The notes beneath the pieces are model-generated. The model was not told the origin of the DNA and made no database searches. It worked only from the letters and a program-made list of their open reading frames with translations. A stretch of 64,000 nt of DNA from Companilactobacillus alimentarius DSM 20249 (lineage in GTDB: Bacteria > Bacillota > Bacilli > Lactobacillales > Lactobacillaceae), in NCBI RefSeq assembly GCF_002849895.1, contig NZ_CP018867.1, positions 1,674,001 to 1,738,000 of the forward strand, given 5' to 3'. The first letter of the stretch is position 1; each line of letters starts with the position of its first letter. This document shows, one piece after another, positions 1 to 64,000 of this stretch. A program made the position numbers and the translations under genes.

Positions 1-71
1 GTATACAACTAGTTAGTATTATACAATAAGATAGAACTAGATTACTAATCAGACTGTGAAAGAGAGCTTTT

Positions 72-269
72 ATGGAATATTTAAAAAAGAGAATGAAATT
101 TTTGTTGATAATCATTTTTTCTGTAGCCATTATCTTGTTTGTTCAATATGAGATCAACTACGATAAAAATTTGGATTTTAAAAAAGTTGGTACAATCATG
201 ACCATCTTGAAAATTGCTGCCGGAGGTTATGGTTTATACGGATTGGTACAGTTCTTCCGGGTCAAATAA
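72..269 (+). CDS. Small membrane protein, unknown function
   Basis: A 65-residue protein with two hydrophobic stretches, about residues 9-25 and 41-62, separated by a charged segment with KNLDFKK. The likely topology is a two-helix membrane hairpin. The ribosome site is weak: a GAGAG stretch about 6 bases before the ATG. It is followed by a strong hairpin terminator, so it is transcribed alone or as the last gene of an operon that begins outside the window. I do not recognise a family. The codon pattern and position before a terminator support a real gene, but homology is unchecked. Confidence 0.55.
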   Translation: MEYLKKRMKFLLIIIFSVAIILFVQYEINYDKNLDFKKVGTIMTILKIAAGGYGLYGLVQFFRVK

Positions 270-321
270 TACTTTCGTTTGTATATTCCTTTCTAATTAT
301 TTAGGAGTAAAATTAAAAAAT

Positions 322-366
322 AACAGCATTTATTCAGAATTTTTTCTGAATAAATGCTGTTTCTTT
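322..366. terminator. Bidirectional intrinsic terminator
   Basis: A perfect 18-base inverted repeat (arms starting AACAGCATTTATTCAGAA, 4-base loop), followed by T-rich DNA on the plus strand and preceded by an A-run that serves the minus strand. It lies between the convergent small membrane gene and the CGPEGC mini-protein. Confidence 0.85.
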
Positions 367-375
367 TTGCTCTCT

Positions 376-504
376 TTAATTCTTTTTATCTTCTTGTTTC
401 TTTGCTTCTTTTGCGCGGTGTTCGTCAATATTGCAGCCTTCTGGACCACAAACAGCACTTTCATCGCTGCCTAGGCTTTGGAACATATTTTTCTTATCGT
501 CCAT
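376..504 (-). CDS. 42-residue CGPEGC mini-protein coupled to FrnE/DsbA
   Basis: A small ORF of 42 codons. Its ribosome site (AAGGAGG) lies inside the last codons of the upstream DsbA-family gene, and the two genes are separated by only 2 bases, so translation is probably coupled. The protein starts MDDKKNMF and has two cysteines in CGPEGCNID (residues 19-24), followed by a highly charged Lys/Glu tail. There is no signal peptide or membrane segment. A CxxxxC pair beside a thiol oxidoreductase suggests a redox partner, metal-binding peptide or substrate; that role is inference. I recognise no named family. Confidence 0.7.
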   Translation of the reverse strand: MDDKKNMFQSLGSDESAVCGPEGCNIDEHRAKEAKKQEDKKN

Positions 505-506
505 AA

Positions 507-1154
507 TTATCCCTCCTTAGCTTGTACTTGTTGTAGAGCTTGAACAAAGGTTTCGTATGGTTGAGCTCCGGAAATTCCGTATTTGTTGTCAATAACAAAG
601 AATGGGGCCCCTTGGATTCCCAACTTTTGGGCCTCTATTTCATCACTGCAAACTTCACGCTCGAATTGCTTGCTGTTGAGGACTTCGTCGATTTTTTTGG
701 CATCCAAACCAGCTGCGGTAGCAGCCTTTTTCAAGACGGCGTGATCGGCAATTGATTCACCATTGCTGAAGTAAACTTGGTAAAAAGCATCAATAACTCT
801 TTCAGTTAGATCCCGATTACCCAATGAATCTGTCAATTTGATTAAACGGTGGGCGTCAAGTGTATTGGTTGGAACGGCGTTTAGTAAATCAACTTTTAAT
901 CCATCAGTTGCTCCCATCTTTGAAATCTGTTCGATTTGAGCGGTTGCTTGTTCAGTTGTCATTCCGTGTCCGGATGAGAAGTTTTCAAGCATTGTCTTAT
1001 CTGTTTTTGTTGGTAATGTTGGATCTAGTTGAAATGATTTAAATTCTAAAGGTGTTTCATCATATAGGTTTAATTCCTTTAAAGCCTTTTTCATTCTTGT
1101 TGAGCCGATATAGCAAAATGGACAAGCAATATCTGACCAGTATTTGATTTCCAT
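507..1154 (-). CDS. DsbA-family oxidoreductase, FrnE-like
   Basis: A 215-residue cytoplasmic thioredoxin-fold protein with the active-site motif CPFC at residues 11-14 near the N terminus. An inserted helical domain sits in the middle, and the cis-proline loop is GAPFFVID near residue 180. This is the FrnE branch of the DsbA family (polyketide isomerase-like/disulfide oxidoreductase), which is typically 210-235 residues long, so it is complete. There is no signal peptide, so it acts in the cytoplasm. It lies downstream of an ArsR-rhodanese regulator, and both genes carry the same inverted-repeat operator, so sulfur-stress or oxidative-stress control is likely. Confidence 0.85.
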   Translation of the reverse strand: MEIKYWSDIACPFCYIGSTRMKKALKELNLYDETPLEFKSFQLDPTLPTKTDKTMLENFSSGHGMTTEQATAQIEQISKMGATDGLKVDLLNAVPTNTLDAHRLIKLTDSLGNRDLTERVIDAFYQVYFSNGESIADHAVLKKAATAAGLDAKKIDEVLNSKQFEREVCSDEIEAQKLGIQGAPFFVIDNKYGISGAQPYETFVQALQQVQAKEG

Positions 1155-1178
1155 AAATTTTATCCTCTAACTTTTCCT

Positions 1179-1200
1179 ATTCAACTAATTGATTGAATAG
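1179..1200 (-). promoter_or_regulatory. ArsR-type operator before the FrnE gene
   Basis: A 22-bp imperfect palindrome with TATTCAA/TTGAATA arms and TAATTGATTGAATA in common with the site at 1911-1932. It lies 25-46 bases upstream of the FrnE start, where a repressor would block transcription. Confidence 0.6.
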
Positions 1201-1228
1201 TTTTATATTAGCATGCTTTACCAACATG

Positions 1229-1891
1229 TCAATTTGCTTGCTCACTGACAAATTCACGCCAATCATAATAGCTTTCGTTTAAACTATATGCGTGATGGCC
1301 ATTCTCATTTAATAGGTGTGCTGCTTGATTCGTTAAGGCACAGAGATGACCTCGACAATAGACGATAATGTCCTTGTTGACATCTAGCTGTTGCAGTTCT
1401 TTTTTCAATTCGTCTACTGGAATATTGATGGCACCATTGATATGACCCGCGTCGAATTCATCTTTTGGTCGAACGTCTAATAGCTGAACATCATCTCTGG
1501 CAAGCAATTTGAGTGCTGCTGATAAATCAAGTGTTTGAACTTTTTGTTCGAGGTTAAACTGATTCTGGAGTTGTTTCATCTCCGATAGTTGATTTTCACC
1601 AACATCCCGTAACAAATAAAATAGTTGTTCAACCTGTGGGGAGGCTAATTGATAAATTACGTAATTGCCTTGCTTTTTATACTTAACCAAATTAGCTTCA
1701 CGTAGATTTTTTAAATGTCTGGAAGTATTGGCAATGGTCATTCCTGATTCTTTTGAAAGAGACTCCACCGTTTTTTCACTTTGGGAGAGTAAATCTAATA
1801 TTTCTAAGCGGCGATCACTGGATAAACTTTTACCGACTTTTGACAATTCACTGTAGAGATTATTTTTGTATTCATCAGCTATTTTGTTCAT
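1229..1891 (-). CDS. ArsR-family regulator fused to rhodanese domain
   Basis: 220 residues. A winged-helix ArsR DNA-binding domain spans about residues 15-95, with the recognition region TIANTSRHLKNL. A rhodanese domain spans about residues 120-215, with the active loop YCRGHLC (Cys179, Cys184). The HTH half has no cysteine, so the rhodanese cysteine is the plausible sensor of persulfide or oxidant; that is inference from known ArsR-rhodanese fusions. Its promoter and the FrnE promoter share an operator, so it probably represses both itself and the FrnE/CGPEGC pair. Confidence 0.85.
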   Translation of the reverse strand: MNKIADEYKNNLYSELSKVGKSLSSDRRLEILDLLSQSEKTVESLSKESGMTIANTSRHLKNLREANLVKYKKQGNYVIYQLASPQVEQLFYLLRDVGENQLSEMKQLQNQFNLEQKVQTLDLSAALKLLARDDVQLLDVRPKDEFDAGHINGAINIPVDELKKELQQLDVNKDIIVYCRGHLCALTNQAAHLLNENGHHAYSLNESYYDWREFVSEQAN

Positions 1892-1910
1892 TTTTTGGTT
1901 CCTTTGATGG

Positions 1911-1932
1911 TATTTGATTAATTGATTGAATA
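1911..1932 (-). promoter_or_regulatory. ArsR-type operator before its own gene
   Basis: A 22-bp site ending TAATTGATTGAATA, 20-41 bases upstream of the ArsR-rhodanese start. It is near-identical to the site at 1179-1200, which indicates autoregulation. Confidence 0.6.
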
Positions 1933-2069
1933 GCTTTAGTTTAATTAGATTTTAGGAATTGTCAATTTTTGTGTATTTTTACAAAAAAATTTCAAAAAAC
2001 TGCTGTTAAAGAAATGAGACATGGTATAAAACTTAGATAGGAATATTTTGATAGGATGGAGCGATAATT

Positions 2070-2348
2070 ATGGAATTAGGAACTTCTATTAACAACCTTC
2101 TAAAAAAAGAACTCAAAAACCCTGAATTCAAACGTGAATATGAAGCTGAAAATGGAAAATTAGAGAGTGCTTATGCAGTATATAAGGCTCGTGAAGAAAT
2201 GGGATGGACACAGGCAAAACTAGCCAAACGAGCTGATGTTCCTCGCTCTACAGTTTCCAGCATTGAATCAGGAAATAATACAACTATCGAAACTTTAAAT
2301 AAATTAGCTTTCGCTATGGGCAAAAAATTAAGTATCAATATCAAGTAA
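2070..2348 (+). CDS. HigA-like XRE antitoxin, no toxin partner seen
   Basis: 92 residues. A short N-terminal arm is followed by a helix-turn-helix (about 38-90): GWTQAKLAKRADVPRSTVSSIESG, described here by its key parts WTQ, LAKRA and SSIESG. Length and layout match HigA/RelB-type antitoxins that usually sit directly after a HigB toxin. Here the upstream gene is divergent and no HigB-like ORF is present on either side, and a terminator follows at once. It may be an orphan antitoxin or a solitary regulator. Start chosen at the ATG after GGATGGAG. Confidence 0.75.
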   Translation: MELGTSINNLLKKELKNPEFKREYEAENGKLESAYAVYKAREEMGWTQAKLAKRADVPRSTVSSIESGNNTTIETLNKLAFAMGKKLSINIK

Positions 2349-2409
2349 ATTCATCTCAAAATACATTATCTTATAATGATTTTTGCAGCTAAGATCACAA
2401 ATATTCAAA

Positions 2410-2445
2410 AAGCATTCTAGGAATTTATCCAGAATGCTTGATTGT
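2410..2445. terminator. Intrinsic terminator
   Basis: Stem AAGCATTCT/AGAATGCTT (with TCC/GGA extending it) and a short AT loop, then T-rich sequence. It serves the HigA-like gene and, on the other strand, the small ORFs of the Agr-like locus that converge on it. Confidence 0.75.
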
Positions 2446-2610
2446 TTAAAATAATTCAACTATAAAATAAAATAATGAGATAAAAACGAGAGATTTCAAT
2501 TGTTTTTTAGATTGTTCAGTTCTTTTTAATAACCAATTAATTAGCCCTACTATAATAAAAAAAAACGGTGGCACAGCAGCCTTAATTAATTTCTTTACCA
2601 TTGGTTCCAT
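2446..2610 (-). CDS. 54-residue hydrophobic peptide of Agr-like locus
   Basis: An ORF starting MEPMVKKLIK, 2 bases after the stop of the 37-residue ORF. It has one strong membrane helix (PPFFFIIVGLINWLL, about residues 14-28), a basic linker KRTEQSKKQLK, and a second hydrophobic stretch (SLVFISLFYFIVELF). The only ribosome-like site (AGGGGG) is about 17 bases upstream, so expression may depend on coupling to the previous ORF. It is far too short for AgrB. It could be an immunity/accessory peptide or a decayed gene; no family recognised. Confidence 0.45.
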   Translation of the reverse strand: MEPMVKKLIKAAVPPFFFIIVGLINWLLKRTEQSKKQLKSLVFISLFYFIVELF

Positions 2611-2612
2611 AA

Positions 2613-2726
2613 TTATTTACTAATTATTCCCCCTATACATACTGCAAAAATACTAATAGCCTTCAAATGAACTCCAATAACTTTTTGAAGGTCACTGTAG
2701 ATTAACTTAACTAATGATTTCCTCAT
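2613..2726 (-). CDS. 37-residue candidate signal or bacteriocin-like peptide
   Basis: An ORF with a good ribosome site (AGGAG, 9 bases before ATG). It starts MRKSLVKLIYSDLQK, a basic amphipathic N terminus. It ends with a single-cysteine hydrophobic core KAISIFAVCIGGIISK. Position next to an AgrC/AgrA-type pair and the CIGGI core recall AgrD/LamD precursors (for example the CVGIW core of L. plantarum LamD). The acidic C-terminal recognition tail of AgrD is missing and no AgrB is nearby. Pheromone, leaderless bacteriocin or remnant are all possible. Confidence 0.5.
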   Translation of the reverse strand: MRKSLVKLIYSDLQKVIGVHLKAISIFAVCIGGIISK

Positions 2727-2839
2727 CTTTAATTTCTCCTTTTTTTATACCTTTATTCTAAGAAGAAACATACGAATATAGTGAACTTTATCTCAAGACA
2801 ATAAAATTCTATCTTAATATCGAAACAGTATGCATAAAA

Positions 2840-3574
2840 TCAGATTAATGATTTCACCAATTTCATCTTTACTAGAGGGAAAGTACAAGAATATTCTTCT
2901 GGGAAACATATAATTCTATTCCTAAAATCCACACTATTTATTTGAATAGGATTGATCAAAAAAGATTTATGTACTCTGATTAGTTCTGGATATTCATGCT
3001 CTATCTCATTCATCTTTCCGTAAAATTCATACATCATATTTTTTCCATATAAAACTATCTTATGCGGAGTTGTGGAAGTTTCTAAGAAATATACAGAATT
3101 AATATCGACTCTTATTTCCCTAGAACCTAATTTAAATACTAAATGACGACGAACGTTAGAACTTTGATCATTAAATGTCAATTGATGATTCTTTTTTAAA
3201 ATCAACTCTATTTGTTTTTTTTCATCATCATCACCCTTTACAATAAAATCGAGAGGTGCCACTTGATGTTTTATAGATTCCAAAGCAAGTTCTTGATGAG
3301 AAGTAATAAACACTATCTGTGCAAATTCATTTTTGTTCCGAATGGTCTGTGCTACTTCAATACCGTCCGTTTTATATCTCAAATCAATATCTAAAAAAAA
3401 TAGACTATTCGTTATTTGCTTTTTTTTCAAATATAGGAGGATATCAGCAGGATCCGTCGTTGACATAATCAATTCCATATCGTAATCATTGATTATGATA
3501 GAATTTTCAATAATTCTTTTATAATATGATAATAAAGTCACGTTATCATCGCATAAAAATACTGGTATTGTCAT
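2840..3574 (-). CDS. LytTR response regulator, AgrA/PlnC-like
   Basis: 244 residues from the chosen ATG. A receiver domain (1-125) has acidic residues in LCDDN (9-10), the phosphoacceptor in FFLDIDL (Asp62) and conserved Thr/Ser and Lys (ITS, VKG). A LytTR DNA-binding domain (about 140-244) includes YFLETS and RVHKSFLINP. The alternative ATG at 3583 lies directly on the AAGGAAGG ribosome site. The ATG at 3574 has normal 9-base spacing, so it is preferred. It is co-transcribed with the kinase. The likely targets are direct repeats ahead of the small ORFs or the kinase promoter. Confidence 0.85.
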   Translation of the reverse strand: MTIPVFLCDDNVTLLSYYKRIIENSIIINDYDMELIMSTTDPADILLYLKKKQITNSLFFLDIDLRYKTDGIEVAQTIRNKNEFAQIVFITSHQELALESIKHQVAPLDFIVKGDDDEKKQIELILKKNHQLTFNDQSSNVRRHLVFKLGSREIRVDINSVYFLETSTTPHKIVLYGKNMMYEFYGKMNEIEHEYPELIRVHKSFLINPIQINSVDFRNRIICFPEEYSCTFPLVKMKLVKSLI

Positions 3575-3579
3575 AAGAT

Positions 3580-4887
3580 TCATCCTTCCTTAATTATTAT
3601 AGAAGACTTAAATAAACCATTTTCTGAATAATTTATTAATTCCATATTATGATTATGCTTCTCTATTTCTTTAACATTAGAAAGCCCCATACCTCTGTTA
3701 GAACCTTTACTGCTATATCCATATTGATTTATATCCTTAAAAGAAGGCAATTTTCCTAAAAAAGAATTTTCCATTATTATTTCAATGCCTGAATTATTAC
3801 TCAATATAAAGCAATTAAAGATTTTCTCATCCGATTCACTTGACGCTTCTATCGCATTATCAGCTAAAATACCAACTGTTCGTACTAAATCAATTTCATT
3901 AATGTTAATTTCATTTATAGGATATAAACATTCAAATTTTATGTTTATATCCTTTTTTTCTGCTTCTGATAATTTTGCGATGATAAGGGATTTTAATGGT
4001 GGGATTCTAATTTGTCGAATATCATTAAATCTCATAACACTTTTATCATTCAATTTATTAGTATATTCAATTAACTTACTCAGATATTCGTTATTAGATT
4101 TATTTAGATTAGAATTAATTTTCATTCCCAAAAGCATATTTTTGTAATCATGACGAATTTTTCTAAGATCTTGATAATTGCTTTCTACTTCTGATGTATA
4201 TTTATTTAGCATTCCCATTTGCTTCTTCAAATCTAAAATTTTGTTTTTTTCCTTATTTCTTTTTAAAAATATATATGATGTATATATTGAAAACACAAAC
4301 TGAACAATCAGAAAAGACATTGTCATAATTCTTACAGTTCCTAAGATTTTTAAAATCTGCATAATTTCTATAAACGTATAAACTAAACCTAAAAATATTC
4401 CAAATTGAAGAACACATATAGTAGTTTGCTCAAAATTCAAATTACTATTATTAAATACTGATTGGCAAATAAGAATAGAAATCACAAAAATGATGGCTGC
4501 AATAATTAGATATGTGGGAAGAATTAATTTATCATTACTAACGACGTTCAGTTTAAGGTTAAAAAACTCTTTAATTATCATTGAAGTCACGAATGGAACG
4601 ACCATATATATAAAAAGTGATAATTCTAATGCAAATATCTCATTTAACATTTTTCTTCTACTCATGAGCCATGCTTTTAATCTACTAACAACAAATAAAA
4701 TAGTTACAGAAATTCCTAATAACAATGAGTCTTTAACAGCTATCAGCGTTAAAGGAAAACTTCCAATTATGAATAAAAAATAGATATACTTATTATGTAT
4801 TTTAGTAAAAATACTTATTGATATAAGTAAAAGTACTATGCAAAAGAATTCCTTTGTAAAATACGAATAAGCATCTAAAATAATCAT
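3580..4887 (-). CDS. GHKL sensor histidine kinase, AgrC-like
   Basis: 435 residues. Six to seven membrane helices fill the first ~205 residues, followed by a coiled linker, the dimerisation histidine in IRHDYKN, an N-box in LADNAIEAS and a G-box in SNRGMGLSNV. This is the AgrC/ComD/PlnB class that senses peptides. An in-frame TTG exists at 4902, but the GGAGG ribosome site lies downstream of it, so the ATG at 4887 (4-base spacing) is chosen. The ligand is unknown; the small ORFs at 2446-2726 and micro-ORFs in the leader are candidates. Confidence 0.85.
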   Translation of the reverse strand: MIILDAYSYFTKEFFCIVLLLISISIFTKIHNKYIYFLFIIGSFPLTLIAVKDSLLLGISVTILFVVSRLKAWLMSRRKMLNEIFALELSLFIYMVVPFVTSMIIKEFFNLKLNVVSNDKLILPTYLIIAAIIFVISILICQSVFNNSNLNFEQTTICVLQFGIFLGLVYTFIEIMQILKILGTVRIMTMSFLIVQFVFSIYTSYIFLKRNKEKNKILDLKKQMGMLNKYTSEVESNYQDLRKIRHDYKNMLLGMKINSNLNKSNNEYLSKLIEYTNKLNDKSVMRFNDIRQIRIPPLKSLIIAKLSEAEKKDINIKFECLYPINEININEIDLVRTVGILADNAIEASSESDEKIFNCFILSNNSGIEIIMENSFLGKLPSFKDINQYGYSSKGSNRGMGLSNVKEIEKHNHNMELINYSENGLFKSSIIIKEG

Positions 4888-4930
4888 AATTCCTCCAATC
4901 AAGCCACTACATTAATAATACTTGATATCA

Positions 4931-4998
4931 TCACTTAATAGGTAACACCACAATTTTTTCATCATAATGTTTCATAAATTTGAAATTATCCAATTCAT
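4931..4998 (-). other. Two overlapping micro-ORFs in the kinase leader
   Basis: After a good ribosome site (GAGGTGG) comes ATG for MNWIISNL (stop at 4972). The next ATG overlaps that stop as ATGA and encodes MKHYDEKIVVLPIK (4931-4975). Both are too short to judge as genes. They could be a leader peptide controlling kinase translation or a tiny pheromone. A TATAAT box lies 12 bases upstream of the first. Confidence 0.3.
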
Positions 4999-5009
4999 CT
5001 CCACCTCAC

Positions 5010-5037
5010 ATTATATAAAACAGAATAATGGTTTTAA
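5010..5037 (-). promoter_or_regulatory. Likely promoter of the kinase/regulator operon
   Basis: On the minus strand, TATAAT (5010-5015) is preceded by TTAAAA/TTGTTA at a 16-19 base distance. It lies about 120 bases upstream of the kinase start. Confidence 0.45.
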
Positions 5038-5111
5038 CAAAATTAGATTTTAATATATCTCAAAACATTATAATTGTGTCTTGATTTATAATAATGAGGC
5101 TCAAGGATCCT

Positions 5112-5160
5112 AAAAAAAGTTGCCAGCATTCATTGAATGACTGCTAGCAACCCTTTTTTG
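5112..5160. terminator. Intrinsic terminator after DUF1129 gene
   Basis: Stem GTTGC-AGCA/TGCT-GCAAC enclosing TCATTGAATGA, with an A-run on the left and TTTTTT on the right, so it can stop transcription from both sides. Confidence 0.75.
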
Positions 5161-5172
5161 AACAATACTATT

Positions 5173-5919
5173 TTAAAAGAAAGTTCTTTCCTTAATTCCC
5201 ATATACTTACGGAAAGCAAATCTCAATCCGTATGCGACAACTGCTGCAATAAAGTAACCTACTGCATTTAGAGTTGGATTAATTGTTGCTGGTACAAATG
5301 CCATAGCACCTAGGAAGAAGAACATTGCGATTAATCCTAGAGCCAAGTATCCAATAGTCTTACCCCAACCTGGTCTTTCAGATTTTGGCAAGCGCATTTG
5401 ATTGTTGAACCATGTCAATAGTGCACCCCACATAGCTGACAATACTACCAACGTCAAGATTCCGGTTTGATTGTTAGGATCAGTCTTCTTGCTTGTTAAA
5501 GCAACGACTCCGTATAACAAACCAAACAAAGCAAAGAATAACAAGCCAGTATCGATCCACAAGCCCCAGAATGGTGTTTTCTTGGCTTTCTTAACTGGAT
5601 GAGCAATAGCTTGAGCCTTTTGGGTAACGGGACCATAAAGCTGATTAGCTGGAATTCCCTTAATCTGATTATCAATAATTTCAGGAAGCAAGCCATCGAT
5701 GACTTCTTTGGTTTCTTCTTCTTTGAAACCATCTTCGAGCAAACGCTTATTGAGTCTGAAAATGTATTCAGAATTTTTATTACTTAGTTTCTTATGCAAT
5801 TCATCAGTATCTGCACTGTAAATCTGACTTGTTGTTTCTTCTTTTTTCTCATTCTTAACTGAAGCAACTTTTTGCTTTTCAGCAGCCTTTTTATTCTTTT
5901 CTCTTAAATCCTCTGACAT
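5173..5919 (-). CDS. DUF1129 family membrane protein
   Basis: 248 residues. A charged cytoplasmic N terminus rich in Lys/Glu (1-45) precedes a helical domain (YIFRLNKRLLEDGFKEEE). Five or so membrane helices lie in the last 130 residues, ending RFAFRKYMGIKERTFF. This matches DUF1129 proteins that sit beside ychF in lactobacilli. The function is unknown. It starts 16 bases after the ychF stop, so it is the last gene of the rsmG-side operon. Confidence 0.8.
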   Translation of the reverse strand: MSEDLREKNKKAAEKQKVASVKNEKKEETTSQIYSADTDELHKKLSNKNSEYIFRLNKRLLEDGFKEEETKEVIDGLLPEIIDNQIKGIPANQLYGPVTQKAQAIAHPVKKAKKTPFWGLWIDTGLLFFALFGLLYGVVALTSKKTDPNNQTGILTLVVLSAMWGALLTWFNNQMRLPKSERPGWGKTIGYLALGLIAMFFFLGAMAFVPATINPTLNAVGYFIAAVVAYGLRFAFRKYMGIKERTFF

Positions 5920-5934
5920 TTTGCTCCCCCTGGA

Positions 5935-7038
5935 TTAGACATTGAATCTGAATTCGATGATATCGCCGTCTTGTACTTCGTAATCTTTACCTTCGACACG
6001 TAATTTACCGGCTTCTTTAACAGCTTTCTCGCTACCTAATTCATCTAGGTCGCTAAAGGCCATTACTTCGGCACGAATGAAACCACGTTCAAAGTCGGAA
6101 TGGATGATTCCGGCAACTTGTGGTGCTTTCATCCCTTCATGGAATGTCCATGCACGAGTTTCCTTACCACCAGCAGTGAAGAAGGTTCTCAAACCTAACA
6201 ACTTATAACTAGCTTTGATAAGTTTATCAAGTCCTGATTCACTGACACCTTCGGCTTCAAGGAATTCTTTTCTTTCATCATCATCTAATTCAGCAATCTC
6301 TTCTTCAGTCTTTGCTGAAACTCCGATAACTTGAGCATTTTCTTTCTTAGCATAATCTTCAACTACTTTATAATACTTAGAAGCTTCAGGATCAGCCATA
6401 TCGTCTTCAGCAATGTTAGCAACGTACAAAACAGGTTTAGATGTCAAAAGGAATAATCCTTTAACAATCTTTTGCTCATCTTCATCAAAATCAATTGATC
6501 TTACTGCTCCACCTTTTTCAAGAACTGGCTTGATCTTTTCGAGCACAGCAAATTCTGCTTGAGCTTCTTTATCTTTAGCACTCTTAGCAGCCTTTTCAAC
6601 TCTTGTGTAGCGCTTGTTGACACTGTCTAAATCGGCAATGCTCAATTCCAAGTTAATTGTCTCAATATCATCTAATGGATCAACTTTTCCTGTAACACTA
6701 GTGATGTCGTCATCATCAAAAGCACGGACAACATGAACAATTGCATCAACTTGTCTAATATTTTCCAAGAACTTGTTACCAAGTCCTTCACCTTTGCTGG
6801 CACCCTTAACGATACCTGCAATATCAGTGAATTCAAAAGTTGTATGGATCAATTTTTTAGCGGGAATTAAAGAGTCGATTCTAGATAAACGTGCATCTGG
6901 AACCTCCACCATTCCCACGTTAGGGTCGATCGTAGCAAAAGGATAGTTAGCCATTTCGGCACCAGCCTTTGTAATAGCATTAAATAAAGTTGACTTACCA
7001 ACATTTGGTAGTCCGACAATTCCGGCAGTTAAAGCCAT
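5935..7038 (-). CDS. ychF: Redox-regulated ATPase YchF
   Basis: 367 residues, the usual length. An Obg-family G domain has the P-loop GLPNVGKST (8-16), the G3 region DIAGIVKGASKGEGLGN, and a C-terminal TGS domain (GKDYEVQDGDIIEFRFNV). YchF prefers ATP over GTP and associates with ribosomes in stress responses. It begins 4 bases after the DUF951 gene, within the conserved parA-parB-DUF951-ychF run. Confidence 0.95.
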   Translation of the reverse strand: MALTAGIVGLPNVGKSTLFNAITKAGAEMANYPFATIDPNVGMVEVPDARLSRIDSLIPAKKLIHTTFEFTDIAGIVKGASKGEGLGNKFLENIRQVDAIVHVVRAFDDDDITSVTGKVDPLDDIETINLELSIADLDSVNKRYTRVEKAAKSAKDKEAQAEFAVLEKIKPVLEKGGAVRSIDFDEDEQKIVKGLFLLTSKPVLYVANIAEDDMADPEASKYYKVVEDYAKKENAQVIGVSAKTEEEIAELDDDERKEFLEAEGVSESGLDKLIKASYKLLGLRTFFTAGGKETRAWTFHEGMKAPQVAGIIHSDFERGFIRAEVMAFSDLDELGSEKAVKEAGKLRVEGKDYEVQDGDIIEFRFNV

Positions 7039-7041
7039 TAG

Positions 7042-7305
7042 TTATTCCTCGTTTCTTTTAATAAAATTAGGTGGCATTAATTGATCTTTTTTCAAATAAT
7101 GCTGCTCGTTTTCCGTTTTTACCTGGTCAGCTTGAGTTAAGACTTTCTTGAATTTTTTATTAAATTCAGCCCGTGGAATCATTACAATATGTCCACATCC
7201 TAAGCATTTAACCTTAATATCCGCACCCATTCGGATAACTTCCCAGCGGTTTTCCCCACAAGCATGAGGTTTTTTCATTACGATAATATCTCCAAGTTTA
7301 AACAT
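7042..7305 (-). CDS. DUF951 family small zinc-site protein
   Basis: 87 residues. DUF951 features are FKLGDIIVMKKPHACGENRWEV and KVKCLGCGHIVMIPR, with cysteines in HACG and CLGC that form a plausible metal site. These proteins are always found between parB and ychF in Firmicutes. Their role is unknown, perhaps nucleic-acid or ribosome related. A C-terminal basic extension (KRNEE end) continues past the domain. Nine bases separate it from parB. Confidence 0.85.
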   Translation of the reverse strand: MFKLGDIIVMKKPHACGENRWEVIRMGADIKVKCLGCGHIVMIPRAEFNKKFKKVLTQADQVKTENEQHYLKKDQLMPPNFIKRNEE

Positions 7306-7314
7306 ACAATTCCT

Positions 7315-8184
7315 CTAATCTAAATGGATTCCTAATATGTCTAAAATACGGTTTAAATCATCCGTATTCGAGAAATCAATTTCAAGTTTTCCATGACCAC
7401 TTCTAGTTTCCTTTACAGAAACAGGTGTATCAAATCTTTCGACCAATTTATCCTCGGTAGCTTTAATATAAGGCGATTTCTGAACGGCTTTACGCTTCTT
7501 CTTGCTATCGTGCTTAGATTCAGTCGCTAATTGTTCTAGTTGGCGAACAGTTAAATCTTCTTCAACTGCTCGTTTAGCCAATTTATCAATTTGGTCTTTA
7601 TCTTTTAAACTCAAAAGCGTCCTTGCTTGTCCCATCGACAATTTACTGCTTTGGACTAGTTTCTTAGTTTCCTCAGGTAAATTCAAAAGACGTAGATAGT
7701 TAGCAATGTAAGGACGACTCTTGCCCAATCTCTGTGACACTTGTTCTTGAGTCAAGTTCAACTTTGTGATCAAAGTTTGATAAGCGTCTGCCTCTTCTAG
7801 AGGAGTTAAATCTTCACGTTGTAAGTTTTCCAAAACAGCAATTTCCATCATCCCTGATTCACTCAAAGGACGAATGATTGCAGGAATAGTAGTCTTCTTA
7901 GCAATTTTACTTGCTCGAAAACGTCTCTCACCAGCAATGATTTCAAACCCATTCACGCTTTCACGTACAATAATCGGTTGAAAGACGCCGTTTTGCTCAA
8001 TAGAACGTGCCAATTCATTCAAAGCATGTTCATCAAAAGTCTTTCTAGGTTGGTATGGATTAGGTCGAATATCGTCAATCGACAAATCTACTACGGTTTC
8101 ACTGTTTTCATCAATTGCTTCAAATTCAGAAAAAATTGCGTCAATTCCTCTGCCTAAACCTTTTTTATTTTTGCTTGATGCCAT
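7315..8184 (-). CDS. parB: Chromosome partitioning protein ParB (Spo0J)
   Basis: 289 residues. The N-terminal CTPase/ParB domain has IRPNPYQPRK and ENLQREDLTPLEEA motifs with the arginine-rich patch GERRFRA. A central HTH (VSQRLGKSRPYIANYLRLL) binds parS, and a C-terminal dimerisation domain ends LGIHLD. It loads at parS and spreads as a clamp, recruiting SMC. Its start overlaps the parA stop by 20 bases. A parS-like site is present at 53684-53699. Confidence 0.95.
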   Translation of the reverse strand: MASSKNKKGLGRGIDAIFSEFEAIDENSETVVDLSIDDIRPNPYQPRKTFDEHALNELARSIEQNGVFQPIIVRESVNGFEIIAGERRFRASKIAKKTTIPAIIRPLSESGMMEIAVLENLQREDLTPLEEADAYQTLITKLNLTQEQVSQRLGKSRPYIANYLRLLNLPEETKKLVQSSKLSMGQARTLLSLKDKDQIDKLAKRAVEEDLTVRQLEQLATESKHDSKKKRKAVQKSPYIKATEDKLVERFDTPVSVKETRSGHGKLEIDFSNTDDLNRILDILGIHLD

Positions 8185-8941
8185 TACGTTTTAACACCTC
8201 CTTAGCAAGATCACGATATGCTTTTGCACCTCTTGACTTATCATCAAAGTCGACGATTGGTAGTCCATAGCTTGGTGCTTCGGCCAAACGTGTATTTCTT
8301 GGTACGATTGATTTATAAACCGAATCGCCAAAATATGACTTCACTTCTTCTACAACTTGAGCTCCCAGATTAGTCCGAGCGTCTAACATCGTAATCAAAA
8401 CTCCTTCAATAGCTAAACTAGTATTAAAGTGTTTTTGAACTAAGCGAATTGTATTTAGCAATTGACTCAACCCTTCCAAAGCATAGTACTCGCTTTGAAC
8501 TGGAATAATGATTGAATCGCTTGCCGTAAAGGCATTCGTTGACAATTGACCTAATGAAGGTGGGCAGTCGATCAGGATAATATCATAATCAGCGTCTACT
8601 TCCTCAAGTCCTGCACGCAAGCGTGTTTCACGTGCCATCATGGAGGTCAATTCCATTTCTGCACCAGCCAATTGGATTGTTGCTGGCACAATATCAAGAT
8701 TTTTATGTTTTGTATGTATAATGGTCTTCTTTAGTGGATATTCATTGACTAAAACGTCATAAACATCCTTTTCAACATTGGCCTTTTTGATTCCTAATCC
8801 ACTAGTCGCATTTCCTTGCGGATCAGTATCAACAATCAATACTTTTTGGCCCAGATCAGTTAAACATGCTCCCAAATTGATGGTGGTTGTAGTTTTTCCA
8901 ACACCACCCTTTTGATTTGCAACAGATATTTTTCGTGCCAT
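8165..8941 (-). CDS. parA: Chromosome partitioning ATPase ParA (Soj)
   Basis: 258 residues. Deviant Walker A NQKGGVGKTTTTIN (9-22), Walker A' DTDPQGNATSGLG, and Walker B IILIDCPPSLG. It is the MinD/ParA-family ATPase that works with ParB in origin segregation and, in Firmicutes, regulates DnaA. It is the first gene of the parA-parB pair. A 130-base gap separates it from rsmG upstream. Confidence 0.95.
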   Translation of the reverse strand: MARKISVANQKGGVGKTTTTINLGACLTDLGQKVLIVDTDPQGNATSGLGIKKANVEKDVYDVLVNEYPLKKTIIHTKHKNLDIVPATIQLAGAEMELTSMMARETRLRAGLEEVDADYDIILIDCPPSLGQLSTNAFTASDSIIIPVQSEYYALEGLSQLLNTIRLVQKHFNTSLAIEGVLITMLDARTNLGAQVVEEVKSYFGDSVYKSIVPRNTRLAEAPSYGLPIVDFDDKSRGAKAYRDLAKEVLKRNGIKQK

Positions 8942-9071
8942 TTTATTCCCCTATCTCTAGAAATTGTTAAACAATCTCAAAAAATATTATCTATGGTAAT
9001 CACTTTTTTTGGCGCTTTTGCCATAACTATATAATCTTATCATTTTTACAACATTATTTAATAGCTTGGAA

Positions 9072-9797
9072 TTATTTCACGAGCGGTTTTTTAGCTGGTG
9101 TACCAGGTTTACGTGGATATTTTTTAGGTGTTTTAGAAATTTTTTCAACAAAGATGAAATTACGAATTCCAGCTTCATTTGGTAACTCGACTGACTCTTG
9201 TTTTTTAACATCGCCACCTAAAGTCTTAATCGCAAATGAAGCCTCTTTAACTTCTTCTGGTGCTTTTTCAGACTTCATTGCTACAAATTGTCCACCAATC
9301 TTAACCAATGGTAAACAAAATTCAGTCAAAGCATTCATTGCTGCGACAGCTCTTGCTGTTACGACGTCAAAGGATTCGCGAAATTGGGGATTTTTACCAA
9401 CCTCTTCGGCACGACCATGAACCAATCTCACATCAGTTAAATTCAATTTGGCAACTAAACTATCCAAAAATTTAATTCTCTTATTTAATGAATCAACAAT
9501 CGTTATTTTTAATTTAGGATTGATAATTTTTAATGGCAACGAAGGAAAACCTGCACCTGAACCGATATCGCACAAAGTTAGCTCTTCATTCAAAATACTT
9601 TCATCCACAAATCCTAAAACAATTGAATCATAAAAATGTTTTAAATAAACTTGATCTTCTTCAGTTATGGAAGTCAAATTCATAACCTTATTCGTCTCGA
9701 CCAATTCATGAAAGTATGTCGCAAATTGTTCTTTTTGAACACTACTCAATTCAATACCTTTTTGGGCTAAAGCTTTAAAAAATTCTTCCGGTTTCAT
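9072..9797 (-). CDS. rsmG: 16S rRNA (guanine527-N7) methyltransferase RsmG
   Basis: 241 residues from the chosen ATG. The SAM-binding motif is LCDIGSGAGFPSLPLKI, followed by VDSLNKRIKFL and the catalytic-region VTARAVAAM. A basic Pro/Lys tail (PRKPGTPAKKPLVK) extends the C terminus. The longer reading frame begins 11 codons upstream, but the GGAGG ribosome site lies inside that extension, fixing the start at 9797. In most Firmicutes rsmG directly follows mnmG; here mnmG is 47 kb away. Confidence 0.92.
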   Translation of the reverse strand: MKPEEFFKALAQKGIELSSVQKEQFATYFHELVETNKVMNLTSITEEDQVYLKHFYDSIVLGFVDESILNEELTLCDIGSGAGFPSLPLKIINPKLKITIVDSLNKRIKFLDSLVAKLNLTDVRLVHGRAEEVGKNPQFRESFDVVTARAVAAMNALTEFCLPLVKIGGQFVAMKSEKAPEEVKEASFAIKTLGGDVKKQESVELPNEAGIRNFIFVEKISKTPKKYPRKPGTPAKKPLVK

Positions 9798-9958
9798 CAA
9801 ATACCTCCACTCGTGAAACACATGTTTCACACTCTTTAATCCTATATTAATGAAGCATTTAATTCAATGCTGAGTTAGCGAAGACTTTTTAAAATATAGT
9901 TGTATTTGCAACAAAGATACTTTATGCTAGTAATAATCAAAATTTGGGAGGATTTTTT

Positions 9959-10396
9959 ATGATAATCGTTAAACATACCAATGAGTTAAGCCCTAAGGAA
10001 TTAATTGAGATTTTCAAACAACGAGTAGCCGTTTTCGTAGTCGAACAAAATTGTCCTTATCAAGAAGTCGATGATCATGATTATAACGACCTCCACGTTT
10101 GCCTAATCGAAGACAATAATCTCAAAGCTTATACAAGAATCATTGATCTCGGTGATCATATTACTTTTGGTCGAGTTCTAGTCGTTAACAAATATCGTAA
10201 AGAAGGTTTGGGTAAAGAAATTGTTGCAACAACTATTGAAGAAATTCAAAAGCGTTTTCCCAAAAAGAATATTCAAATACAAGCCCAAGCATATCTCCAA
10301 GAATTTTATGAAAGTTTTGGATTTAAACCCATTTCAAAAGTTTATTTAGAAGATAATATTCCTCACTTAGATATGTTATTGGAAGCAAATATTTAA
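9959..10396 (+). CDS. GNAT N-acetyltransferase, ElaA-like
   Basis: 145 residues. ElaA-type GNAT fold: LIEIFKQRVAVFVVEQNCPYQEVDD-like N terminus, the acetyl-CoA loop VVNKYRKEGLGKEIV, and the C-terminal FYESFGF motif. The substrate is unknown. Start set at the ATG 7 bases after GGGAGGA; the upstream TTG overlaps the ribosome site. A bidirectional terminator follows. Confidence 0.85.
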   Translation: MIIVKHTNELSPKELIEIFKQRVAVFVVEQNCPYQEVDDHDYNDLHVCLIEDNNLKAYTRIIDLGDHITFGRVLVVNKYRKEGLGKEIVATTIEEIQKRFPKKNIQIQAQAYLQEFYESFGFKPISKVYLEDNIPHLDMLLEANI

Positions 10397-10412
10397 TAAT
10401 AAAATTTCCATC

Positions 10413-10462
10413 AAAAAAGCCAGTCTAGCAACCATTTATGGTTACTGAACTGACTTTTTTAG
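10413..10462. terminator. Bidirectional terminator (RGYAAYCA-type stem)
   Basis: Lower stem CAGT/ACTG and upper stem AACCAT/ATGGTT with A-run and T-run at the ends. It lies between convergent GNAT and copY genes and belongs to the terminator family discussed in the findings. Confidence 0.85.
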
Positions 10463-10495
10463 TGCCCCTGCCAAGGAACTTTATTATACCTCTTA

Positions 10496-10951
10496 TTAAC
10501 ACATATGGTCACAGCCATCTGGCAAACAATCGCAATTAACACGAACAGGAGCATTCTTTAATTTATTATCCAATGCTTTTTGCAACAATTTAATATCATC
10601 TTTACTGATATCTAAAGTGTCTATCAATTCATTCAAAACCGAACCAGTTTTGTGAGCACAAAAATTACTAAAAAGACTATTAGCGTACTCATCCATTGTC
10701 TCTTGTTCGGAAACGGTAGCTGAATAAATGTAGTGTCCCTTATCTTTTTTACGACTTAAAAATTTTTTCTTCGTTAGTCGCGTGATTAAAGTCTTGATTG
10801 TTGAATCTGACCAAGTTTGCTTTTGTTGCATTAAATTAATGATTTCCGTACTTGTCACATGCTTTAAAGTCCAAACAATACGCATAATTTGCCATTCTGC
10901 TGAAGAAATTTCAACTTTTCTCTGTTCTTTTTTTGGTGCTACAGTATCCAT
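10496..10951 (-). CDS. copY: CopY/BlaI-type copper-responsive repressor
   Basis: 151 residues from the ATG after GAGAGGAAG. A winged-helix BlaI-type domain (VEISSAEWQIMRIVW, TVKTLITRL-like TIKTLITRL) is followed by a C-terminal metal motif CDCLPDGCDHMC, matching the CxCxxxxCxxC cluster of CopY that binds Cu(I) or Zn(II). CopY normally represses copper ATPases, but no copA, copB or copZ is nearby, so its targets must lie elsewhere or it is an orphan. Confidence 0.85.
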   Translation of the reverse strand: MDTVAPKKEQRKVEISSAEWQIMRIVWTLKHVTSTEIINLMQQKQTWSDSTIKTLITRLTKKKFLSRKKDKGHYIYSATVSEQETMDEYANSLFSNFCAHKTGSVLNELIDTLDISKDDIKLLQKALDNKLKNAPVRVNCDCLPDGCDHMC

Positions 10952-11022
10952 CAAAATCTTCCTCTCTTGATAATTCAATTATATAACAGATTATTTTCAA
11001 TTTGGACTTATTCCTAACCCAA

Positions 11023-11691
11023 CTATTTTTCTACGATATAATCTAATAGTTTATACAAAGTTTGTTTATTATCATCAGATATTCTAGTTTCTAGGATTTC
11101 CTTACTAGTCTGATTCAAAACTGAACCTTTCAGGTAAGGAAAATCATTTACAACTATCTCTCTAACATTATCTCTTTTAGGTTCCAGGTGAAACTGCAAA
11201 CCGACAACACGGTGATTTAAAATAAAACCTTGGTTTTCAACTCTGTCACTGGAGAACAACAATTGTGCGTCTGCTGGAATTTCAAACATTTCTTCATGCC
11301 AATGTAAAACGTTCAATTCTTCCGGAATATTAAGAAACTTAGCGTCACGCCGATAAACTGGTGCGAAACCGACTTCTTTAGCGGGAGCTTTAGAAACCTC
11401 GTATCCCAGTGCTTTAGTGATCTGTTGTGCTCCAAAACAAACACCGAACAAGGGTTTATTTTGATTTAACAATTCTTTGATTAAATCACGTTCTTGCTTG
11501 ATCCATGATAAATTATCATTCGGACTCATTGGACCGCCAAGAATTACCAATAGATCGGTTTCTTCAGCTGTTGATAAGTATCCGAATTGGTATGGATGAT
11601 AAATATACATTTCATGACCATGTTTTTGCGACCAATCTTGGATCATTCCTGGTCCTTCGTTAGGTGTATGTTGCAAAACATTTATTCTCAT
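11023..11691 (-). CDS. Class I glutamine amidotransferase-like protein
   Basis: 222 residues. A GATase-1 fold with nucleophile elbow GVCFGAQQ (Cys85), LGGPMSPND oxyanion loop, and the His-Glu pair in LQFHLEP. It resembles stand-alone GMP-synthase-like amidotransferases that have no synthase partner. The catalytic triad is complete. The acceptor substrate is unknown. Start supported by GAGAGGATTTTT before ATG. Confidence 0.85.
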   Translation of the reverse strand: MRINVLQHTPNEGPGMIQDWSQKHGHEMYIYHPYQFGYLSTAEETDLLVILGGPMSPNDNLSWIKQERDLIKELLNQNKPLFGVCFGAQQITKALGYEVSKAPAKEVGFAPVYRRDAKFLNIPEELNVLHWHEEMFEIPADAQLLFSSDRVENQGFILNHRVVGLQFHLEPKRDNVREIVVNDFPYLKGSVLNQTSKEILETRISDDNKQTLYKLLDYIVEK

Positions 11692-11793
11692 AAAAATCCT
11701 CTCACATCAACGGCAATATTTGGTCTGGGTATCGCCTGCAATTCCCCAAGATGTCGTTATTATAGCAGGTTTTTCTTAATTTTGATAATTTCG

Positions 11794-12528
11794 TTACCAA
11801 GAAGCTGAATCTCCATTGTCATAAACCTCAATACAATAATCTTTCTTACCACAGACAGGGCAAGTTAATTTACGTGCTCGAAAATTATGACTAGCCCAAA
11901 AGGCCTCTTTGATACTAGGCTTGAACTCTGAATTACAATTTGGACAAATATAATTGGTTTTTTGAAAATAAAATCTTGTCAAAAAAATTGCACCAATGAT
12001 GACTAAAATCATAGATCCAAAAAAGGGCCACCAAACTCTCTTAAAAATTCCTAAAGCCAAAGTTCCATATTCAAGTACATCAATTAGGAGTCCGTATAAA
12101 ATCATTTTTAGATGAACTTTTTTTAAACCTTTTTTGTTATTCATAATATCTTCTATGTCATCAATCGTTTTTATGGAGACTTGGTTTATCTGCGGTAAAT
12201 TACGGTACAATTCCTCAACGGTTTTTAATTGTGCTTTCGAATCATCAATAGAATCTTTAAGAATTTTTTGCTGCTGTTCGAGTAGTAATTTCAATATCAC
12301 GATCGAATTCTTACTCTCTAGAATTTCCGCAATCGCTTTGAGAGATAAGCCTAATCCTTTTAGTAGTAAAATCAGTTTCAATTTGCTCAAATCTGTTTCG
12401 GTATAAATTCTTCGACCACCTTCACCGATTTTGCTAGGTTTCAAAAGTGCTCTTTTATCGTAATATTGTAATGTACGAATGGAGATTCCCGTTAATTTAG
12501 CTAATTTTCCCGTCGTAAATTCTGACAT
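11794..12528 (-). CDS. MerR regulator with membrane helices and zinc ribbon
   Basis: 244 residues. A MerR DNA-binding domain (1-72: TGKLAKLTGISIRTLQYYDK) and coiled helix (75-120) lead to two membrane helices (about 142-162 and 166-187). A C-terminal zinc-ribbon has CPNC (195-198) and CPVC (223-226). The layout implies a membrane-tethered regulator. The signal is unknown. It is preceded by AAAGAGGTG and divergent from the EAL gene. Confidence 0.8.
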   Translation of the reverse strand: MSEFTTGKLAKLTGISIRTLQYYDKRALLKPSKIGEGGRRIYTETDLSKLKLILLLKGLGLSLKAIAEILESKNSIVILKLLLEQQQKILKDSIDDSKAQLKTVEELYRNLPQINQVSIKTIDDIEDIMNNKKGLKKVHLKMILYGLLIDVLEYGTLALGIFKRVWWPFFGSMILVIIGAIFLTRFYFQKTNYICPNCNSEFKPSIKEAFWASHNFRARKLTCPVCGKKDYCIEVYDNGDSASW

Positions 12529-12750
12529 AGATTTTCACCTCTTTTAATCATTTTTACAACATTACGTCGGAGGACTTGCAAGTATTAACTTATCAAAAAG
12601 TACTATAACGGCGTTATAATTTCACAAATAAACATTTTTATTCTTTGCGATAAAAGTATAATATTATTTAATTGATATACTTGTAAAAAAGTCATAGAAT
12701 AGGCCAATGGAAGAAACATTTATAGACCCTAACTATAGGAGGATAGAGAT

Positions 12751-13407
12751 ACGAAATATAGTTTTTTTATTCAGCCACAAGTAAACAAAGGCAATAATTC
12801 CATTTTTGGATATGAGGTTTTACTACGTAAAGAAGATAATGGATCATGGCACTTACCAAAGGACTTCACTGAGCTTTCTGTTGGGGAACAAGTCAAATTG
12901 GTTGAAAAAACTGCCAATTCCTTAAAACACGCCACTGGGAAAAGTGACCGTGTTATTTCGTTTAACTTAAATCGGGAACAAGCGTCTGATCCGTTAACTT
13001 TAGGGGAAATTATTGCCCTCAAGAAGAGAATTGCTCCCATCAACTTAACGATTGAATTAACCGAGTCAGTGCCTTTGAGTAAAATTAAAGAGTTTAGTCT
13101 ACTATTGCATCTCTACGATATCTCTCTGGTTATCGACGACGTCGGTACTGGTTCTAACACGTATGATAATATCAGAAACCTCTTACCATATGTGGATCGA
13201 ATCAAATTTGCTATGCAAAACTTTCGTATGTCTGGTAAACCAGAGAAAATACCAGAATGTCTCTCCTTTTGGGTCAAACAAGCAAAAGAATTTTGCCTAG
13301 ACATGATACTTGAAGGTGTCGAAGATGGTAAAGATCAAATCTTAGCTAAAAAGTATGGCATCAATATCCAACAAGGCTACCTTTATGGCAAACCCTCTGC
13401 TGTTTAA
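12751..13407 (+). CDS. EAL-domain protein with apparent ACG start
   Basis: The reading frame is open from 12739. A perfect ribosome site (AGGAGG, 12737-12742) sits 8 bases before ACG AAA TAT, where an ATG would be expected. The 218-residue product is a stand-alone EAL domain. Signature parts: GYEVLLR (for EALLR), FNLNRE, IELTES, VIDDVGTG, RIKFA, EGVED and QGYLYGKP. Metal-binding Glu, Asn, Asp and the Lys/Gln are kept, so c-di-GMP hydrolysis or binding is possible. Without ACG initiation only an internal TTG at 12898 would start, losing the EAL motif. It may be a genuine non-ATG gene, a fresh start-codon mutation, or a sequencing error. Confidence 0.7.
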   Translation, partial: TKYSFFIQPQVNKGNNSIFGYEVLLRKEDNGSWHLPKDFTELSVGEQVKLVEKTANSLKHATGKSDRVISFNLNREQASDPLTLGEIIALKKRIAPINLTIELTESVPLSKIKEFSLLLHLYDISLVIDDVGTGSNTYDNIRNLLPYVDRIKFAMQNFRMSGKPEKIPECLSFWVKQAKEFCLDMILEGVEDGKDQILAKKYGINIQQGYLYGKPSAV

Positions 13408-13423
13408 CAAAACACACAAACAA

Positions 13424-13463
13424 GCCGCTATGATAATCATTCGATTGTCACAGCGGCATTTTT
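13424..13463. terminator. Bidirectional terminator
   Basis: Stem GCCGCT/AGCGGC with an upper TGA-AATC/GATT-TCA stem and a T-run. It separates the convergent EAL and pepC genes. Confidence 0.8.
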
Positions 13464-13483
13464 AATTATATTTATTAAAAAGA

Positions 13484-14812
13484 TCAAGCTAACGAATCCC
13501 AAGCCGGCAATACGACTGGTTCTTGATTGAATTCAGAAATTTCTTCTTCTGTGAGATATTTCTTATCAATAACCACTTCGTATGTATTGTCGTTGAACCA
13601 TTTGTCGTCCATTAGGTAATAACCATGGAGACCATTTGCCACACCCCATGAATTCTCAACTTTCCAACGATTTGGTTGACCGTTAAGCAAATTAACGCCA
13701 GTAATAGTCATCGCATGAGAGACTTCGGCTTCCTTGTAATCAAGCGCTAGTCCTTTTTCTATTTGACTATCAATACCAAATATTTTGTCATATTGATATA
13801 AATCACCTAGCAAATAACCTTTCTTACGATCTGATTGTTTCAAAACATCGTTTCCAAACCAAACTAATTGATTATTCTTCAATTGTTGGATTGTCAATTC
13901 TTGCAGACGTTTCATTGGTAGGTTTAAGAACTTGTGTCCGTTTCCGCCAACGACGTTATTTGCTGTTGAAATTTCATAAACTTGATGATACTTTTTACTC
14001 TTTTGTGGAGAATTCTCAATTGTTATATAATCATCTAAATTAGCTGTAAAGTACTTTTTGAAGAAATCCTTAGGTGTGATACTTGATTCCTCGATTAACT
14101 TACCATTGTCAGTTTGAAGTGACAATTCAAATTCCTTAGGTGGTTGACCAAATGAGTAAACGCACAGTTTATAAACTTCGCTCAACATTTCTTCAACACT
14201 TTGATCAATTTTTGCTTGTTCAGTATCTTCTTCAACTAGTTTTCTTAGTTCAATTCCGTTTTTACGTAAGAGCTTGTTCAAAACAGCATCAAATTCGCTA
14301 GTACTTTCGGAAGCAGCCGTTTCTGGCATGACATAGTTAGGAACAACCCCATATTTACTGATCAAATTAGCTGCATAATCCCAGAAACCACCATCGCCAT
14401 TAGGATAACTGAAAAGATTATTCACTTTTCGATCCGTGATGGGTAACTTTGCTGTTGCCAAAACATCTTGGAAGAATTGATTAGATTTTTCCAAACGATC
14501 ATAAAATGATAAATAATTCTGTGATAACTCGAAGTCTTTGAGATTATTTCTCAGCGCAAATTCAGTTCTCAATGTATTCAAAGCTGCAAATAACCAGCAG
14601 CGTCCTGATTGCTTTTGGTTGGAGACTTTTCCAGTGTCAACAACAATGTTAAAAGATGGATTTAACTTTGTTTTAACCTCTGGATCTTCTGAAGCTTTAT
14701 AAATTCCTACTTGTGCTACAGAATTTTTTAGAACATTATTAGTTGCATCTTGATTTAAGTTCTTGTTAAAATCTGCTAAAATTTCCTTATTGATTTCCTT
14801 TGTCAATTCCAT
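13484..14812 (-). CDS. pepC: Aminopeptidase C (cysteine aminopeptidase)
   Basis: 442 residues. Peptidase C1B/bleomycin hydrolase family: active Cys72 in SGRCWLFA, His in EVSHAMTITGV and Asn in VENSWG. The C-terminal AWDSLA tail plugs the active site in this family and gives aminopeptidase specificity. It forms a cytoplasmic hexamer and is typical of peptide-utilising lactobacilli. The start is uncertain by one codon: GTG or ATG directly after the GAGGTG ribosome site. Confidence 0.95.
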   Translation of the reverse strand: MELTKEINKEILADFNKNLNQDATNNVLKNSVAQVGIYKASEDPEVKTKLNPSFNIVVDTGKVSNQKQSGRCWLFAALNTLRTEFALRNNLKDFELSQNYLSFYDRLEKSNQFFQDVLATAKLPITDRKVNNLFSYPNGDGGFWDYAANLISKYGVVPNYVMPETAASESTSEFDAVLNKLLRKNGIELRKLVEEDTEQAKIDQSVEEMLSEVYKLCVYSFGQPPKEFELSLQTDNGKLIEESSITPKDFFKKYFTANLDDYITIENSPQKSKKYHQVYEISTANNVVGGNGHKFLNLPMKRLQELTIQQLKNNQLVWFGNDVLKQSDRKKGYLLGDLYQYDKIFGIDSQIEKGLALDYKEAEVSHAMTITGVNLLNGQPNRWKVENSWGVANGLHGYYLMDDKWFNDNTYEVVIDKKYLTEEEISEFNQEPVVLPAWDSLA

Positions 14813-14886
14813 CACCTCGTTATTAAACTATATTACAATTATTTAACCAAATTACAATGCTTCTAATTTATATTGGAGAAATTATC

Positions 14887-15561
14887 ATGACAGAAACTAT
14901 AAAAATTGCTTACTTGTATGAAGATCTAATGAATACTTATGGAGACAGCGGCGACGTTAAAATCCTTAGCTTTCTCTTAAAAGAACAAGGCTACGATACA
15001 ATCGTCGATAATATCAGTCTAGGAATGAAGTTCAATGCCTTTGACTATGACTTCGTTTTCTTTGGCGGCGGTCAAGATTTTGAACAATCCGTCGTTGCTC
15101 CTGACCTACAAAGACATCGTCAAACTATCAAAGACTATATTGAAGCCGATAAGCCAATGCTCTGTATCTGTGGTGGTTATCAATTCTTAGGTAAGTATTA
15201 TGAAACTAGTTCTGGCGATACCATTCCCGGTTTGAACATCCTACCGCTACACACAATCTTTAAAGCCGATAGCCGTATGATTGGTGACACTGAATACAAG
15301 ACTAAGTGGGGTACGGTAAAAGCCTTTGAAAATCACAGTGGCAGAACTTACTTTGACGACAAAGATAAACTCAAGCCTTTTGGTACAATGATTCAAGGTT
15401 ATGGTAATAACCCTGACAGCGGTCAAGAAGGTATGCGTTATAAGAATACCATCGGTAGCTATTCTCACGGACCAATTCTCAGAAACGAAAATGTTGCCCG
15501 CGCCATCGCTGATGAAATTATTAAATCACATAAAGAACGTATGGCTAAAAAAGTTAAATAA
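14887..15561 (+). CDS. gatD: Lipid II isoglutaminyl synthase, glutaminase subunit GatD
   Basis: 224 residues. CobB/CobQ-like class I amidotransferase: LYEDLMNTYGDSGDV start, nucleophile Cys95 in CICGGYQFLG, and YSHGPILRNEN near residue 190. With MurT it amidates the D-Glu of lipid II. The murT gene usually lies directly upstream, but here pepC (divergent) is upstream and a terminator downstream, so murT must be elsewhere. Start set at the ATG after TTGGAGAAATTATC. Confidence 0.85.
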   Translation: MTETIKIAYLYEDLMNTYGDSGDVKILSFLLKEQGYDTIVDNISLGMKFNAFDYDFVFFGGGQDFEQSVVAPDLQRHRQTIKDYIEADKPMLCICGGYQFLGKYYETSSGDTIPGLNILPLHTIFKADSRMIGDTEYKTKWGTVKAFENHSGRTYFDDKDKLKPFGTMIQGYGNNPDSGQEGMRYKNTIGSYSHGPILRNENVARAIADEIIKSHKERMAKKVK

Positions 15562-15565
15562 AATA

Positions 15566-15614
15566 ATACCCTGATAGGATTCTCAACTAAGTGAATTCTA
15601 TCAGGGTATTTTAT
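15566..15614. terminator. Bidirectional terminator
   Basis: A strong stem ATACCCTGATAG/CTATCAGGGTAT with an inner ATTC/GAAT, between convergent gatD and the ECF gene. It overlaps the last codons of the latter. Confidence 0.85.
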
Positions 15615-16204
15615 TTGTCCAAAAACTTATTTGTCTTAAAAATAGCATTAGAAATCGCAGGAGCTATTATGATAGCAACAATCATTTCTGGAACGCCATT
15701 TGTTCCCACAATCACCAATAATAACTTATTCAAGAGATCCGTTTGTGTGGCGTAAGCTTGAGCCATCGTAGTAGCATACATCATTCTCATCAAACCTAAA
15801 ACTAGAATCGTATTTACTAATGAACCTACTCCAGAAGCTATCGCCATCCCCAGAACTTTCTTTTGTGTATGTTTTCTAAACCACAAATAGATCCAACCTG
15901 CAACAAGGCCCACCGCAATCCGTGGTAAAACAGCCACAACTGGATTAGTGAACACCGTTGTATCAATAATAGATGTCGGACTGGTAAAAGCACGAATTAT
16001 CGTCCCAATTCCCCATACTAAACCAACGATTGCCCCATCCTTTGGTCCTAAAACAATGGCTGCAACAATTACCGTTATATGAATAATTGTAATATTAATA
16101 AATCCTGTCGGAATATATCCTAAAAAAGGCACCATTGATTGAACAAATATGATTGCTATTAAAATCCCTAAAATGGCTGTCCGATATGCCTTACGTTTTT
16201 GCAA
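15611..16204 (-). CDS. ECF transporter substrate-binding S component
   Basis: 197 residues with six predicted membrane helices. The N-terminal AxxxAxxxA-like motif (RTAILGILIAI) and the PTGFINITIIHITVIVAAIVLGPKDGA segment are typical of ECF S components. It resembles pantothenate-type (PanT) proteins, but the substrate cannot be fixed from sequence alone. The shared energising module (EcfA/A'/T) is not in the window, as usual for group II ECF systems. No riboswitch was seen upstream. Confidence 0.75.
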   Translation of the reverse strand: MQKRKAYRTAILGILIAIIFVQSMVPFLGYIPTGFINITIIHITVIVAAIVLGPKDGAIVGLVWGIGTIIRAFTSPTSIIDTTVFTNPVVAVLPRIAVGLVAGWIYLWFRKHTQKKVLGMAIASGVGSLVNTILVLGLMRMMYATTMAQAYATQTDLLNKLLLVIVGTNGVPEMIVAIIIAPAISNAIFKTNKFLDK

Positions 16205-16267
16205 AGATCTTCACGTCCTCAATTAATTTTCTTAATTTTACCCGATTAAGCTTCAAAGAACAAAAAA

Positions 16268-16312
16268 TAGCATCAGGTAATTATATTTCAATTACCTAAT
16301 GCCAAAAATTTA
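16268..16312 (-). terminator. Intrinsic terminator after proC
   Basis: Stem GCAT-AGGTAATT/AATTACCT-ATGC, with an A-run on the plus strand that is a T-run for minus-strand transcripts. Confidence 0.75.
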
Positions 16313-16319
16313 CAATATA

Positions 16320-17084
16320 TTACTCTTCAGCCGCATCAACAGCCTTAATAACAGCATTTCTGAATCCATTTTCTTCTAGTGCCGCCACACCTTTAATCGT
16401 TGAACCACCCGGTGAGGTAACTTCATCTTTCAAAGCTGATACGTTCAATTCAGATTGTTTAGCCAGTTTACCGGCACCAATAGCCATACCAATCGCAGCT
16501 TCATAAGCAAGTTGACGATTCAAACCATGCTTAACACCGGCATCACTCAAAGCTTCAATAAATACATCAAGAAAGGCTGGTGAACATCCAGCAACAGTTC
16601 CCAAAATACCAAGCTGATCTTCTGGTACCTCTACGATTTGTCCTGTATATCCCATAATGGAAGCGACTTTCTTTTTATCAGCAGCGGTAAAATCACTTGA
16701 ATAAGTAATTCCTGTAAAACCTGCTCCTACTTTCACAGGAGTATTAGGAATAGCGTGAGCTACTTTTACTTCGCCTAGACCTTGTTTTAAGACTGAAATA
16801 GAAGCACTTCCTGTAAATGCCACAATTAACTTATCGGCAGCTATCTCTTTTAACTCACTTAGAACACTGTCTAAAGCATTTGCACCAACGGCAATAAAGA
16901 TCACTTCAGCATCTTCCAATTGCTTAACTTTCTTAACAATTTTGAAACCTAATTGATCTTCTAAAAGCTGTGCTCGATTAGAGCGGCCACCCTTTACTGT
17001 GATTTGATCTGCATCAAAACCATTCTTGATTAGACCCGTTATAACGGCTCCACCAATACTTCCAGCACCAATAAATCCAATCAT
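16320..17084 (-). CDS. proC: Pyrroline-5-carboxylate reductase
   Basis: 254 residues, slightly short of the usual 265-280. A Rossmann fold with IGFIGAGSIGGAVITGL, FIAVGANAL and a C-terminal dimerisation domain with DEVTSPGGSTIKGVAALEENGFR. It catalyses the last step of proline synthesis from P5C with NAD(P)H. No proA or proB is nearby. Ends in acidic VDAAEE. Confidence 0.92.
   Translation of the reverse strand: MIGFIGAGSIGGAVITGLIKNGFDADQITVKGGRSNRAQLLEDQLGFKIVKKVKQLEDAEVIFIAVGANALDSVLSELKEIAADKLIVAFTGSASISVLKQGLGEVKVAHAIPNTPVKVGAGFTGITYSSDFTAADKKKVASIMGYTGQIVEVPEDQLGILGTVAGCSPAFLDVFIEALSDAGVKHGLNRQLAYEAAIGMAIGAGKLAKQSELNVSALKDEVTSPGGSTIKGVAALEENGFRNAVIKAVDAAEE
17037..17046. repeat. CGTTATAACG palindrome, first of eight perfect copies
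   Basis: Perfect copies at 17037-17046, 26187-26196, 37908-37917, 40171-40180, 49849-49858, 57413-57422, 57925-57934 and 59697-59706. One-mismatch copies lie at 19980 and 55636, and a related double half-site at about 12604-12619. Two perfect copies touch intergenic DNA; the others fall in different codon phases. See finding. Confidence 0.7.
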
Positions 17085-17215
17085 AAAATCTACTCCTTTA
17101 CTAAAGTTAAATTCATTATATACGAAATTACTTTCACATTAGTAGTAATAGCTATCTCAATTAGTTTTGTATTCCTTGGATTTATTGTATCATTGTGGTC
17201 TTAGGAGGGATATTT

Positions 17216-17932
17216 ATGAATAGGTATAAGACAAGAGCAGAACTCAAAGCAGACGTAAAAAACTTATTGCAGGGGAATTGGGGAAAAGCTATCTTGCTTT
17301 ATTTAATTCCCGCGATAAGTATTATTTTCAATATCAATATTAATGGATCCAATTCATCAGGCGCTGTTCGTAATTCTATTTACTATGGTAACTGGAATTT
17401 TCTGCCCAGCTTTCTTTCATTAGGCTTGGTTTCCTTTATTATTAGCCTAATCTTTTTACTAATTTCTCTTTCGGCGACCTTTAGAGGACTTGATTGGGTT
17501 GAAGATTCAGAACTTGATTTTGAACCACTCAAGAGCAATTTTACCTACTTCCGCAGTCCTGATTGGTGGAAACTAATTTTTATTTATATTCTTATTTATA
17601 TTTTTACTATTTTATGGTCAATCCTTCTCTTTATCCCTGGAATCATCAAGAGTATGGCCTACTCACAAACATATTTTGTTTATAAAGATCTCAACGACCG
17701 TGGACTAGCTGACAATTATTCATTGACTGACTACATTACACGTAGCCGCCAATTGATGGTTGGAAATAAGGGCCGTTATTTCGTTCTACAGCTTAGTTTT
17801 ATTGGTTGGTGGTTAGTTGGCGCCATTACTTTGGGAATCGGCTATATCTGGATTCTTCCCTACTACAAATTAACTATGGCTAACTTCTATCAAGATTTAA
17901 TTTCTACAAATAATAAAAACAATATTGAATAA
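17216..17932 (+). CDS. DUF975 family membrane protein
   Basis: 238 residues. Starts MNRYKTRAELKADVKNLLQGNWGK, the DUF975 N-terminal signature, followed by about five membrane helices and the loop SRQLMVGNKGRYFVLQLSFIGWWLV-type C-terminal motif. The function is unknown. Start at ATG after TTAGGAGGGATATTT; the earlier frame start overlaps this site. Monocistronic. Confidence 0.8.
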   Translation: MNRYKTRAELKADVKNLLQGNWGKAILLYLIPAISIIFNININGSNSSGAVRNSIYYGNWNFLPSFLSLGLVSFIISLIFLLISLSATFRGLDWVEDSELDFEPLKSNFTYFRSPDWWKLIFIYILIYIFTILWSILLFIPGIIKSMAYSQTYFVYKDLNDRGLADNYSLTDYITRSRQLMVGNKGRYFVLQLSFIGWWLVGAITLGIGYIWILPYYKLTMANFYQDLISTNNKNNIE

Positions 17933-18046
17933 TCTAGTAAATCTTCGACATAATCGCTTTATTGTACAAAAATGATAAAATCACAATCATATTTTTTTTG
18001 ATTCTGTTAATATGTAGGAAACAACTAATTAGGTGGGTGACTAATT

Positions 18047-18856
18047 TTGAATAATTTTATACAAGTATTAACAATTGCTGGCTCCGATTCTGACGGAAGT
18101 GCTGGAGCACAAGCTGATCTAAAAACTTTCATGGCACGCGGTGTCTACGGAATGTCTGTTTTAACTGCTGCTGTTGCCGGTAATTCTTATGGAATCCATG
18201 ACAGCGTCAATATGTCGGCTAAATTCATCAATAGCCAAATCAATGACATTAAGGATGATTTTAAAGTTTCAGCTTTTAAAACTGGGATGCTCTCTGATTC
18301 TGAAATCATCACAACTGTCGCTAAAGCAATCGCCGATAAACCATTTGGTACTTTTGTCCTTGACCCTGTCATTATTACTAAACATGGTGCTATGCTACTT
18401 GAAAAAGAAGCTTATCAAACACTAATTGATAAACTGTTTCCTTTAGCTGATCTAATAACTCCTAATTTCTATGAAGCTAAGAAATTATCTGGTTTAGCTT
18501 TGGACAATAAAGAAGAAATTGTTAAGGCAGCACATAAATTACGCAATTTAGGTCCAAAAAATATTATGATAAAGGGTGAACATAGCGACGATTCTATCAG
18601 TGAAGTCGAAGACTACGTTCTCTTAGAAGATGGTCAATCATTTTGGATCTCTGAACCCTTCGTTAAAACCGATCATATCAATGGTACTGGTGATACTTTA
18701 TCATCATGTATCGTGGCGGAAATCGCTAAGGGTAAGAATATGGAAGATGCCATCAGAACTGCTAAAACATTTACTTACAATGCTATTAAAAATGAAATTG
18801 ATGTTGGCCATAAATATGGTCCTATTAACCATTTTATAAAGGATGATATACAATAG
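18047..18856 (+). CDS. PfkB-type pyridoxine/HMP kinase
   Basis: 269 residues. Ribokinase-like fold: TIAGSDSDGSAGAQADLKTF start, FKTGMLSD, LDPVI, ITPNFYEAKKLSG, and the anion-hole/catalytic motif INGTGDTLSS. It phosphorylates hydroxymethylpyrimidine (ThiD) and/or pyridoxine (PdxK). ThiD carries a Met or Gln in GSDxSGGAG and a Cys in the lid for PL kinase activity, so the exact substrate is open. It starts with TTG after TTAGGTGGGTG. No other thiamine genes adjoin. Confidence 0.8.
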   Translation: MNNFIQVLTIAGSDSDGSAGAQADLKTFMARGVYGMSVLTAAVAGNSYGIHDSVNMSAKFINSQINDIKDDFKVSAFKTGMLSDSEIITTVAKAIADKPFGTFVLDPVIITKHGAMLLEKEAYQTLIDKLFPLADLITPNFYEAKKLSGLALDNKEEIVKAAHKLRNLGPKNIMIKGEHSDDSISEVEDYVLLEDGQSFWISEPFVKTDHINGTGDTLSSCIVAEIAKGKNMEDAIRTAKTFTYNAIKNEIDVGHKYGPINHFIKDDIQ

Positions 18857-18885
18857 TATTTGTTAGTAAAATCGGAGGTTACTTT

Positions 18886-19827
18886 ATGGTAAGAATAACA
18901 AAAATTTCTGCCGGTATTTTATTGCTTATACTATCAATCATCTTAATGGTTAAGTCTGGATTTGAAGGCTTCATTGCGGCTCTAGTCGGTACAGGTGCCA
19001 TTGGAGGTGCAGCTGGTATTCTTATGGCAATAACTTATATTATCTCGGCTGCAATTTATATCTTCACTAATCGGACATACAGTATAGTTCCTGATATTGT
19101 CGGTTTCATCATTTTAATTCTAGGTGGTCTAATGGGACTATTTAATGCCAATATGCCTGGTGCCAGCTTTTTAAAAATTTGGGCTTGGGTCGGTATTATT
19201 ATTGGTGCAATTGATTTAATAATTGTTATCATTGATACAATTGTTAATCCCGTTCCAGAAGATGAACCAAACGACAATCAGAATCAATATAACAATGGTC
19301 AGTTCAATAACCAGATGAATCAAGGGCAATTCAATAATCAACCGAACAATTTTAATCAACAAAACTATGGCTATAATCCTTATCAAAATAACAATCAAGG
19401 ATATAATCAACCAAATCAATATCAACCTCAAAATGGACAATATAATCAACAACCAATGAATCAACCATATCGTCCTAATCAAGCGCCAAATCAATCTCAG
19501 AATTATAATAATAACCGTTATAACCAACAACAGCCGATGAATCAAAACGGACAAATGAATAACGGCTATAACAATCAACAACCATTTCCTAATCAACCAA
19601 CGAATCAAAACTTTGGTCAAACTCAAAGGAATTTCCCGCAAGGTCAACCAAATTCAAGTAATGGTCAATTTAGGAATCCTAATAACTTTAATCAACAACC
19701 ACAGAACTTCAACCCCAATAACCAAAACAGTCAAAACGGTAATGAGGGTCAATTGAATTCTTCACAACAACGAAATAATCCAAATAATTTTGGCAGACCT
19801 ACTAGAACTCGTAGTGGGCGTCATTAA
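18886..19827 (+). CDS. Membrane protein with long Q/N-rich tail
   Basis: 313 residues. Four membrane helices in the first ~118 residues (for example ISAGILLLILSIILMV and VGFIILILGGLMGLF) are followed by ~190 residues dominated by Asn, Gln, Pro, Tyr and Gly (NQ-rich repeats such as NQQP, NNQPN, QYNQ). A basic end PTRTRSGRH closes the protein. The tail is low complexity and presumably disordered, either cytoplasmic or extracellular. Function unknown; monocistronic between ribosome site ATCGGAGG and a terminator. Confidence 0.75.
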   Translation: MVRITKISAGILLLILSIILMVKSGFEGFIAALVGTGAIGGAAGILMAITYIISAAIYIFTNRTYSIVPDIVGFIILILGGLMGLFNANMPGASFLKIWAWVGIIIGAIDLIIVIIDTIVNPVPEDEPNDNQNQYNNGQFNNQMNQGQFNNQPNNFNQQNYGYNPYQNNNQGYNQPNQYQPQNGQYNQQPMNQPYRPNQAPNQSQNYNNNRYNQQQPMNQNGQMNNGYNNQQPFPNQPTNQNFGQTQRNFPQGQPNSSNGQFRNPNNFNQQPQNFNPNNQNSQNGNEGQLNSSQQRNNPNNFGRPTRTRSGRH

Positions 19828-19830
19828 GAC

Positions 19831-19874
19831 AAAATGAGCCTAGTAATCACATTTGATTGCTAGGCTCATTTTAT
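19831..19874. terminator. Intrinsic terminator (RGYAAYCA-type stem)
   Basis: Stem AAAATGAGCCTAG/CTAGGCTCATTTT with upper AATCA/TGATT, followed by a T-rich stretch. Confidence 0.85.
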
Positions 19875-19879
19875 TTTTA

Positions 19880-20263
19880 GTGTAGCAATGGAACTACAAT
19901 ATTGGTCCAAAACCATGAAATAGGTATGATAATCCCTCAGCTATACTTGATTCGTTCTATCCATTTTGTCTACATGTATCGTTATAACACCTATGCCTAT
20001 ACACTAATTTAGTCCTTTCGTAGTACATCTGTATTTTGTAAAAAAAACTTATCAATACTGATGATAAAAGCGATTTCAAAGTACTATATTTAAGTTAGGA
20101 CATTAATATATACATGCTCTCATATGATTCTTCTTATATGAGATGATAACAACAATGATAGCCCTTTTTCACAAGTCAATTTTGTTGCCTATCAAGTTAA
20201 TTAATCATATGATAAATGTGTGATTAGGATTTAAATTTATACTGTTCTAAGGAGGTTTTTACA
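19880..20263 (+). promoter_or_regulatory. cydA upstream region with cre-like site and hairpin
   Basis: 384 bases without a gene. Contents: a cre-like site TAAAAGCGATTTCA (20064-20077; 13 of 14 matches to TGWNANCGNTNWCA), a hairpin with CTCATAT/ATATGAG arms near 20118-20141, and a one-mismatch copy of CGTTATAACG (19980). The cydA ribosome site AAGGAGG ends it. No full Rex site (TTGTGAnnnnnnTCACAA) was found, only a half-like TTCACAA near 20168. Confidence 0.45.
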
Positions 20264-21706
20264 ATGCTCACAATGGGTTTAAGCATTGTCTCTCTGGCAC
20301 GTTTTCAGTTCGCTATGACAACTGTCTTCCATTTCTTCTTTGTTCCATTTTCAATCGGAATGGGATTTCTAGTTGCTATCATGGAAACTATTTATGCTGT
20401 TAAGAAAGACAAGGTTTATCTAGATATGGCAAAGTTCTGGGGAAAAATTTTCCTTCTAAGTTTTGCTGTAGGTATCGTTACCGGTATTATTCAAGAGTTT
20501 CAGTTCGGTATGAACTGGTCTGAATACTCACGTTTCATGGGTGATGTATTCGGCGCCCCACTTGCTATCGAAGCTCTTTTAGCATTCTTTATTGAATCAG
20601 TCTTTATTGGAATTTGGATGTTCACTTGGGATCGTTTCAAACCAGGTGTACATGCACTTATGATTTGGATAACTTCAATAGGTACTATGCTTTCAGCCAT
20701 TTGGATTTTAGCTGCTAACAGTTTCATGCAACATCCAACTGGTTTTAAGATCAACAATGTTACACATCGGATTCAGTTGACTGATTTCGGTGCTGTTATC
20801 AGAAATCCACAATTGTGGAAAGTCTTTCCACACGTTATTTTAGCGGCTTTCATGACTGCTGCTGTAGTTATTACAGGTATGAGTGCCTGGGGGTTATTGC
20901 GTAAAAAGAAGAATGAACACCAATTCTTTAAAACTTCTTTACGCTTTGGACTTTGGGCTAGTTTAATTTTTGCAATTCTTTCTGCTGGTGCTGGTGATTT
21001 ACAGACGCAACAAATCATCAAAGATCAACCAATGAAATTTGCTGCCACTGAAGGTGTCTATGAAGACACTAAGAGTCCTGCACCTTGGACCGTTGTTGAA
21101 TTAATCAATGCCAAGGATCACAAGGCTGGCAGTAAGATTGAAGTTCCTGGTGTCTTGAGTCTGTTGGCTTATCACAAATTAAGCGGTTCTGTTAAGGGTA
21201 TGAATACCATTAACAAAGAACTACATGCTAAGTATGATAAAAAGTTTGGTAAGAATATGAATTACTTCGTTCCACCAAAGACACTATTTTGGAGTTTTAG
21301 AGTTATGACCGGAATTGATGCCTTGATCATGTTAGTCTCACTTGTTGGTTTAATCTTCTCACGTGAGAGTAGGAATACTATCGAAAACCACAAGTGGATG
21401 TTAGTGGTCTTAGGAATCTGTATCTGGGTTCCATTTATTGGTAATTCTGCCGGTTGGTTCATTACTGAATTCGGTCGTTACCCATGGATCGTTTATGGAC
21501 TATTCACAATTGCCGAAGCTGTTTCACCAACCTCAACCGTTGCCAGTCTATTATTCAGTAATATTGTTTACTTCTTACTCTTTACACTATTGGGCGGCGT
21601 TATGATTTGGTATTCAAGACAAACGCTTCATCATGGTCCATATTATGAAGAAATTGATTCCAAGCAAAATGTAGACCCATTTGCAAGGGAGGCTTTTGGA
21701 AAATGA
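20264..21706 (+). CDS. cydA: Cytochrome bd quinol oxidase subunit I
   Basis: 480 residues with nine membrane helices. The heme-ligand His lies in FHFFFVPFSIGMG near the N terminus, and GWFITEFGRYPWIVYG near residue 395 is the conserved block after the heme-b558 Met region. A short Q-loop type is seen, as in Firmicutes. It reduces oxygen to water using (demethyl)menaquinol. First gene of cydABDC; the stop overlaps cydB by 4 bases. Needs heme, for which no synthesis genes are in the window. Confidence 0.95.
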   Translation: MLTMGLSIVSLARFQFAMTTVFHFFFVPFSIGMGFLVAIMETIYAVKKDKVYLDMAKFWGKIFLLSFAVGIVTGIIQEFQFGMNWSEYSRFMGDVFGAPLAIEALLAFFIESVFIGIWMFTWDRFKPGVHALMIWITSIGTMLSAIWILAANSFMQHPTGFKINNVTHRIQLTDFGAVIRNPQLWKVFPHVILAAFMTAAVVITGMSAWGLLRKKKNEHQFFKTSLRFGLWASLIFAILSAGAGDLQTQQIIKDQPMKFAATEGVYEDTKSPAPWTVVELINAKDHKAGSKIEVPGVLSLLAYHKLSGSVKGMNTINKELHAKYDKKFGKNMNYFVPPKTLFWSFRVMTGIDALIMLVSLVGLIFSRESRNTIENHKWMLVVLGICIWVPFIGNSAGWFITEFGRYPWIVYGLFTIAEAVSPTSTVASLLFSNIVYFLLFTLLGGVMIWYSRQTLHHGPYYEEIDSKQNVDPFAREAFGK

Positions 21707-22716
21707 CACTCAGTACATTATGGTTTATTGTAATTGGACTCCTCTTTTCAATCTTCCTCTTTCTTGAAGGTTTTGACTTTGGTGTTGGTATGTCAACTCG
21801 ATTCCTAGCCAAAAACGATGAGGAGAGAGTTGCTTTAATGTCCACTATCGGTCCTCATTGGGACGGTAATGAAACATGGTTAGTTACTGCCGGTGGTGCA
21901 ATGTTTGCGTCATTGCCACTCTGGTATGCCACATTGTTCTCAGGTTATTACATTCTTTTTCTATTAGTTTTAGTCGGCTTGATTCTTCGTGGAGTATCCT
22001 TTGAATTCCACAAACACGCTGAAACAAGAACTGGTAAAAATCTCTGGATGTGGACTTTCTTCGCTGGTAGTATCATCCCACCATTTTTCCTATGCATGAT
22101 TCTACTCAGCATGGTTCAAGGTATTCCTATCAATGCCAATGGTGATGCATTCCCTAAATTCTTTGACGTTGTTAATCTCTTGTCTGTTGTCGGAGGCGTT
22201 GCTGGTGTGCTGTTATCATTAGTCCACGGCTTAAACTTCATCAGATTAAGAATCGAAGGTCCATTACGTGAACGTGCTCGTAAATTAAATCAAATATTAT
22301 ATCCAATCCTATTTCTAGGCGAAGTCGTCTTTGCAGTATTAGTCTTTCTACAAACTGACTTCTTTACAAAGAGATTCGGTTCATCACTTTTAATCACTGC
22401 TCTAATTGTTTTGTTCTCACTATTAGGTTACTATGGAGTCCTAAAGGACAGAGAAGGCTTCAGCTTCATTGGTAGCGGTCTATCACTAAGTATGGTCATT
22501 GTCTTATTATTCAACGGACTATTCCCACGTGTCATGATTGCTACTAACCCAGCACATAGCATTTTGATCAGAAATGCCGCCAATTCACAATACACCCTCA
22601 CAATTATGACGATTGTAGCTTGTATCTTGGTACCAATCATAGCGATCTACTTTATCTGGTCATACTCTCTATTCACAAAGAGAATAAATCCAAGGGAAAA
22701 TACGGTGAAATATTAA
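21703..22716 (+). CDS. cydB: Cytochrome bd quinol oxidase subunit II
   Basis: 337 residues, eight to nine membrane helices. CydB motifs: LEGFDFGVGM near residue 22, IGPHWDGNETWLVTAGGAMFASLP, and a C-terminal YTLTIMTIVACILVPI block. It forms the oxidase with CydA. Start ATGA overlaps the cydA stop; the stop overlaps the cydD ATG (TAATG). Confidence 0.95.
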   Translation: MTLSTLWFIVIGLLFSIFLFLEGFDFGVGMSTRFLAKNDEERVALMSTIGPHWDGNETWLVTAGGAMFASLPLWYATLFSGYYILFLLVLVGLILRGVSFEFHKHAETRTGKNLWMWTFFAGSIIPPFFLCMILLSMVQGIPINANGDAFPKFFDVVNLLSVVGGVAGVLLSLVHGLNFIRLRIEGPLRERARKLNQILYPILFLGEVVFAVLVFLQTDFFTKRFGSSLLITALIVLFSLLGYYGVLKDREGFSFIGSGLSLSMVIVLLFNGLFPRVMIATNPAHSILIRNAANSQYTLTIMTIVACILVPIIAIYFIWSYSLFTKRINPRENTVKY

Positions 22717-24449
22717 TGATTGATAAGCGTTTATTTCGCTTACCAGGAACAAAGAAACTACTCTTAATGCTTGCAGGATTAACTCTCTTGCAGGCATTTG
22801 TTGTCTTATTCCAAGGTAAGTATTTAGCAGAATCTTTAGTAAATTCGTGGGAACAAAAAGCGTTACAAACTATCATCACGCCGATGACACTCTTTGTGGC
22901 GGCCTTTATTTTAAGACATCTCTTCAATCTGATTAACACCAAGATTGTCGAAAGCTATGCTAGTAAAACTTCCGAAATAATTCGTGGCAAGTTATTAGAT
23001 AAAGTCTATCAGGCTGGACCCGAAATGATTTCAGACGAAGGAACCGGCAATTTGGTTACTTCATCCCTTGATGGCATTGATTTAGTTGAAAATTATTTCA
23101 AATTGATTTTTACCAAATTGATGAACATGTGCATCATTCCACCAGTTTTATTAATTTATATTTATACGCAAAATATTGCTTCAGGTATAACTTTGACGAT
23201 CATTGTGCCACTAGTTATCCTCTTCATGATTATTTTAGGCCTAGCGGCTCAAGCCAAGGCAGATTCACAGTACAAACAATATACGATTCTTTCTAATCAC
23301 TTCTTAGACGCTTTAAGAGGTTTGCCAACTCTAAAAATGTTGGGTCTAAGTAAGCGCTATGCTAAAAATATCTATACCGTCAGTGACGAATATCGCCGTC
23401 GGACAATGAATACTCTGAGAATCGCTATTTTATCGACTTTTGCCCTCGATTGGTTAACTACCTTAGGAATTGCTATTCTAGCCGTCTTCTTAGGCTTAGG
23501 ACTAATTAACAATAGTTTCCCTCTCTTCCCGGCTCTAGTTACCTTGATCTTGGCTCCAGAATATTTCCTACCACTTAGAAACTTCTCCAATGACTATCAC
23601 GCTACCTTAAATGGTAAAAATGCTTTAGCCGCTATTTTTGAAATTCTCGAACGTCCTAGTAAAGCTAAAGAGGACAAATTAGAAACCTTTGACTGGAACA
23701 AAGATTCTCAAGTCGAAGTTAAAGGTTTACAGTTCTCTTATCAAGGAACAAGCAACCATGAGGTCAGTTTGGATATTGACCAACTGAAGCTCAAAGGCTA
23801 TCAAAAGATTGGCGTGATTGGAAAATCTGGCTCCGGTAAAACTACTTTAATCAGAACCATCGGAGGATTCATTATACCTGACCACGCTGATATTAAAATT
23901 AATCAACAAAATTTAACTAATTTTAAACAAAGTAACTGGCAAAACAAATTAACTTTCTTACCGCAATCACCATACTTATTTGCGGGCTCAATTGCCGAAA
24001 ACATTGCTTTCTATCGTCCTAAAGCCTCAATGGATCAAATCATTCAAGCCGCTAATGAGGCTGGTCTAACAGAATTTATTAAAACTTTAAATGACGGATT
24101 CCAAACACAGATTGGTGAAGGTGGTCGTGGTATTTCTGGTGGTCAGCAACAACGGATCATGCTAGCACGGGCCTTCTTAGCTGATGATCGACACGTTTTG
24201 ATTTTTGACGAACCAACCGCCCATCTGGATATTGAAACTGAGTATGCCTTAAAGAAACCAATGGAGAAACTATTTCAAAACCATTTGGTTATTTTTGCAA
24301 CACACCGACTACATTGGATCAAAGAAATGGATTACGTCATCGTTATGAATAACGGTAAAATTGCTGAACAAGGCACTCCTGACGAGCTTAGCCAGCATAA
24401 CGGTGCTTTCTTTCAATTAATTAGTAATATGAGAGGTGAACAAATTTGA
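22716..24449 (+). CDS. cydD: Thiol/heme ABC exporter subunit CydD
   Basis: 577 residues. A six-helix ABC exporter domain is followed by a nucleotide-binding domain with Walker A GKSGSGKTT, signature ISGGQQQRIMLARAF and Walker B VLIFDEPTAHLD. With CydC it exports reductant or handles heme for cytochrome bd assembly. The frame is open further upstream, but the ATG overlapping the cydB stop is the natural start. In Bacillus naming this gene is cydC. Confidence 0.9.
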   Translation: MIDKRLFRLPGTKKLLLMLAGLTLLQAFVVLFQGKYLAESLVNSWEQKALQTIITPMTLFVAAFILRHLFNLINTKIVESYASKTSEIIRGKLLDKVYQAGPEMISDEGTGNLVTSSLDGIDLVENYFKLIFTKLMNMCIIPPVLLIYIYTQNIASGITLTIIVPLVILFMIILGLAAQAKADSQYKQYTILSNHFLDALRGLPTLKMLGLSKRYAKNIYTVSDEYRRRTMNTLRIAILSTFALDWLTTLGIAILAVFLGLGLINNSFPLFPALVTLILAPEYFLPLRNFSNDYHATLNGKNALAAIFEILERPSKAKEDKLETFDWNKDSQVEVKGLQFSYQGTSNHEVSLDIDQLKLKGYQKIGVIGKSGSGKTTLIRTIGGFIIPDHADIKINQQNLTNFKQSNWQNKLTFLPQSPYLFAGSIAENIAFYRPKASMDQIIQAANEAGLTEFIKTLNDGFQTQIGEGGRGISGGQQQRIMLARAFLADDRHVLIFDEPTAHLDIETEYALKKPMEKLFQNHLVIFATHRLHWIKEMDYVIVMNNGKIAEQGTPDELSQHNGAFFQLISNMRGEQI

Positions 24450-26185
24450 ACTTCTTTAAAACTTTCAAACACGATACTTGGGTCAAACCTTATATCAAAC
24501 AATACAAGGGCCTTCTCATCACAGCACTATTCTTAGGATTGATGACTTCCTTTTGTGCTGCAGCCTTAATGTTCACCTCTGGCTATACAATTGATAAAGC
24601 TGCCACTCATCCAGTCAACATTCTGCTGATTTACGTACCGATTCTTTTAACAAGAGCTTTTGGTATTGGTCGACCAGTTTTTAAATACACTGAGCGCCTT
24701 AAGAGCCATAACTGGGTCTTACGAGTCACTTCTGATCTGAGAACTAGACTCTATAAAACTTTGGAAAGTGACGCTTCATTCTTTAACGAACATCACAAAA
24801 CTGGTGACATTATGGGACTCTTATCCGAGGATATCAGTCACTTACAAAATCTATATTTAAGAACTATTTTTCCGGCCGTAATTGCTTATTTACTGACAAT
24901 TATTGCCTCAGTCGCCTTAGGAATTTTTAATCCATCCTTTGGTTTCTTCGTTTTCCTACTACTCTTTATTGAAGTCTTCTTAGTCCCACTTTTCTCGGTT
25001 ACAATTGAAAGTGCTCGAAGAGCCTATCAAAAACAAGTCAAAAGCGACCTTTATGTTCAACTCACCGACAATATTTTAGGTGTTGATGATTGGATCATTT
25101 CTGGAAGAAAAACCGATTTTCAAAATTTGACCGCCGCAAATATTCAAAATCTCGATCACTCGAAGAATAAATCGAAAGCCTTCAGACGTAATCGTGACTT
25201 TGCTCTACAATTCTTTTTCGCTGCAATCGTAGTTTGTTTCCTAATTTTCACCAATCTAACTATGACTGGTAATCAAGCTCAGGCTAACTTTGTTTCTGCC
25301 GTTGTTTTAGCTATTTTTCCACTATCAGATGCCATTATTCCTGTTAGTCAGGGATTTGAAGAATGGCCTTTATATAAAGATTCAATTAATCGGCTCAATA
25401 CACTCCAACCAGTCAAAAGTAACCTACCAAAACAAGTTGACTTAAAACCAGCTGATTTTCAGCAATTAGATCTCCAACATGTTAGTTTCGAATATGATAC
25501 TGATTCTCCAATCCTTATTAAGGACTTTTCACAGACTATCACTCGCGGAGAAAAGCTGGCCCTTTTAGGTCCTAGTGGCATTGGTAAAACAACTATTTTA
25601 CAACTGATCTTAGGTGATTTGATTCCTCAAAAGGGTACGATTGAAATCAATAACCTAAATGTTCAACAAATTCAAACTAGTCGTGAAAAAATTTTCTCAG
25701 TCTTAAATCAAAAACCATTTCTTTTTAATACTACTTTGATGAATAACGTTCGTTTAGGAAACGAAAAACGTTCCGACGCAGAAGTTAAACAGGCCTTAGA
25801 ACGTGTGGGACTAAAACCATTAGTTGAAACGCTACCTGATAAGTACAATACCCTCGTTGGTGAAAATGGCTCCCGTTTCTCCGGCGGTGAACAAGAGCGG
25901 ATTGCTTTAGCTCGAATATTACTGCAAGACGCTCCTATCGTCTTATTGGATGAACCTACTGTCGGTCTGGATCCTATTACCGAAAATGACCTCTTGGAAA
26001 CTATTTTTAACGTGTTAAAAGATAAAACAATCATTTGGGTAACCCATCATTTGCAAGGTGTCAAACACGTCGACAAAATCGTCTTCATTAATAACGAAGA
26101 AATCGAAATGCAAGGGTCGCCTCAAGAATTGTATAAAACTAATCAACATTTCAAGGAACTTTATAAAATGGATCAAGGATTATAA
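24446..26185 (+). CDS. cydC: Thiol/heme ABC exporter subunit CydC
   Basis: 579 residues. ABC exporter with N-terminal six helices (LMFTSGYTIDKAATHP is the CydC-specific segment), Walker A GPSGIGKTT, signature FSGGEQERIALARILL and Walker B IVLLDEPTVGLD. Starts with TTG after GAGAGGTG and overlaps the cydD stop by 4 bases. Last gene of the operon. In Bacillus naming this is cydD. Confidence 0.9.
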   Translation: MNFFKTFKHDTWVKPYIKQYKGLLITALFLGLMTSFCAAALMFTSGYTIDKAATHPVNILLIYVPILLTRAFGIGRPVFKYTERLKSHNWVLRVTSDLRTRLYKTLESDASFFNEHHKTGDIMGLLSEDISHLQNLYLRTIFPAVIAYLLTIIASVALGIFNPSFGFFVFLLLFIEVFLVPLFSVTIESARRAYQKQVKSDLYVQLTDNILGVDDWIISGRKTDFQNLTAANIQNLDHSKNKSKAFRRNRDFALQFFFAAIVVCFLIFTNLTMTGNQAQANFVSAVVLAIFPLSDAIIPVSQGFEEWPLYKDSINRLNTLQPVKSNLPKQVDLKPADFQQLDLQHVSFEYDTDSPILIKDFSQTITRGEKLALLGPSGIGKTTILQLILGDLIPQKGTIEINNLNVQQIQTSREKIFSVLNQKPFLFNTTLMNNVRLGNEKRSDAEVKQALERVGLKPLVETLPDKYNTLVGENGSRFSGGEQERIALARILLQDAPIVLLDEPTVGLDPITENDLLETIFNVLKDKTIIWVTHHLQGVKHVDKIVFINNEEIEMQGSPQELYKTNQHFKELYKMDQGL

Positions 26186-26200
26186 TCGTTATAACGTTAC

Positions 26201-26273
26201 AAAAATAGCACCTATTTAGAGCCCATCGATTCTTAAAATCGGTGGAATTCGACTCCAAATAGATGCTATTTTT
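26201..26273 (+). terminator. Long nested terminator after cydC
   Basis: A long imperfect stem: AAAAATAGCA-CTATTTGGAG-type outer arms and an inner ATCGATT/AATCGGT hairpin, ending in T5. It lies directly after a CGTTATAACG palindrome (26187-26196). Confidence 0.7.
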
Positions 26274-26283
26274 AGAATGTTTC

Positions 26284-26622
26284 TTAATGAAAAACAACTC
26301 CATTAATAATACCAATACCACTTTGTAAAATTGATTCACGAGATACTCTATTTAATTCATTGATAATTTTATCTTGCTTCTCATTAAAGTGATATTTCTT
26401 TTACAACGCCAACTGTTGAAAATTATAATTCAAATCTCTGATTGTTTGGGAAATTTGGTCATACTTTTGCGAAATTTTTTCAGGGCGATTGATTTTATTA
26501 TAAGCACTTCGAATTTCTTTCTTTACTTGGTTTTCTTCGGCAACTGATTTATACAAGTCCCCCAAAAACTGATTGACCCTTTCCAGAAGTGCTTCTTTCT
26601 TCTCCAGTTTAATTATTAGCAT
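26284..26622 (-). pseudogene. Small helical protein interrupted by in-frame TAA
   Basis: The first part (26401-26622, 73 residues, MLIIKLEKKEALLERVNQ start) is helical and charged, resembling a coiled coil. After its TAA stop (26401-26403) the same frame continues open for 38 more codons, including NEKQDKIINELNRVSRES and ending at TAA 26284. This suggests one ~112-residue gene split by a nonsense change, or that the first part alone is functional. It begins 3 bases after the prenyl synthase stop, so it is in that operon. No family recognised. Confidence 0.5.
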
Positions 26623-26625
26623 CCC

Positions 26626-27597
26626 CTATTTAATACGATTGATTAGTCTTTTAACAACGTTTTTTAAAACTTCTTGACTACGTTTCTTAGGCAATTTTTC
26701 AATCTCAATTACAGCTCGGTCAGTAAATTCACGTGCAATATCCTTGGCTTGATTCAAATAGCCATTATCAACCACGATTGCAGTTGCTTTTTGATCATCG
26801 TCGGCTGTTAAATGATTCTTTGATAAAATTTCAATCAGATGATGGTTCTTATCTTCCAAACCTAGAATATATGGTAATGAATAGACTCCATTTTTCAAGT
26901 CTTCATGAACTGGTTTCCCAGTTTGTGAAGTGCTACTGAAATCTAAAATATCATCAATTATTTGAAAAGCCATCCCGATATCATGTCCAATGTTTTTACA
27001 GCGTTCAATCACTTCTTGATTAGCTCCACTGACGATTGCTCCCATCTGTGCGCTTAAACCAAACAATTCGGCCGTTTTTCCCGAAATTTCTTTAAAATAC
27101 ATCTCGGTGGTAGCCTCAACGTTGAAGTCAATCAACATTTGATCCAACTCACCAATCAGAATTTTTTTCATACTCAAAGCATTCTTCAAAATATCAGTAT
27201 TACTTTGTAAATGCTTGGAGATCAATTCAAAATACAAGGTAAATAGGTAATCCCCTGCATAAATAGCGTTACGGCGTCCATATTTTGTATGAATCGTTGG
27301 TTGTGATCGACGTAATGGCGAATCATCAATCACATCATCATGAACTAAAGTTGCAACGTGTAAGATCTCTAACGATGCTGCCAAAGGAATCAATTCTGAA
27401 TCCTTTGGTCTGTCTTCGCCAAATTCACTGAATAACAAGAAAAAGGCTGGACGCAACATCTTGCCTTCTGAAGTTAAATTGACAATCATTGAACTAATTT
27501 CTAAATTGTTTATCTTTACCATCTTGTGAATAAAGTTGGTCGTTAAATCCAATTGTTCCCCTAATTGAGGATAATTTTTCCAAATTGAGTTCGCCAT
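26626..27597 (-). CDS. Trans polyprenyl diphosphate synthase
   Basis: 323 residues. Two aspartate-rich motifs: DDVIDDSPLRR (first, DDxxxD long form) and IIDDILDF (second DDxxD), plus the GKxxRP-like EGKMLRPAFFLL. It builds a long-chain (heptaprenyl/octaprenyl-type) diphosphate from FPP or GGPP and IPP. The neighbouring divergent menA uses such a chain for (demethyl)menaquinone, fitting the cyd block. Confidence 0.9.
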   Translation of the reverse strand: MANSIWKNYPQLGEQLDLTTNFIHKMVKINNLEISSMIVNLTSEGKMLRPAFFLLFSEFGEDRPKDSELIPLAASLEILHVATLVHDDVIDDSPLRRSQPTIHTKYGRRNAIYAGDYLFTLYFELISKHLQSNTDILKNALSMKKILIGELDQMLIDFNVEATTEMYFKEISGKTAELFGLSAQMGAIVSGANQEVIERCKNIGHDIGMAFQIIDDILDFSSTSQTGKPVHEDLKNGVYSLPYILGLEDKNHHLIEILSKNHLTADDDQKATAIVVDNGYLNQAKDIAREFTDRAVIEIEKLPKKRSQEVLKNVVKRLINRIK

Positions 27598-27673
27598 AAA
27601 ATTCCTCTTACCCCTATATTACTTTGTTGTATTCAAAAATAATTCTATAATAGAATCTATCAAATCCAAAGGA

Positions 27674-28597
27674 ATGATTTTTGTGAAACCTTCAGTATTT
27701 TTTGAGCTCGTCGAGATCAAAGCTAAAACAGCTAGTGTCTTCCCGTTTCTAATGGGAACATTGTACTCATATTATCACTGGCATTCTATTAACGCTCTTG
27801 ATTTGATTTTATTTTTCATTGCCATGTTTCTTTTCAATATGGCCGTCGATATCAATGACAATTATTGGGACTACAAGAATGCCACCGGTGATGAGAGTTT
27901 CCGTCGCCAAACCAATGTCATCGGCGTTCACCATCTCAACATTCATTTGATTGGCTGGTTAGATCTTTCATTCTCAGTCATTGCGGCTATTATTGGTTTA
28001 TTTATCGTCTACAGGACAGGATTGCCTTTACTTTATTTAGGTCTATTTTCATTCATTGTCGGATTCTGTTATGCCGGAGGACCTTGGCCAATTAATCGTG
28101 GCCCCTTCGGAGAGTTCTTTTCTGGTTTTACCATGGGATACGTTATTTATTTAATTGCCATTTATATCAACGTTGTGAATGTACCTGATCTTACTTTAGA
28201 CTTTAAGTTTTATGCGGATGCACTTCTTTCTGCACTCTTAACCGTTTTTGCAATTTCCAATCTTTTATTAGCCAATAACATTGCTGATGAACAAGAGGAC
28301 ATCGGTTTAGGTCGTAAAACTTTAGTTTATTACCTCGGCAAAGCCAATTCTATCTTTATTTTGAAATCACTTTACGTGCTTGGATATTTAGCACTAGTTT
28401 GTTCCGTTATTCTAGGATTATTGCCAAAACTAATGCTTTTGACCTTCCTCATAACGCCAATTGTATATAAAAATGCCAAAGCTTTCAGCGAAAATCCTAT
28501 CAAGAAGAAAACTTTTCCCTTGATCATTAAGAATCTTCTGCTGATAACTTTGACAGAGACAGTTACCTTTATTTTAGGCGTTATTTTTAATTTTTAG
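27674..28597 (+). CDS. menA: 1,4-Dihydroxy-2-naphthoate prenyltransferase (MenA/UbiA)
   Basis: 307 residues with eight to nine membrane helices. UbiA-family aspartate motifs: NMAVDINDNYWDYKN (about 56-70) and NNIADEQEDIGLGRKT (about 207-222). It attaches the polyprenyl chain to dihydroxynaphthoate to give demethylmenaquinone. Other men genes are not in the window. The frame before the ATG region overlaps GGAATGATTTTTG; the start codon may be GTG or TTG within a few codons. Confidence 0.88.
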   Translation: MIFVKPSVFFELVEIKAKTASVFPFLMGTLYSYYHWHSINALDLILFFIAMFLFNMAVDINDNYWDYKNATGDESFRRQTNVIGVHHLNIHLIGWLDLSFSVIAAIIGLFIVYRTGLPLLYLGLFSFIVGFCYAGGPWPINRGPFGEFFSGFTMGYVIYLIAIYINVVNVPDLTLDFKFYADALLSALLTVFAISNLLLANNIADEQEDIGLGRKTLVYYLGKANSIFILKSLYVLGYLALVCSVILGLLPKLMLLTFLITPIVYKNAKAFSENPIKKKTFPLIIKNLLLITLTETVTFILGVIFNF

Positions 28598-29787
28598 TCA
28601 AGATATTTAGCAAAACTATAGGTATCTTGAGCAATCATCAATTCTTCATTTGTAGGAATTGTGTAAGCTGCAACAGTTGAGTCATCGGTAGTAATGCGAC
28701 TTTCATGACCATTTTGAGCGTTCTTATCATGATCGATCTTCACACCCATATATTCCAAGCCACTTAGAATGTCTTCACGAACTTCCGTTGAATTCTCTCC
28801 AACCCCAGCTGTGAAAGCAATGACATCGACACCGCCCATTTCGGCTGTATACGAACCAATAAACTTAAGTATGCGATTACGGTACATTTCCAAGGCTAAT
28901 TTAGCGCGTTGATTCGTGTCTTCTTGTGCTTCAACATCACGCATATCTGGCGAAACCCCTGAAATACCTAAGAGACCTGATTTATTGTTCAAAATATCAA
29001 TCATTTTAGATACATCTGAAATGCCTAATTTTCTCATTAAGTAAGGAATAATTGAAAAATCAATATCTCCACTTCTTGAACTCATCATAATTCCTGCTAG
29101 TGGCGTGAAGCCCATTGAAATATCAAAGGCTTTGCCCTGTTTAATAGCGCTAATTGAAGCGCCACTACCTAAATGTAGGATAATAGCATTCTTATCACCA
29201 ATACCGCCATCAACGATTTGATTTAATCGTGAAACGATATAACGGTGGCTAGTACCATGTGCCCCATAACGGCGTACATGGTATTTTTTATAGTCTTCTA
29301 AATCAATACTGTAAAGGTAATTAACCTCTGGAATATCGACAAAGAAAGATGTATCGAACACTGCTACTTGAATAGCTCTAGGAACCAATTTTTTAAAGAC
29401 ACTGATGTAATATGATTCAATTTTATTATGTAGTGGTGCATATTCAGCTAATTGCTGGATTTTTTTTAAGTTTTCTTCAGTAACAATTTCAGACTTTTTA
29501 AAGACTTCCCCACCGGCAACGACACGATGACCAAAGGCGACAATATCTTCAAACTTCTCAATTATTTTCATATCTTTTAACGCATCCAAAATTGACAAAA
29601 CGGCGACTTCATTGGATTCGATGGCTTCTTCACGTTGAATCTTTTGACCATTATACTTTAATTTAAAGACAGACTTAGGACTACCCAAGCGGTCAATCAT
29701 TCCTGAAGCAATTGTTGTTTTATCAGGCATTTCAAAAAGCTTCCATTTTAAAGTCGAACTACCTGCATTTATAGCCATGATCTTCAT
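28594..29787 (-). CDS. ackA: Acetate kinase
   Basis: 397 residues, standard length. N-terminal INAGSSTLKWKLF nucleotide motif, VAFGHRVVAGG, VFDTSFF, RRYGAHGTSHRYI and the ATP loop ILHLGSGAS plus GFTPLAGIMMSSRSGDID. It makes ATP from acetyl phosphate, the end step of acetate formation, which is useful when cytochrome bd regenerates NAD. Convergent with menA, overlapping its stop by 4 bases. Confidence 0.95.
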   Translation of the reverse strand: MKIMAINAGSSTLKWKLFEMPDKTTIASGMIDRLGSPKSVFKLKYNGQKIQREEAIESNEVAVLSILDALKDMKIIEKFEDIVAFGHRVVAGGEVFKKSEIVTEENLKKIQQLAEYAPLHNKIESYYISVFKKLVPRAIQVAVFDTSFFVDIPEVNYLYSIDLEDYKKYHVRRYGAHGTSHRYIVSRLNQIVDGGIGDKNAIILHLGSGASISAIKQGKAFDISMGFTPLAGIMMSSRSGDIDFSIIPYLMRKLGISDVSKMIDILNNKSGLLGISGVSPDMRDVEAQEDTNQRAKLALEMYRNRILKFIGSYTAEMGGVDVIAFTAGVGENSTEVREDILSGLEYMGVKIDHDKNAQNGHESRITTDDSTVAAYTIPTNEELMIAQDTYSFAKYLD

Positions 29788-29912
29788 ACAAAAACTCTCC
29801 TTTTTTGGTCTAGGTATTCTCTATAAATAGCTTTATATCAAACTTTACACCGATATAAAAAAATGCTACTCTTTAGTAACTATTATAAGTCTTTTTATGG
29901 GGGAATTCATTC

Positions 29913-31829
29913 GTGAAATTTTTAGACATGCTACGCAAAATTGATGAGAAATCGGAACCTACTAAAACGGTTCCAGATTCTCCTGAAAATGACCAAAAAA
30001 ATACCAAATCAGAAGTTAACTCCGACACTTCGACAACAGAAGTTGCCAAGGATAATGAAAATAAGGATGAAAAACTTCCTGTATCTGTTCACGACAAGCG
30101 TATTAAAATTGAAGAACAAATGAACGACCTATCGCATCAGTATGCCCAATTAAGAAATGATCTTAAGACCAATCTTTTCACTGAAAAAGACGATTTTGAA
30201 GCTAAAAAAGAAACTCTAGACAATTATCTTAAAACTTTAAAGCGCGATGAAAAAGAATCAACTGAAAAACTAGCTGATACTAAAGCCCAAAACGACGATG
30301 CCGCTAAAGAACATTTAGCAGTCGTTAATGCCGATCGTAAAGAACTTGAACAAAAACTGAATGATCTACAAGATCAATTAAAAAAACTCAACTCTGAAAT
30401 TGATACTAAAACAACTCATTTAAAGTCGCTCCAGACAAAGTTAGCTCAAAACGAACAATCTGAAACTGATATGTCCACTTCGATCAAGGAAGAAAAAGAT
30501 CTTCAAAAGATGCTCGTCTTGATGGAAAAGCAAAAACAATCGATCAATACGCTTTACGATCAAAGAAAAGACCTCAAGGAACAGATTAATTCATCACAAG
30601 AGAACATTGCAACTCTAAACAGCCAAGCTGACGAACTCAATACTAATATTAGTGATGTCAACAAGCAAATAACCGAATTGCAACAAAAGGCACAAGATAT
30701 TAATGACCAAATGAAGAGTGACCATAATTACCGAATTGAAACAATTGCTGGTTTGGAGCGTCACATTCAAAGTCTTGGTGAAGAACATAAAAAGATTGAT
30801 GGAGAACTAAGCGAAGTTAACGAAAATATCGCTTACATTAGTAAGTATATCAAAGATGTCTTCCATTCTGCTTATTTAGTTCGAGATGTTTATCTTGATA
30901 AGGACAAAGAATATTACGTAGCCGCTGATGATTTTGACTCCGATTCATCCCAAAATGATCTCTTTGGAATGATCAATTACCTTGAAAGTAAGCTCCAAAA
31001 GCCTGTAACGCTCGTTTCGACTTTCTACAATAATCATCTTCATGAAATTATTGACCAAAAGGCTAAGGATCAACATATTGCTATTCCAAATGTCGTTAAT
31101 CTATTCGATCAATTACAGTCAAGTTCCAATCCTACTGATAAAAAGGTCGCAATTCCCGAAAACACTGAGTGGGTGACTCGAACTGATGTCGAATCCAAAG
31201 ATACTTTTATTTATGATCAAAAACAGACTTTGTTAATGACTGTTGAATACTTCACTAAAAAAATTAATCGTATCAATTATTACAAAAATGACCAAATCGT
31301 TAAAACAAACATTTATAATAGTGATGGTCAGTTATCAGCTACACAAAACTTCAATAAGACTAAAGAACTGTCAGAAGAAAACTTCTACCGCACTGATGGT
31401 TCAATTGTCTTAACAGTCATCTTTGATAAAAAGAAAGCTGTCAGTTACCAGTTATTTGATAAGAACGGACTTCTTGAACAAGACTTCAATGAAAAATCTG
31501 AATTGATCACTTGGTGGCTCAAGAGTATTTCGCCCAATACTCAAAATGCTGTTTTTGTTGGAAATAATTCTGACTTATTGTATCAATTGATCATTAATTC
31601 CAATAGTATTTCTAGCGATGATACGATTCTTTTATTACAAGATGTATCTCAAAAAATCGACGATGTCATTGCTCTATTGGATAAGAAACCTGAATTATCT
31701 GACCTCTTCGTGCAAACCGAGGACGACTTGCATGCTATCGAAAATAAAACTAACCGAGATATCAGTGTCAGCGTAATCAACACATCGAGTGATGGCACAT
31801 TATCTCTACCAGAATCACTAAAAATTTAA
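29913..31829 (+). CDS. Coiled-coil protein with glycosyltransferase-like beta repeats
   Basis: 638 residues. A disordered acidic N terminus (13-58) is followed by a long coiled coil with heptads (~60-305, rich in Lys/Glu/Gln). A mixed domain (~310-400) leads to a beta-repeat region (~405-520) with repeated Y-x-(D/N)-G-x-L patterns: YKNDQIVKTNIYNSDGQL, FYRTDGSIV and LFDKNGLLEQDF. These recall the beta-meander (DUF1975) of accessory-Sec glycosyltransferases, but no sugar-nucleotide GT-B C-terminal half is apparent. No signal peptide. It sits before a polyprenyl-linked glycosyltransferase. Function unknown. Confidence 0.7.
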   Translation: MKFLDMLRKIDEKSEPTKTVPDSPENDQKNTKSEVNSDTSTTEVAKDNENKDEKLPVSVHDKRIKIEEQMNDLSHQYAQLRNDLKTNLFTEKDDFEAKKETLDNYLKTLKRDEKESTEKLADTKAQNDDAAKEHLAVVNADRKELEQKLNDLQDQLKKLNSEIDTKTTHLKSLQTKLAQNEQSETDMSTSIKEEKDLQKMLVLMEKQKQSINTLYDQRKDLKEQINSSQENIATLNSQADELNTNISDVNKQITELQQKAQDINDQMKSDHNYRIETIAGLERHIQSLGEEHKKIDGELSEVNENIAYISKYIKDVFHSAYLVRDVYLDKDKEYYVAADDFDSDSSQNDLFGMINYLESKLQKPVTLVSTFYNNHLHEIIDQKAKDQHIAIPNVVNLFDQLQSSSNPTDKKVAIPENTEWVTRTDVESKDTFIYDQKQTLLMTVEYFTKKINRINYYKNDQIVKTNIYNSDGQLSATQNFNKTKELSEENFYRTDGSIVLTVIFDKKKAVSYQLFDKNGLLEQDFNEKSELITWWLKSISPNTQNAVFVGNNSDLLYQLIINSNSISSDDTILLLQDVSQKIDDVIALLDKKPELSDLFVQTEDDLHAIENKTNRDISVSVINTSSDGTLSLPESLKI

Positions 31830-31840
31830 TAATTTGGGGG

Positions 31841-31859
31841 ACTGTAATTACATTACAGT
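31841..31859. promoter_or_regulatory. 19-bp palindrome and short structured intergenic segment
   Basis: ACTGTAATTACATTACAGT has 8-base perfect arms. The same CTGTAATTACA core recurs at 31934-31944, just ahead of the glycosyltransferase. Between them is a second small hairpin (TGTGgtgaaCACA) and a terminator. The pair could be repressor sites or RNA leader stems. Confidence 0.4.
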
Positions 31860-31896
31860 ATGGAGTGTGGTGAACACAATCTCTCTTCTATTGTGA

Positions 31897-31933
31897 AAAG
31901 ACCAAGTTCATACTTAATGAGTTTGATCTTTTT
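31897..31933 (+). terminator. Intrinsic terminator
   Basis: Stem AAGACCAAGTTCAT/ATGAGTTTGATCTT with T5, between the coiled-coil gene and the glycosyltransferase. Confidence 0.7.
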
Positions 31934-31975
31934 CTGTAATTACACATCTTTTAATCTTACGAAAGTGGAAAAATT

Positions 31976-32908
31976 ATGAAAACTATATCTGTTATTGTTC
32001 CGTGTTTTAATGAACAAGAATCCATCAATATTTATTATGATGCTATGACAAAAATTAAGGAGCAGACTAATAAATTCAAATTTGAATACTGGTTTATCGA
32101 CGATGGTTCTAAGGATAAAACTTACTCGATTCTTAAGGATCTTCAAAAAGCCCACAGTGATGAAGTTCATTTCATTTCTTTTTCAAGGAATTTTGGTAAA
32201 GAAGCTGCTCTTTATGCCGGTCTCAATGAAGTTACTGGCGAATACACTGCCGTTATGGATGTTGATTTACAAGATCCTCCAGAAATGTTGCCAGAAATGT
32301 TTGATCTCCTTGAAGAAAAAGAATACGACTGTGTCGGAACTGCCCGCATGGACCGTGAAGGTGAGAATAAGATTATCTCCTTTTTCTCCAACAGTTTTTA
32401 TAAATTAATCAATAAAATGTCTCAAACTAAAATTATTCCTGGTGCTCGAGACTATCGCTTGATGACTAGACAAATGGTCGACGCCATCAAATCAATGACC
32501 GAATATAATCGTTTCTCCAAGGGAATTTTCAGTTGGGTTGGTTTCAAAACTAAATATCTACCTTATAAAAATCGTGAACGCGTGGCCGGCAGTACTTCTT
32601 GGAATTTCTGGAAATTATTCAAGTATGCTATCACTGGGATCGTTGATTTCTCTGAGGGTCCATTGATGTTTGCCACGTGGATGGGGTCTCTTTCCTCTGT
32701 AACTTCGATTTTAGCAATTATTGCCATTATTATTCGAAAAATCATCAACCCACTCAGCAGTGTTAATGGTTGGGCCTCAATTGTCTCAATTGTCTTGTTG
32801 ATCGGCGGTATTCAACTCTTGAGTATCGGTATTTTAGGCGAATATATTGGAAAAATATTCTTAGAAGTTAAAAAGCGCCCTATATATATAGTTAAAGACA
32901 AAAAATAA
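31976..32908 (+). CDS. Polyprenyl-phosphate glycosyltransferase, GT2 (GtrB/CsbB-like)
   Basis: 310 residues. GT-A fold with VIVPCFNEQESI, DDGSKDKT and DVDLQDPPE metal/nucleotide motifs. Two C-terminal membrane helices (about 230-252 and 265-288) are followed by a basic tail. It transfers a sugar to undecaprenyl phosphate for export and later glycosylation of wall polymers or proteins. No GtrA-type flippase is adjacent. Start supported by GAAAGTGGAAAAATT before ATG (weak). Confidence 0.88.
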   Translation: MKTISVIVPCFNEQESINIYYDAMTKIKEQTNKFKFEYWFIDDGSKDKTYSILKDLQKAHSDEVHFISFSRNFGKEAALYAGLNEVTGEYTAVMDVDLQDPPEMLPEMFDLLEEKEYDCVGTARMDREGENKIISFFSNSFYKLINKMSQTKIIPGARDYRLMTRQMVDAIKSMTEYNRFSKGIFSWVGFKTKYLPYKNRERVAGSTSWNFWKLFKYAITGIVDFSEGPLMFATWMGSLSSVTSILAIIAIIIRKIINPLSSVNGWASIVSIVLLIGGIQLLSIGILGEYIGKIFLEVKKRPIYIVKDKK

Positions 32909-32914
32909 TTTCGG

Positions 32915-32963
32915 AAAAGCAGAGAATCTGGATGTCTTGTTACATCTGATTTCTCTGCTTTTT
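32915..32963 (+). terminator. Intrinsic terminator
   Basis: Stem AAAAGCAGAGAA/TTCTCTGCTTTTT with an inner GATGT/ACATC stem. Confidence 0.85.
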
Positions 32964-33047
32964 ATTTATATACTGAAACGTTATCACATGATAAACGATA
33001 TACATTAAGATATAATAGACGTGAACAGATCAAGGGATGGATTAAAA

Positions 33048-33635
33048 ATGAATGTACGTGACCGACAGGCTGAAAATACTAAGAATGCCATTTTAAAAGT
33101 TGCTGCCGAAATGTTTCTTTCACAAGGATACCAAGCAACTTCAATGCGTAAAATTGCGCAAGAATTAAATATTACACAGCCAAATATGTACCATTACTAT
33201 AAAAACAAGAAGGTACTTTATATTAAAGCCATTGAATATGCCGTCGATGGCTTTAGTGAAAACTTGCTGGATGAATACAACCAACAAAAGAATTTACCCT
33301 TCGAAGAATTATTGAACTACATGGCAAAGTATATGATTGAAAATTTCCGGATCAATTACTTTATCATGCGCAACGATATTGAGAATTTCTTCACTCCTGA
33401 AGAAAAAAAAGATATTAGTAAAAATTGGGATGGCGGTTACTACAAAGTGTTATTCAATATTTTTCAATCGCACAAAAATGAACTACGAACTGATCTGGCC
33501 ATCCCGGTACAAGTTGGAACCTTTTTAACAATGTTACTGCCTTACATTGAATATAACGATGCCAAAAGGAAGCGTAATATTGCTAACCTAAACACTGTTA
33601 TCAATATTTTCATCAATGGCGTCAAAAAAGAATAG
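33048..33635 (+). CDS. TetR-family transcriptional regulator
   Basis: 195 residues from the chosen ATG. N-terminal TetR HTH: RQAENTKNAILKVAAEMFLSQGY, TSMRKIAQELNITQPNMYHYY. The C-terminal ligand domain has aromatic residues (FRINYFIMRNDIENFF). It precedes an antiporter gene by 8 bases and probably regulates that operon. A TATAAT box is present at 33011-33016. Ribosome site CAAGGGATGG fixes the start. Confidence 0.85.
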   Translation: MNVRDRQAENTKNAILKVAAEMFLSQGYQATSMRKIAQELNITQPNMYHYYKNKKVLYIKAIEYAVDGFSENLLDEYNQQKNLPFEELLNYMAKYMIENFRINYFIMRNDIENFFTPEEKKDISKNWDGGYYKVLFNIFQSHKNELRTDLAIPVQVGTFLTMLLPYIEYNDAKRKRNIANLNTVINIFINGVKKE

Positions 33636-33643
33636 GGGTCGAT

Positions 33644-34792
33644 ATGGAATTTATAACTCTACTTGCATTGATGTTGTTTCTAACATTAGTTGTTAGTCAT
33701 ATTTTTAATAAGCTCAATCTTCCGGCCGTAATTGGTCAATTAATTTTAGGCGTTATCCTTGGTAAAGGTGTCCTAAATATCGTCAAGTACAACAGCGACG
33801 TTGATTTATTTGCTGAAATTGGCGTTATCTTATTAATGTTCTTAGCTGGTTTAGAAAGTAATCTAAAGCTCCTCAGAAAACATCTCCTGCCAAGTATTAA
33901 TGTCGCTATTTTTGGCGTGATTTTACCAGTTGCTCTAACGCTTTTAACAGCAATTCTTTTCGGAATCAATTTAAGAGAAAGTGTCTTCATTTCCGTTGTT
34001 TTTGCAGCAACCTCAGTTTCAATTTCTGTTGAAGTTCTCAAAAGCCTCAACTACCTTTCTAGTGCTTCAGGAACCGTCATTTTAGGAGCTGCCGTGGTAG
34101 ATGATATTTTAGCAATTTCAATTTTAAGTATCATGTCTGGTACCTTAACAGGTGATTTTTCAGCCAGAAAATTGATTTTACTATTAGGACTTTGGATCCT
34201 CTTCGGCATCTTGGTTGTTGTTTTGCATAAATGGGTCGTGCCACAATTGATGCATTTATCCGAATATGTTGAAGCAACTCATGCCACAACGATTTTTGCT
34301 CTAGTCATCTGTTTCGTGATGGCTTATATCGCTGATGAAGTGCAACTAGATGCTGTTCTAGGTGCCTTCGTAGCCGGTATCGCTGTTTCTAATTCTGAAT
34401 ACTATAACGAAAAAATCAGTCGAAACATTGAGACTATTGGCTACAGTATCTTCATTCCCATTTTCTTTATTAGTATTGGATTGAACTTGGAATTCAGCAG
34501 TTTTATTCAAGACTTTTGGTTAATTCTCTTATTTACAGTTACCGGAATTATTGGAAAACTGATTGGAGCTGGATTCGGTGCTCGAATTTCCGGATTCGAC
34601 CTCAAGGATTCATACGTGATCGGTTCAGGGATGATTTCACGTGGTGAAATGGCTTTGATTATTGCTCAGATAGGCTTTGGTGCCAAATTATTATCCGAAG
34701 AATATTATTCCGCGGTAATCATTAGTGTCATCCTCATTACAATCATTTCGCCATTCTTTCTCAAGCATTCCATTAGCAAGAATCCCTTATAG
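33644..34792 (+). CDS. CPA2-family cation:proton antiporter
   Basis: 382 residues, 11-12 membrane helices. The KefB/NapA-type fold has LNLPAVIGQLILGVILGKG, FLAGLESNL, AVVDDILAI (the conserved DD-type ion site) and GMISRGEMALIIAQIG near the end. It exchanges Na+ or K+ for protons. The C-terminal TrkA-N domain of Kef proteins is missing, as is normal for NapA-like members. Operon with the TetR gene. Confidence 0.85.
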   Translation: MEFITLLALMLFLTLVVSHIFNKLNLPAVIGQLILGVILGKGVLNIVKYNSDVDLFAEIGVILLMFLAGLESNLKLLRKHLLPSINVAIFGVILPVALTLLTAILFGINLRESVFISVVFAATSVSISVEVLKSLNYLSSASGTVILGAAVVDDILAISILSIMSGTLTGDFSARKLILLLGLWILFGILVVVLHKWVVPQLMHLSEYVEATHATTIFALVICFVMAYIADEVQLDAVLGAFVAGIAVSNSEYYNEKISRNIETIGYSIFIPIFFISIGLNLEFSSFIQDFWLILLFTVTGIIGKLIGAGFGARISGFDLKDSYVIGSGMISRGEMALIIAQIGFGAKLLSEEYYSAVIISVILITIISPFFLKHSISKNPL

Positions 34793-34875
34793 CTTATAGT
34801 TACCACTAAATTACAGTACGAGATATAATGATAACGTAAACATTTAATTTTATGATAGAAGGAGAAGGTTTAATT

Positions 34876-36063
34876 ATGGCACACATTTTAGTACTAGGCG
34901 CTGGCTATGGTGGCTTGAGAGCTGCCCGTGACTTAGCCAAAAGCACTCCCGCAGGAACACAAATTGATTTAATTGATAAAAGTGATAAGCATGTTGAAAA
35001 AACAGCTTTGCATACTATTGCAGCCGGAACTAACAGACCTGATGCAGTAAGTTTTGAGATCCGTTCAGTCTTACCTTCAAATGTTAACTTCATCAAGGCA
35101 ACTGTTTCAAAACTAGATTTAGACAACAAGACAGTTGAGTTCTCTGACCACGAAGCAATCAAATATGATTACATTGTTGTTTCTCTTGGCTTTCGTTCCG
35201 AAGACTTCGGGCTTGAAGGTGCAAGTGAAAATGCCTTAATCCTTCAAGATCTAGAAACAGCTAAAAATATCTATAAGAAAATCAACGAACATATCGCTAA
35301 TTACAAAGAATCCCAAGATCCTAAAGATTTAAGTATCATTGTTTGTGGTGCTGGATTTACTGGAGTTGAAATCCTTGGTGAATTAGTCGATACAGTCAAG
35401 ATCCTCAAAGCTAAATATGACGTTCCAGAAATTAAAGTAACTTGCCTAGAGATGGCAACAAGAATTCTACCAATGTTTGATGAGAATCTTGCTAGTTATG
35501 CGGTTGAATATCTAGACAAGAATGGCATTAATCTTTTGACTGGTGCCAAGATCAAGAAAATTGAAAAACAAGCTGTCGTTTATATGGACGGTGACACCGA
35601 AAAACGTGTCGAAGGAAGTACAATTCTTTGGACCGTTGGTGTCAGTGGTAGTGATGTTATCAAGAGTTCTGGTATTGATGCCAAGAGAAATCGTGTCATG
35701 ACGACTCAATTCCTTAACCTTGAAGCTCACCCAGAAGCTTACTTTATTGGTGATGATTCAGCTATTATTCCTAAAGGCGAAAAACGTCCTTATCCAACGA
35801 CTGGCCAATTGGCAACTGCCGAAGGAGCTGGAGCTGCATTCAATATTGCCGCAGCCTTAAACGGCAAGGATTTGAAGCCATTCGTTTATAAATCAATGGG
35901 TACTGTCGCATCCTTAGGTCAAAATCACGGAATTGCTGAAATTACTGGCAAGAATCTTAAATTCAAAGGCTCAGTAGCTTCTCTATTGAAGCACCTTTCA
36001 GCTGATCGTGGAATCATGGAAATTGCTGGTTTGAAGACAGCGATTAGAAAAGGAACTATTTAA
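34876..36063 (+). CDS. ndh: Type II NADH dehydrogenase (NDH-2)
   Basis: 395 residues. Two Rossmann motifs: HILVLGAGYGGLRAARDL (FAD) and IIVCGAGFTGVEILGEL (NADH). TILWTVGVSGS and YFIGDDSAI are family signatures, and LKFKGSVASLLKHL lies in the C-terminal membrane-association region. It passes electrons from NADH to menaquinone without pumping protons and would feed cytochrome bd. The 3' end is duplicated 721 bases downstream. Start after AGAAGGAGAAGG. Confidence 0.9.
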   Translation: MAHILVLGAGYGGLRAARDLAKSTPAGTQIDLIDKSDKHVEKTALHTIAAGTNRPDAVSFEIRSVLPSNVNFIKATVSKLDLDNKTVEFSDHEAIKYDYIVVSLGFRSEDFGLEGASENALILQDLETAKNIYKKINEHIANYKESQDPKDLSIIVCGAGFTGVEILGELVDTVKILKAKYDVPEIKVTCLEMATRILPMFDENLASYAVEYLDKNGINLLTGAKIKKIEKQAVVYMDGDTEKRVEGSTILWTVGVSGSDVIKSSGIDAKRNRVMTTQFLNLEAHPEAYFIGDDSAIIPKGEKRPYPTTGQLATAEGAGAAFNIAAALNGKDLKPFVYKSMGTVASLGQNHGIAEITGKNLKFKGSVASLLKHLSADRGIMEIAGLKTAIRKGTI

Positions 36064-36138
36064 AAAATAATATTTAAAATGTTCACATAAAAATGAGTTC
36101 GGTAATCATATGTTGATTATCGAACTCATTTTTTATGT
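36016..36138 (+). repeat. Direct repeat copy A: ndh 3' end with terminator
   Basis: About 123 bases including the last 15 ndh codons and the RGYAAYCA-type terminator (36091-36136: TGAGTTCGGTAATCA/TGATTATCGAACTCA). It repeats at 36737-36859 with three mismatches. Confidence 0.9.
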
Positions 36139-36281
36139 GCGAACCCACGCACCCCATGAGGTTCATCAGTAAATAATTTCATCACTTCCATTAGCTTTTA
36201 CCTGTATTGTAGAAAAAACAAACGTATGTTCTCTAAAGCTGTTAGAAAGCTGATTAAAATTAGTCGAAAGTTAGTTATAGT

Positions 36282-36421
36282 CATGCTATAATGTAGATAG
36301 AAAAAGGAAGTCCTGCTGGAACAGGGCTTCCCGTGTAGAGCCGCTTAAGACGGTGGCAAAGTTTAATAATAGATTAAATAATTCGTTAGCCCTGCCAAAA
36401 GCTAAGACGGATTATTTTTTT
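36282..36421 (+). ncRNA. Predicted antitoxin RNA of type I TA locus
   Basis: An extended -10 box TGCTATAAT (36284-36292) starts a short convergent RNA with a 5' hairpin (GGAAGTCCTG/CAGGGCTTCC, about 36307-36332). It ends in a stem AATAAT-CGT/ACG-ATTATT followed by T8 (about 36378-36421). Its 3' end overlaps the 3' end of the toxin mRNA antisense, as in Fst/Lpt-type and holin-like-toxin loci. Confidence 0.65.
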
Positions 36422-36516
36422 TGCTGACTTTTGATCAGCTCAACAATTAATGCGATTAAGGCTACGATAAACGTACCGAAAGCCAGCATTAATTGTAAAG
36501 CGTCCGCAACGGACAC
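36412..36516 (-). CDS. Type I toxin, holin-like small hydrophobic peptide
   Basis: 34 residues from GTG, which lies 8 bases after AAAGGAG. The sequence VSVADALQLMLAFGT followed by FIVALIALIVELIKSQQ and a Lys tail is a single membrane helix with a short basic C terminus. This is the pattern of the putative holin-like/Fst-type toxins of lactobacilli. A minus-strand TATAAT (36620-36625) gives a ~100-base 5' leader with a TTAAGGCGGTGGC motif also present in the antisense RNA. Toxicity is inferred from family resemblance. Confidence 0.75.
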   Translation of the reverse strand: MSVADALQLMLAFGTFIVALIALIVELIKSQQKK

Positions 36517-36661
36517 TTAGGCTACTCCTTTCGTTAGGATTTATGGGCTTTAAAGGTTTAACACCATAGCACCACCTCCGATCGGAAATAGCCACCGCCT
36601 TAACTTCTCTACTTGATCCATTATACAGGGAATACAATTGTTTTAGAAACATATTTTTAAG

Positions 36662-36784
36662 CAATGGGTTAAGGCAGAAGGTCTATTCGAAGGATCAACT
36701 ATACTAGGTATAGCTTTGGATAATCCGCAGAATGTTATGGAAATTGCCGATTTGAAGACAGCGATTAGAAAAGGAACTATTTAA
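36662..36784 (+). pseudogene. Gene remnant fused in frame to ndh tail copy
   Basis: An open frame without a start codon reads VKAEGLFEGSTILGIALDNPQNV and then runs in frame into the duplicated ndh tail, MEIADLKTAIRKGTI. The first part resembles a GyrI/AraC-effector-binding domain (GI-LDNP motif), so it looks like the end of a lost gene recombined with ndh. The match is by eye only. Confidence 0.45.
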
Positions 36785-36859
36785 AAAATAATATTTAAAA
36801 TGTTCACATAAAAATGAGTTCGGTAATCATATGTTGATTATCGAACTCATTTTTTACGT
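36737..36859 (+). repeat. Direct repeat copy B
   Basis: Near-identical to 36016-36138 (offset 721). It carries a second copy of the terminator (36812-36856). The TA locus lies between the two copies. Confidence 0.9.
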
Positions 36860-36928
36860 CCCTATTTTTTGATTTAAAAAACGCCTAATAATATACTTAC
36901 CAATGAATAAACCCAAGAGGTGTTAATC

Positions 36929-37693
36929 ATGGCAATTAAAAAGAATCAAATTTGTGCGATTTGTGGAAATCGTTTTACACTTACGGAAGGACTATTTCTA
37001 AGGGATTTAAGTGATCTCTTACAAGAACAAGTTTTAAAAACAAATAGTTATGCGAAAGAGTCATCCTTTATCTGCTTGAAAGATCTACAGAAATTACGCA
37101 TTTCCAGAATGCAGACGATTATCGACAAAGACCAAGAAATTGATCACCAAATGAGTGATAAATTGAAAAAAGAACTCGCAAAAGATACTTATGTTATCAA
37201 AAATATCAACGATACCGTTTATGGCAAAAGAACTAAGGGTCAAAGAATGGCTGATGCTGTGGCTAAATTTGGTGGTAGCTGGGGATTCATCATCACCTTT
37301 ATCATCATTTTAATAGTATGGATGACGGTCAATATAGTACATCTCTTTGGCATTAATTTTGATCCCTATCCATTTATACTACTGAACTTATTTTTGAGCT
37401 GTGTGGCTGCCATACAGGCTCCTATCATTATGATGAGTCAAAATAGACAAGCCGATCGGGATCGCTTTGATTCTGAAAACGATTATCGCACAAATACTAA
37501 ATCAGAAATGGAAATTAGAATCCTCCATGAAAAATTAGATCAACTAAACGAAGTTCAATGGCCCCATATCTTGGATATTCAAAAGATGCAAATTGAAGTT
37601 TTAAGTGAAATCGAAAATGAAATTCAATCCTTAAAAGCTGAGAACAAGCCTAAAAGAGAGCGTAATACTAGACACCCTCACAGTAAGGAATGA
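36929..37693 (+). CDS. DUF1003 family membrane protein
   Basis: 254 residues. An N-terminal zinc-finger-like CAICG and a helical segment precede the DUF1003 core GKRTKGQRMADAVAKFGGSWGFI, two membrane helices (about 125-150 and 160-180), and the QNRQADRDRFDSENDY signature. A C-terminal coiled tail ends with basic HPHSKE. The function is unknown. Start after AAGAGGTGTTAATC. Confidence 0.85.
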   Translation: MAIKKNQICAICGNRFTLTEGLFLRDLSDLLQEQVLKTNSYAKESSFICLKDLQKLRISRMQTIIDKDQEIDHQMSDKLKKELAKDTYVIKNINDTVYGKRTKGQRMADAVAKFGGSWGFIITFIIILIVWMTVNIVHLFGINFDPYPFILLNLFLSCVAAIQAPIIMMSQNRQADRDRFDSENDYRTNTKSEMEIRILHEKLDQLNEVQWPHILDIQKMQIEVLSEIENEIQSLKAENKPKRERNTRHPHSKE

Positions 37694-37747
37694 AACAAAA
37701 GCGCAGTGCATTATATCTTCAAAAGATTAATGCATTGCGCTTTTGTT
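37693..37747. terminator. Bidirectional terminator
   Basis: Stem AACAAAAGCGCA-TGCAT/ATGCA-TGCGCTTTTGTT, with A and T tracts, between convergent DUF1003 and amt. Confidence 0.85.
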
Positions 37748-37748
37748 T

Positions 37749-38921
37749 TTACTTAATAATTCTTTTCACACCGACATCATTTTTAAATAGTTTACTCAAA
37801 ATCGTAATAATTATAATAGATAAAACAGATACAAACACAATTGTAAAGATTGTTCCAGTGAACTGTAAGCCTAATAGTTTCAACCCACCACCGTAAAACA
37901 AGCCATTCGTTATAACGGTACTATTCACTGATTTGGTGGCAAATAATCCCACTGAAAGTGAACCAATAATTCCGCCGACTCCGTGACATCCAAATATATC
38001 TAGATAATCATTCAAATGCAATTTATACTTCAAATAATTCATAAAATAAAAACTACCAATGGCCGTTATTATACCAATAATAAAACTACCAAAAACTGTC
38101 ACATATCCTGCTCCTGGGGTAATGCCGACTAAGCCACAAATACTCCCCGTACAGATTCCACTAATGCTTACCTTCGATTTAAATATATCTTCCAAAACAA
38201 CCCAAGTCATCAAAGCCGAACAAGCTGCTACTGTCGTGGTAAAGAATGCGTTGATAGCTTGCGTATTCAATCGTAAAGCACTGCCAGCATTAAACCCATA
38301 CCAGCCAATCCATAACAAAACCGTACCCATCAAAATCCACATCGAATTCCCCTTTGCCTGTTCGTTGTTGTATTCATAGGGTTTTCGTAAAGTAATTGCT
38401 AAAATCATTGCCGTTATTCCTGCATCAATATGAATCACCGTTCCCCCGGCAAAATCTAGTACGCCTAATTTTGCTAAGAAACCGCTGGCTGACCAGACAG
38501 TATGTGCTAATGGATAATAAATTAGTAAAGACCAACAAACGACAAATAATATAATAAATTTAATTCTAGCTCGACTAGCCACTGCTCCTAAGAACAATGC
38601 TGGCGTCAAAATCGCAAACATCATTTGAAACAGAAGATAAATTGAGTTTGGTAAACCTGTTGTTCCATAAGTAGACGATAAGTCTATACCATTTAGGAAT
38701 AAATGCTTAAAATTCCCAATTATTCCTAAAAAATTACCTTCAAAAGAAACTGAAAATCCAACTACTATCCACAATAGTCCTGCTAAGCCAAACATCAGAA
38801 AGCTATTGAAAAGAATCCGATTAACATCTTTCTGTGGTACGAAACCACTGTAAAATACGGCAATCCCTGGAACCATTATCCAGACCAATATAATTGCAAC
38901 AATCATAAAATTTAAGTTCAT
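37749..38921 (-). CDS. amt: Ammonium transporter (Amt/MEP/Rh)
   Basis: 390 residues, eleven membrane helices. Amt features: FYSGFVPQKDVNRILFNSF, the twin-His pore region (DFAGGTVIHIDAG and the later GCHGVGGIIG), and GWYGFNAGSAL. It moves ammonium across the membrane. Unusually no glnK (PII) gene lies next to it. The ATG at 38921 is preferred to the upstream GTG. Confidence 0.9.
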   Translation of the reverse strand: MNLNFMIVAIILVWIMVPGIAVFYSGFVPQKDVNRILFNSFLMFGLAGLLWIVVGFSVSFEGNFLGIIGNFKHLFLNGIDLSSTYGTTGLPNSIYLLFQMMFAILTPALFLGAVASRARIKFIILFVVCWSLLIYYPLAHTVWSASGFLAKLGVLDFAGGTVIHIDAGITAMILAITLRKPYEYNNEQAKGNSMWILMGTVLLWIGWYGFNAGSALRLNTQAINAFFTTTVAACSALMTWVVLEDIFKSKVSISGICTGSICGLVGITPGAGYVTVFGSFIIGIITAIGSFYFMNYLKYKLHLNDYLDIFGCHGVGGIIGSLSVGLFATKSVNSTVITNGLFYGGGLKLLGLQFTGTIFTIVFVSVLSIIIITILSKLFKNDVGVKRIIK

Positions 38922-39103
38922 TCTTATCACACTCTTTGTTTTTGATAGTTTTCTCTCTATAGTTTCAGTATTTTAGCCCTATCAATATTTCATGTATACC
39001 AATTGCACTTCAATTCGAGTGTTAAAATTTCTAATTACCATTTGAACAATTATAATAAAGTCATAATATAAAAGGATTTGTTTGATTTAAAAGGAGTCAA
39101 ATA

Positions 39104-41128
39104 ATGATGGGAAAGAAAAAATTATCATTATCTACTTTAGGTATGTTGATTACTCTTGGTATTGTTTACGGCGATATTGGCACCTCGCCACTTTATGTTA
39201 TGAATGCAATTATTAATGATGCTGGTTCTATAGATCAAGCTAAGCCTGAATACATCCTTGGCAGCGTCTCGTTGATTTTTTGGACCTTAATGCTCATTAC
39301 TACTATCAAATATGTCTTGATAGCTATGAAAGCTGACAATAATAACGAAGGTGGGATTTTTGCGCTCTACGCCTTAGTACGCTCCAAGGGGAAGTGGTTG
39401 ATCATACCAGCCTTAATTGGAGGCTCTGCCCTTTTAGCTGATGGAACCCTTACACCGGCAGTGACTGTCACCTCAGCCATTGAGGGCGTCAAAGGACAGC
39501 GTTTCGGCCAATTTATTTTTCCTAACGAACAACTAATTGTCTTAATTATCGTGACGATTATTCTATTAGTAGTTTTTATTATTCAAAAATTTGGTACCGA
39601 AAGAATTGGTCGCTCATTTGGACCTATCATGCTGATTTGGTTTAGCTTTATCGGCATTGCTGGATTATTGAATCTTCTTAATGATCCTAATGTGTTATTG
39701 GCAATTTCACCCGTCTACGCTTTAAAAGTTTTATTCAGTCCGGTAAATAAGGTTGGTATTTTCATTCTAGGCAGCGTCTTTTTGGCAACCACTGGTGCTG
39801 AAGCCTTATATTCTGATATGGGACAAGTTGGTAAGCATAATATCTACGCTACTTGGCCATTCGTTTATGCAATGCTTATGTTGAATTACTTTGGTCAAGC
39901 TGCTTGGGTCATTAACAATTATCAAAATGAACACTACGCTCACGTTTTCGGTCTTAATCCCTTTTATGAAATGCTACCAGGCAATTTTAAAATTTTTGCC
40001 ATCGTTATCGCTACATTAGCCGCTATCATCGCCTCGCAAGCCTTGATAACCGGATCTTTTACTCTAGTTGAGGAAGCCATCGGTCTCAAAATATTGCCAC
40101 GTTTAAGAGTTAAATTTCCAGGTAAATTTGAAAGCCAGCTTTACATTGGCACTATCAACTGGCTATTATGCGTTATAACGGTTAGTGTAGTTTGGGGCTT
40201 TGGCACTTCCGAGCATATGGAAGCCGCTTATGGACTGGCGATCACCTTAACCATGCTAATGACAACCATTCTCTTGCATCAATTTTTAATTATGAAAAAA
40301 CACCGCTACTTTGCTAATATTTTTATGATCCTATTCTTAGCTTTGGAAGGTTTATTCCTATTGTCCAGTCTAATTAAATTCATTCATGGCGGTTACATCA
40401 CCGTTATCATAACTATGGCAATCCTCTTTGTAATGATTATTTGGTACTTTGGCAATAAGCGCCGTGATGCTTATCTAGCTGAAAGTGAAAATGTTTCATT
40501 GCTTGACTATATTTCACAATTGGAAAAATTAAGTGCCGACTCTACTATTCCTACTTACGCCACTAACTTAGTCTATATGGTCAAATTAGGTGAGGATTAT
40601 ACTATTAAACGTTCCATCATCTATTCAATTTTGGACCAAGACCCCAAACGTGCTAAAGTTTATTGGTTCATTACCGTTAATCAGACCAGCGCACCTTACG
40701 AATGCAACTATACTATCGACATGATGCATACCAGAAATGTCGTAAATGTTCATTTAAATCTTGGTTTCAAGAAATCCCAACACGTTAATATTTACATTAG
40801 ACAAATCATCAATTCTTTAATTACTAATCACGTTATTGATGATCAAACTCCAACGTATTCAATGGTTCAAAAACGTCATGTTGGCTCTTTCAAATTCATT
40901 ATTCAAAATCAACAATTTCAAGACCTTGGCGCTCAGGAACAGATGAATGGCTTTGATCATCTATTAATCGGAGGTAGATTGCTTTTGCAAAGAATAACCA
41001 TCTCACCTTCGTTATGGTATGGTTTAGAGTTCAGTGATGTTGTCGAAGAAAAGGTTCCACTATTCTTAGGTAATCAAACTGATGAATATTTGACTCAAAA
41101 AGAAATTAAAAACGACGTTAAGAAATAA
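39104..41128 (+). CDS. kup: KUP family potassium transporter
   Basis: 674 residues. Twelve membrane helices in the first ~450 residues with [25 protein letters not shown] and [16 protein letters not shown] signatures, then a ~220-residue cytoplasmic domain. It imports K+ with H+. Start ATG after AAAAGGAG. A CGTTATAACG palindrome lies inside the gene (40171). Confidence 0.93.
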
Positions 41129-41200
41129 TCATAACGCCGTTACAGTAAAAATGAATTTGCAGTATAAATGCGGAACATAACATAACCTTTTGCGTCTAAA

Positions 41201-41243
41201 AAATGGACCAAGGTAATCAAAGTATGATTGCCTTGGTCCATTT
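41201..41243. terminator. Intrinsic terminator (RGYAAYCA-type stem)
   Basis: Stem AAATGGACCAAGG/CCTTGGTCCATTT with upper AATCA/TGATT, following kup. Confidence 0.8.
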
Positions 41244-41282
41244 GCCTTGTTGCTCGAAAACTGGCTATATTATGATTTCGTC

Positions 41283-41452
41283 AACTACCACTGACTAAAG
41301 TCAGTGGCTTGTAGGTAATACATAAACTTTCTATCTACCAGCTACAATTTGCATAGATACAGCTTTGCGTACCGTCACTTGACGAATACGTCTTACATGC
41401 TAATTACCAATGCCTTTTTAGTCCGCAAGTTGCCAAACGGACTTATTATTTA
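41283..41452 (-). ncRNA. Predicted omega-RNA (reRNA) of TnpB
   Basis: The ~170 bases after and overlapping the tnpB stop, read on the minus strand, contain several stems (for example GTCCGTTTGGCAACTTGCGGAC) and end with the right-end hairpin. In characterised TnpB systems this RNA guides cleavage using flanking DNA past the element end, here the sequence below position ~41283. Assigned by position and structure only. Confidence 0.55.
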
Positions 41453-42688
41453 CTGAGTTATGGTTAGTAGACCCTTGTTCAGTATATTTATAGCTGCATT
41501 ATGATCTCTGCTATGGTGAGTTTTACATACTGGACAATCCCATTGTCTATCAGATAAAGTCAATTTATTGTCACCACTCATGACGTGTCCACACGTGGAA
41601 CACGTCTGGGTGGTGTTTTTTGGATTGATTGCTATAAATGTCTTACCGTATAAATCAGCTTTATAAGTTAACATTGACAAAAAAGTTCTCCATCCAACGT
41701 CAGAGATTGACATCGCTAAAGCATGATTTTTTAATAAATTAGAACTTCTCAATTCTTCAGCTACTACTAAATCGTGGTTATTGATGAGTGTAGTAGATAA
41801 TTTATTCAAGAAGTTGTGACGTTGATTTTTAATCTTAGTACGTAATTGGGACACTAGTAGTCTTTGTTTCTGATAGTTTTTTGAAGTCCTAAGTTTTCTC
41901 TTTTCAGCCTTGGCACGAGTGCCTCGTCTAGATAGTATTCGTTGTTCTTTAGCTAATCTCTTTTTGACTCTTCGATAAAATCTCGGATTACTAAAGACAA
42001 TATTGTTACTAGTAGTTAAGAAATTCTCAGTATTCAAATCAATTCCGATACTTGTCCCAGTTTTAATCTTTTCTGGGACAAATGGAGTATCAGAGCCTAA
42101 TTGAAACGAAACAAAGTATCTGTTACAAGCATCCTTACTAACAGTGACGGTACCGATTCTTATGTCTGTCTTATGATCAAATATCCTTTTATGTTGTCCC
42201 TTTATTCTAAGTTTGCCAAGCTTTGGTATTTGAACGTGTTTGTTATCCAATAATCTAACTGAGCCGGAATAAATATTCATTTTAGATTTTTTATGATACT
42301 GGCAATTGGTCTGATATTTCTCAAAATATCCCTTCTTACGAAATTTTGGAACACCAGCTTTATGGACCTCTCGAAACATTTGCCAGGCCTTCAAATAATT
42401 TTGAACGGCATTAGCCTTAGCTAAACTATCAATTCTTTTGTCTTCCATATATTGGTAATGATTGGCTAATTCACGGATCTTTTTACGTCTTTTCAATTCA
42501 GCAATACGTGTTTGAACTATCTTTATTGGCAGTCCAATTTTGCTTAGATGATAGACTTTTTTATCTATTTCAACTAATTTATTATAAATGGTTCGACTGA
42601 TATTAGAATTTAATTTTATTAATTCCTTTTGCTTATAACTTGGGTAAATACGTACTTTAATTCCATAGTGATATTCAAGTTCAGACAT
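41450..42688 (-). CDS. tnpB: TnpB RNA-guided nuclease (IS605 OrfB)
   Basis: 412 residues from the chosen ATG. RuvC residues are visible: Asp in GIDLNTENF, Glu in VVAEELRSS and Asp in SRDHNAAINIL, with a zinc finger CSTCG...CPVC between them. The N-terminal HTH/wedge region YHYGIKVRIYPSYKQKELI is typical. All catalytic residues are intact, so it may be active as a nuclease. The open frame reaches 42763, and a TTG at 42697 also has a good ribosome site. Confidence 0.9.
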   Translation of the reverse strand: MSELEYHYGIKVRIYPSYKQKELIKLNSNISRTIYNKLVEIDKKVYHLSKIGLPIKIVQTRIAELKRRKKIRELANHYQYMEDKRIDSLAKANAVQNYLKAWQMFREVHKAGVPKFRKKGYFEKYQTNCQYHKKSKMNIYSGSVRLLDNKHVQIPKLGKLRIKGQHKRIFDHKTDIRIGTVTVSKDACNRYFVSFQLGSDTPFVPEKIKTGTSIGIDLNTENFLTTSNNIVFSNPRFYRRVKKRLAKEQRILSRRGTRAKAEKRKLRTSKNYQKQRLLVSQLRTKIKNQRHNFLNKLSTTLINNHDLVVAEELRSSNLLKNHALAMSISDVGWRTFLSMLTYKADLYGKTFIAINPKNTTQTCSTCGHVMSGDNKLTLSDRQWDCPVCKTHHSRDHNAAINILNKGLLTITQ

Positions 42689-42818
42689 TGACTTCAAATC
42701 ATTCACCACCTTTGTGGCATAAGTATACCAGAACGTACGTTCTGGTAGCAACAAAAAGGACAAAAAAGATGGCTATCCATCCCCCGACTAAAGTCAGGGG
42801 ATTTCCGCCAATTCTTTA

Positions 42819-43373
42819 TTAAACTACTTGAGCTCCTAAACAATTTTTGAAATGGTCCAAAGCCCACTCATGTCCCGGTTGATTAAAAGAAGCGACTCCA
42901 TTTTCATGGACGACAATTTTATAATTCAAATTGTAAGCATCAATTGCCGTATGCAGCACGCAGATATCTGTACAGACGCCTACCAAATGCAACGTATCAA
43001 CATTTCTTTCTCTTAAGCGCAGATCCAAATCAGTTCCTGCAAAGGCACTGTAACGCGTCTTATCGAATAATTTAACTTGCTCGCCATCGTTATATTTTTC
43101 GAACCAAGTCTTTATACTGCCATATAATTCTCGTCCCCAAGTGTTTCGCACATTGTGCGTTGGAAAAAGTTTACTTTCAGGGTGATAAGGATCATTTTTC
43201 TTATGCACGTCCGTTGGAAACCAGATCCAATCATTATTTTGATACATTTTTTCAGCCAAATCATAAATTGAACTTTCAATCTCTTGGCCCGGCTTGCCGC
43301 AAGTCAAAGCACCCTTGTCAGCAACAAAATCGTTCGTGTAATCAATAATCAGTAAAGCTTGGTGTGAAGACAT
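42819..43373 (-). CDS. pncA: Nicotinamidase/isochorismatase-family hydrolase
   Basis: 184 residues. Catalytic triad Asp11 (IIDYTNDF), Lys105 (FDKTRYSAF) and Cys138 (VGVCTDICV), with metal ligands in DVHKKNDPYHPES. It converts nicotinamide to nicotinate for NAD salvage. Its last codons abut the IS605 left end, which may replace the original terminator. Start after AGCAGGAAATACT. Confidence 0.88.
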   Translation of the reverse strand: MSSHQALLIIDYTNDFVADKGALTCGKPGQEIESSIYDLAEKMYQNNDWIWFPTDVHKKNDPYHPESKLFPTHNVRNTWGRELYGSIKTWFEKYNDGEQVKLFDKTRYSAFAGTDLDLRLRERNVDTLHLVGVCTDICVLHTAIDAYNLNYKIVVHENGVASFNQPGHEWALDHFKNCLGAQVV

Positions 43374-43522
43374 AGTATTTCCTGCTTTCTTCGTCAAATT
43401 TGTTTACAATTTGATTATTCAAAATTACTTTTGTGAAGTCAATTAATTCGACTAACCATAATCATTGATTCCCCGCAATCATGGTATAATTTCTCTAATC
43501 AATGGATTAGGGGCCTTAATAT

Positions 43523-44032
43523 ATGCATAAAAATTATCGTGAACCCATTAAAGTAAAATATCTTATTATTTCTATTATTGGTGTGATTATTTTTGCTACG
43601 GTTCTATCGTTCTTCACTTTAAAGACACCCACTCAAACGACCACATCACAATCAAAGGTTAATTACGTTAAGATCAAGCGTGGTCTTGACCACCAATTTA
43701 ATAGCAATGGAGATGTCGCTCAAATCAAGCAAGAGGACAATATTCACGACAAAAATGGTAAAAATCCTCATACAGTTATTATTGTTAAATTAACTGACAA
43801 ACAGACTCAAAAATACATCAAAACTACTTATGAAGCCGTACGAAACAATAAAGCTACTAATGATCAAAAACTCTATATTGCTTCGATTCAACATATCATC
43901 GCTACTCAAGCCAAGAAGTTGAAAAACAATAATGACGTTATCCAATTCGTCTATAAAGATGGCAAAAATTACGTCTTAGTTGCTAGTTCGCAAAAACATC
44001 GTAACCTAATTCCTTTAGTCAAAACTAATTAA
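43523..44032 (+). CDS. Membrane-anchored extracellular protein, unknown
   Basis: 169 residues. A basic N terminus and one membrane helix (about 11-33, VKYLIISIIGVIIFATVLSFF) are followed by a Thr/Ser linker and a ~120-residue basic outer domain. The domain has many Lys/Asn/Gln and ends LIPLVKTN. Probably a type II membrane protein. No family recognised. Between a weak upstream region and a strong terminator; monocistronic. Confidence 0.6.
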   Translation: MHKNYREPIKVKYLIISIIGVIIFATVLSFFTLKTPTQTTTSQSKVNYVKIKRGLDHQFNSNGDVAQIKQEDNIHDKNGKNPHTVIIVKLTDKQTQKYIKTTYEAVRNNKATNDQKLYIASIQHIIATQAKKLKNNNDVIQFVYKDGKNYVLVASSQKHRNLIPLVKTN

Positions 44033-44052
44033 CCTTGTAAAAAATTATCACC

Positions 44053-44105
44053 AAAAAGGGGTCAGTCTAGTAACCACGTTCATAGTTACTACACTGGCCC
44101 TTTTA
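44053..44105. terminator. Bidirectional terminator (RGYAAYCA-type stem)
   Basis: Stem AAAAGGG-CAGT-TAGTAAC/GTTACTA-ACTG-CCCTTTT between convergent genes. Confidence 0.85.
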
Positions 44106-44126
44106 TATTCACACGAAAGTATCCGC

Positions 44127-44966
44127 TTATTCTACTTCTGTTTTAGTAGTAGTTTCATCAAACTCAATGATTTTTTCAGCTATTTCTTGAGGTTTTTCCA
44201 ACATTGCTAAATGTCCGGCACCCTTGATATCTTCTACTGTCAAATCAGGTACACGACCAATCGTAGCTTTGGCATCCTTAATACCCTTTTCACCCAAAAT
44301 TTGATCACCTTCAGCAAACATGGCTAAAGTAGGAATTTTGATAGCACGAAGACGTTTGTTCAAGAATTTCTCGCCTAAATAAAGTGAAGACATCTTTTGC
44401 AATTTCTTCGCTACTTTGTGATCGACCATATTGGCTGCCTCATCAACAATCTTGTGATCTTTCAAGGATTTACGATCAAAATCTTTATCAAAGTACATGC
44501 CAGCTTTAACTGGTGACTTAGCTAACTTTCCCAATAGTGGAATATTTGCTACAGCAGACGATGCGTCCATATCTGCATATTTATCAGTTGCTGGTGTGTT
44601 TATGAGGATTAATTTTGATATAGTAAAGCCGCGGAGTTCTGCCATATTAACTGCAACTAGTCCACCTACCCCGTAACCGACAATAATTAACTGATTAATT
44701 ATTTTCCAACGAGCGATGGCTTCCAACATATTCCAAGCCTCTGAATCAATCGTATAGTGATCGCTCTTTGATTTGCTAGACTTACCTTGTCCCAACAAAT
44801 CCAGTGCAATGACGGTATATTTATCTTTTAAATAGGGAATCATTTCATTGAAATAGTCGATTGAACCATTGATTCCGGGAATCAAAACGACAATCTTTTC
44901 ACTGTCAATTGGACCGACTAAGTTTGTATTTACGTTACCTTCGGATGTAGATAATATTTTTTCCAA
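44127..44966 (-). CDS. Alpha/beta hydrolase-fold protein lacking nucleophile Ser
   Basis: 279 residues. Alpha/beta hydrolase fold: VVLIPGINGS oxyanion loop, ALDLLGQGKSS, acid in FAEGDQILGEKG and His in GAGHLAMLEKP. The nucleophile elbow reads VGYGVGG, so Gly99 stands where GxSxG has Ser. The enzyme is therefore probably not a standard esterase; it may be a non-hydrolytic family member or inactive. Acidic tail FDETTTKTEVE. Confidence 0.8.
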   Translation of the reverse strand: MEKILSTSEGNVNTNLVGPIDSEKIVVLIPGINGSIDYFNEMIPYLKDKYTVIALDLLGQGKSSKSKSDHYTIDSEAWNMLEAIARWKIINQLIIVGYGVGGLVAVNMAELRGFTISKLILINTPATDKYADMDASSAVANIPLLGKLAKSPVKAGMYFDKDFDRKSLKDHKIVDEAANMVDHKVAKKLQKMSSLYLGEKFLNKRLRAIKIPTLAMFAEGDQILGEKGIKDAKATIGRVPDLTVEDIKGAGHLAMLEKPQEIAEKIIEFDETTTKTEVE

Positions 44967-45144
44967 ATTATTCTGCCTCTTTAGTTTTTATCTCTTACAT
45001 AAAAAATATACCTAATTTATGAAGATTTTGCATTGATTACTACAAATTTAACTTATTTTCTATTTAATTAATCTATTTTATTGACAATCCACTAAAAATG
45101 CATTAGATTGGACTAGACCAGATAAATAGAGATGGGAGATTTTA

Positions 45145-45852
45145 ATGATGAATATAATTAAAGTTAATGATACACAAATGGGTGGTAAGGAAGCTTTTAA
45201 GATTGTTAAAGCTGATATGGAAAATGGTATCAAAGTACTCGGACTTGCTACTGGTAGTAGTCCCATCACGCTTTACAAAGAAATGACAAATAGTGACCTT
45301 GATTTCTCCAATATGACTTCTGTTAACTTGGACGAATACGTTGGTCTAAAGCCTGATAACGAACAAAGTTATCACTATTTCATGAAGGAACATTTATTCA
45401 GCAAAAAACCTTTCAAGAATTCATACGTTCCTGATGGTTCAAATCCTGATGCCGAAGCTGCTACAAAAGCATATGACAAGATCATCGAAGAAAATCCTAT
45501 CGACCTTCAAATCTTAGGTATCGGTAGAAATGGTCATATCGGTTTCAACGAACCCGGTTCACCACTTGACGGTACAACTAGAAAAGTTAGTCTAACTGAA
45601 TCAACAATCGAAGCTAACACACGTTTCTTCGAAGATGAAAAAGACGTTCCTCGTTTTGCTTACTCAATGGGTATCGGTTCAATCATGAAAGCTAAGAAGA
45701 TTATTCTTCTAGCCTATGGTGAAGCTAAAGCTGATGCTATTGCCGCAACTGTTAATGGGCCTGTTACAACGGATTGCCCAGCCAGCGCTTTACAAAATCA
45801 TCCCGATGTTACTCTTATCGTCGATGATGCTGCAGCATCAAAACTAAATTAA
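45145..45852 (+). CDS. nagB: Glucosamine-6-phosphate deaminase
   Basis: 235 residues. Motifs: [52 protein letters not shown] and [13 protein letters not shown]. It converts GlcN6P to F6P and ammonia, linking amino-sugar breakdown with glycolysis. The hexameric long C terminus of E. coli NagB is absent, as in Bacillus-type enzymes. Start: tandem ATGs after GGGAG; either may be used. Confidence 0.95.
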
Positions 45853-45872
45853 AATATTTTTAAACACATAAG

Positions 45873-45920
45873 AAAGACCAGCACAGCAATCAGTTCAGAT
45901 TGTTATACTGGTCCTTTTTT
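45873..45920. terminator. Bidirectional terminator (RGYAAYCA-type stem)
   Basis: Stem GACCAG-ACAGCAATC/GATTG-TAT-CTGGTC with A and T runs, between nagB and dxs. Confidence 0.8.
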
Positions 45921-45938
45921 TATTAAAAAAATTGTATT

Positions 45939-47681
45939 CTACAAATTGTCTACGATTTCTGAAACGATTTGTTCTGGCGTCAATTTAAATTCATGCCATA
46001 ATTCAGCTGTAGTTTCACGATCATTGAATCGTTTAGCAGCACCAAAATTCAACACATGCATAGCCGAATTATTATAAAAACGACTAACTTTTTCACCGAA
46101 GCCGCCACTTAAACTAGCTTCTTCTAGTGTGACTACTAATTGATGGTTCTTCTCTAAGTCACTCAAAGTTTCCTGATCGAGTTTTGAAATATCGCGTGGG
46201 TCAATCACCGTGGCATCAAGATCTTGTTTACTCAACTGTTGTTGGACTTCTTCAGCTAGTGGCAAGAGACTACCAACGCCTAAGAGAGCAACTTTTTTGC
46301 CAGAGTGTAAGACATTCATCTTGTGAGCATCAAAATCGGTTAACTTAGCAGAATGAACCTCATTGCTTGGAACTCTGATAGCAACTGGACCAATATTTTG
46401 GTGTAAAGCCCAATGCATCATTTCCGATAATTCTTCCTTAGTCGTTGGAGCTAAGTAAGTCAATCCAGGAATATTGCTCAACATCGCAATATCAAAAATT
46501 CCTTGATGAGTAGGGTCGCCTGCACTGATACTACCGCCTGAAACCATGATTGTTACCGGCAATTTATTAATTCCCAAGTCATGTGAAAGTTGATCATAGG
46601 CTCTTTGCAAGAACGTTCCTGATTGAAAGACAATTGGACGTAGTCCTTGTTTAGCTTGACCGGCTGCTAAAGTGATGGATTCTTGTTCAGCAATACCCAC
46701 ATCAAAGTAACGTTCTGGATATTTTTTACCAAATCGCTTCAAATCATATGAGCCAGGAATGGCTGCCGTGATTGCCGTGATTGGTGTCTTCTCTGCCATT
46801 TCTTTAGCCAATTGTTCATGAATAACATCAGTATAAGTTTCGCCTGTCGTTGGATGAAGAGTTTTTCCGGTCTTCAAATCGAAGGGAACATGCCAATGGA
46901 AAGCCTCTTTATTCGTAATAGCTGGTTGATACCCGTGACCCTTTTGCGTATGAACGTGTAATACGATTGGGTGATCGATATCTTTCACTGCTTTGAACGC
47001 CTCTAACATTGTTTCCATGTCATTACCGTTCTCAACGTAACGATAATCTAAGCCCATGGCTTTGAATAAATTGTTAGGACTTTGACCGTTGGTCTCGCGC
47101 AGATCCTTGAGTCCTTCATAGATACCGCCGTGATCTTCAGCAATGGCCATTTCGTTATCATTAACTAAAATAATCAAATTAGAATCTAGTGTAGAAGCAA
47201 TGTTCAATCCTTCCAAAGCTAGACCACCTGACAGAGAACCGTCTCCGATAACAGCCATAACGTTGCCTGCTTTATTCAAAAGATCACGAGCACTTGCCAT
47301 ACCAGTGGCTAAAGCAATTGACGTAGAAGTGTGTCCGATATTGAAATAATCATGTGGACTTTCTTCTGGAGCAGTATAACCGCTGACATCATCGAAGTGC
47401 TCTGGGCTCAACCAGGCATTCTTACGACCAGTCAGAATCTTGTGGGTATAGGATTGATGTGAAACATCCCAAACGACTTTATCAATTGGTGAATTGAAGA
47501 TTGTGTGAAAGGCAATCGTCAATTCGACTACGCCTAAATTGGGACCAACGTGTCCGCCAGTTTGACTGACTTTGTTCAATAAAACATCGCGAATTTCAGC
47601 AGCTAATTTTGTCAATTCCTCTAAATTGAGTTTCTTTAAATCAGCTGGCTGATCAATTGTATTTAAAATTGGTGTTTCCAT
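45939..47681 (-). CDS. dxs: 1-Deoxy-D-xylulose-5-phosphate synthase-like enzyme
   Basis: 580 residues, about 40 shorter than typical DXS. Thiamine-diphosphate enzyme motifs: SQTGGHVGPNLGVVELTIA, VWDVSHQSYTHKILTGR, IGHTSTSIALATGMA, VIGDGSLSGGLALEGLN, NDNEMAIAEDHG and DVGIAEQESITLAAG. It would make DXP from pyruvate and G3P. No other MEP-pathway gene is nearby; lactobacilli normally use mevalonate, so DXP may serve thiamine or pyridoxal, or the specificity may differ. Confidence 0.85.
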   Translation of the reverse strand: METPILNTIDQPADLKKLNLEELTKLAAEIRDVLLNKVSQTGGHVGPNLGVVELTIAFHTIFNSPIDKVVWDVSHQSYTHKILTGRKNAWLSPEHFDDVSGYTAPEESPHDYFNIGHTSTSIALATGMASARDLLNKAGNVMAVIGDGSLSGGLALEGLNIASTLDSNLIILVNDNEMAIAEDHGGIYEGLKDLRETNGQSPNNLFKAMGLDYRYVENGNDMETMLEAFKAVKDIDHPIVLHVHTQKGHGYQPAITNKEAFHWHVPFDLKTGKTLHPTTGETYTDVIHEQLAKEMAEKTPITAITAAIPGSYDLKRFGKKYPERYFDVGIAEQESITLAAGQAKQGLRPIVFQSGTFLQRAYDQLSHDLGINKLPVTIMVSGGSISAGDPTHQGIFDIAMLSNIPGLTYLAPTTKEELSEMMHWALHQNIGPVAIRVPSNEVHSAKLTDFDAHKMNVLHSGKKVALLGVGSLLPLAEEVQQQLSKQDLDATVIDPRDISKLDQETLSDLEKNHQLVVTLEEASLSGGFGEKVSRFYNNSAMHVLNFGAAKRFNDRETTAELWHEFKLTPEQIVSEIVDNL

Positions 47682-47836
47682 ATATTAATATTCCTCTCTA
47701 ACATGAATAACTAAATATAGATTTATATTAATACATCAAGTTAACTTTAGGTCAAGAATTTTATAAATTATATTGACAAGATATCAAACAAACCAGTAAT
47801 CTATGTAGATGTGTTTATGTGATATAGGTGGTTTAT

Positions 47837-49210
47837 ATGATAGAAAAATTATTTAAAAAAGCAGATTATAAGAAGTTTGTTGCCGACGATGCTCACTTTG
47901 AAAAAGTTTTGACACGTGGCAACTTAATCTCCATGGGAATTGGAGCCATTATTGGAACTGGAATCTTCATTCTCCCCGGTATTGTAGCTTATGGGACCGC
48001 TGGTCCGGCAATTACCATTTCATTTATTCTTGCGGCAGTCGTCTGTGTTATGACGGCGATGTGCTTTGCGGAATTATCATCAACTTTTCCAGTTGCTGGT
48101 AGTACTTATTCATATGGAAGTATTATCTTTGGACAATTTCCCGGTTGGTTGATTGGTTGGGCGTTATGTTTGGAATACGTCTTAGGCGTTTCAGCTGTAT
48201 CCTCAGGCTTTTCAGCCTACTTTGTCAGTCTCTTTAAGGGATTAGGCATCGCTTTACCTAAGGCTTTAACCGGACCCTTAGAACCAAGCAATGGTACCTT
48301 TGTCAATCTTCCCGCTATTATCGTTCTTGTTTTGATTTATTTATTGCTCAGAAGAGGAGTTTCAGCCTCCGCTCGAATGAATACCGTTATGGTCTTCGTA
48401 AAGATTGCTGTCGTTTTGGCATTTATTATTATTGGATTATTTTACATTAAGCCAACTAATTACCATCCTTATTTTCCTAAAGGTGGCATGGGAGTTGTCA
48501 AAGGAGCGGCATTAGTCTTCTTTGCCTATTTGGGCTTTGACGTTATTCCTTCATCCGCACCAGAAGTTAAAGATCCGCAAAAGAACATTCCTATCAGTAT
48601 CATGAGTTCTTTAGCCATCTGTGCCTTTTTGTACGTCATTCTTTCAGCTGTATTAACAGGTATGGTCAGTTACAAACACCTTAACGTTTCCGATCCAGTC
48701 GTTTTTGCTTTACAACGAGTAGGACTAAATAAAGTGACCTTCCTAATCAGTATTGGTGCCTTAGCAGGAATGTTTACTATGATGTTAAATACTGTTTATG
48801 GTGGTTCCCGTTTAATCTACGCCCTTGGACGTGATGGGATGATTCCTAGTTCATTTGGAAAAATCGACTCTAAAGCCAAAATGCCACTACTGTCACTCAG
48901 CACTATTACTACTTTGGCAGTTATCTTAGGTGGCTTTGTTTCATTAAATGAATTAACCAGTTTAGTTAATATTGGAACTTTGATCTCCTTTGTCTTCGTA
49001 GCACTTGGCATTATTAAATTACGCCATCGACCAGACGTTCCCAACAGTGAATTCAAAGTACCCTTCTACCCTTGGTTACCAATTATTTCAGCAATATCCT
49101 GCCTTATCCTTATGACGCAAGTCAGCATCAACTCCTGGATTGCTTTTATCTTTTGGATTTTGATTGGAGTAGTAATTTACTTTGCTTATGGCTATAAAAA
49201 GAACGACTAA
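47837..49210 (+). CDS. APC-family amino acid permease
   Basis: 457 residues, twelve membrane helices. APC signatures: MGIGAIIGTGIFILPG near residue 35 and FFAYLGFDVIPSSAPEVKDPQKNIP. It resembles YfnA/CAT-type cationic or branched-chain amino acid permeases. The substrate is not set by sequence. Start after TATAGGTGGTTTAT; monocistronic with its own terminator. Confidence 0.88.
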   Translation: MIEKLFKKADYKKFVADDAHFEKVLTRGNLISMGIGAIIGTGIFILPGIVAYGTAGPAITISFILAAVVCVMTAMCFAELSSTFPVAGSTYSYGSIIFGQFPGWLIGWALCLEYVLGVSAVSSGFSAYFVSLFKGLGIALPKALTGPLEPSNGTFVNLPAIIVLVLIYLLLRRGVSASARMNTVMVFVKIAVVLAFIIIGLFYIKPTNYHPYFPKGGMGVVKGAALVFFAYLGFDVIPSSAPEVKDPQKNIPISIMSSLAICAFLYVILSAVLTGMVSYKHLNVSDPVVFALQRVGLNKVTFLISIGALAGMFTMMLNTVYGGSRLIYALGRDGMIPSSFGKIDSKAKMPLLSLSTITTLAVILGGFVSLNELTSLVNIGTLISFVFVALGIIKLRHRPDVPNSEFKVPFYPWLPIISAISCLILMTQVSINSWIAFIFWILIGVVIYFAYGYKKND

Positions 49211-49251
49211 AAAATGCTATAAAACACATTGAAGTGTTTTATAGCATTTTT
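49210..49251. terminator. Bidirectional terminator
   Basis: Perfect stem AAAATGCTATAAAACAC/GTGTTTTATAGCATTTT with a 6-base loop. Confidence 0.9.
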
Positions 49252-49257
49252 GGGTTC

Positions 49258-49467
49258 TTATTTTTTTATAAAATGAAAAATCACTAATTGACATATAGCA
49301 ATAATCAAAAAAACAATAGATATAATGGCAATATTTATTAATTTTGTAGAGTAATTTTGTATTGCTCCGGTCGCATCTACCTGCCTAAAACATAGAAAAA
49401 GTGTAGTAACAATATATAATAAAATCCAAAAGACATTAATTAACCACCATATCTTTATTTTCCTCAT
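49258..49467 (-). CDS. Small two-helix membrane protein
   Basis: 69 residues from the ATG; the frame is open to 49497. Two membrane helices (about 6-27 and 43-64) lie either side of a short loop with RQVDATGAIQNYSTK. There is no clear ribosome site, and translation could be coupled to the LD-carboxypeptidase stop 8 bases upstream. No family recognised. Confidence 0.55.
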   Translation of the reverse strand: MRKIKIWWLINVFWILLYIVTTLFLCFRQVDATGAIQNYSTKLINIAIISIVFLIIAICQLVIFHFIKK

Positions 49468-49474
49468 ATTTAAC

Positions 49475-50551
49475 TTATTCAGCAAAGTAAGGTTCAATAA
49501 TTTTCAATTTCCTATTATCCAAATCCACTCTAGCTTTCAGGCCATATGGCAAAGCAGTTCGAGGATAAGCATGACCAAAGTTCAGATTAGTCATCAATGG
49601 CGTCTTAGTATCCTCTGTCTCTTCTTTTAAGATTTGGCAGTATTCATCATAATGAACCTCGTTTTGTGGCTTACCAGTGATAATAGCTACGACTGCTTGC
49701 AAGATTCCTTTGGATTTCAACTTCTTCAACATCCCACAATATTCTTCTGGCGTAGGCTTCTCTTCACTAGTTTCCAAGAATAAGATTTTACCCTCAAACT
49801 CTTTGGCATCAGGAATCAAATGATATTTTTCATTAATCTTCGGTTCATCGTTATAACGCTTATCGGTCAGCAAGCTATTGAGACTATCTAGACAACCACC
49901 CAATAGTTGACCTTCAACAATTCCCGATCCACGTTGAACTTGATATCCTTTAGTTTCTGGATGACTAACACGAGGCGTATCTAAGGCTGCCTTTGAAAAA
50001 TCTGTCCGTTCTTCGTACCAGACAGGGCTACTTGAAATTTCTGTAGTAGCTGGATTTTGAAAATAATGTTTCAAAGTCTTTTTAGTATATGGAAGTAATT
50101 CAGTGTCTAATTCGGCTAAATCATTGATAACATTAGGACCGTAATAAGTTGTTAATCCTAATTGGTACAACATTAAATGATTAACGGTCGTATCCGAAAA
50201 ACCAGTAAACAATTTAGGATGTTGTTGTACATTTTTAACAAATTCTGGATCATTTAACAAATAAGGTGCCAAGCGATATGTATCTTCCCCACCGATCGCA
50301 CAAAAGATTCCTTTAATCTGATTATCTGCAAAAGCCTGCTTCAAATCATCTGCACGTTTTTCGGGATGATTTTTTATGAACTCGATTCCTTTCAAACTAT
50401 TAGGCATAAATTCTGGAATTAAACCTAATTCTTCAATCCGTTTCCTACCCTGATTCAATTCATGTTTGGCAAACTCTTCCCCCAACACGCCCGCGGAAAG
50501 ACTGACAATTGCAACATGATCTCCTTTTTTTAAAGCTTGTGGTTTAATCAT
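49475..50551 (-). CDS. S66-family LD-carboxypeptidase / MccF-like peptidase
   Basis: 358 residues. Peptidase S66: nucleophile Ser in FTGFSDTT, Glu in LFLETSEEKPTPEE and His in NFGHAYPRTALPYG. These enzymes cleave the terminal D-Ala from murein tetrapeptides or inactivate microcin C-type compounds. No signal peptide, so cytoplasmic. It overlaps the ClC gene by 8 bases, forming an operon with it. Confidence 0.85.
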   Translation of the reverse strand: MIKPQALKKGDHVAIVSLSAGVLGEEFAKHELNQGRKRIEELGLIPEFMPNSLKGIEFIKNHPEKRADDLKQAFADNQIKGIFCAIGGEDTYRLAPYLLNDPEFVKNVQQHPKLFTGFSDTTVNHLMLYQLGLTTYYGPNVINDLAELDTELLPYTKKTLKHYFQNPATTEISSSPVWYEERTDFSKAALDTPRVSHPETKGYQVQRGSGIVEGQLLGGCLDSLNSLLTDKRYNDEPKINEKYHLIPDAKEFEGKILFLETSEEKPTPEEYCGMLKKLKSKGILQAVVAIITGKPQNEVHYDEYCQILKEETEDTKTPLMTNLNFGHAYPRTALPYGLKARVDLDNRKLKIIEPYFAE

Positions 50552-51749
50552 TAAAAATCCCCCCTCTTAACAAATACTTTCTTTTCAAGAATAATACGCC
50601 TGCTACCAAAATAATAATAGGCATTAGTGTAATTGGGAAAAATAGCGCAATAAAAACTCCTGCAACAATTGGTGACAACAATTCACTCATAAGTGTCGTT
50701 GCCAAGACAGCTACTACTAGTAAAGTATCAAAATTTGGCAAAAGTGTTGCAACCCCAAAACCAGCCGTCATTGTAGCAAAAGTGATCGGGAAAATATCCC
50801 CACCACGCCAATTAAAGGTTAAACACCAAGCTAGAAAAATCAATTTCAAAAGTGCCATTAAAAATAAAAACGTTGCCGATTGATTACTCCAAGCTCCAAT
50901 CAATAAATGCAAACTATGTTGACCAGAGAATAATAAATTAGGCTCCAAATATGAAATAACGATGATTCCTATGGCTCCCAAAGTAATTCTCACAGCTAAA
51001 TTTAAGTTCAATCGTTGAATAGATTTTTCAAATAAATAATTTAATTTTTTCAAAATCATCCCAATAATGATCCCTACAATCATTAAGAGCGGTACAATCC
51101 ACAATTCGCTTAACTGCCAATGCGAATGCCCTAATTTCATAATGAACGAAGGCTGATCAGTTTGTTTAATCAATAGAACAAATGCCAACAAACCGTTAAT
51201 AGAGAAAACTATGTAGAGTAATTTTTTCCATTTCAAAAATTTCGGTGTCTTAGGAGCAATTCTCCCATCATACCTCTGACGATATTTAAAGGGATTCAAG
51301 AGATGTTTTACTGATGTCCCCAGCGATAATTGTTTTAGTTCATCATATTGGAAGTAAAAGTAACGTAAATTATCAGCCTGCCAAATTGACAGTGAAATAA
51401 TAGCACTCAACAGTGCTGCTTCAGGACCAACACCACTTCCAAAACTCAATATAACCAGGGTAACCAACAGGTTCAAGAAAACATCTTGGTAATCAATCGT
51501 TTGATTTTGCCTTAATTCCTTTATTGAATCTTTTGAGGTCTTAGGAAGATTCGGCCAACGTTTTAACAAAAAATACAATATAAAACTACCAACAATGATT
51601 AAAAACGTTTGAAAAACATAACTATTACTGAGCCAAATGACTTTAGTCATAAAGCCCTCAATAACTAAAAAGGCTGCCGCAATAAGACCAATAATAGCAC
51701 TCAATATTAATCCATAACCGACGAATAGAACTTTTTTGATAGCCACCAC
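50544..51749 (-). CDS. ClC-family anion channel/transporter
   Basis: 401 residues, ten to twelve membrane helices. ClC-like motifs: GSGVGPEAALLSAI (for GxEGP) and NWRGGDIFPITFATMTAGFG (for GGxFxP). The gating Glu of ClC antiporters is at a shifted place here, so transport mode is open. It starts with GTG. A ~140-base structured RNA with its own terminator lies just upstream. Confidence 0.75.
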   Translation of the reverse strand: MVAIKKVLFVGYGLILSAIIGLIAAAFLVIEGFMTKVIWLSNSYVFQTFLIIVGSFILYFLLKRWPNLPKTSKDSIKELRQNQTIDYQDVFLNLLVTLVILSFGSGVGPEAALLSAIISLSIWQADNLRYFYFQYDELKQLSLGTSVKHLLNPFKYRQRYDGRIAPKTPKFLKWKKLLYIVFSINGLLAFVLLIKQTDQPSFIMKLGHSHWQLSELWIVPLLMIVGIIIGMILKKLNYLFEKSIQRLNLNLAVRITLGAIGIIVISYLEPNLLFSGQHSLHLLIGAWSNQSATFLFLMALLKLIFLAWCLTFNWRGGDIFPITFATMTAGFGVATLLPNFDTLLVVAVLATTLMSELLSPIVAGVFIALFFPITLMPIIILVAGVLFLKRKYLLRGGIFND

Positions 51750-51790
51750 CCACTCTCATAAATTAAGAAAATTATAGCATTGAAATTTAG

Positions 51791-51932
51791 ATAAAAAAAA
51801 GAAGCCCTGCATGTCTGCAGAACTCCTTGAGTGGTAAGTGCGGTGTGATTTTCCAAACGTTTGCACGCCAACCTCTTGCCCTTACCTCGGTTTGGCACCA
51901 AGATGTAGTATCGCACGTTCAAACATCCCCGT
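51791..51932 (-). ncRNA. Structured terminated RNA ahead of ClC gene
   Basis: Read on the minus strand. A promoter-like TTGTTA-17-TAGATT lies around 51936-51964, then a ~110-base GC-richer body with paired segments: GCCAA-CC/GG-TTGGC, GGTAAG/CTTACC and GTGCG/CGCAC, the last two competing for the same strand. A terminator closes it: GGAGUUCUGCA/UGCAGGGCUUC, loop GACA, then U8 (51793-51823). The ClC gene starts ~45 bases after. It is either a riboswitch-like attenuator or an independent small RNA. No known family matched by eye. Confidence 0.6.
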
Positions 51933-51964
51933 CAATCTAAATCACATTAAAAGTCGTAACAAAA

Positions 51965-52221
51965 ATTTATTTAATAATCATTAACCAACATATTTTCAAA
52001 ATAAATAACTAATTTCGATATTACACTTAATTAAATATTTTTACTTTTTTAGCTTGGCAACATAATTAAACCAATAAAAGTGACCAAAACATTTATATCA
52101 AATCCTACGTTCCTAAGACATTAGCTGACATTAAAATGAATCCCTAAATAACAATGGCATTTTAAACAGAATCAATTTTTTGTTGAATACATACATCTGA
52201 GTAATTAATTTAAAATGATTC
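51965..52221. other. AT-rich intergenic stretch
   Basis: About 257 AT-rich bases between the structured RNA and the PadR promoter. No ORF, RNA stem or repeat was supported here. Confidence 0.5.
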
Positions 52222-52275
52222 TTGACATTCCATACCTCCTTATACATAGTATTATGTATAAGGAGGTATGGAATG
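52222..52275 (+). promoter_or_regulatory. PadR promoter/operator: perfect 23-bp inverted repeat
   Basis: A TTGACA -35 box (52222-52227) runs into a perfect inverted repeat: left arm 52226-52248, 4-base spacer GTAT, right arm 52253-52275. The right arm contains the AAGGAGG ribosome site and ends exactly with the ATG start codon. The centre, ATACATA/TATGTAT, fits the ATGT-ACAT type of PadR operators. Confidence 0.8.
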
Positions 52276-52590
52276 AACCCACAAATAAAAAAAGGATTGT
52301 TAGATGTTTGTGTTTTAGCAAATCTAGTTGAATCCGAGTCCTACGGATATGCTATTATCAGCAACTTGGAACCAGTAATTGAAATATCCGAATCTACGCT
52401 ATATCCCATACTCAAACGCTTATTAGCTAAAAATGCAATTACTGTAACTAAACGCATTCACAATAATCGAATTAGAAAATATTACAAAATTACAGAAATT
52501 GGTAAAAATGAAATTCGACAATTTTTAAAGAATTGGAATCAAGTAGAAGATATTGTTGATTATATTCGGAGGAAAAACACAAATGCCTAA
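52273..52590 (+). CDS. PadR-family transcriptional regulator
   Basis: 105 residues. PadR winged helix: MNPQIKKGLLDVCVLANL, YGYAIISNL, ISESTLYPILKRL and RKYYKITEIGKNEI wing. Short single-domain type (like LmrR/PadR-s2). It overlaps the downstream DUF1700 gene by 8 bases. It most likely represses its own operon through the palindrome ending at its start codon. Confidence 0.88.
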   Translation: MNPQIKKGLLDVCVLANLVESESYGYAIISNLEPVIEISESTLYPILKRLLAKNAITVTKRIHNNRIRKYYKITEIGKNEIRQFLKNWNQVEDIVDYIRRKNTNA

Positions 52591-53230
52591 AGAGAAATTC
52601 TTATTAGAACTAAAATTACGATTAAAAAAATATGGAATATCTAATAGTAATCAATATATAAATTATTATTCTGAATATTTAGATGATTTAATTGAAAATG
52701 ATTACACTGAAGCTGATGCAATTAAGAAAATTGGCGGAGTTAATAACGTATTTCTAGCAATTCTATCCGATAATGATGTTCAAATATCAAATACTAAGAA
52801 TAAGATTAAAGCTGCGTTATTACTAATGGGAATTCCGGTATGGGGACCCATTGTAGCCGCAGGGTATATCATTTTACTGGCATTAGTATTTGCAGTTATG
52901 ATTTGTAGTATTGCTTTTTCATTTGCAGGTTTGTGGCTATTATTGGGAAGTCTGATTGTATTATTAAAAACAGGCTTTATAGATTTTCTATTTCAATTGG
53001 GAACTGCTTTTATTTTTGGAGGATTAGGTATAGTATTTTGGCAATTATTCGTACTTAGCTCCAAAAAAACTTTTAACTTAGTAAAATTTATATTATTGGG
53101 TTTCGGAATTATATTATTAGGAATTCTGATTTGTATAATTGTTTTTGCTGCTTTGGGATTTGACGTCAATACGATAGTTAAAAATTCTGGCAATATTTAT
53201 TCCCCTATTGGTTGGTCCTCACATTATTAA
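52583..53230 (+). CDS. DUF1700 membrane protein
   Basis: 215 residues. An N-terminal helical domain (FLLELKLRLKKYG, YYSEYLDDLIENDYTEADAIKKIGG) is followed by five or so membrane helices. PadR plus DUF1700 pairs typically continue with a DUF4097 adhesin-like protein; none follows here and the next 500 bases look decayed. Start after CGGAGGAAAAACACAA. Confidence 0.85.
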   Translation: MPKEKFLLELKLRLKKYGISNSNQYINYYSEYLDDLIENDYTEADAIKKIGGVNNVFLAILSDNDVQISNTKNKIKAALLLMGIPVWGPIVAAGYIILLALVFAVMICSIAFSFAGLWLLLGSLIVLLKTGFIDFLFQLGTAFIFGGLGIVFWQLFVLSSKKTFNLVKFILLGFGIILLGILICIIVFAALGFDVNTIVKNSGNIYSPIGWSSHY

Positions 53231-53430
53231 AAAATCATCAGAACCTAATCTAAAATAGATAAGATAAGAATGAAATCAATTGACGAAAAATTATTATTAG
53301 ACGAAGGAAAATAAAATATGCTAATTATTTTCTAAATATTTCCAATGTCGTAAAAAATAAATATTGTTTTCAGATATTGCTCGAAAAATGACTAACAATT
53401 CTAGGAATCTTATTGAAACAGACGTCCATG

Positions 53431-53530
53431 GTCAACTACTAATTCTCTTTTTAGTCTGCAAACTACTAAATGGGACTTATTATTTACTGAATTATGTTCA
53501 GTAGATTTAATCCTGCGACAAAAATTATTA
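53431..53530 (-). pseudogene. Fossil of tnpB 3' end and right end
   Basis: GTCAACTAC matches the boundary of the intact element (41280-41288). TTTTTAGTCTGCAA and GGACTTATTATTTACTGA-like stretches match 41414-41452. The minus-strand frame ends NLLNIIQ-stop, like a TnpB C terminus. The hairpin and most of tnpB are gone. Confidence 0.65.
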
Positions 53531-53562
53531 GAGCTCATAAGATAAACATTTTAAAATAAAAA

Positions 53563-53632
53563 AGATCCCTCCTATGATCTAGTTAATGAAATATAGAATT
53601 CATCAATTAGACATAGAAGGGTTCTTTAAATT
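53563..53632. terminator. Long imperfect inverted repeat, terminator-like
   Basis: Outer arms AAAGATCCCTCCTATG/CATAGAAGGGTTCTTT and inner TTAATGA/TCATCAA-type pairing, about 30 pairs with mismatches. An A6 run on the left gives a T-run for minus-strand transcripts from the Gfo/Idh operon. Confidence 0.5.
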
Positions 53633-53683
53633 CTAATAAAAAATTTAAGCCATTATAATCACTTCTACAAAGTTTTATACAAT

Positions 53684-53699
53684 ATGTTTCACATGGAAC
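53684..53699. promoter_or_regulatory. parS-like ParB-binding site
   Basis: TGTTTCACATGGAACA matches the consensus TGTTTCACGTGAAACA at 14 of 16 positions. It sits inside a longer palindrome with perfect 11-base outer arms (TACAATATGTT/AACATATTGTA). Intergenic, about 9 kb from dnaA. Confidence 0.75.
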
Positions 53700-53753
53700 A
53701 TATTGTACAAAGACATATGTTTGCCACTATATATTGTGGTTAATTTCAAGCTA

Positions 53754-54662
53754 CTATTTTTTAATCGTTTTGACCAAATCATAACAAAGTTTATGACTAA
53801 GAATGGCTGACTCAGGGCTAACAGGATTTTCTCCACCGTTATCTACTGCTTCAAGAAAGGCTCGAATAATTGGATCAAATCCTCTTGTCACCAAAGTATT
53901 TTCCCAATCTGGACGAGAAGCTTGTGTCACGCCACCAGTTTGATAGGTCTGTAAAAGATTCAAGTTAGTAACTACTTGACGTGTCTTTAATCCTTGAACG
54001 GTTGTCTGTTCCAAATTACTGCCACCAACCATATTAGTAATAATTTGAACCTGACTCTTTTTTCCTTGTAAAGTAATGTATCCTTGCTCCAAATTACCAT
54101 CCCTTGTTACCAAGAAATTATTAAATGTTTCAATGGGCTCATCCATTAAATAAACTGCTGTATCAACTGAATGGATCATCAAATCAAAGATAGCATACCC
54201 TACAGGCTGCAACGCATCTTCCCGGATCTTCTCGGAAACGATAGTTCGCTTATCTGAAATCTGCTTTAATTCTTGGTCGAATGGTGCAAAGCGACGATTA
54301 AAACCGCAAGTTAATAGCAAGTTATTTTTAGCAGCCAAAGTATACAGCTCTTTTACCTCTGCTAAATTTTCCGAAATTGGTTTATCAACGTAGACATTGA
54401 TCTTGGAGTTCAACAGACGCTTGATAATTTCATAGTGCGTTTTTGTTGGTGTGTGAACAAAGACTGCCAACGGCTTTTCAGCAATTAATTCATCTAAAGT
54501 CTGATGGAAGTGTTTAAAACCATATTTTTGTTCTAACATCTCACCCTTTGCTTCATTTCTAGTAGTTAAATGCCATTCATATTGGTCTTGCAAAGTAGCC
54601 ATGACTGGCAAATAAGCTTTTTGTGCAATATTCCCTAATCCGATCACGCCAATTTTTTTCAT
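53754..54662 (-). CDS. Gfo/Idh/MocA-family oxidoreductase
   Basis: 302 residues. N-terminal NAD(P) fold with GVIGLGNIAQKAYLPV, VFVHTPTKTHYE and VDKPISEN (conserved EKP-type Lys, here DKP), then a C-terminal substrate domain. Members act on sugars or inositols; the substrate is unknown. It lies 11 bases after uvrA2, probably co-transcribed. Confidence 0.85.
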   Translation of the reverse strand: MKKIGVIGLGNIAQKAYLPVMATLQDQYEWHLTTRNEAKGEMLEQKYGFKHFHQTLDELIAEKPLAVFVHTPTKTHYEIIKRLLNSKINVYVDKPISENLAEVKELYTLAAKNNLLLTCGFNRRFAPFDQELKQISDKRTIVSEKIREDALQPVGYAIFDLMIHSVDTAVYLMDEPIETFNNFLVTRDGNLEQGYITLQGKKSQVQIITNMVGGSNLEQTTVQGLKTRQVVTNLNLLQTYQTGGVTQASRPDWENTLVTRGFDPIIRAFLEAVDNGGENPVSPESAILSHKLCYDLVKTIKK

Positions 54663-54673
54663 TATTTCACTCC

Positions 54674-57208
54674 TTAATTACGATTAAACAGTTGTAAATG
54701 CTTCTTGAGATACTGACCAGTTATACTATTAGAATTATTTGCAACCTCTTTGGGTGTACCTGTTGCAATAATTTTACCACCATTGATCCCACCTTCAGGA
54801 CCTAAGTCATTAATATAATCAGCATTACTGATAATATCCAAATCGTGCTCAATTACAATGATTGTCGCATGCTTCTTAAGTAATTTATTGAACACATCAA
54901 GTAGAACACCTACATCTTTAGGATGCAGTCCCACACTAGGTTCATCAAAAATAAATAATTGATCCTTTTGACTCCGCTTCATGTAAGTGACCAATTTCAA
55001 CCGTTGAGCTTCACCACCGGACAAGGTTGGGGTACTTTCTCCTAACTTCAAATAACTCAAGCCAATACTTATCAAAACGTCTAAGGTATTTTTGATCCGT
55101 GGCTCGTCTTGGAAAAATTCAGCAGCTTCTTTAACTGACATGTCTAAAATTTCAGCAATATTTTTCCCGTGCCAAGTAATATCTAAAATTTCCTTCTTAT
55201 AACGATTGCCATGGCAGACTGGACAGGTTTGAACCATATCTGGCAAGTATTGAATATCCAAAGTTATGACGCCTGTTCCTCCACAATTTGGGCAAGCACC
55301 TTGCTTATTGTTATATGAGAAATAAGTTGGCGTAAATTTCTTAGCTTTAGCTACATCCGTTTGCGCAAAAATCTTTCTGAGATGGTCTAAGATTTTGGTA
55401 TACGTCCCCACTGTCGAACGAACATTCTTACCAATTGGCACTGAATCTACGGTGACAATGTTCTTAATTCCGGCACTATCAACAGCTTTAACAAATTTTG
55501 GTAAAGGTTCATTCGCTATTTGGTCACGCATAGCCGGCAACAAACTATCAAAAATCAATGTCGTTTTACCAGAACCAGACATCCCTGAAACAATATTAAG
55601 CGACTCTTTACTGAATTTAGCCGTTAAATCATGAATGTTATAACGATCGCCAATTTCGACACTAATACTTCCCTTTTGAAAAGGCTTTATCTGTTGATGC
55701 TTAATAATATCCGCTTTCCCCACTAAATAAGGTTGAATTACTGAATCCTTATTCTGCTTAATTTCATCAACTGTGCCTTGAGTGATTACTCGACCACCAT
55801 CTTCACCAGAATCAGGCCCAATCTCAATCACATAATCGGCTGCGGCAATGATACTAGTATCATGATCGACTACAATTAAGGAATTTCCTAATTGAACTAA
55901 TTCTCGTAATATTTTAATCAAGCCCGCTACATTAGCCGCATGTAATCCTACACTTGGTTCATCTAAAACGTAGAGTACTCCGGTCATTTGATTTCTAATA
56001 GTTCGAGCCAACTGAATTCTTTGTAATTCACCTGTAGATAAGGTATTTCCCGCACGTGAAATGGATAAATAGTTAAGTCCCAAATCAACAATGGGTGACA
56101 GTAAATCCAATAATTCATTAGTCAAGTTTTTTCCTAAGGACTTCATATCTTCTGGCAACCAAGCCATAATTTTTTGGCAGAAGTCATGTAGTTCAGAAAT
56201 GGTAAACTGACTGACTTGGGCAATGTTCTTTCCTACTAATTCGTTTGAAAACAATTTAGGATTGAACCGGCTTCCGTGACAAGCTGGACAAATTTTTTCG
56301 GAATAAAATCTTTCCAAGCGAGCTAATGTGTTCTCATTTTTGGTACTCTTCAAACTATTCTTAACTGCCATAACTGCATTTTCATACAAGGCATTTAATC
56401 TAAATGAGCGTCCAGTCTTTGTCGGTACAAGAATCTCTTTCTTTTGTTCCTTACCGTTAACGACGATCTCTTTTTCCTCAGCTGTTAAATCTTTAAATGG
56501 AATATTAGTTCTGACGCCTAGTTCTCTGATGATTTCTTTTTGCAGAGTCCGCCCGGGCAAATTCCATGAACGAATGGCACCTTCATCAATTGTCAAAGTC
56601 TTATCGGGGATAATCTTGTCGATTTCAATTTCTTTCAAAAAGCCGGTACCCTGACATGTTGGACAAGCTCCATCTGAATTAAAGGCGAAATCTTCCGCAC
56701 TAAAGGCCATGAATTTAACTCCGCAAACTGGACAGGTCATCATTCCCATAGCCTCATCAGAAGTCGGTAGATCCATTACTTCAGATATCTTCAAAGTTGG
56801 ATCAAGTCGATGTCCATTAGGACATTTTACAGAAGCCAAGCGAGAAAACATCAAACGTAAAATATTCAGACTTTCTGTCATTGTCCCCACTGTCGAGCGA
56901 ACACCTGGAACCGTCGGACGTTGACGCAGAGCGATAGTTGAAGGTAGATTCTTGATATTCTTAACATCGGAACGCCCCATTTGAGTGATTCTTCTTCTAG
57001 TGTAAGTAGACAATGCATTAAGATACTTTCTAGCTCCCTCGGCATAGATTGTATCCATTGCCAATGAGGATTTCCCAGAACCTGAGACACCCGTAATTGC
57101 CACAAATGAATTCAATGGTATATCAACGTTAATATTCTTGAGATTATTAGCGTTGGCTCCAATGACCTCAATATCATCTGGTATGTAATTTTTATGTCTA
57201 ATCGTCAT
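54674..57208 (-). CDS. UvrA2-type ABC ATPase (UvrA paralog)
   Basis: 844 residues, about 100 shorter than UvrA. Two ABC domains: Walker A GVSGSGKSSLAMDT and GMSGSGKTTLIFDS, signatures LSTGELQRIQLA and LSGGEAQRLKLV, zinc modules CPACHGSRF and CPNCGGTG...CPVCHGNRY. The UvrB-binding region is reduced, as in UvrA2 proteins linked to DNA-damaging drug tolerance. A true UvrA should be elsewhere. Confidence 0.85.
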   Translation of the reverse strand: MTIRHKNYIPDDIEVIGANANNLKNINVDIPLNSFVAITGVSGSGKSSLAMDTIYAEGARKYLNALSTYTRRRITQMGRSDVKNIKNLPSTIALRQRPTVPGVRSTVGTMTESLNILRLMFSRLASVKCPNGHRLDPTLKISEVMDLPTSDEAMGMMTCPVCGVKFMAFSAEDFAFNSDGACPTCQGTGFLKEIEIDKIIPDKTLTIDEGAIRSWNLPGRTLQKEIIRELGVRTNIPFKDLTAEEKEIVVNGKEQKKEILVPTKTGRSFRLNALYENAVMAVKNSLKSTKNENTLARLERFYSEKICPACHGSRFNPKLFSNELVGKNIAQVSQFTISELHDFCQKIMAWLPEDMKSLGKNLTNELLDLLSPIVDLGLNYLSISRAGNTLSTGELQRIQLARTIRNQMTGVLYVLDEPSVGLHAANVAGLIKILRELVQLGNSLIVVDHDTSIIAAADYVIEIGPDSGEDGGRVITQGTVDEIKQNKDSVIQPYLVGKADIIKHQQIKPFQKGSISVEIGDRYNIHDLTAKFSKESLNIVSGMSGSGKTTLIFDSLLPAMRDQIANEPLPKFVKAVDSAGIKNIVTVDSVPIGKNVRSTVGTYTKILDHLRKIFAQTDVAKAKKFTPTYFSYNNKQGACPNCGGTGVITLDIQYLPDMVQTCPVCHGNRYKKEILDITWHGKNIAEILDMSVKEAAEFFQDEPRIKNTLDVLISIGLSYLKLGESTPTLSGGEAQRLKLVTYMKRSQKDQLFIFDEPSVGLHPKDVGVLLDVFNKLLKKHATIIVIEHDLDIISNADYINDLGPEGGINGGKIIATGTPKEVANNSNSITGQYLKKHLQLFNRN

Positions 57209-57343
57209 AGTTTCTCCCTTCCATTAATAATTTGATTATAACATTGAGAGAAACTTTTCTAATTGTTCTAGTCCTCTGGTTTATAACGGCAAGATTTCTT
57301 TATTTATCAATCGATAAATTTGGGCGGAAATTTTTTTTAAAAG

Positions 57344-57379
57344 AAAAGGGTACGTGTCGCTTGCGACACTTACCCTTTA
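57344..57379. terminator. Intrinsic terminator after mnmG
   Basis: Stem AAAGGGTA-GTGTCGC/GCGACAC-TACCCTTT with a short loop. It serves the mnmE-mnmG operon and insulates it from uvrA2. Confidence 0.85.
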
Positions 57380-57423
57380 TATATATTTAGCAATTTTCAT
57401 TTCATTGCATAACGTTATAACGA

Positions 57424-59331
57424 TCAGTTGCTGGCAGGAACTTTAGCAATCTTTCCTTGTTCGATATATACACTCAAGATACCGATATCAGCCGGATTAA
57501 CCCCACTGATACGACTTGCTTGAGCAATCGTTTCTGGATTGATCTTGCTTAATTTTTGAACGGCTTCTGTAGCTAAACTATCAACCTTTGTGTAGTCAAG
57601 ACGAGCGGGAATCTTTTTAGATTCCATCTTCTTTAGACGTTCAATTTGAAATTCTTCTTTTTTAATGTAGCCTGCATACTTAGTAGCAATTTCTACTTGT
57701 TCAGCAACTCGATTATCAACTGGAAAATCAGCTTCACCGACTATATCAATAATATCTTGATAATGTACTTCTGGTCTTCTTAAGAAGTGATCAGCTAAGA
57801 TTCCATCCTTCAATGGCTTAAGATTATGAGCCTTCAAAAATGGTAAAGCCATCTTAGGAGTGATCATCTTACGTGAGAGGCGATCTAATTCCATTTTGAT
57901 AGTTTGACGCTTTTCTTTAAAGGCGTTATAACGGTCATCACTGATTAAACCTAAGGCATAGCCCTTGTCAGTCAAACGAAGGTCAGCATTGTCATGACGC
58001 AATATCAAACGATATTCAGCACGACTAGTCAACAAACGATATGGTTCGTTAGTTCCCTTAGTTACAAGGTCATCAATCAAAACTCCGATATAAGCTTCGT
58101 TACGGTGCAAGATGAATGGATCTTTTCCTTGGGCACGCAAAGCAGCATTGATACCAGCCATAATTCCTTGACCAGCAGCTTCTTCATAACCAGATGTTCC
58201 ATTCATTTGACCTGCAGTAAAGAGGTTTTTGACAACCTTTGTTTCAAGATTTAACTTCAATTGCCATGGTTCGATAACATCGTATTCAATGGCATATCCT
58301 GGACGCATCAATTTAGCTTTTTGCAATCCAGCAACTGAATGAAGCATCTTCAATTGAATTTCCTCGGGCATAGACGTTGAGAAATCTCCAACATAATACT
58401 CTTGTGTATCTTTACCTTCTGGCTCCAAGAAGATTTGATGTCTTGGCTTATCAGCGAAACGAACAATCTTATCTTCGATTGATGGGCAATATCTTGGTCC
58501 AACACCCTTGATAACTCCTGAGAACATTGGAGCTCGGTTGAGATTATCACGAATAATCTTGTGTGTATCAGCATTGGTATAAGTCATCCAACAAGAGATC
58601 TGGTGTTGTAAGTAACTTGAATCTGGTGTTTCAAATGAGAAATGATTAGGTTCTTTATCTCCGGGTTGTTCGATTGTTTGATCAAAATCAATTGTATCTT
58701 TGTTAACACGTGGAGGTGTTCCAGTCTTAAATCTCGTTAATTTGAAACCATGCTTCTCTAAATCTTCAGATAGCTTGATTGAAGGAATACTGTTGTTAGG
58801 ACCTGATGAATAAGTCAATTCACCAATAATGATCTTACCTCTGGATGATGTACCAGCCGTCAAAACAACGCTCTTAGCGTGATATCTAGCCCCAGTAGCT
58901 GTAACGATACCTTTGCAGACACCATCTTCCACAATCAATTTTTCAGCAATACCTTGACGAAGAGTCAAATTAGGCTCTTTTTCCAAAGTATTCTTCATTT
59001 CACGATGATACATATTCTTATCGGCTTGGGCCCGAAGCGCTCTAACGGCAGGTCCTTTACCTGTATTAAGCATTCTCATTTGAATGTATGTCTTGTCGAT
59101 ATTGCGGCCCATTTCGCCACCTAAAGCATCGATTTCTCTAACAACGATTCCCTTAGCCGGTCCACCGACTGAAGGATTACATGGCATGAAAGCTACCATA
59201 TCCAAATTGATAGTAATTAATAATGTTTTTTCACCCATCCGAGCAGCAGCCAAAGCAGCTTCTGAACCCGCATGTCCGGCGCCTACAACGATAACGTCAT
59301 AAGTCTCTGAATCAAACTCTTTTACTTCCAT
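57424..59331 (-). CDS. mnmG: tRNA uridine-34 carboxymethylaminomethyl synthase subunit MnmG
   Basis: 635 residues. FAD motif [21 protein letters not shown], catalytic-region [44 protein letters not shown] and the C-terminal helical domain with [11 protein letters not shown]. With MnmE it modifies U34 of tRNAs. Two CGTTATAACG palindromes touch its 3' end (57413, 57925). Follows mnmE by 17 bases. Confidence 0.95.
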
Positions 59332-59348
59332 CTATCTTTTCACCTTTA

Positions 59349-60737
59349 CTATTTTCCTAAACAAAATTGTGAGAATAATTGCGTGATCAGTTCATCAGGA
59401 TAACTTTCTCCCGTAATTTCTCCTAGAGTGTTCCAACAAGCCGTCATATCGATTTGAACGAGGTCGATAGGCATTCCTGCTTCAATTCCTGAAATTACGT
59501 CATTGAGGCTATTTTTGGCCTTACGGAGCAATCCAGCTTGACGAGCACTCGTGATAATGACATTGCTGCTGTTGTCTTCAATTCCTGAATTAAAGATTTT
59601 ACCAATGGTTTGTTTAATTGTCTCAATCCCATCATTCTTGATTGCCGAAGTTTGTAGAACAATATCGTCAGCTTTCAATTGAACGACTGAATTAGGCGTT
59701 ATAACGGGCATCAAATCATTTTTATTAAAGATCACAATTCGTCTTTTGTCGGCGGTCGCATCTAATAATTCAAGATCGTCTTCTTCAAGCTCACGACTAG
59801 AATCAAGGACTAGAATTGCCAAATCAGCACCCTTTAAAGCAGCCTTGGAACGTTCTACACCGATTTTTTCAACTTTATCTTCTGTATCACGAATCCCAGC
59901 GGTATCAATCAATTTAAGTGGCACGCCATCAATATTGACGTATTGTTCAACTACATCACGTGTTGTACCGGCAACGTCAGTTACGATTGCTTTATCTTCA
60001 TCCAAGAGACGATTCAACAGACTAGATTTACCAACATTTGGTTTACCAACAATTGCTGTTGCTAATCCATGTTGTAAAATTTCACCACTATCAGCGGTCT
60101 TTAATAACTGATCAATGCTTGAACTAACAGTTTTAGCTTTCTCTAAAAGCATTTTAGTCGTCATCTGGTCGGTATCGTATTCGGGATAGTCAATATTTAC
60201 TTCAACTTGTGCTAAGGAATCAAGAATCTCTTGACGCAAGTTACCAATCAAATGGTGTAAATTACCATCCAGTTGATTAACGGCTACTTGCATAGCCTTA
60301 TCAGTTTTTGCACGAATCAGATCCATAACTGATTCTGCTTGAGTTAAATCAATTCGACCATTCAAGAATGCCCGTTTAGTAAATTCACCTGGTTCAGCCA
60401 TTCTGGCTCCGGAACCAATCAAAAGTTGGAGTACTTTATTAGTTGCCACTATACCCCCATGGGTATTTATTTCGATGACATCTTCGCGGGTAAATGTCTT
60501 TGGAGCACGCATTACAGACACCATAACCTCATCGACTAAAGATCCATCGCTTGGATCAATAATGTGACCATAATTTATAGTATGGCTAGCGACTTTATCT
60601 AGATCGCGTCCTTTAAAAACCTTTTTAGCAACCGCAACTGCCTGATCTCCTGACAAACGAACAATGGAGATGGCACCTTCCCCTGGAGGCGTTGAAATGG
60701 CTGCTATCGTATCATATTCAGTTACTGCACTTGGCAT
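59349..60737 (-). CDS. mnmE: tRNA modification GTPase MnmE
   Basis: 462 residues from the chosen ATG. N-terminal folate-binding domain ([21 protein letters not shown]), GTPase with P-loop [26 protein letters not shown] and NKND, C-terminal FCLGK with the catalytic Cys. The frame extends 23 codons upstream, but GGGAGCTATTTT fixes the start. Confidence 0.95.
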
Positions 60738-60767
60738 AAAATAGCTCCCTTCTCTAATTTTGAGCAT

Positions 60768-60808
60768 AAAAAAAGTGCATAATCCGCCCGTTTGACGGAA
60801 AAGCACCT
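60768..60808 (-). terminator. Terminator/attenuator between yidC and mnmE
   Basis: Minus-strand stem GGTGC-TCCG/CGG-GCAC with T7, ending ~30 bases before mnmE. It separates yidC-rnpA transcription from mnmE. Confidence 0.6.
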
Positions 60809-60883
60809 TGACTACTTTTCGATATTTAAATCTAATATGAACAATTTCTAAAGTATCATAACGACATTTTTAGAAATTGTCAA

Positions 60884-61738
60884 TTATTTACGATTTTTAT
60901 AAACACGCTTCTTAGCTTTTCTAAGACGACGTTGTTTTTCACGTTCTGCTTCCTCAGCCTCTTTTTGTTCACGACGATACTTGAACGGATTTTGGAAAGC
61001 CAATGTCTGAAGAACTTGGAACGCATTAGTTACAACCCAATAAACTGTGATAGCAGATGGGAATGTCAATGCTGGCACAAAAATAAAGATTGGCATGACA
61101 TACGTCATGATCTTCGTAGTTGAGTTTTGTTGTGGTTGTGAGTAGCTAGAAATGTATGTACTTAAGAAAGTAAATACAGCCGCAAGAACAGCCATGATAT
61201 AGTACGGATCAGCTTTACCTAGTTGCATCCACAAAAATGATCCATCACGCAATTGTGTTGTCTTGTAAATTGCTTGATACAAAGCAAACATAACTGGTAA
61301 TTGAATAACCAACGGCAAACATCCGGCCACAGGATTTACTCCGGCCTCACTATATAACTTTTGTGTTTCTTCCCTCAATTTTTGTTGAGTATCAACATCT
61401 TTTGATGAATATTTCTCTTGAAGTGCCTTCATTTGAGGCTGAATCTTCATTTGTTTATTCATACTTCTAATTTGAAGCCAGTTAAGTGGCAATAGAATAA
61501 CACGCACAATAACTGTGAAAAGAACGATAGCCCAACCATAACTGTTACCGACTATTGATGCCAACCAAAGAATGAATCTTGAAAAACTATACAAGATATA
61601 GTGATCCCAAAATCCGGTACTTTGGCTTGTGATTGGTTCATTTAGGTTTGAACAACCTGCCAGAACCAAGACAACACTAAGTAACAGTGCAATACCTATG
61701 TACTTCTTTAAGCTTTTTTTCTTCACTTTTACACCCAT
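60884..61738 (-). CDS. yidC: Membrane protein insertase YidC/OxaA
   Basis: 284 residues. A lipoprotein signal peptide (LLLSVVLVLAGC, Cys at about 29) and five membrane helices; YidC core YGWAIVLFTVIVRVILLPLNWLQ with the conserved Arg, and NPVAGCLPLVIQLPV. A basic tail (REQKEAEEAEREKQRRLRK) helps ribosome contact. Inserts proteins in the membrane with or without SecYEG. Downstream of rnpA. Confidence 0.95.
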   Translation of the reverse strand: MGVKVKKKSLKKYIGIALLLSVVLVLAGCSNLNEPITSQSTGFWDHYILYSFSRFILWLASIVGNSYGWAIVLFTVIVRVILLPLNWLQIRSMNKQMKIQPQMKALQEKYSSKDVDTQQKLREETQKLYSEAGVNPVAGCLPLVIQLPVMFALYQAIYKTTQLRDGSFLWMQLGKADPYYIMAVLAAVFTFLSTYISSYSQPQQNSTTKIMTYVMPIFIFVPALTFPSAITVYWVVTNAFQVLQTLAFQNPFKYRREQKEAEEAEREKQRRLRKAKKRVYKNRK

Positions 61739-61765
61739 TATTTTTTATTTATTAAAATCCTTACC

Positions 61766-62107
61766 CTATTGTAGTATTTTACCTAATTTTAATAAATGCA
61801 CAATGTTCTTTTTTGTTTCAAACATGTCCAAATCAAAAGATGGTTTTCTTGCAATAATCAAGAAATCCAATTCTGCTGGAATTTCAGGTTTCAACTCTAA
61901 AAGAGATTGGCGAATATATCTTTTAATTCGATTTCGGCCAACCGCTGTATGTGAAACTTTTTTTCCAACTGATATTCCGACACGAAAATGCTTTTGATCT
62001 TTCTTAGCAATTCTATACAAGACAAAATTTCTGTTTGCGACTGAATATCCATTTGAATAGACATACTGGAACTCATTTTCTTTTTTTATTCGATAGCTTT
62101 TTCTCAT
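61766..62107 (-). CDS. rnpA: Ribonuclease P protein component
   Basis: 113 residues. RnpA motifs: [20 protein letters not shown] start, [28 protein letters not shown] (RNR motif), then FLIIARKPS. Protein subunit of RNase P for tRNA 5' processing. Conserved order rpmH-rnpA-yidC next to oriC. Confidence 0.95.
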
Positions 62108-62137
62108 ATGTCACCAGACTACTCTCGTTTTGTAATA

Positions 62138-62167
62138 AAAAAAGACCACCAAAATGTTTAGTGATCC
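62138..62167 (-). terminator. Weak hairpin between rpmH and rnpA
   Basis: Minus-strand stem GATCAC/GTGGTC followed by T7. It may reduce read-through from rpmH into rnpA. Confidence 0.5.
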
Positions 62168-62174
62168 TTCAAAA

Positions 62175-62315
62175 CTAAGCTGATAATACTTTACGACCCT
62201 TTTTGCGACGTCTTGCTAGAACCTTGCGACCATTACTTGTACTCATTCTCTTCATGAAACCATGGACGCGTTCACGGTGACGCTTCTTAGGTTGATATGT
62301 TCTCTTTGTAGTCAT
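62175..62315 (-). CDS. rpmH: 50S ribosomal protein L34
   Basis: 46 residues. Highly conserved basic protein: [20 protein letters not shown] then [20 protein letters not shown], ending RKVLSA. Start preceded by CAGGAGGTTTACTG. It marks the left edge of oriC. Confidence 0.97.
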
Positions 62316-62466
62316 CAGTAAACCTCCTGAATCTTAAAATTTAATTATTTTTAATAACACTTCTTCAGACAATTGCTTAACTATAATATCATGTTCTAGC
62401 TCTAATTTAAACAGCTAATTTCCTATTAATGGAATTCTTTTCCTAAAAGTTTTACTCATTTTGCAG

Positions 62467-62798
62467 TGTGGATAATTTGTTCAAAAAAATAATAACTTCT
62501 TTTTTCCACAGCGCTTTAAACAAAGTTTTCCCACATATTTTTTACTGTGTTTTAGTTTTCCACAGGAATTGTGTAATTCTTGTTTTTTGGACGTAACAAC
62601 GGTAATATAGGCTTTTGTTAGACTGTTAATTGTGCATAACTATGTTAATAACTGTTAATAGCTCTTATTTTCCACAACCCTGTGTATTTAAAAAATACCT
62701 GTTGTTATTTTCAACAAATTTAAACAAGTGTTCTGTGGAAAACTTCTTAATAGAATGATAAACTATAGACTGTCATTTTAGGGAAAAAATTATCCACA
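62467..62798. other. oriC DnaA-box cluster
   Basis: Perfect TTATCCACA-type boxes at 62467-62475 (reverse) and 62790-62798 (forward). One-mismatch boxes: TTTTCCACA at 62502, 62556 and 62668, TGTGGAAAA at 62734, TGTGCATAA at 62631. The area 62340-62820 is AT-rich and has no gene. It fits the rpmH-dnaA half of a Firmicutes bipartite origin; the second half (dnaA-dnaN) is outside. Confidence 0.9.
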
Positions 62799-62820
62799 AC
62801 TACAGATTGGGGGGAAATAA

Positions 62821-64000
62821 TTGCAAAATATAAATAATTCGACTGACCCAAAGCTAACTGAGTTTTGGGATTATTTTACGAATAAGCTCAGATCCCAATT
62901 AACTTCTGTCAGTTATTCAACTTGGGTTGAGAGTGCTAATCCTTTGTATATAGATGGAAATAACATCTATATTTCTGTCCCAACAAAACTACATAAAGAT
63001 TATTGGGAACGTAACTACACAGAAAAAATTGCTATTTATTCATACGAATTAAATGGAATTGAACTTAATCCAATCATTGAAAATGACGATGAGAGTACAA
63101 AAAAAGAGGAGCAAACTATCGCTCCTCAAGTCGAACCGACTACCGAGTCAGCTCAACCAAAACATATTTTTCATAATTCACACTTAAATCCAAAATATAC
63201 TTTTTCATCTTTCATCGTCGGCAGTGGCAACCAAATGGCACACGCGGCAGCTCTTGCAGCAGCTGAAGATCCCGGCGGTGTTTATAATCCACTCTTCATT
63301 TATGGAGGCGTTGGTTTAGGTAAAACACATCTAATGCAGGCTATCGGACATCAAATGATAAAACTTGATCCAACCGCCAAAGTTAAATACGTTACCAGCG
63401 AAACTTTCGCCAACGATTTTATTAATTCAATTCAAATGAGGACTCAAGATGATTTCAGACAGGAATATCGAAACGTCGATCTACTATTAATAGATGATAT
63501 TCAATTCTTTGCTGAAAAAGAGGGAACTCAAGAGGAATTTTTCCATACATTCAATGAGTTATACGAAAATGGTAAACAAATCGTGATGACATCAGATCGT
63601 TTACCTAATGAAATTCCTAAGTTGCAGGCTCGTCTGGTTTCCCGATTCACCAGTGGTTTATCAGCCGATATTACCGCTCCTGATTTAGAAACACGTATTG
63701 CTATTTTAAGAAATAAAGCTAAAGCTGAACACTTAGAAATTCCAAACGATACTCTGTCTTACATTGCAGCTCAAATTGACACAAACGTTCGAGAGCTTGA
63801 GGGTGCTTTAATTCGCGTTCAAGCCTATTCAACGACGAAAAATACTGATATCACCAAATCCGTTGCTGCTGATGCCTTGAAAGTCTTTAAATTATCTAAT
63901 GACAAAAAGGGACTTTCTATCGCAAAAATTCAAACCAAAGTGGCTAAATACTATCATGTTTCCGTTCAAGACTTAAAAGGAAAGAAGCGTGTCAAAACAA
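62821..64000 (+). CDS. dnaA: Chromosomal replication initiator DnaA (5' part)
   Basis: Partial at the window end: 393 codons seen. Starts TTG, 6 bases after GGGGG. Domain I (FWDYFTNKLRSQLTSVSYSTW), linker (about 85-120), AAA+ domain with Walker A YGGVGLGKTH, Walker B LLLIDDIQFF, sensor SDRLPNEI and arginine finger RLVSRF. The domain IV start is near the end (IAKIQTKVAKYYHVSVQDL), cut before the DNA-binding signature. Confidence 0.97.
   Translation, partial: MQNINNSTDPKLTEFWDYFTNKLRSQLTSVSYSTWVESANPLYIDGNNIYISVPTKLHKDYWERNYTEKIAIYSYELNGIELNPIIENDDESTKKEEQTIAPQVEPTTESAQPKHIFHNSHLNPKYTFSSFIVGSGNQMAHAAALAAAEDPGGVYNPLFIYGGVGLGKTHLMQAIGHQMIKLDPTAKVKYVTSETFANDFINSIQMRTQDDFRQEYRNVDLLLIDDIQFFAEKEGTQEEFFHTFNELYENGKQIVMTSDRLPNEIPKLQARLVSRFTSGLSADITAPDLETRIAILRNKAKAEHLEIPNDTLSYIAAQIDTNVRELEGALIRVQAYSTTKNTDITKSVAADALKVFKLSNDKKGLSIAKIQTKVAKYYHVSVQDLKGKKRVKT

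Follow-up and report, generated by a model that had tools for sequence, protein, structure and literature searches.

A ten-base palindrome forms an array centered on dnaA in Companilactobacillus alimentarius and may mark the origin region of the chromosome

In the food-associated bacterium Companilactobacillus alimentarius, the 10-bp palindrome CGTTATAACG, which is its own reverse complement, occurs in eight exact copies in the 64,000-nucleotide stretch of DNA analyzed here (the window), and this locus raises the question of why one short sequence is repeated so often beside dnaA. All eight copies reported in an initial annotation of the window were present, seven at the starts given and one at 57924 instead of 57925. 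Both single-mismatch copies (19980 and 55636) were confirmed, and at least two more (19516 and 29235) occurred among the matches listed. CGTTATAACG was the commonest 10-mer of the window; dinucleotide shuffles gave an expectation of 0.03 copies, and none of 100 shuffles reached eight. Six of the eight copies were in open reading frames (ORFs) of ≥ 100 amino acids, and when synonymous codons were shuffled within the 53 ORFs of the window, the mean was 0.22 copies and the maximum was two in 2,000 shuffles. The annotation had argued that protein conservation does not account for the copies and that a frequency equal to that of codon-aware shuffled sequence would speak against its interpretation; the 6 copies observed vs. 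0.22 bear out the argument, and the frequency in the window is far from that of shuffled sequence. The number of copies therefore exceeds the expectation from base composition and, in the window, that from protein sequence and codon use. The window is atypical of the genome, in that dnaA/oriC lies at its right end and the density of CGTTATAACG falls with distance from oriC.

The whole genome of C. alimentarius (G000) contained 31 copies of CGTTATAACG and four of the reversed pattern, a control that numbered 0–9 per genome across 120 genomes. Seventeen of the 31 copies were ≤ 100 kb from dnaA vs. 2.7 expected, 27 were ≤ 500 kb from it vs. 13.3 expected, and only four were farther away. Among 10^6 uniform placements, none was as close to dnaA as the observed copies; when the eight window copies were removed, 31 placements were. 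The corresponding numbers were 0, 4, and 0 in the motif-rich genomes G006, G022, and G029, respectively, and 1,906 in G001, a noc-bearing genome with nine copies and a weaker origin bias. An array thus exists, and dnaA is its center in all four of the motif-rich genomes that were mapped; in one noc-bearing genome the centering is weaker. Furthermore, under a third-order Markov model of the 10-mer palindromes near the origin, CGTTATAACG was far above the others, with 17 copies vs. 0.14 expected in G000 and 12 vs. 0.28 in G006. The left and right arms of G000 contained 24 and 7 copies, respectively; a left-arm excess was rejected as a general feature, given ratios of 15:9 in G006, 16:12 in G022, and 20:22 in G029.

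The copies occupy varied contexts (Table 1). In G000, 22 of the 31 copies were in ORFs and some others directly followed stop codons, but this preference was not uniform, because five of six copies in the origin stretch of G022 and five of eight in that of G031 were intergenic. GTT-ATA-ACG spelled CGTTATAACG in 15 of the 22 in-ORF copies of G000, and as a codon choice for V-I-T it would be about nine times less frequent than CGT-TAT-AAC for R-Y-N. The sequences flanking the copies appeared by eye to be unrelated, so CGTTATAACG is not a mobile repeat. The flanks showed a preference for T at +2 and A at +4, which may come partly from the stop codons adjoining the site. Conservation between close relatives, on which the annotation had also made its interpretation depend, was partial: some copies are kept and others turn over, with two of nine alignable G000 copies identical in G006 and none of seven in G001.

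Table 1. Positions of the CGTTATAACG copies and of the neighboring origin-region features in the window (G006, G022, G029, and G031 are related genomes)
Feature	Position	Strand	Context or evidence	State in relatives
CGTTATAACG copy 1	17037..17046		inside ORF 16320-17084(-), frame V-I-T	identical at aligned place in G029, G031, G022
CGTTATAACG copy 2	26187..26196		one base past stop codon of ORF 24446-26185(+)	identical at aligned place in G029, G031, G022
CGTTATAACG copy 3	37908..37917		inside ORF 37749-38930(-), frame V-I-T	identical in G029 only
CGTTATAACG copy 4	40171..40180		inside ORF 39104-41128(+), frame V-I-T	kept in 0/4 relatives aligning there
CGTTATAACG copy 5	49849..49858		inside ORF 49475-50551(-), frame R-Y-N	no relative aligned there
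CGTTATAACG copy 6	57413..57422		one base past stop codon of mnmG (57424-59331, -)	no relative aligned there
CGTTATAACG copy 7	57924..57933		inside mnmG, frame R-Y-N	one mismatch in G029 and G022
CGTTATAACG copy 8	59697..59706		inside mnmE (59349-60806, -), frame V-I-T	identical in G006 and G029
dnaA	62821..64000	+	cut by window end; marks oriC, the array center; PF00308 and TIGR00362
parB (spo0J)	7315..8184	-	sole ParB_N match found in genome; parS-type residues at R173/G201 equivalents
soj (parA)	8165..8941	-	PF13614
rsmG-soj junction without noc	8942..9071			noc present here in six species of genus
rsmG (gidB)	9072..9830	-	TIGR00138
weak parS-like site	53685..53700	+	2 mismatches to parS
exact parS	G000:C1:1746042		outside window

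A comparison of 36 Companilactobacillus genomes showed that the abundance of CGTTATAACG differs between clades. One clade of 29 genomes had 15–60 copies and no noc at the rsmG–soj locus in any of the 29, and a second clade of six genomes had noc in all six and 3–11 copies, the medians being 28 vs. 7.5. The gap between rsmG and soj was 134 bp in G000 vs. 896–1,016 bp in the six noc-bearing relatives. The core of the Noc site, TTCCCGGGAA, was found in all six noc-bearing genomes (1–3 copies each) and in six of the 30 genomes without noc, with none in G000. The 14-mer Noc-binding site (NBS) ATTTCCCGGGAAAT occurred twice in the origin stretch of G001, and no match with ≤ 3 mismatches was found in the 204-kb origin stretch of G000, about 20 kb of which was unread. 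The association between the absence of noc and the abundance of CGTTATAACG represents one evolutionary split rather than many independent losses. The array is not simply a replacement for Noc, because G048, a genome of another genus, has noc and likewise concentrates CGTTATAACG on its origin contig; a strict replacement rule is further weakened by the remaining genome, the reduced G034, which has no noc and one copy.

We also looked for, and did not find, the protein that might bind CGTTATAACG. ParB and parS are both kept, intact beside the array, so ParB is not an obvious binder; a ParB with altered specificity was rejected because the exact parS is retained and the residues equivalent to R173 and G201 are unchanged in the ParB of all 36 genomes. 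A RocS-like binder was also rejected: PF04394 (DUF536) was found in seven of the 20 genomes searched and was absent from eight of the 10 motif-rich genomes among these, including G000. For a binder gene gained near the origin, inspection by eye of the ORFs of the G000 origin region that were matched in 400 kb of G006 and unmatched in 400 kb of G001 revealed no clear DNA-binding candidate, and the match of a MerR-type frame at relative position 155625 was only weak. XRE-type matches were present in all 36 genomes, and one weak candidate for the putative binder, hereafter X, is an XRE protein anchored in the membrane. The 134-amino-acid XRE protein of L015 was rejected as a universal binder, having close relatives in only three of the 36 genomes. 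Among the titles listed by a literature search by 10-mer and topic, none concerned a CGTTATAACG element, within a coverage that left out most subscription papers and bioRxiv.

In related genomes, some genes for XRE-type proteins and for secreted proteins (names assigned by eye) are preceded by CGTTATAACG. Exact copies were found ≤ 330 bp upstream of 15 of 36 distinct XRE-type genes, 11 of them 80–102 bp from the start, and CGTTATA or its complement was found in 21 of the 36 upstream regions vs. 1.0 expected. For the noc-bearing clade, 35 contexts were examined of 44 copies: 21 were intergenic, and 13 were 73–122 bp before a start codon vs. five of 75 contexts in five noc-less genomes. These positions are what would be expected if CGTTATAACG were only a transcription-factor operator, with the half-site TAACG, for XRE-type regulators, secreted proteins, and others, and its origin copies were extra, weak, or titrating sites. 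We regard this explanation as unlikely, although it is the strongest of the rivals: it sits poorly with the in-ORF and stop-codon positions of the G000 copies, only two of 28 genes in a further XRE-type set, partly repeated from the first, had an exact copy within 150 bp, and a regulon does not account for how steeply the copies thin out away from dnaA. The regulon suggested in the initial annotation has signs in its favor in these related genomes. XRE autoregulation as a rule was rejected, because 21 of the 36 and 26 of the 28 genes in these overlapping sets had no exact upstream copy. By eye, the XRE genes had another element of variable sequence, closer to the start, that resembled their own operator, and TAACG half-sites lay 11 bp apart in several promoters, a small count of three pairs in 36 regions.

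It is improbable that the array controls replication initiation, by titrating or recruiting an initiation regulator, and not division or segregation. Three G000 copies are < 6 kb from dnaA, and Noc of Staphylococcus aureus is reported to limit initiation as well (PMC5540599). However, the copies reach 500 kb on both sides, and their median number differs between two clades of one genus (28 vs. 7.5). We know of no resemblance between CGTTATAACG and a DnaA box, which also counts against this explanation. A methylation target, as listed among the possibilities in the annotation, or a restriction target is more doubtful still: CGTTATAACG is a perfect palindrome, but clustering at the origin is not expected of such a target, and ten specified bases are long for one. 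An origin in base composition, codon use, or a mobile repeat is hardly credible, being refuted by the shuffles, the Markov controls, the unrelated flanks, and the reversed pattern, none of which provided support for it.

We consider, by a narrow balance of probability, that CGTTATAACG is recognized by a sequence-specific DNA-binding protein and that an array of about 30 copies is maintained as a mark of the origin-proximal chromosome. Protein X would occupy these sites, and the bound DNA could give the cell a positional signal, because the origin region replicates and segregates first. Most likely, this would work by anchoring the origin region at the membrane or by keeping division away from the origin, in the manner of the Noc, RacA, and SlmA sites of other bacteria. 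It may also be, more weakly, that CGTTATAACG began as a regulatory element and then spread around the origin, because copies lie upstream of XRE-type and secreted-protein genes. The fuller scenario is tentative: a new origin-marking system in Companilactobacillus, in which a DNA-binding protein from outside the ParB/Noc family, possibly a membrane-anchored XRE regulator, had its operator CGTTATAACG multiplied into genes and just past stop codons around oriC in the Noc-less lineage, and now performs Noc-like or RacA-like work. The contrast between a Noc-less clade with a dense array of unrelated sequence and a related Noc-bearing clade with a sparse one would be a natural experiment on the addition or replacement of such systems, and the array could show how a regulatory site turns into a chromosome-wide mark. 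Moreover, CGTTATAACG is short, exact, and countable, so its binder can be fished for directly.

Among known systems, SlmA sites, matS, KOPS, and Chi are likewise short DNA signals acting chromosome-wide. matS lies at the terminus, and KOPS and Chi show strand bias and lack palindromic symmetry; of the dispersed sites to which the annotation had likened CGTTATAACG, these three do not fit, because CGTTATAACG is palindromic and origin-side, and the likeness to Noc sites holds in distribution only. ParB–parS also combines a palindrome near the origin with a gene, parB, within the window, but CGTTATAACG is not parS, which occurs separately. Noc and its NBS in Bacillus and Staphylococcus resemble the array in having tens of palindromes on the origin side and few near the terminus, and all but one of the 41 S. 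aureus Noc sites are ≤ 700 kb from the origin (PMC5540599); in contrast, the NBS differs in sequence from CGTTATAACG, and G000 lacks noc at its usual position and contains a single ParB_N match. The near-palindromic RBMs of RefZ in Bacillus are positioned with respect to oriC and show genus-level conservation, and RefZ acts through FtsZ, but there are five RBMs, two per arm and one near oriC (PMC6657595), vs. 15–60 CGTTATAACG copies with turnover in the motif-rich clade. RacA is a MerR-type HTH protein. The ram sites of RacA, which tethers chromosomes during sporulation in Bacillus subtilis, are dense near the origin, spread over the remaining chromosome, and have been called centromere-like (PMC6593407); both arrays are dense around the origin, and we set CGTTATAACG beside RacA by this distribution, not by the ram sequence. 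SlmA sites are also origin-side (PMC5540599), and the origin-side palindrome arrays of Noc, RacA, RefZ, and SlmA signal chromosome position to the dividing cell.

The initial annotation had reported eight exact copies of the ten-base palindrome CGTTATAACG in the window. All eight were present, although one had been placed one base off (correctly 57924), and dinucleotide shuffles predicted only 0.03 copies; CGTTATAACG was the commonest 10-mer of the window. The accompanying claim that protein conservation is insufficient to explain the copies was borne out, as six of the eight were in ORFs, compared with a mean of 0.22 and a maximum of 2 in 2000 trials of synonymous shuffling of 53 ORFs. The readable frames of CGTTATAACG are R-Y-N and V-I-T, and the third frame contains a stop codon. 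Across the whole genome, V-I-T accounted for 15 of 22 in-ORF copies and R-Y-N for seven, although the probability from codon choice alone, tripeptide frequencies aside, was 0.008 for GTT-ATA-ACG as V-I-T and 0.07 for CGT-TAT-AAC as R-Y-N. This majority points to selection acting on the DNA rather than on the peptide.

The right end of the window corresponds to oriC, because dnaA starts there. Mapping density against distance from oriC, as the initial annotation had proposed, revealed that copies thin out away from dnaA: the genome contained 31 copies, compared with 4 of the reversed pattern (the control), and of the 31, 17 were within 100 kb of dnaA (2.7 expected) and 27 within 500 kb (13.3 expected). 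None of 10^6 uniform placements was as close to dnaA. Because the window had been picked for its copies, the test was repeated without its eight, and 31 of 10^6 placements were as close as the remaining 23. The four copies beyond 500 kb, in ~1.33 Mb, were near chance, since Markov and codon-shuffle rates scaled to this length give approximately 1 to 4.5. Under a third-order Markov model, CGTTATAACG exceeded its expected count far more than any other 10-mer palindrome, both in the origin stretch of C. alimentarius (17 vs 0.14) and in that of its relative G006 (12 vs 0.28); in the relative G001 it did not stand out (3 vs 0.24). The same origin bias was found in G006 (24 copies), in G022 (28 of 33 copies, five near the contig end being left out as repeats of its start), and in G029 (42 of 47, those among the matches listed). 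The array is real and origin-centred, and by every control run it is under selection.

Locus names placed the genus as Companilactobacillus: of 31 named loci, 25 bore this name and one belonged to a Candidatus of it, one to an uncultured Lactobacillus, and the four distant ones to other bacteria. Among 120 relatives, the 36 in the genus had 1–60 copies (control, 0–8) and the other 84 had 0–4, except G044 (8), G048 (12), and G072 (7); the control ranged from 0 to 9 across all 120. A ParB_N search of the 36 detected the noc-soj-parB arrangement in six (G001, G007, G016, G030, G032, and G035), with 3–11 copies each. The remaining 30 had no noc, and 29 of these (the motif-rich clade) had 15–60 copies (median, 28); the exception, the 1.5-Mb genome G034, had one copy, inside an ORF. 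A second ParB_N match in two of the 30 was not noc at this locus (G022, repeated contig end; G006, weak and far from parB). The distance from rsmG to soj was 896–1016 bp with noc and 36–664 bp without. Three features led us to call the G001 gene Noc: its synteny, the residues equivalent to Q173, K179, and R201, and the presence of Noc binding sites in the same genome. On the Noc model it scored 300.2 bits, just below the cut-off of 315, and the window ParB scored 244.5. The core of the Noc binding site, TTCCCGGGAA, was found in all six noc-bearing genomes (1–3 each) and in six of the 30 without noc, and the 14-mer ATTTCCCGGGAAAT occurred twice in the G001 origin stretch. In a midpoint-rooted ParB+Soj+RsmG tree, the 29 and the six formed separate clades (support 1.0 each), so the association with noc comes down to one split, and the genomes are not independent observations in the statistical sense.

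Outside the genus, G048 had 12 copies (control, 1), seven of them on a 267-kb contig (binomial P = 6e-4, rounded genome size) that also carries dnaA, soj, parB, and, beside rsmG, a gene that shares 44% identity with G001 Noc. The parB contig held two of eight copies in G044 (P = 0.04; no noc at that locus) and one of seven in G072. Origin-side CGTTATAACG thus either predates the noc-less Companilactobacillus clade or is not confined to it, which is the main result against a simple story of noc replacement.

The initial annotation had also made its reading depend on conservation between close relatives. Origin-side copies of C. alimentarius that could be aligned were identical in 2/9 cases in G006 (expectation for any 10-mer, 0.75; rate for the stricter control CGnnnnnnCG, 0.05), 3/8 in G031 (1.11; 0.18), 4/7 in G029 (0.92; 0.21), 2/6 in G022 (0.86; 0.20), 0/7 in G001 (0.49; 0.05), and 0/2 in G035 (0.12; 0.04). 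Within the motif-rich clade, conservation thus exceeded both controls, but to a modest degree only, and turnover was high, as for binding sites whose number is maintained but not their positions; in G001 and G035 conservation was absent.

With ORFs of at least 100 aa, nine of the 31 C. alimentarius copies were intergenic, as were, in the other noc-less samples (for the most part origin stretches), 2/15 in G006, 3/15 in G029, 5/6 in G022, and 5/8 in G031. A preference for genes therefore does not hold throughout. In pooled, unmatched samples, 24/75 noc-less and 21/35 noc-bearing copies (35 examined of 44) were intergenic (Fisher P = 0.007), and by our own count 5/75 and 13/35, respectively, lay 73–122 bp before a start codon. 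Named by eye, the genes downstream of copies in the noc-bearing clade were XRE-type, secreted, or lipoprotein genes, and two copies came directly after a gene resembling Hsp20. Of the 140 unique copies in all fetched DNA, 20 started 0–10 bases past a stop codon, compared with 1.3% of random positions, although some of the 20 are orthologous, with the same gene end turning up in five genomes. Exact copies occurred within 330 bp upstream of 15 of 36 distinct genes for XRE-type proteins (an HTH_3 domain, then hydrophobic stretches by eye), and CGTTATA or its complement upstream of 21 (1.0 expected); these genes were collected by similarity to one noticed for its upstream copy, and the 15 include several orthologues and thus do not count as 15 separate cases. 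Only two of another 28 such genes, a set that partly overlaps the first, had an exact copy within 150 bp.

Features of the window and of the related loci.
Feature	Coordinates	Remarks
dnaA	window:62821 (start)	
Exact parS	G000:C1:1746042 (C. alimentarius)	9 kb beyond dnaA
Weak second DnaA-domain match	G000:C1:896688-897062	304-aa frame, far from oriC
32-base perfect palindrome AATAGGGTAACCGTTATAACGGTTACCCTATT	L026:5950-5981 = G000:C1:1659950-1659981	One copy at centre; 3' end of 118-aa ORF
LytTR-type response regulator and histidine kinase (by eye)	window:2840-4902	Adjoin parB locus; weak matches elsewhere in G006 stretch, none in G001 stretch
MerR-type protein	window:11794-12528	PF13411; hydrophobic segments; ~2 kb from rsmG; relatives in both clades
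UvrA-like protein (by eye)	window:54674-57208	844 aa; adjoins mnmG; origin stretches of G006 and G001 show partial similarity only
Apparent repeat of contig start at its end	G022:C1, start, and about 2516673 to contig end (2551839)	parB and five palindrome copies twice, almost equal spacing
Small XRE-HTH family	L015:9515-9919; L161-L190; L229-L247	Each genome has 2-15 matches; hydrophobic segments at the C-terminus; upstream, often TAACG-type half-sites and a second, variable inverted repeat nearer the start codon (by eye)
Secreted/lipoprotein gene clusters (by eye), two noc-bearing species	L209:7392-13310; L210:6053-18152	Four copies each, mostly in spacers, resembling a small regulon

ParB was rejected as the obvious binder of CGTTATAACG: exact parS is kept, also within the G001 and G006 stretches, and the equivalents of R173 and G201 (by motif position), which the available part of PMC7383237 describes as absolutely conserved in ParB, were unchanged in 36 of 36 ParB proteins.

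The best-supported reading is that the copies are predicted binding sites of a putative sequence-specific protein that would mark the chromosome on its origin side. The copies upstream of genes suggest that this protein, or an ancestor of it, also regulates transcription. Both roles would be united in a membrane-anchored XRE protein, but its sole link is the upstream copies, which many XRE-type genes are without. A literature search by title found no description of the array. By analogy, we think that the protein would couple the origin region to the membrane or to the choice of division site, as with Staphylococcus aureus Noc, for which the part of PMC5540599 available places 40 of 41 sites within 700 kb of the origin, and with the RacA ram sites and RefZ (parts of PMC6593407 and PMC6657595, respectively). 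Compared with these systems, the layout is known, the sequence is new, and the protein is probably new.
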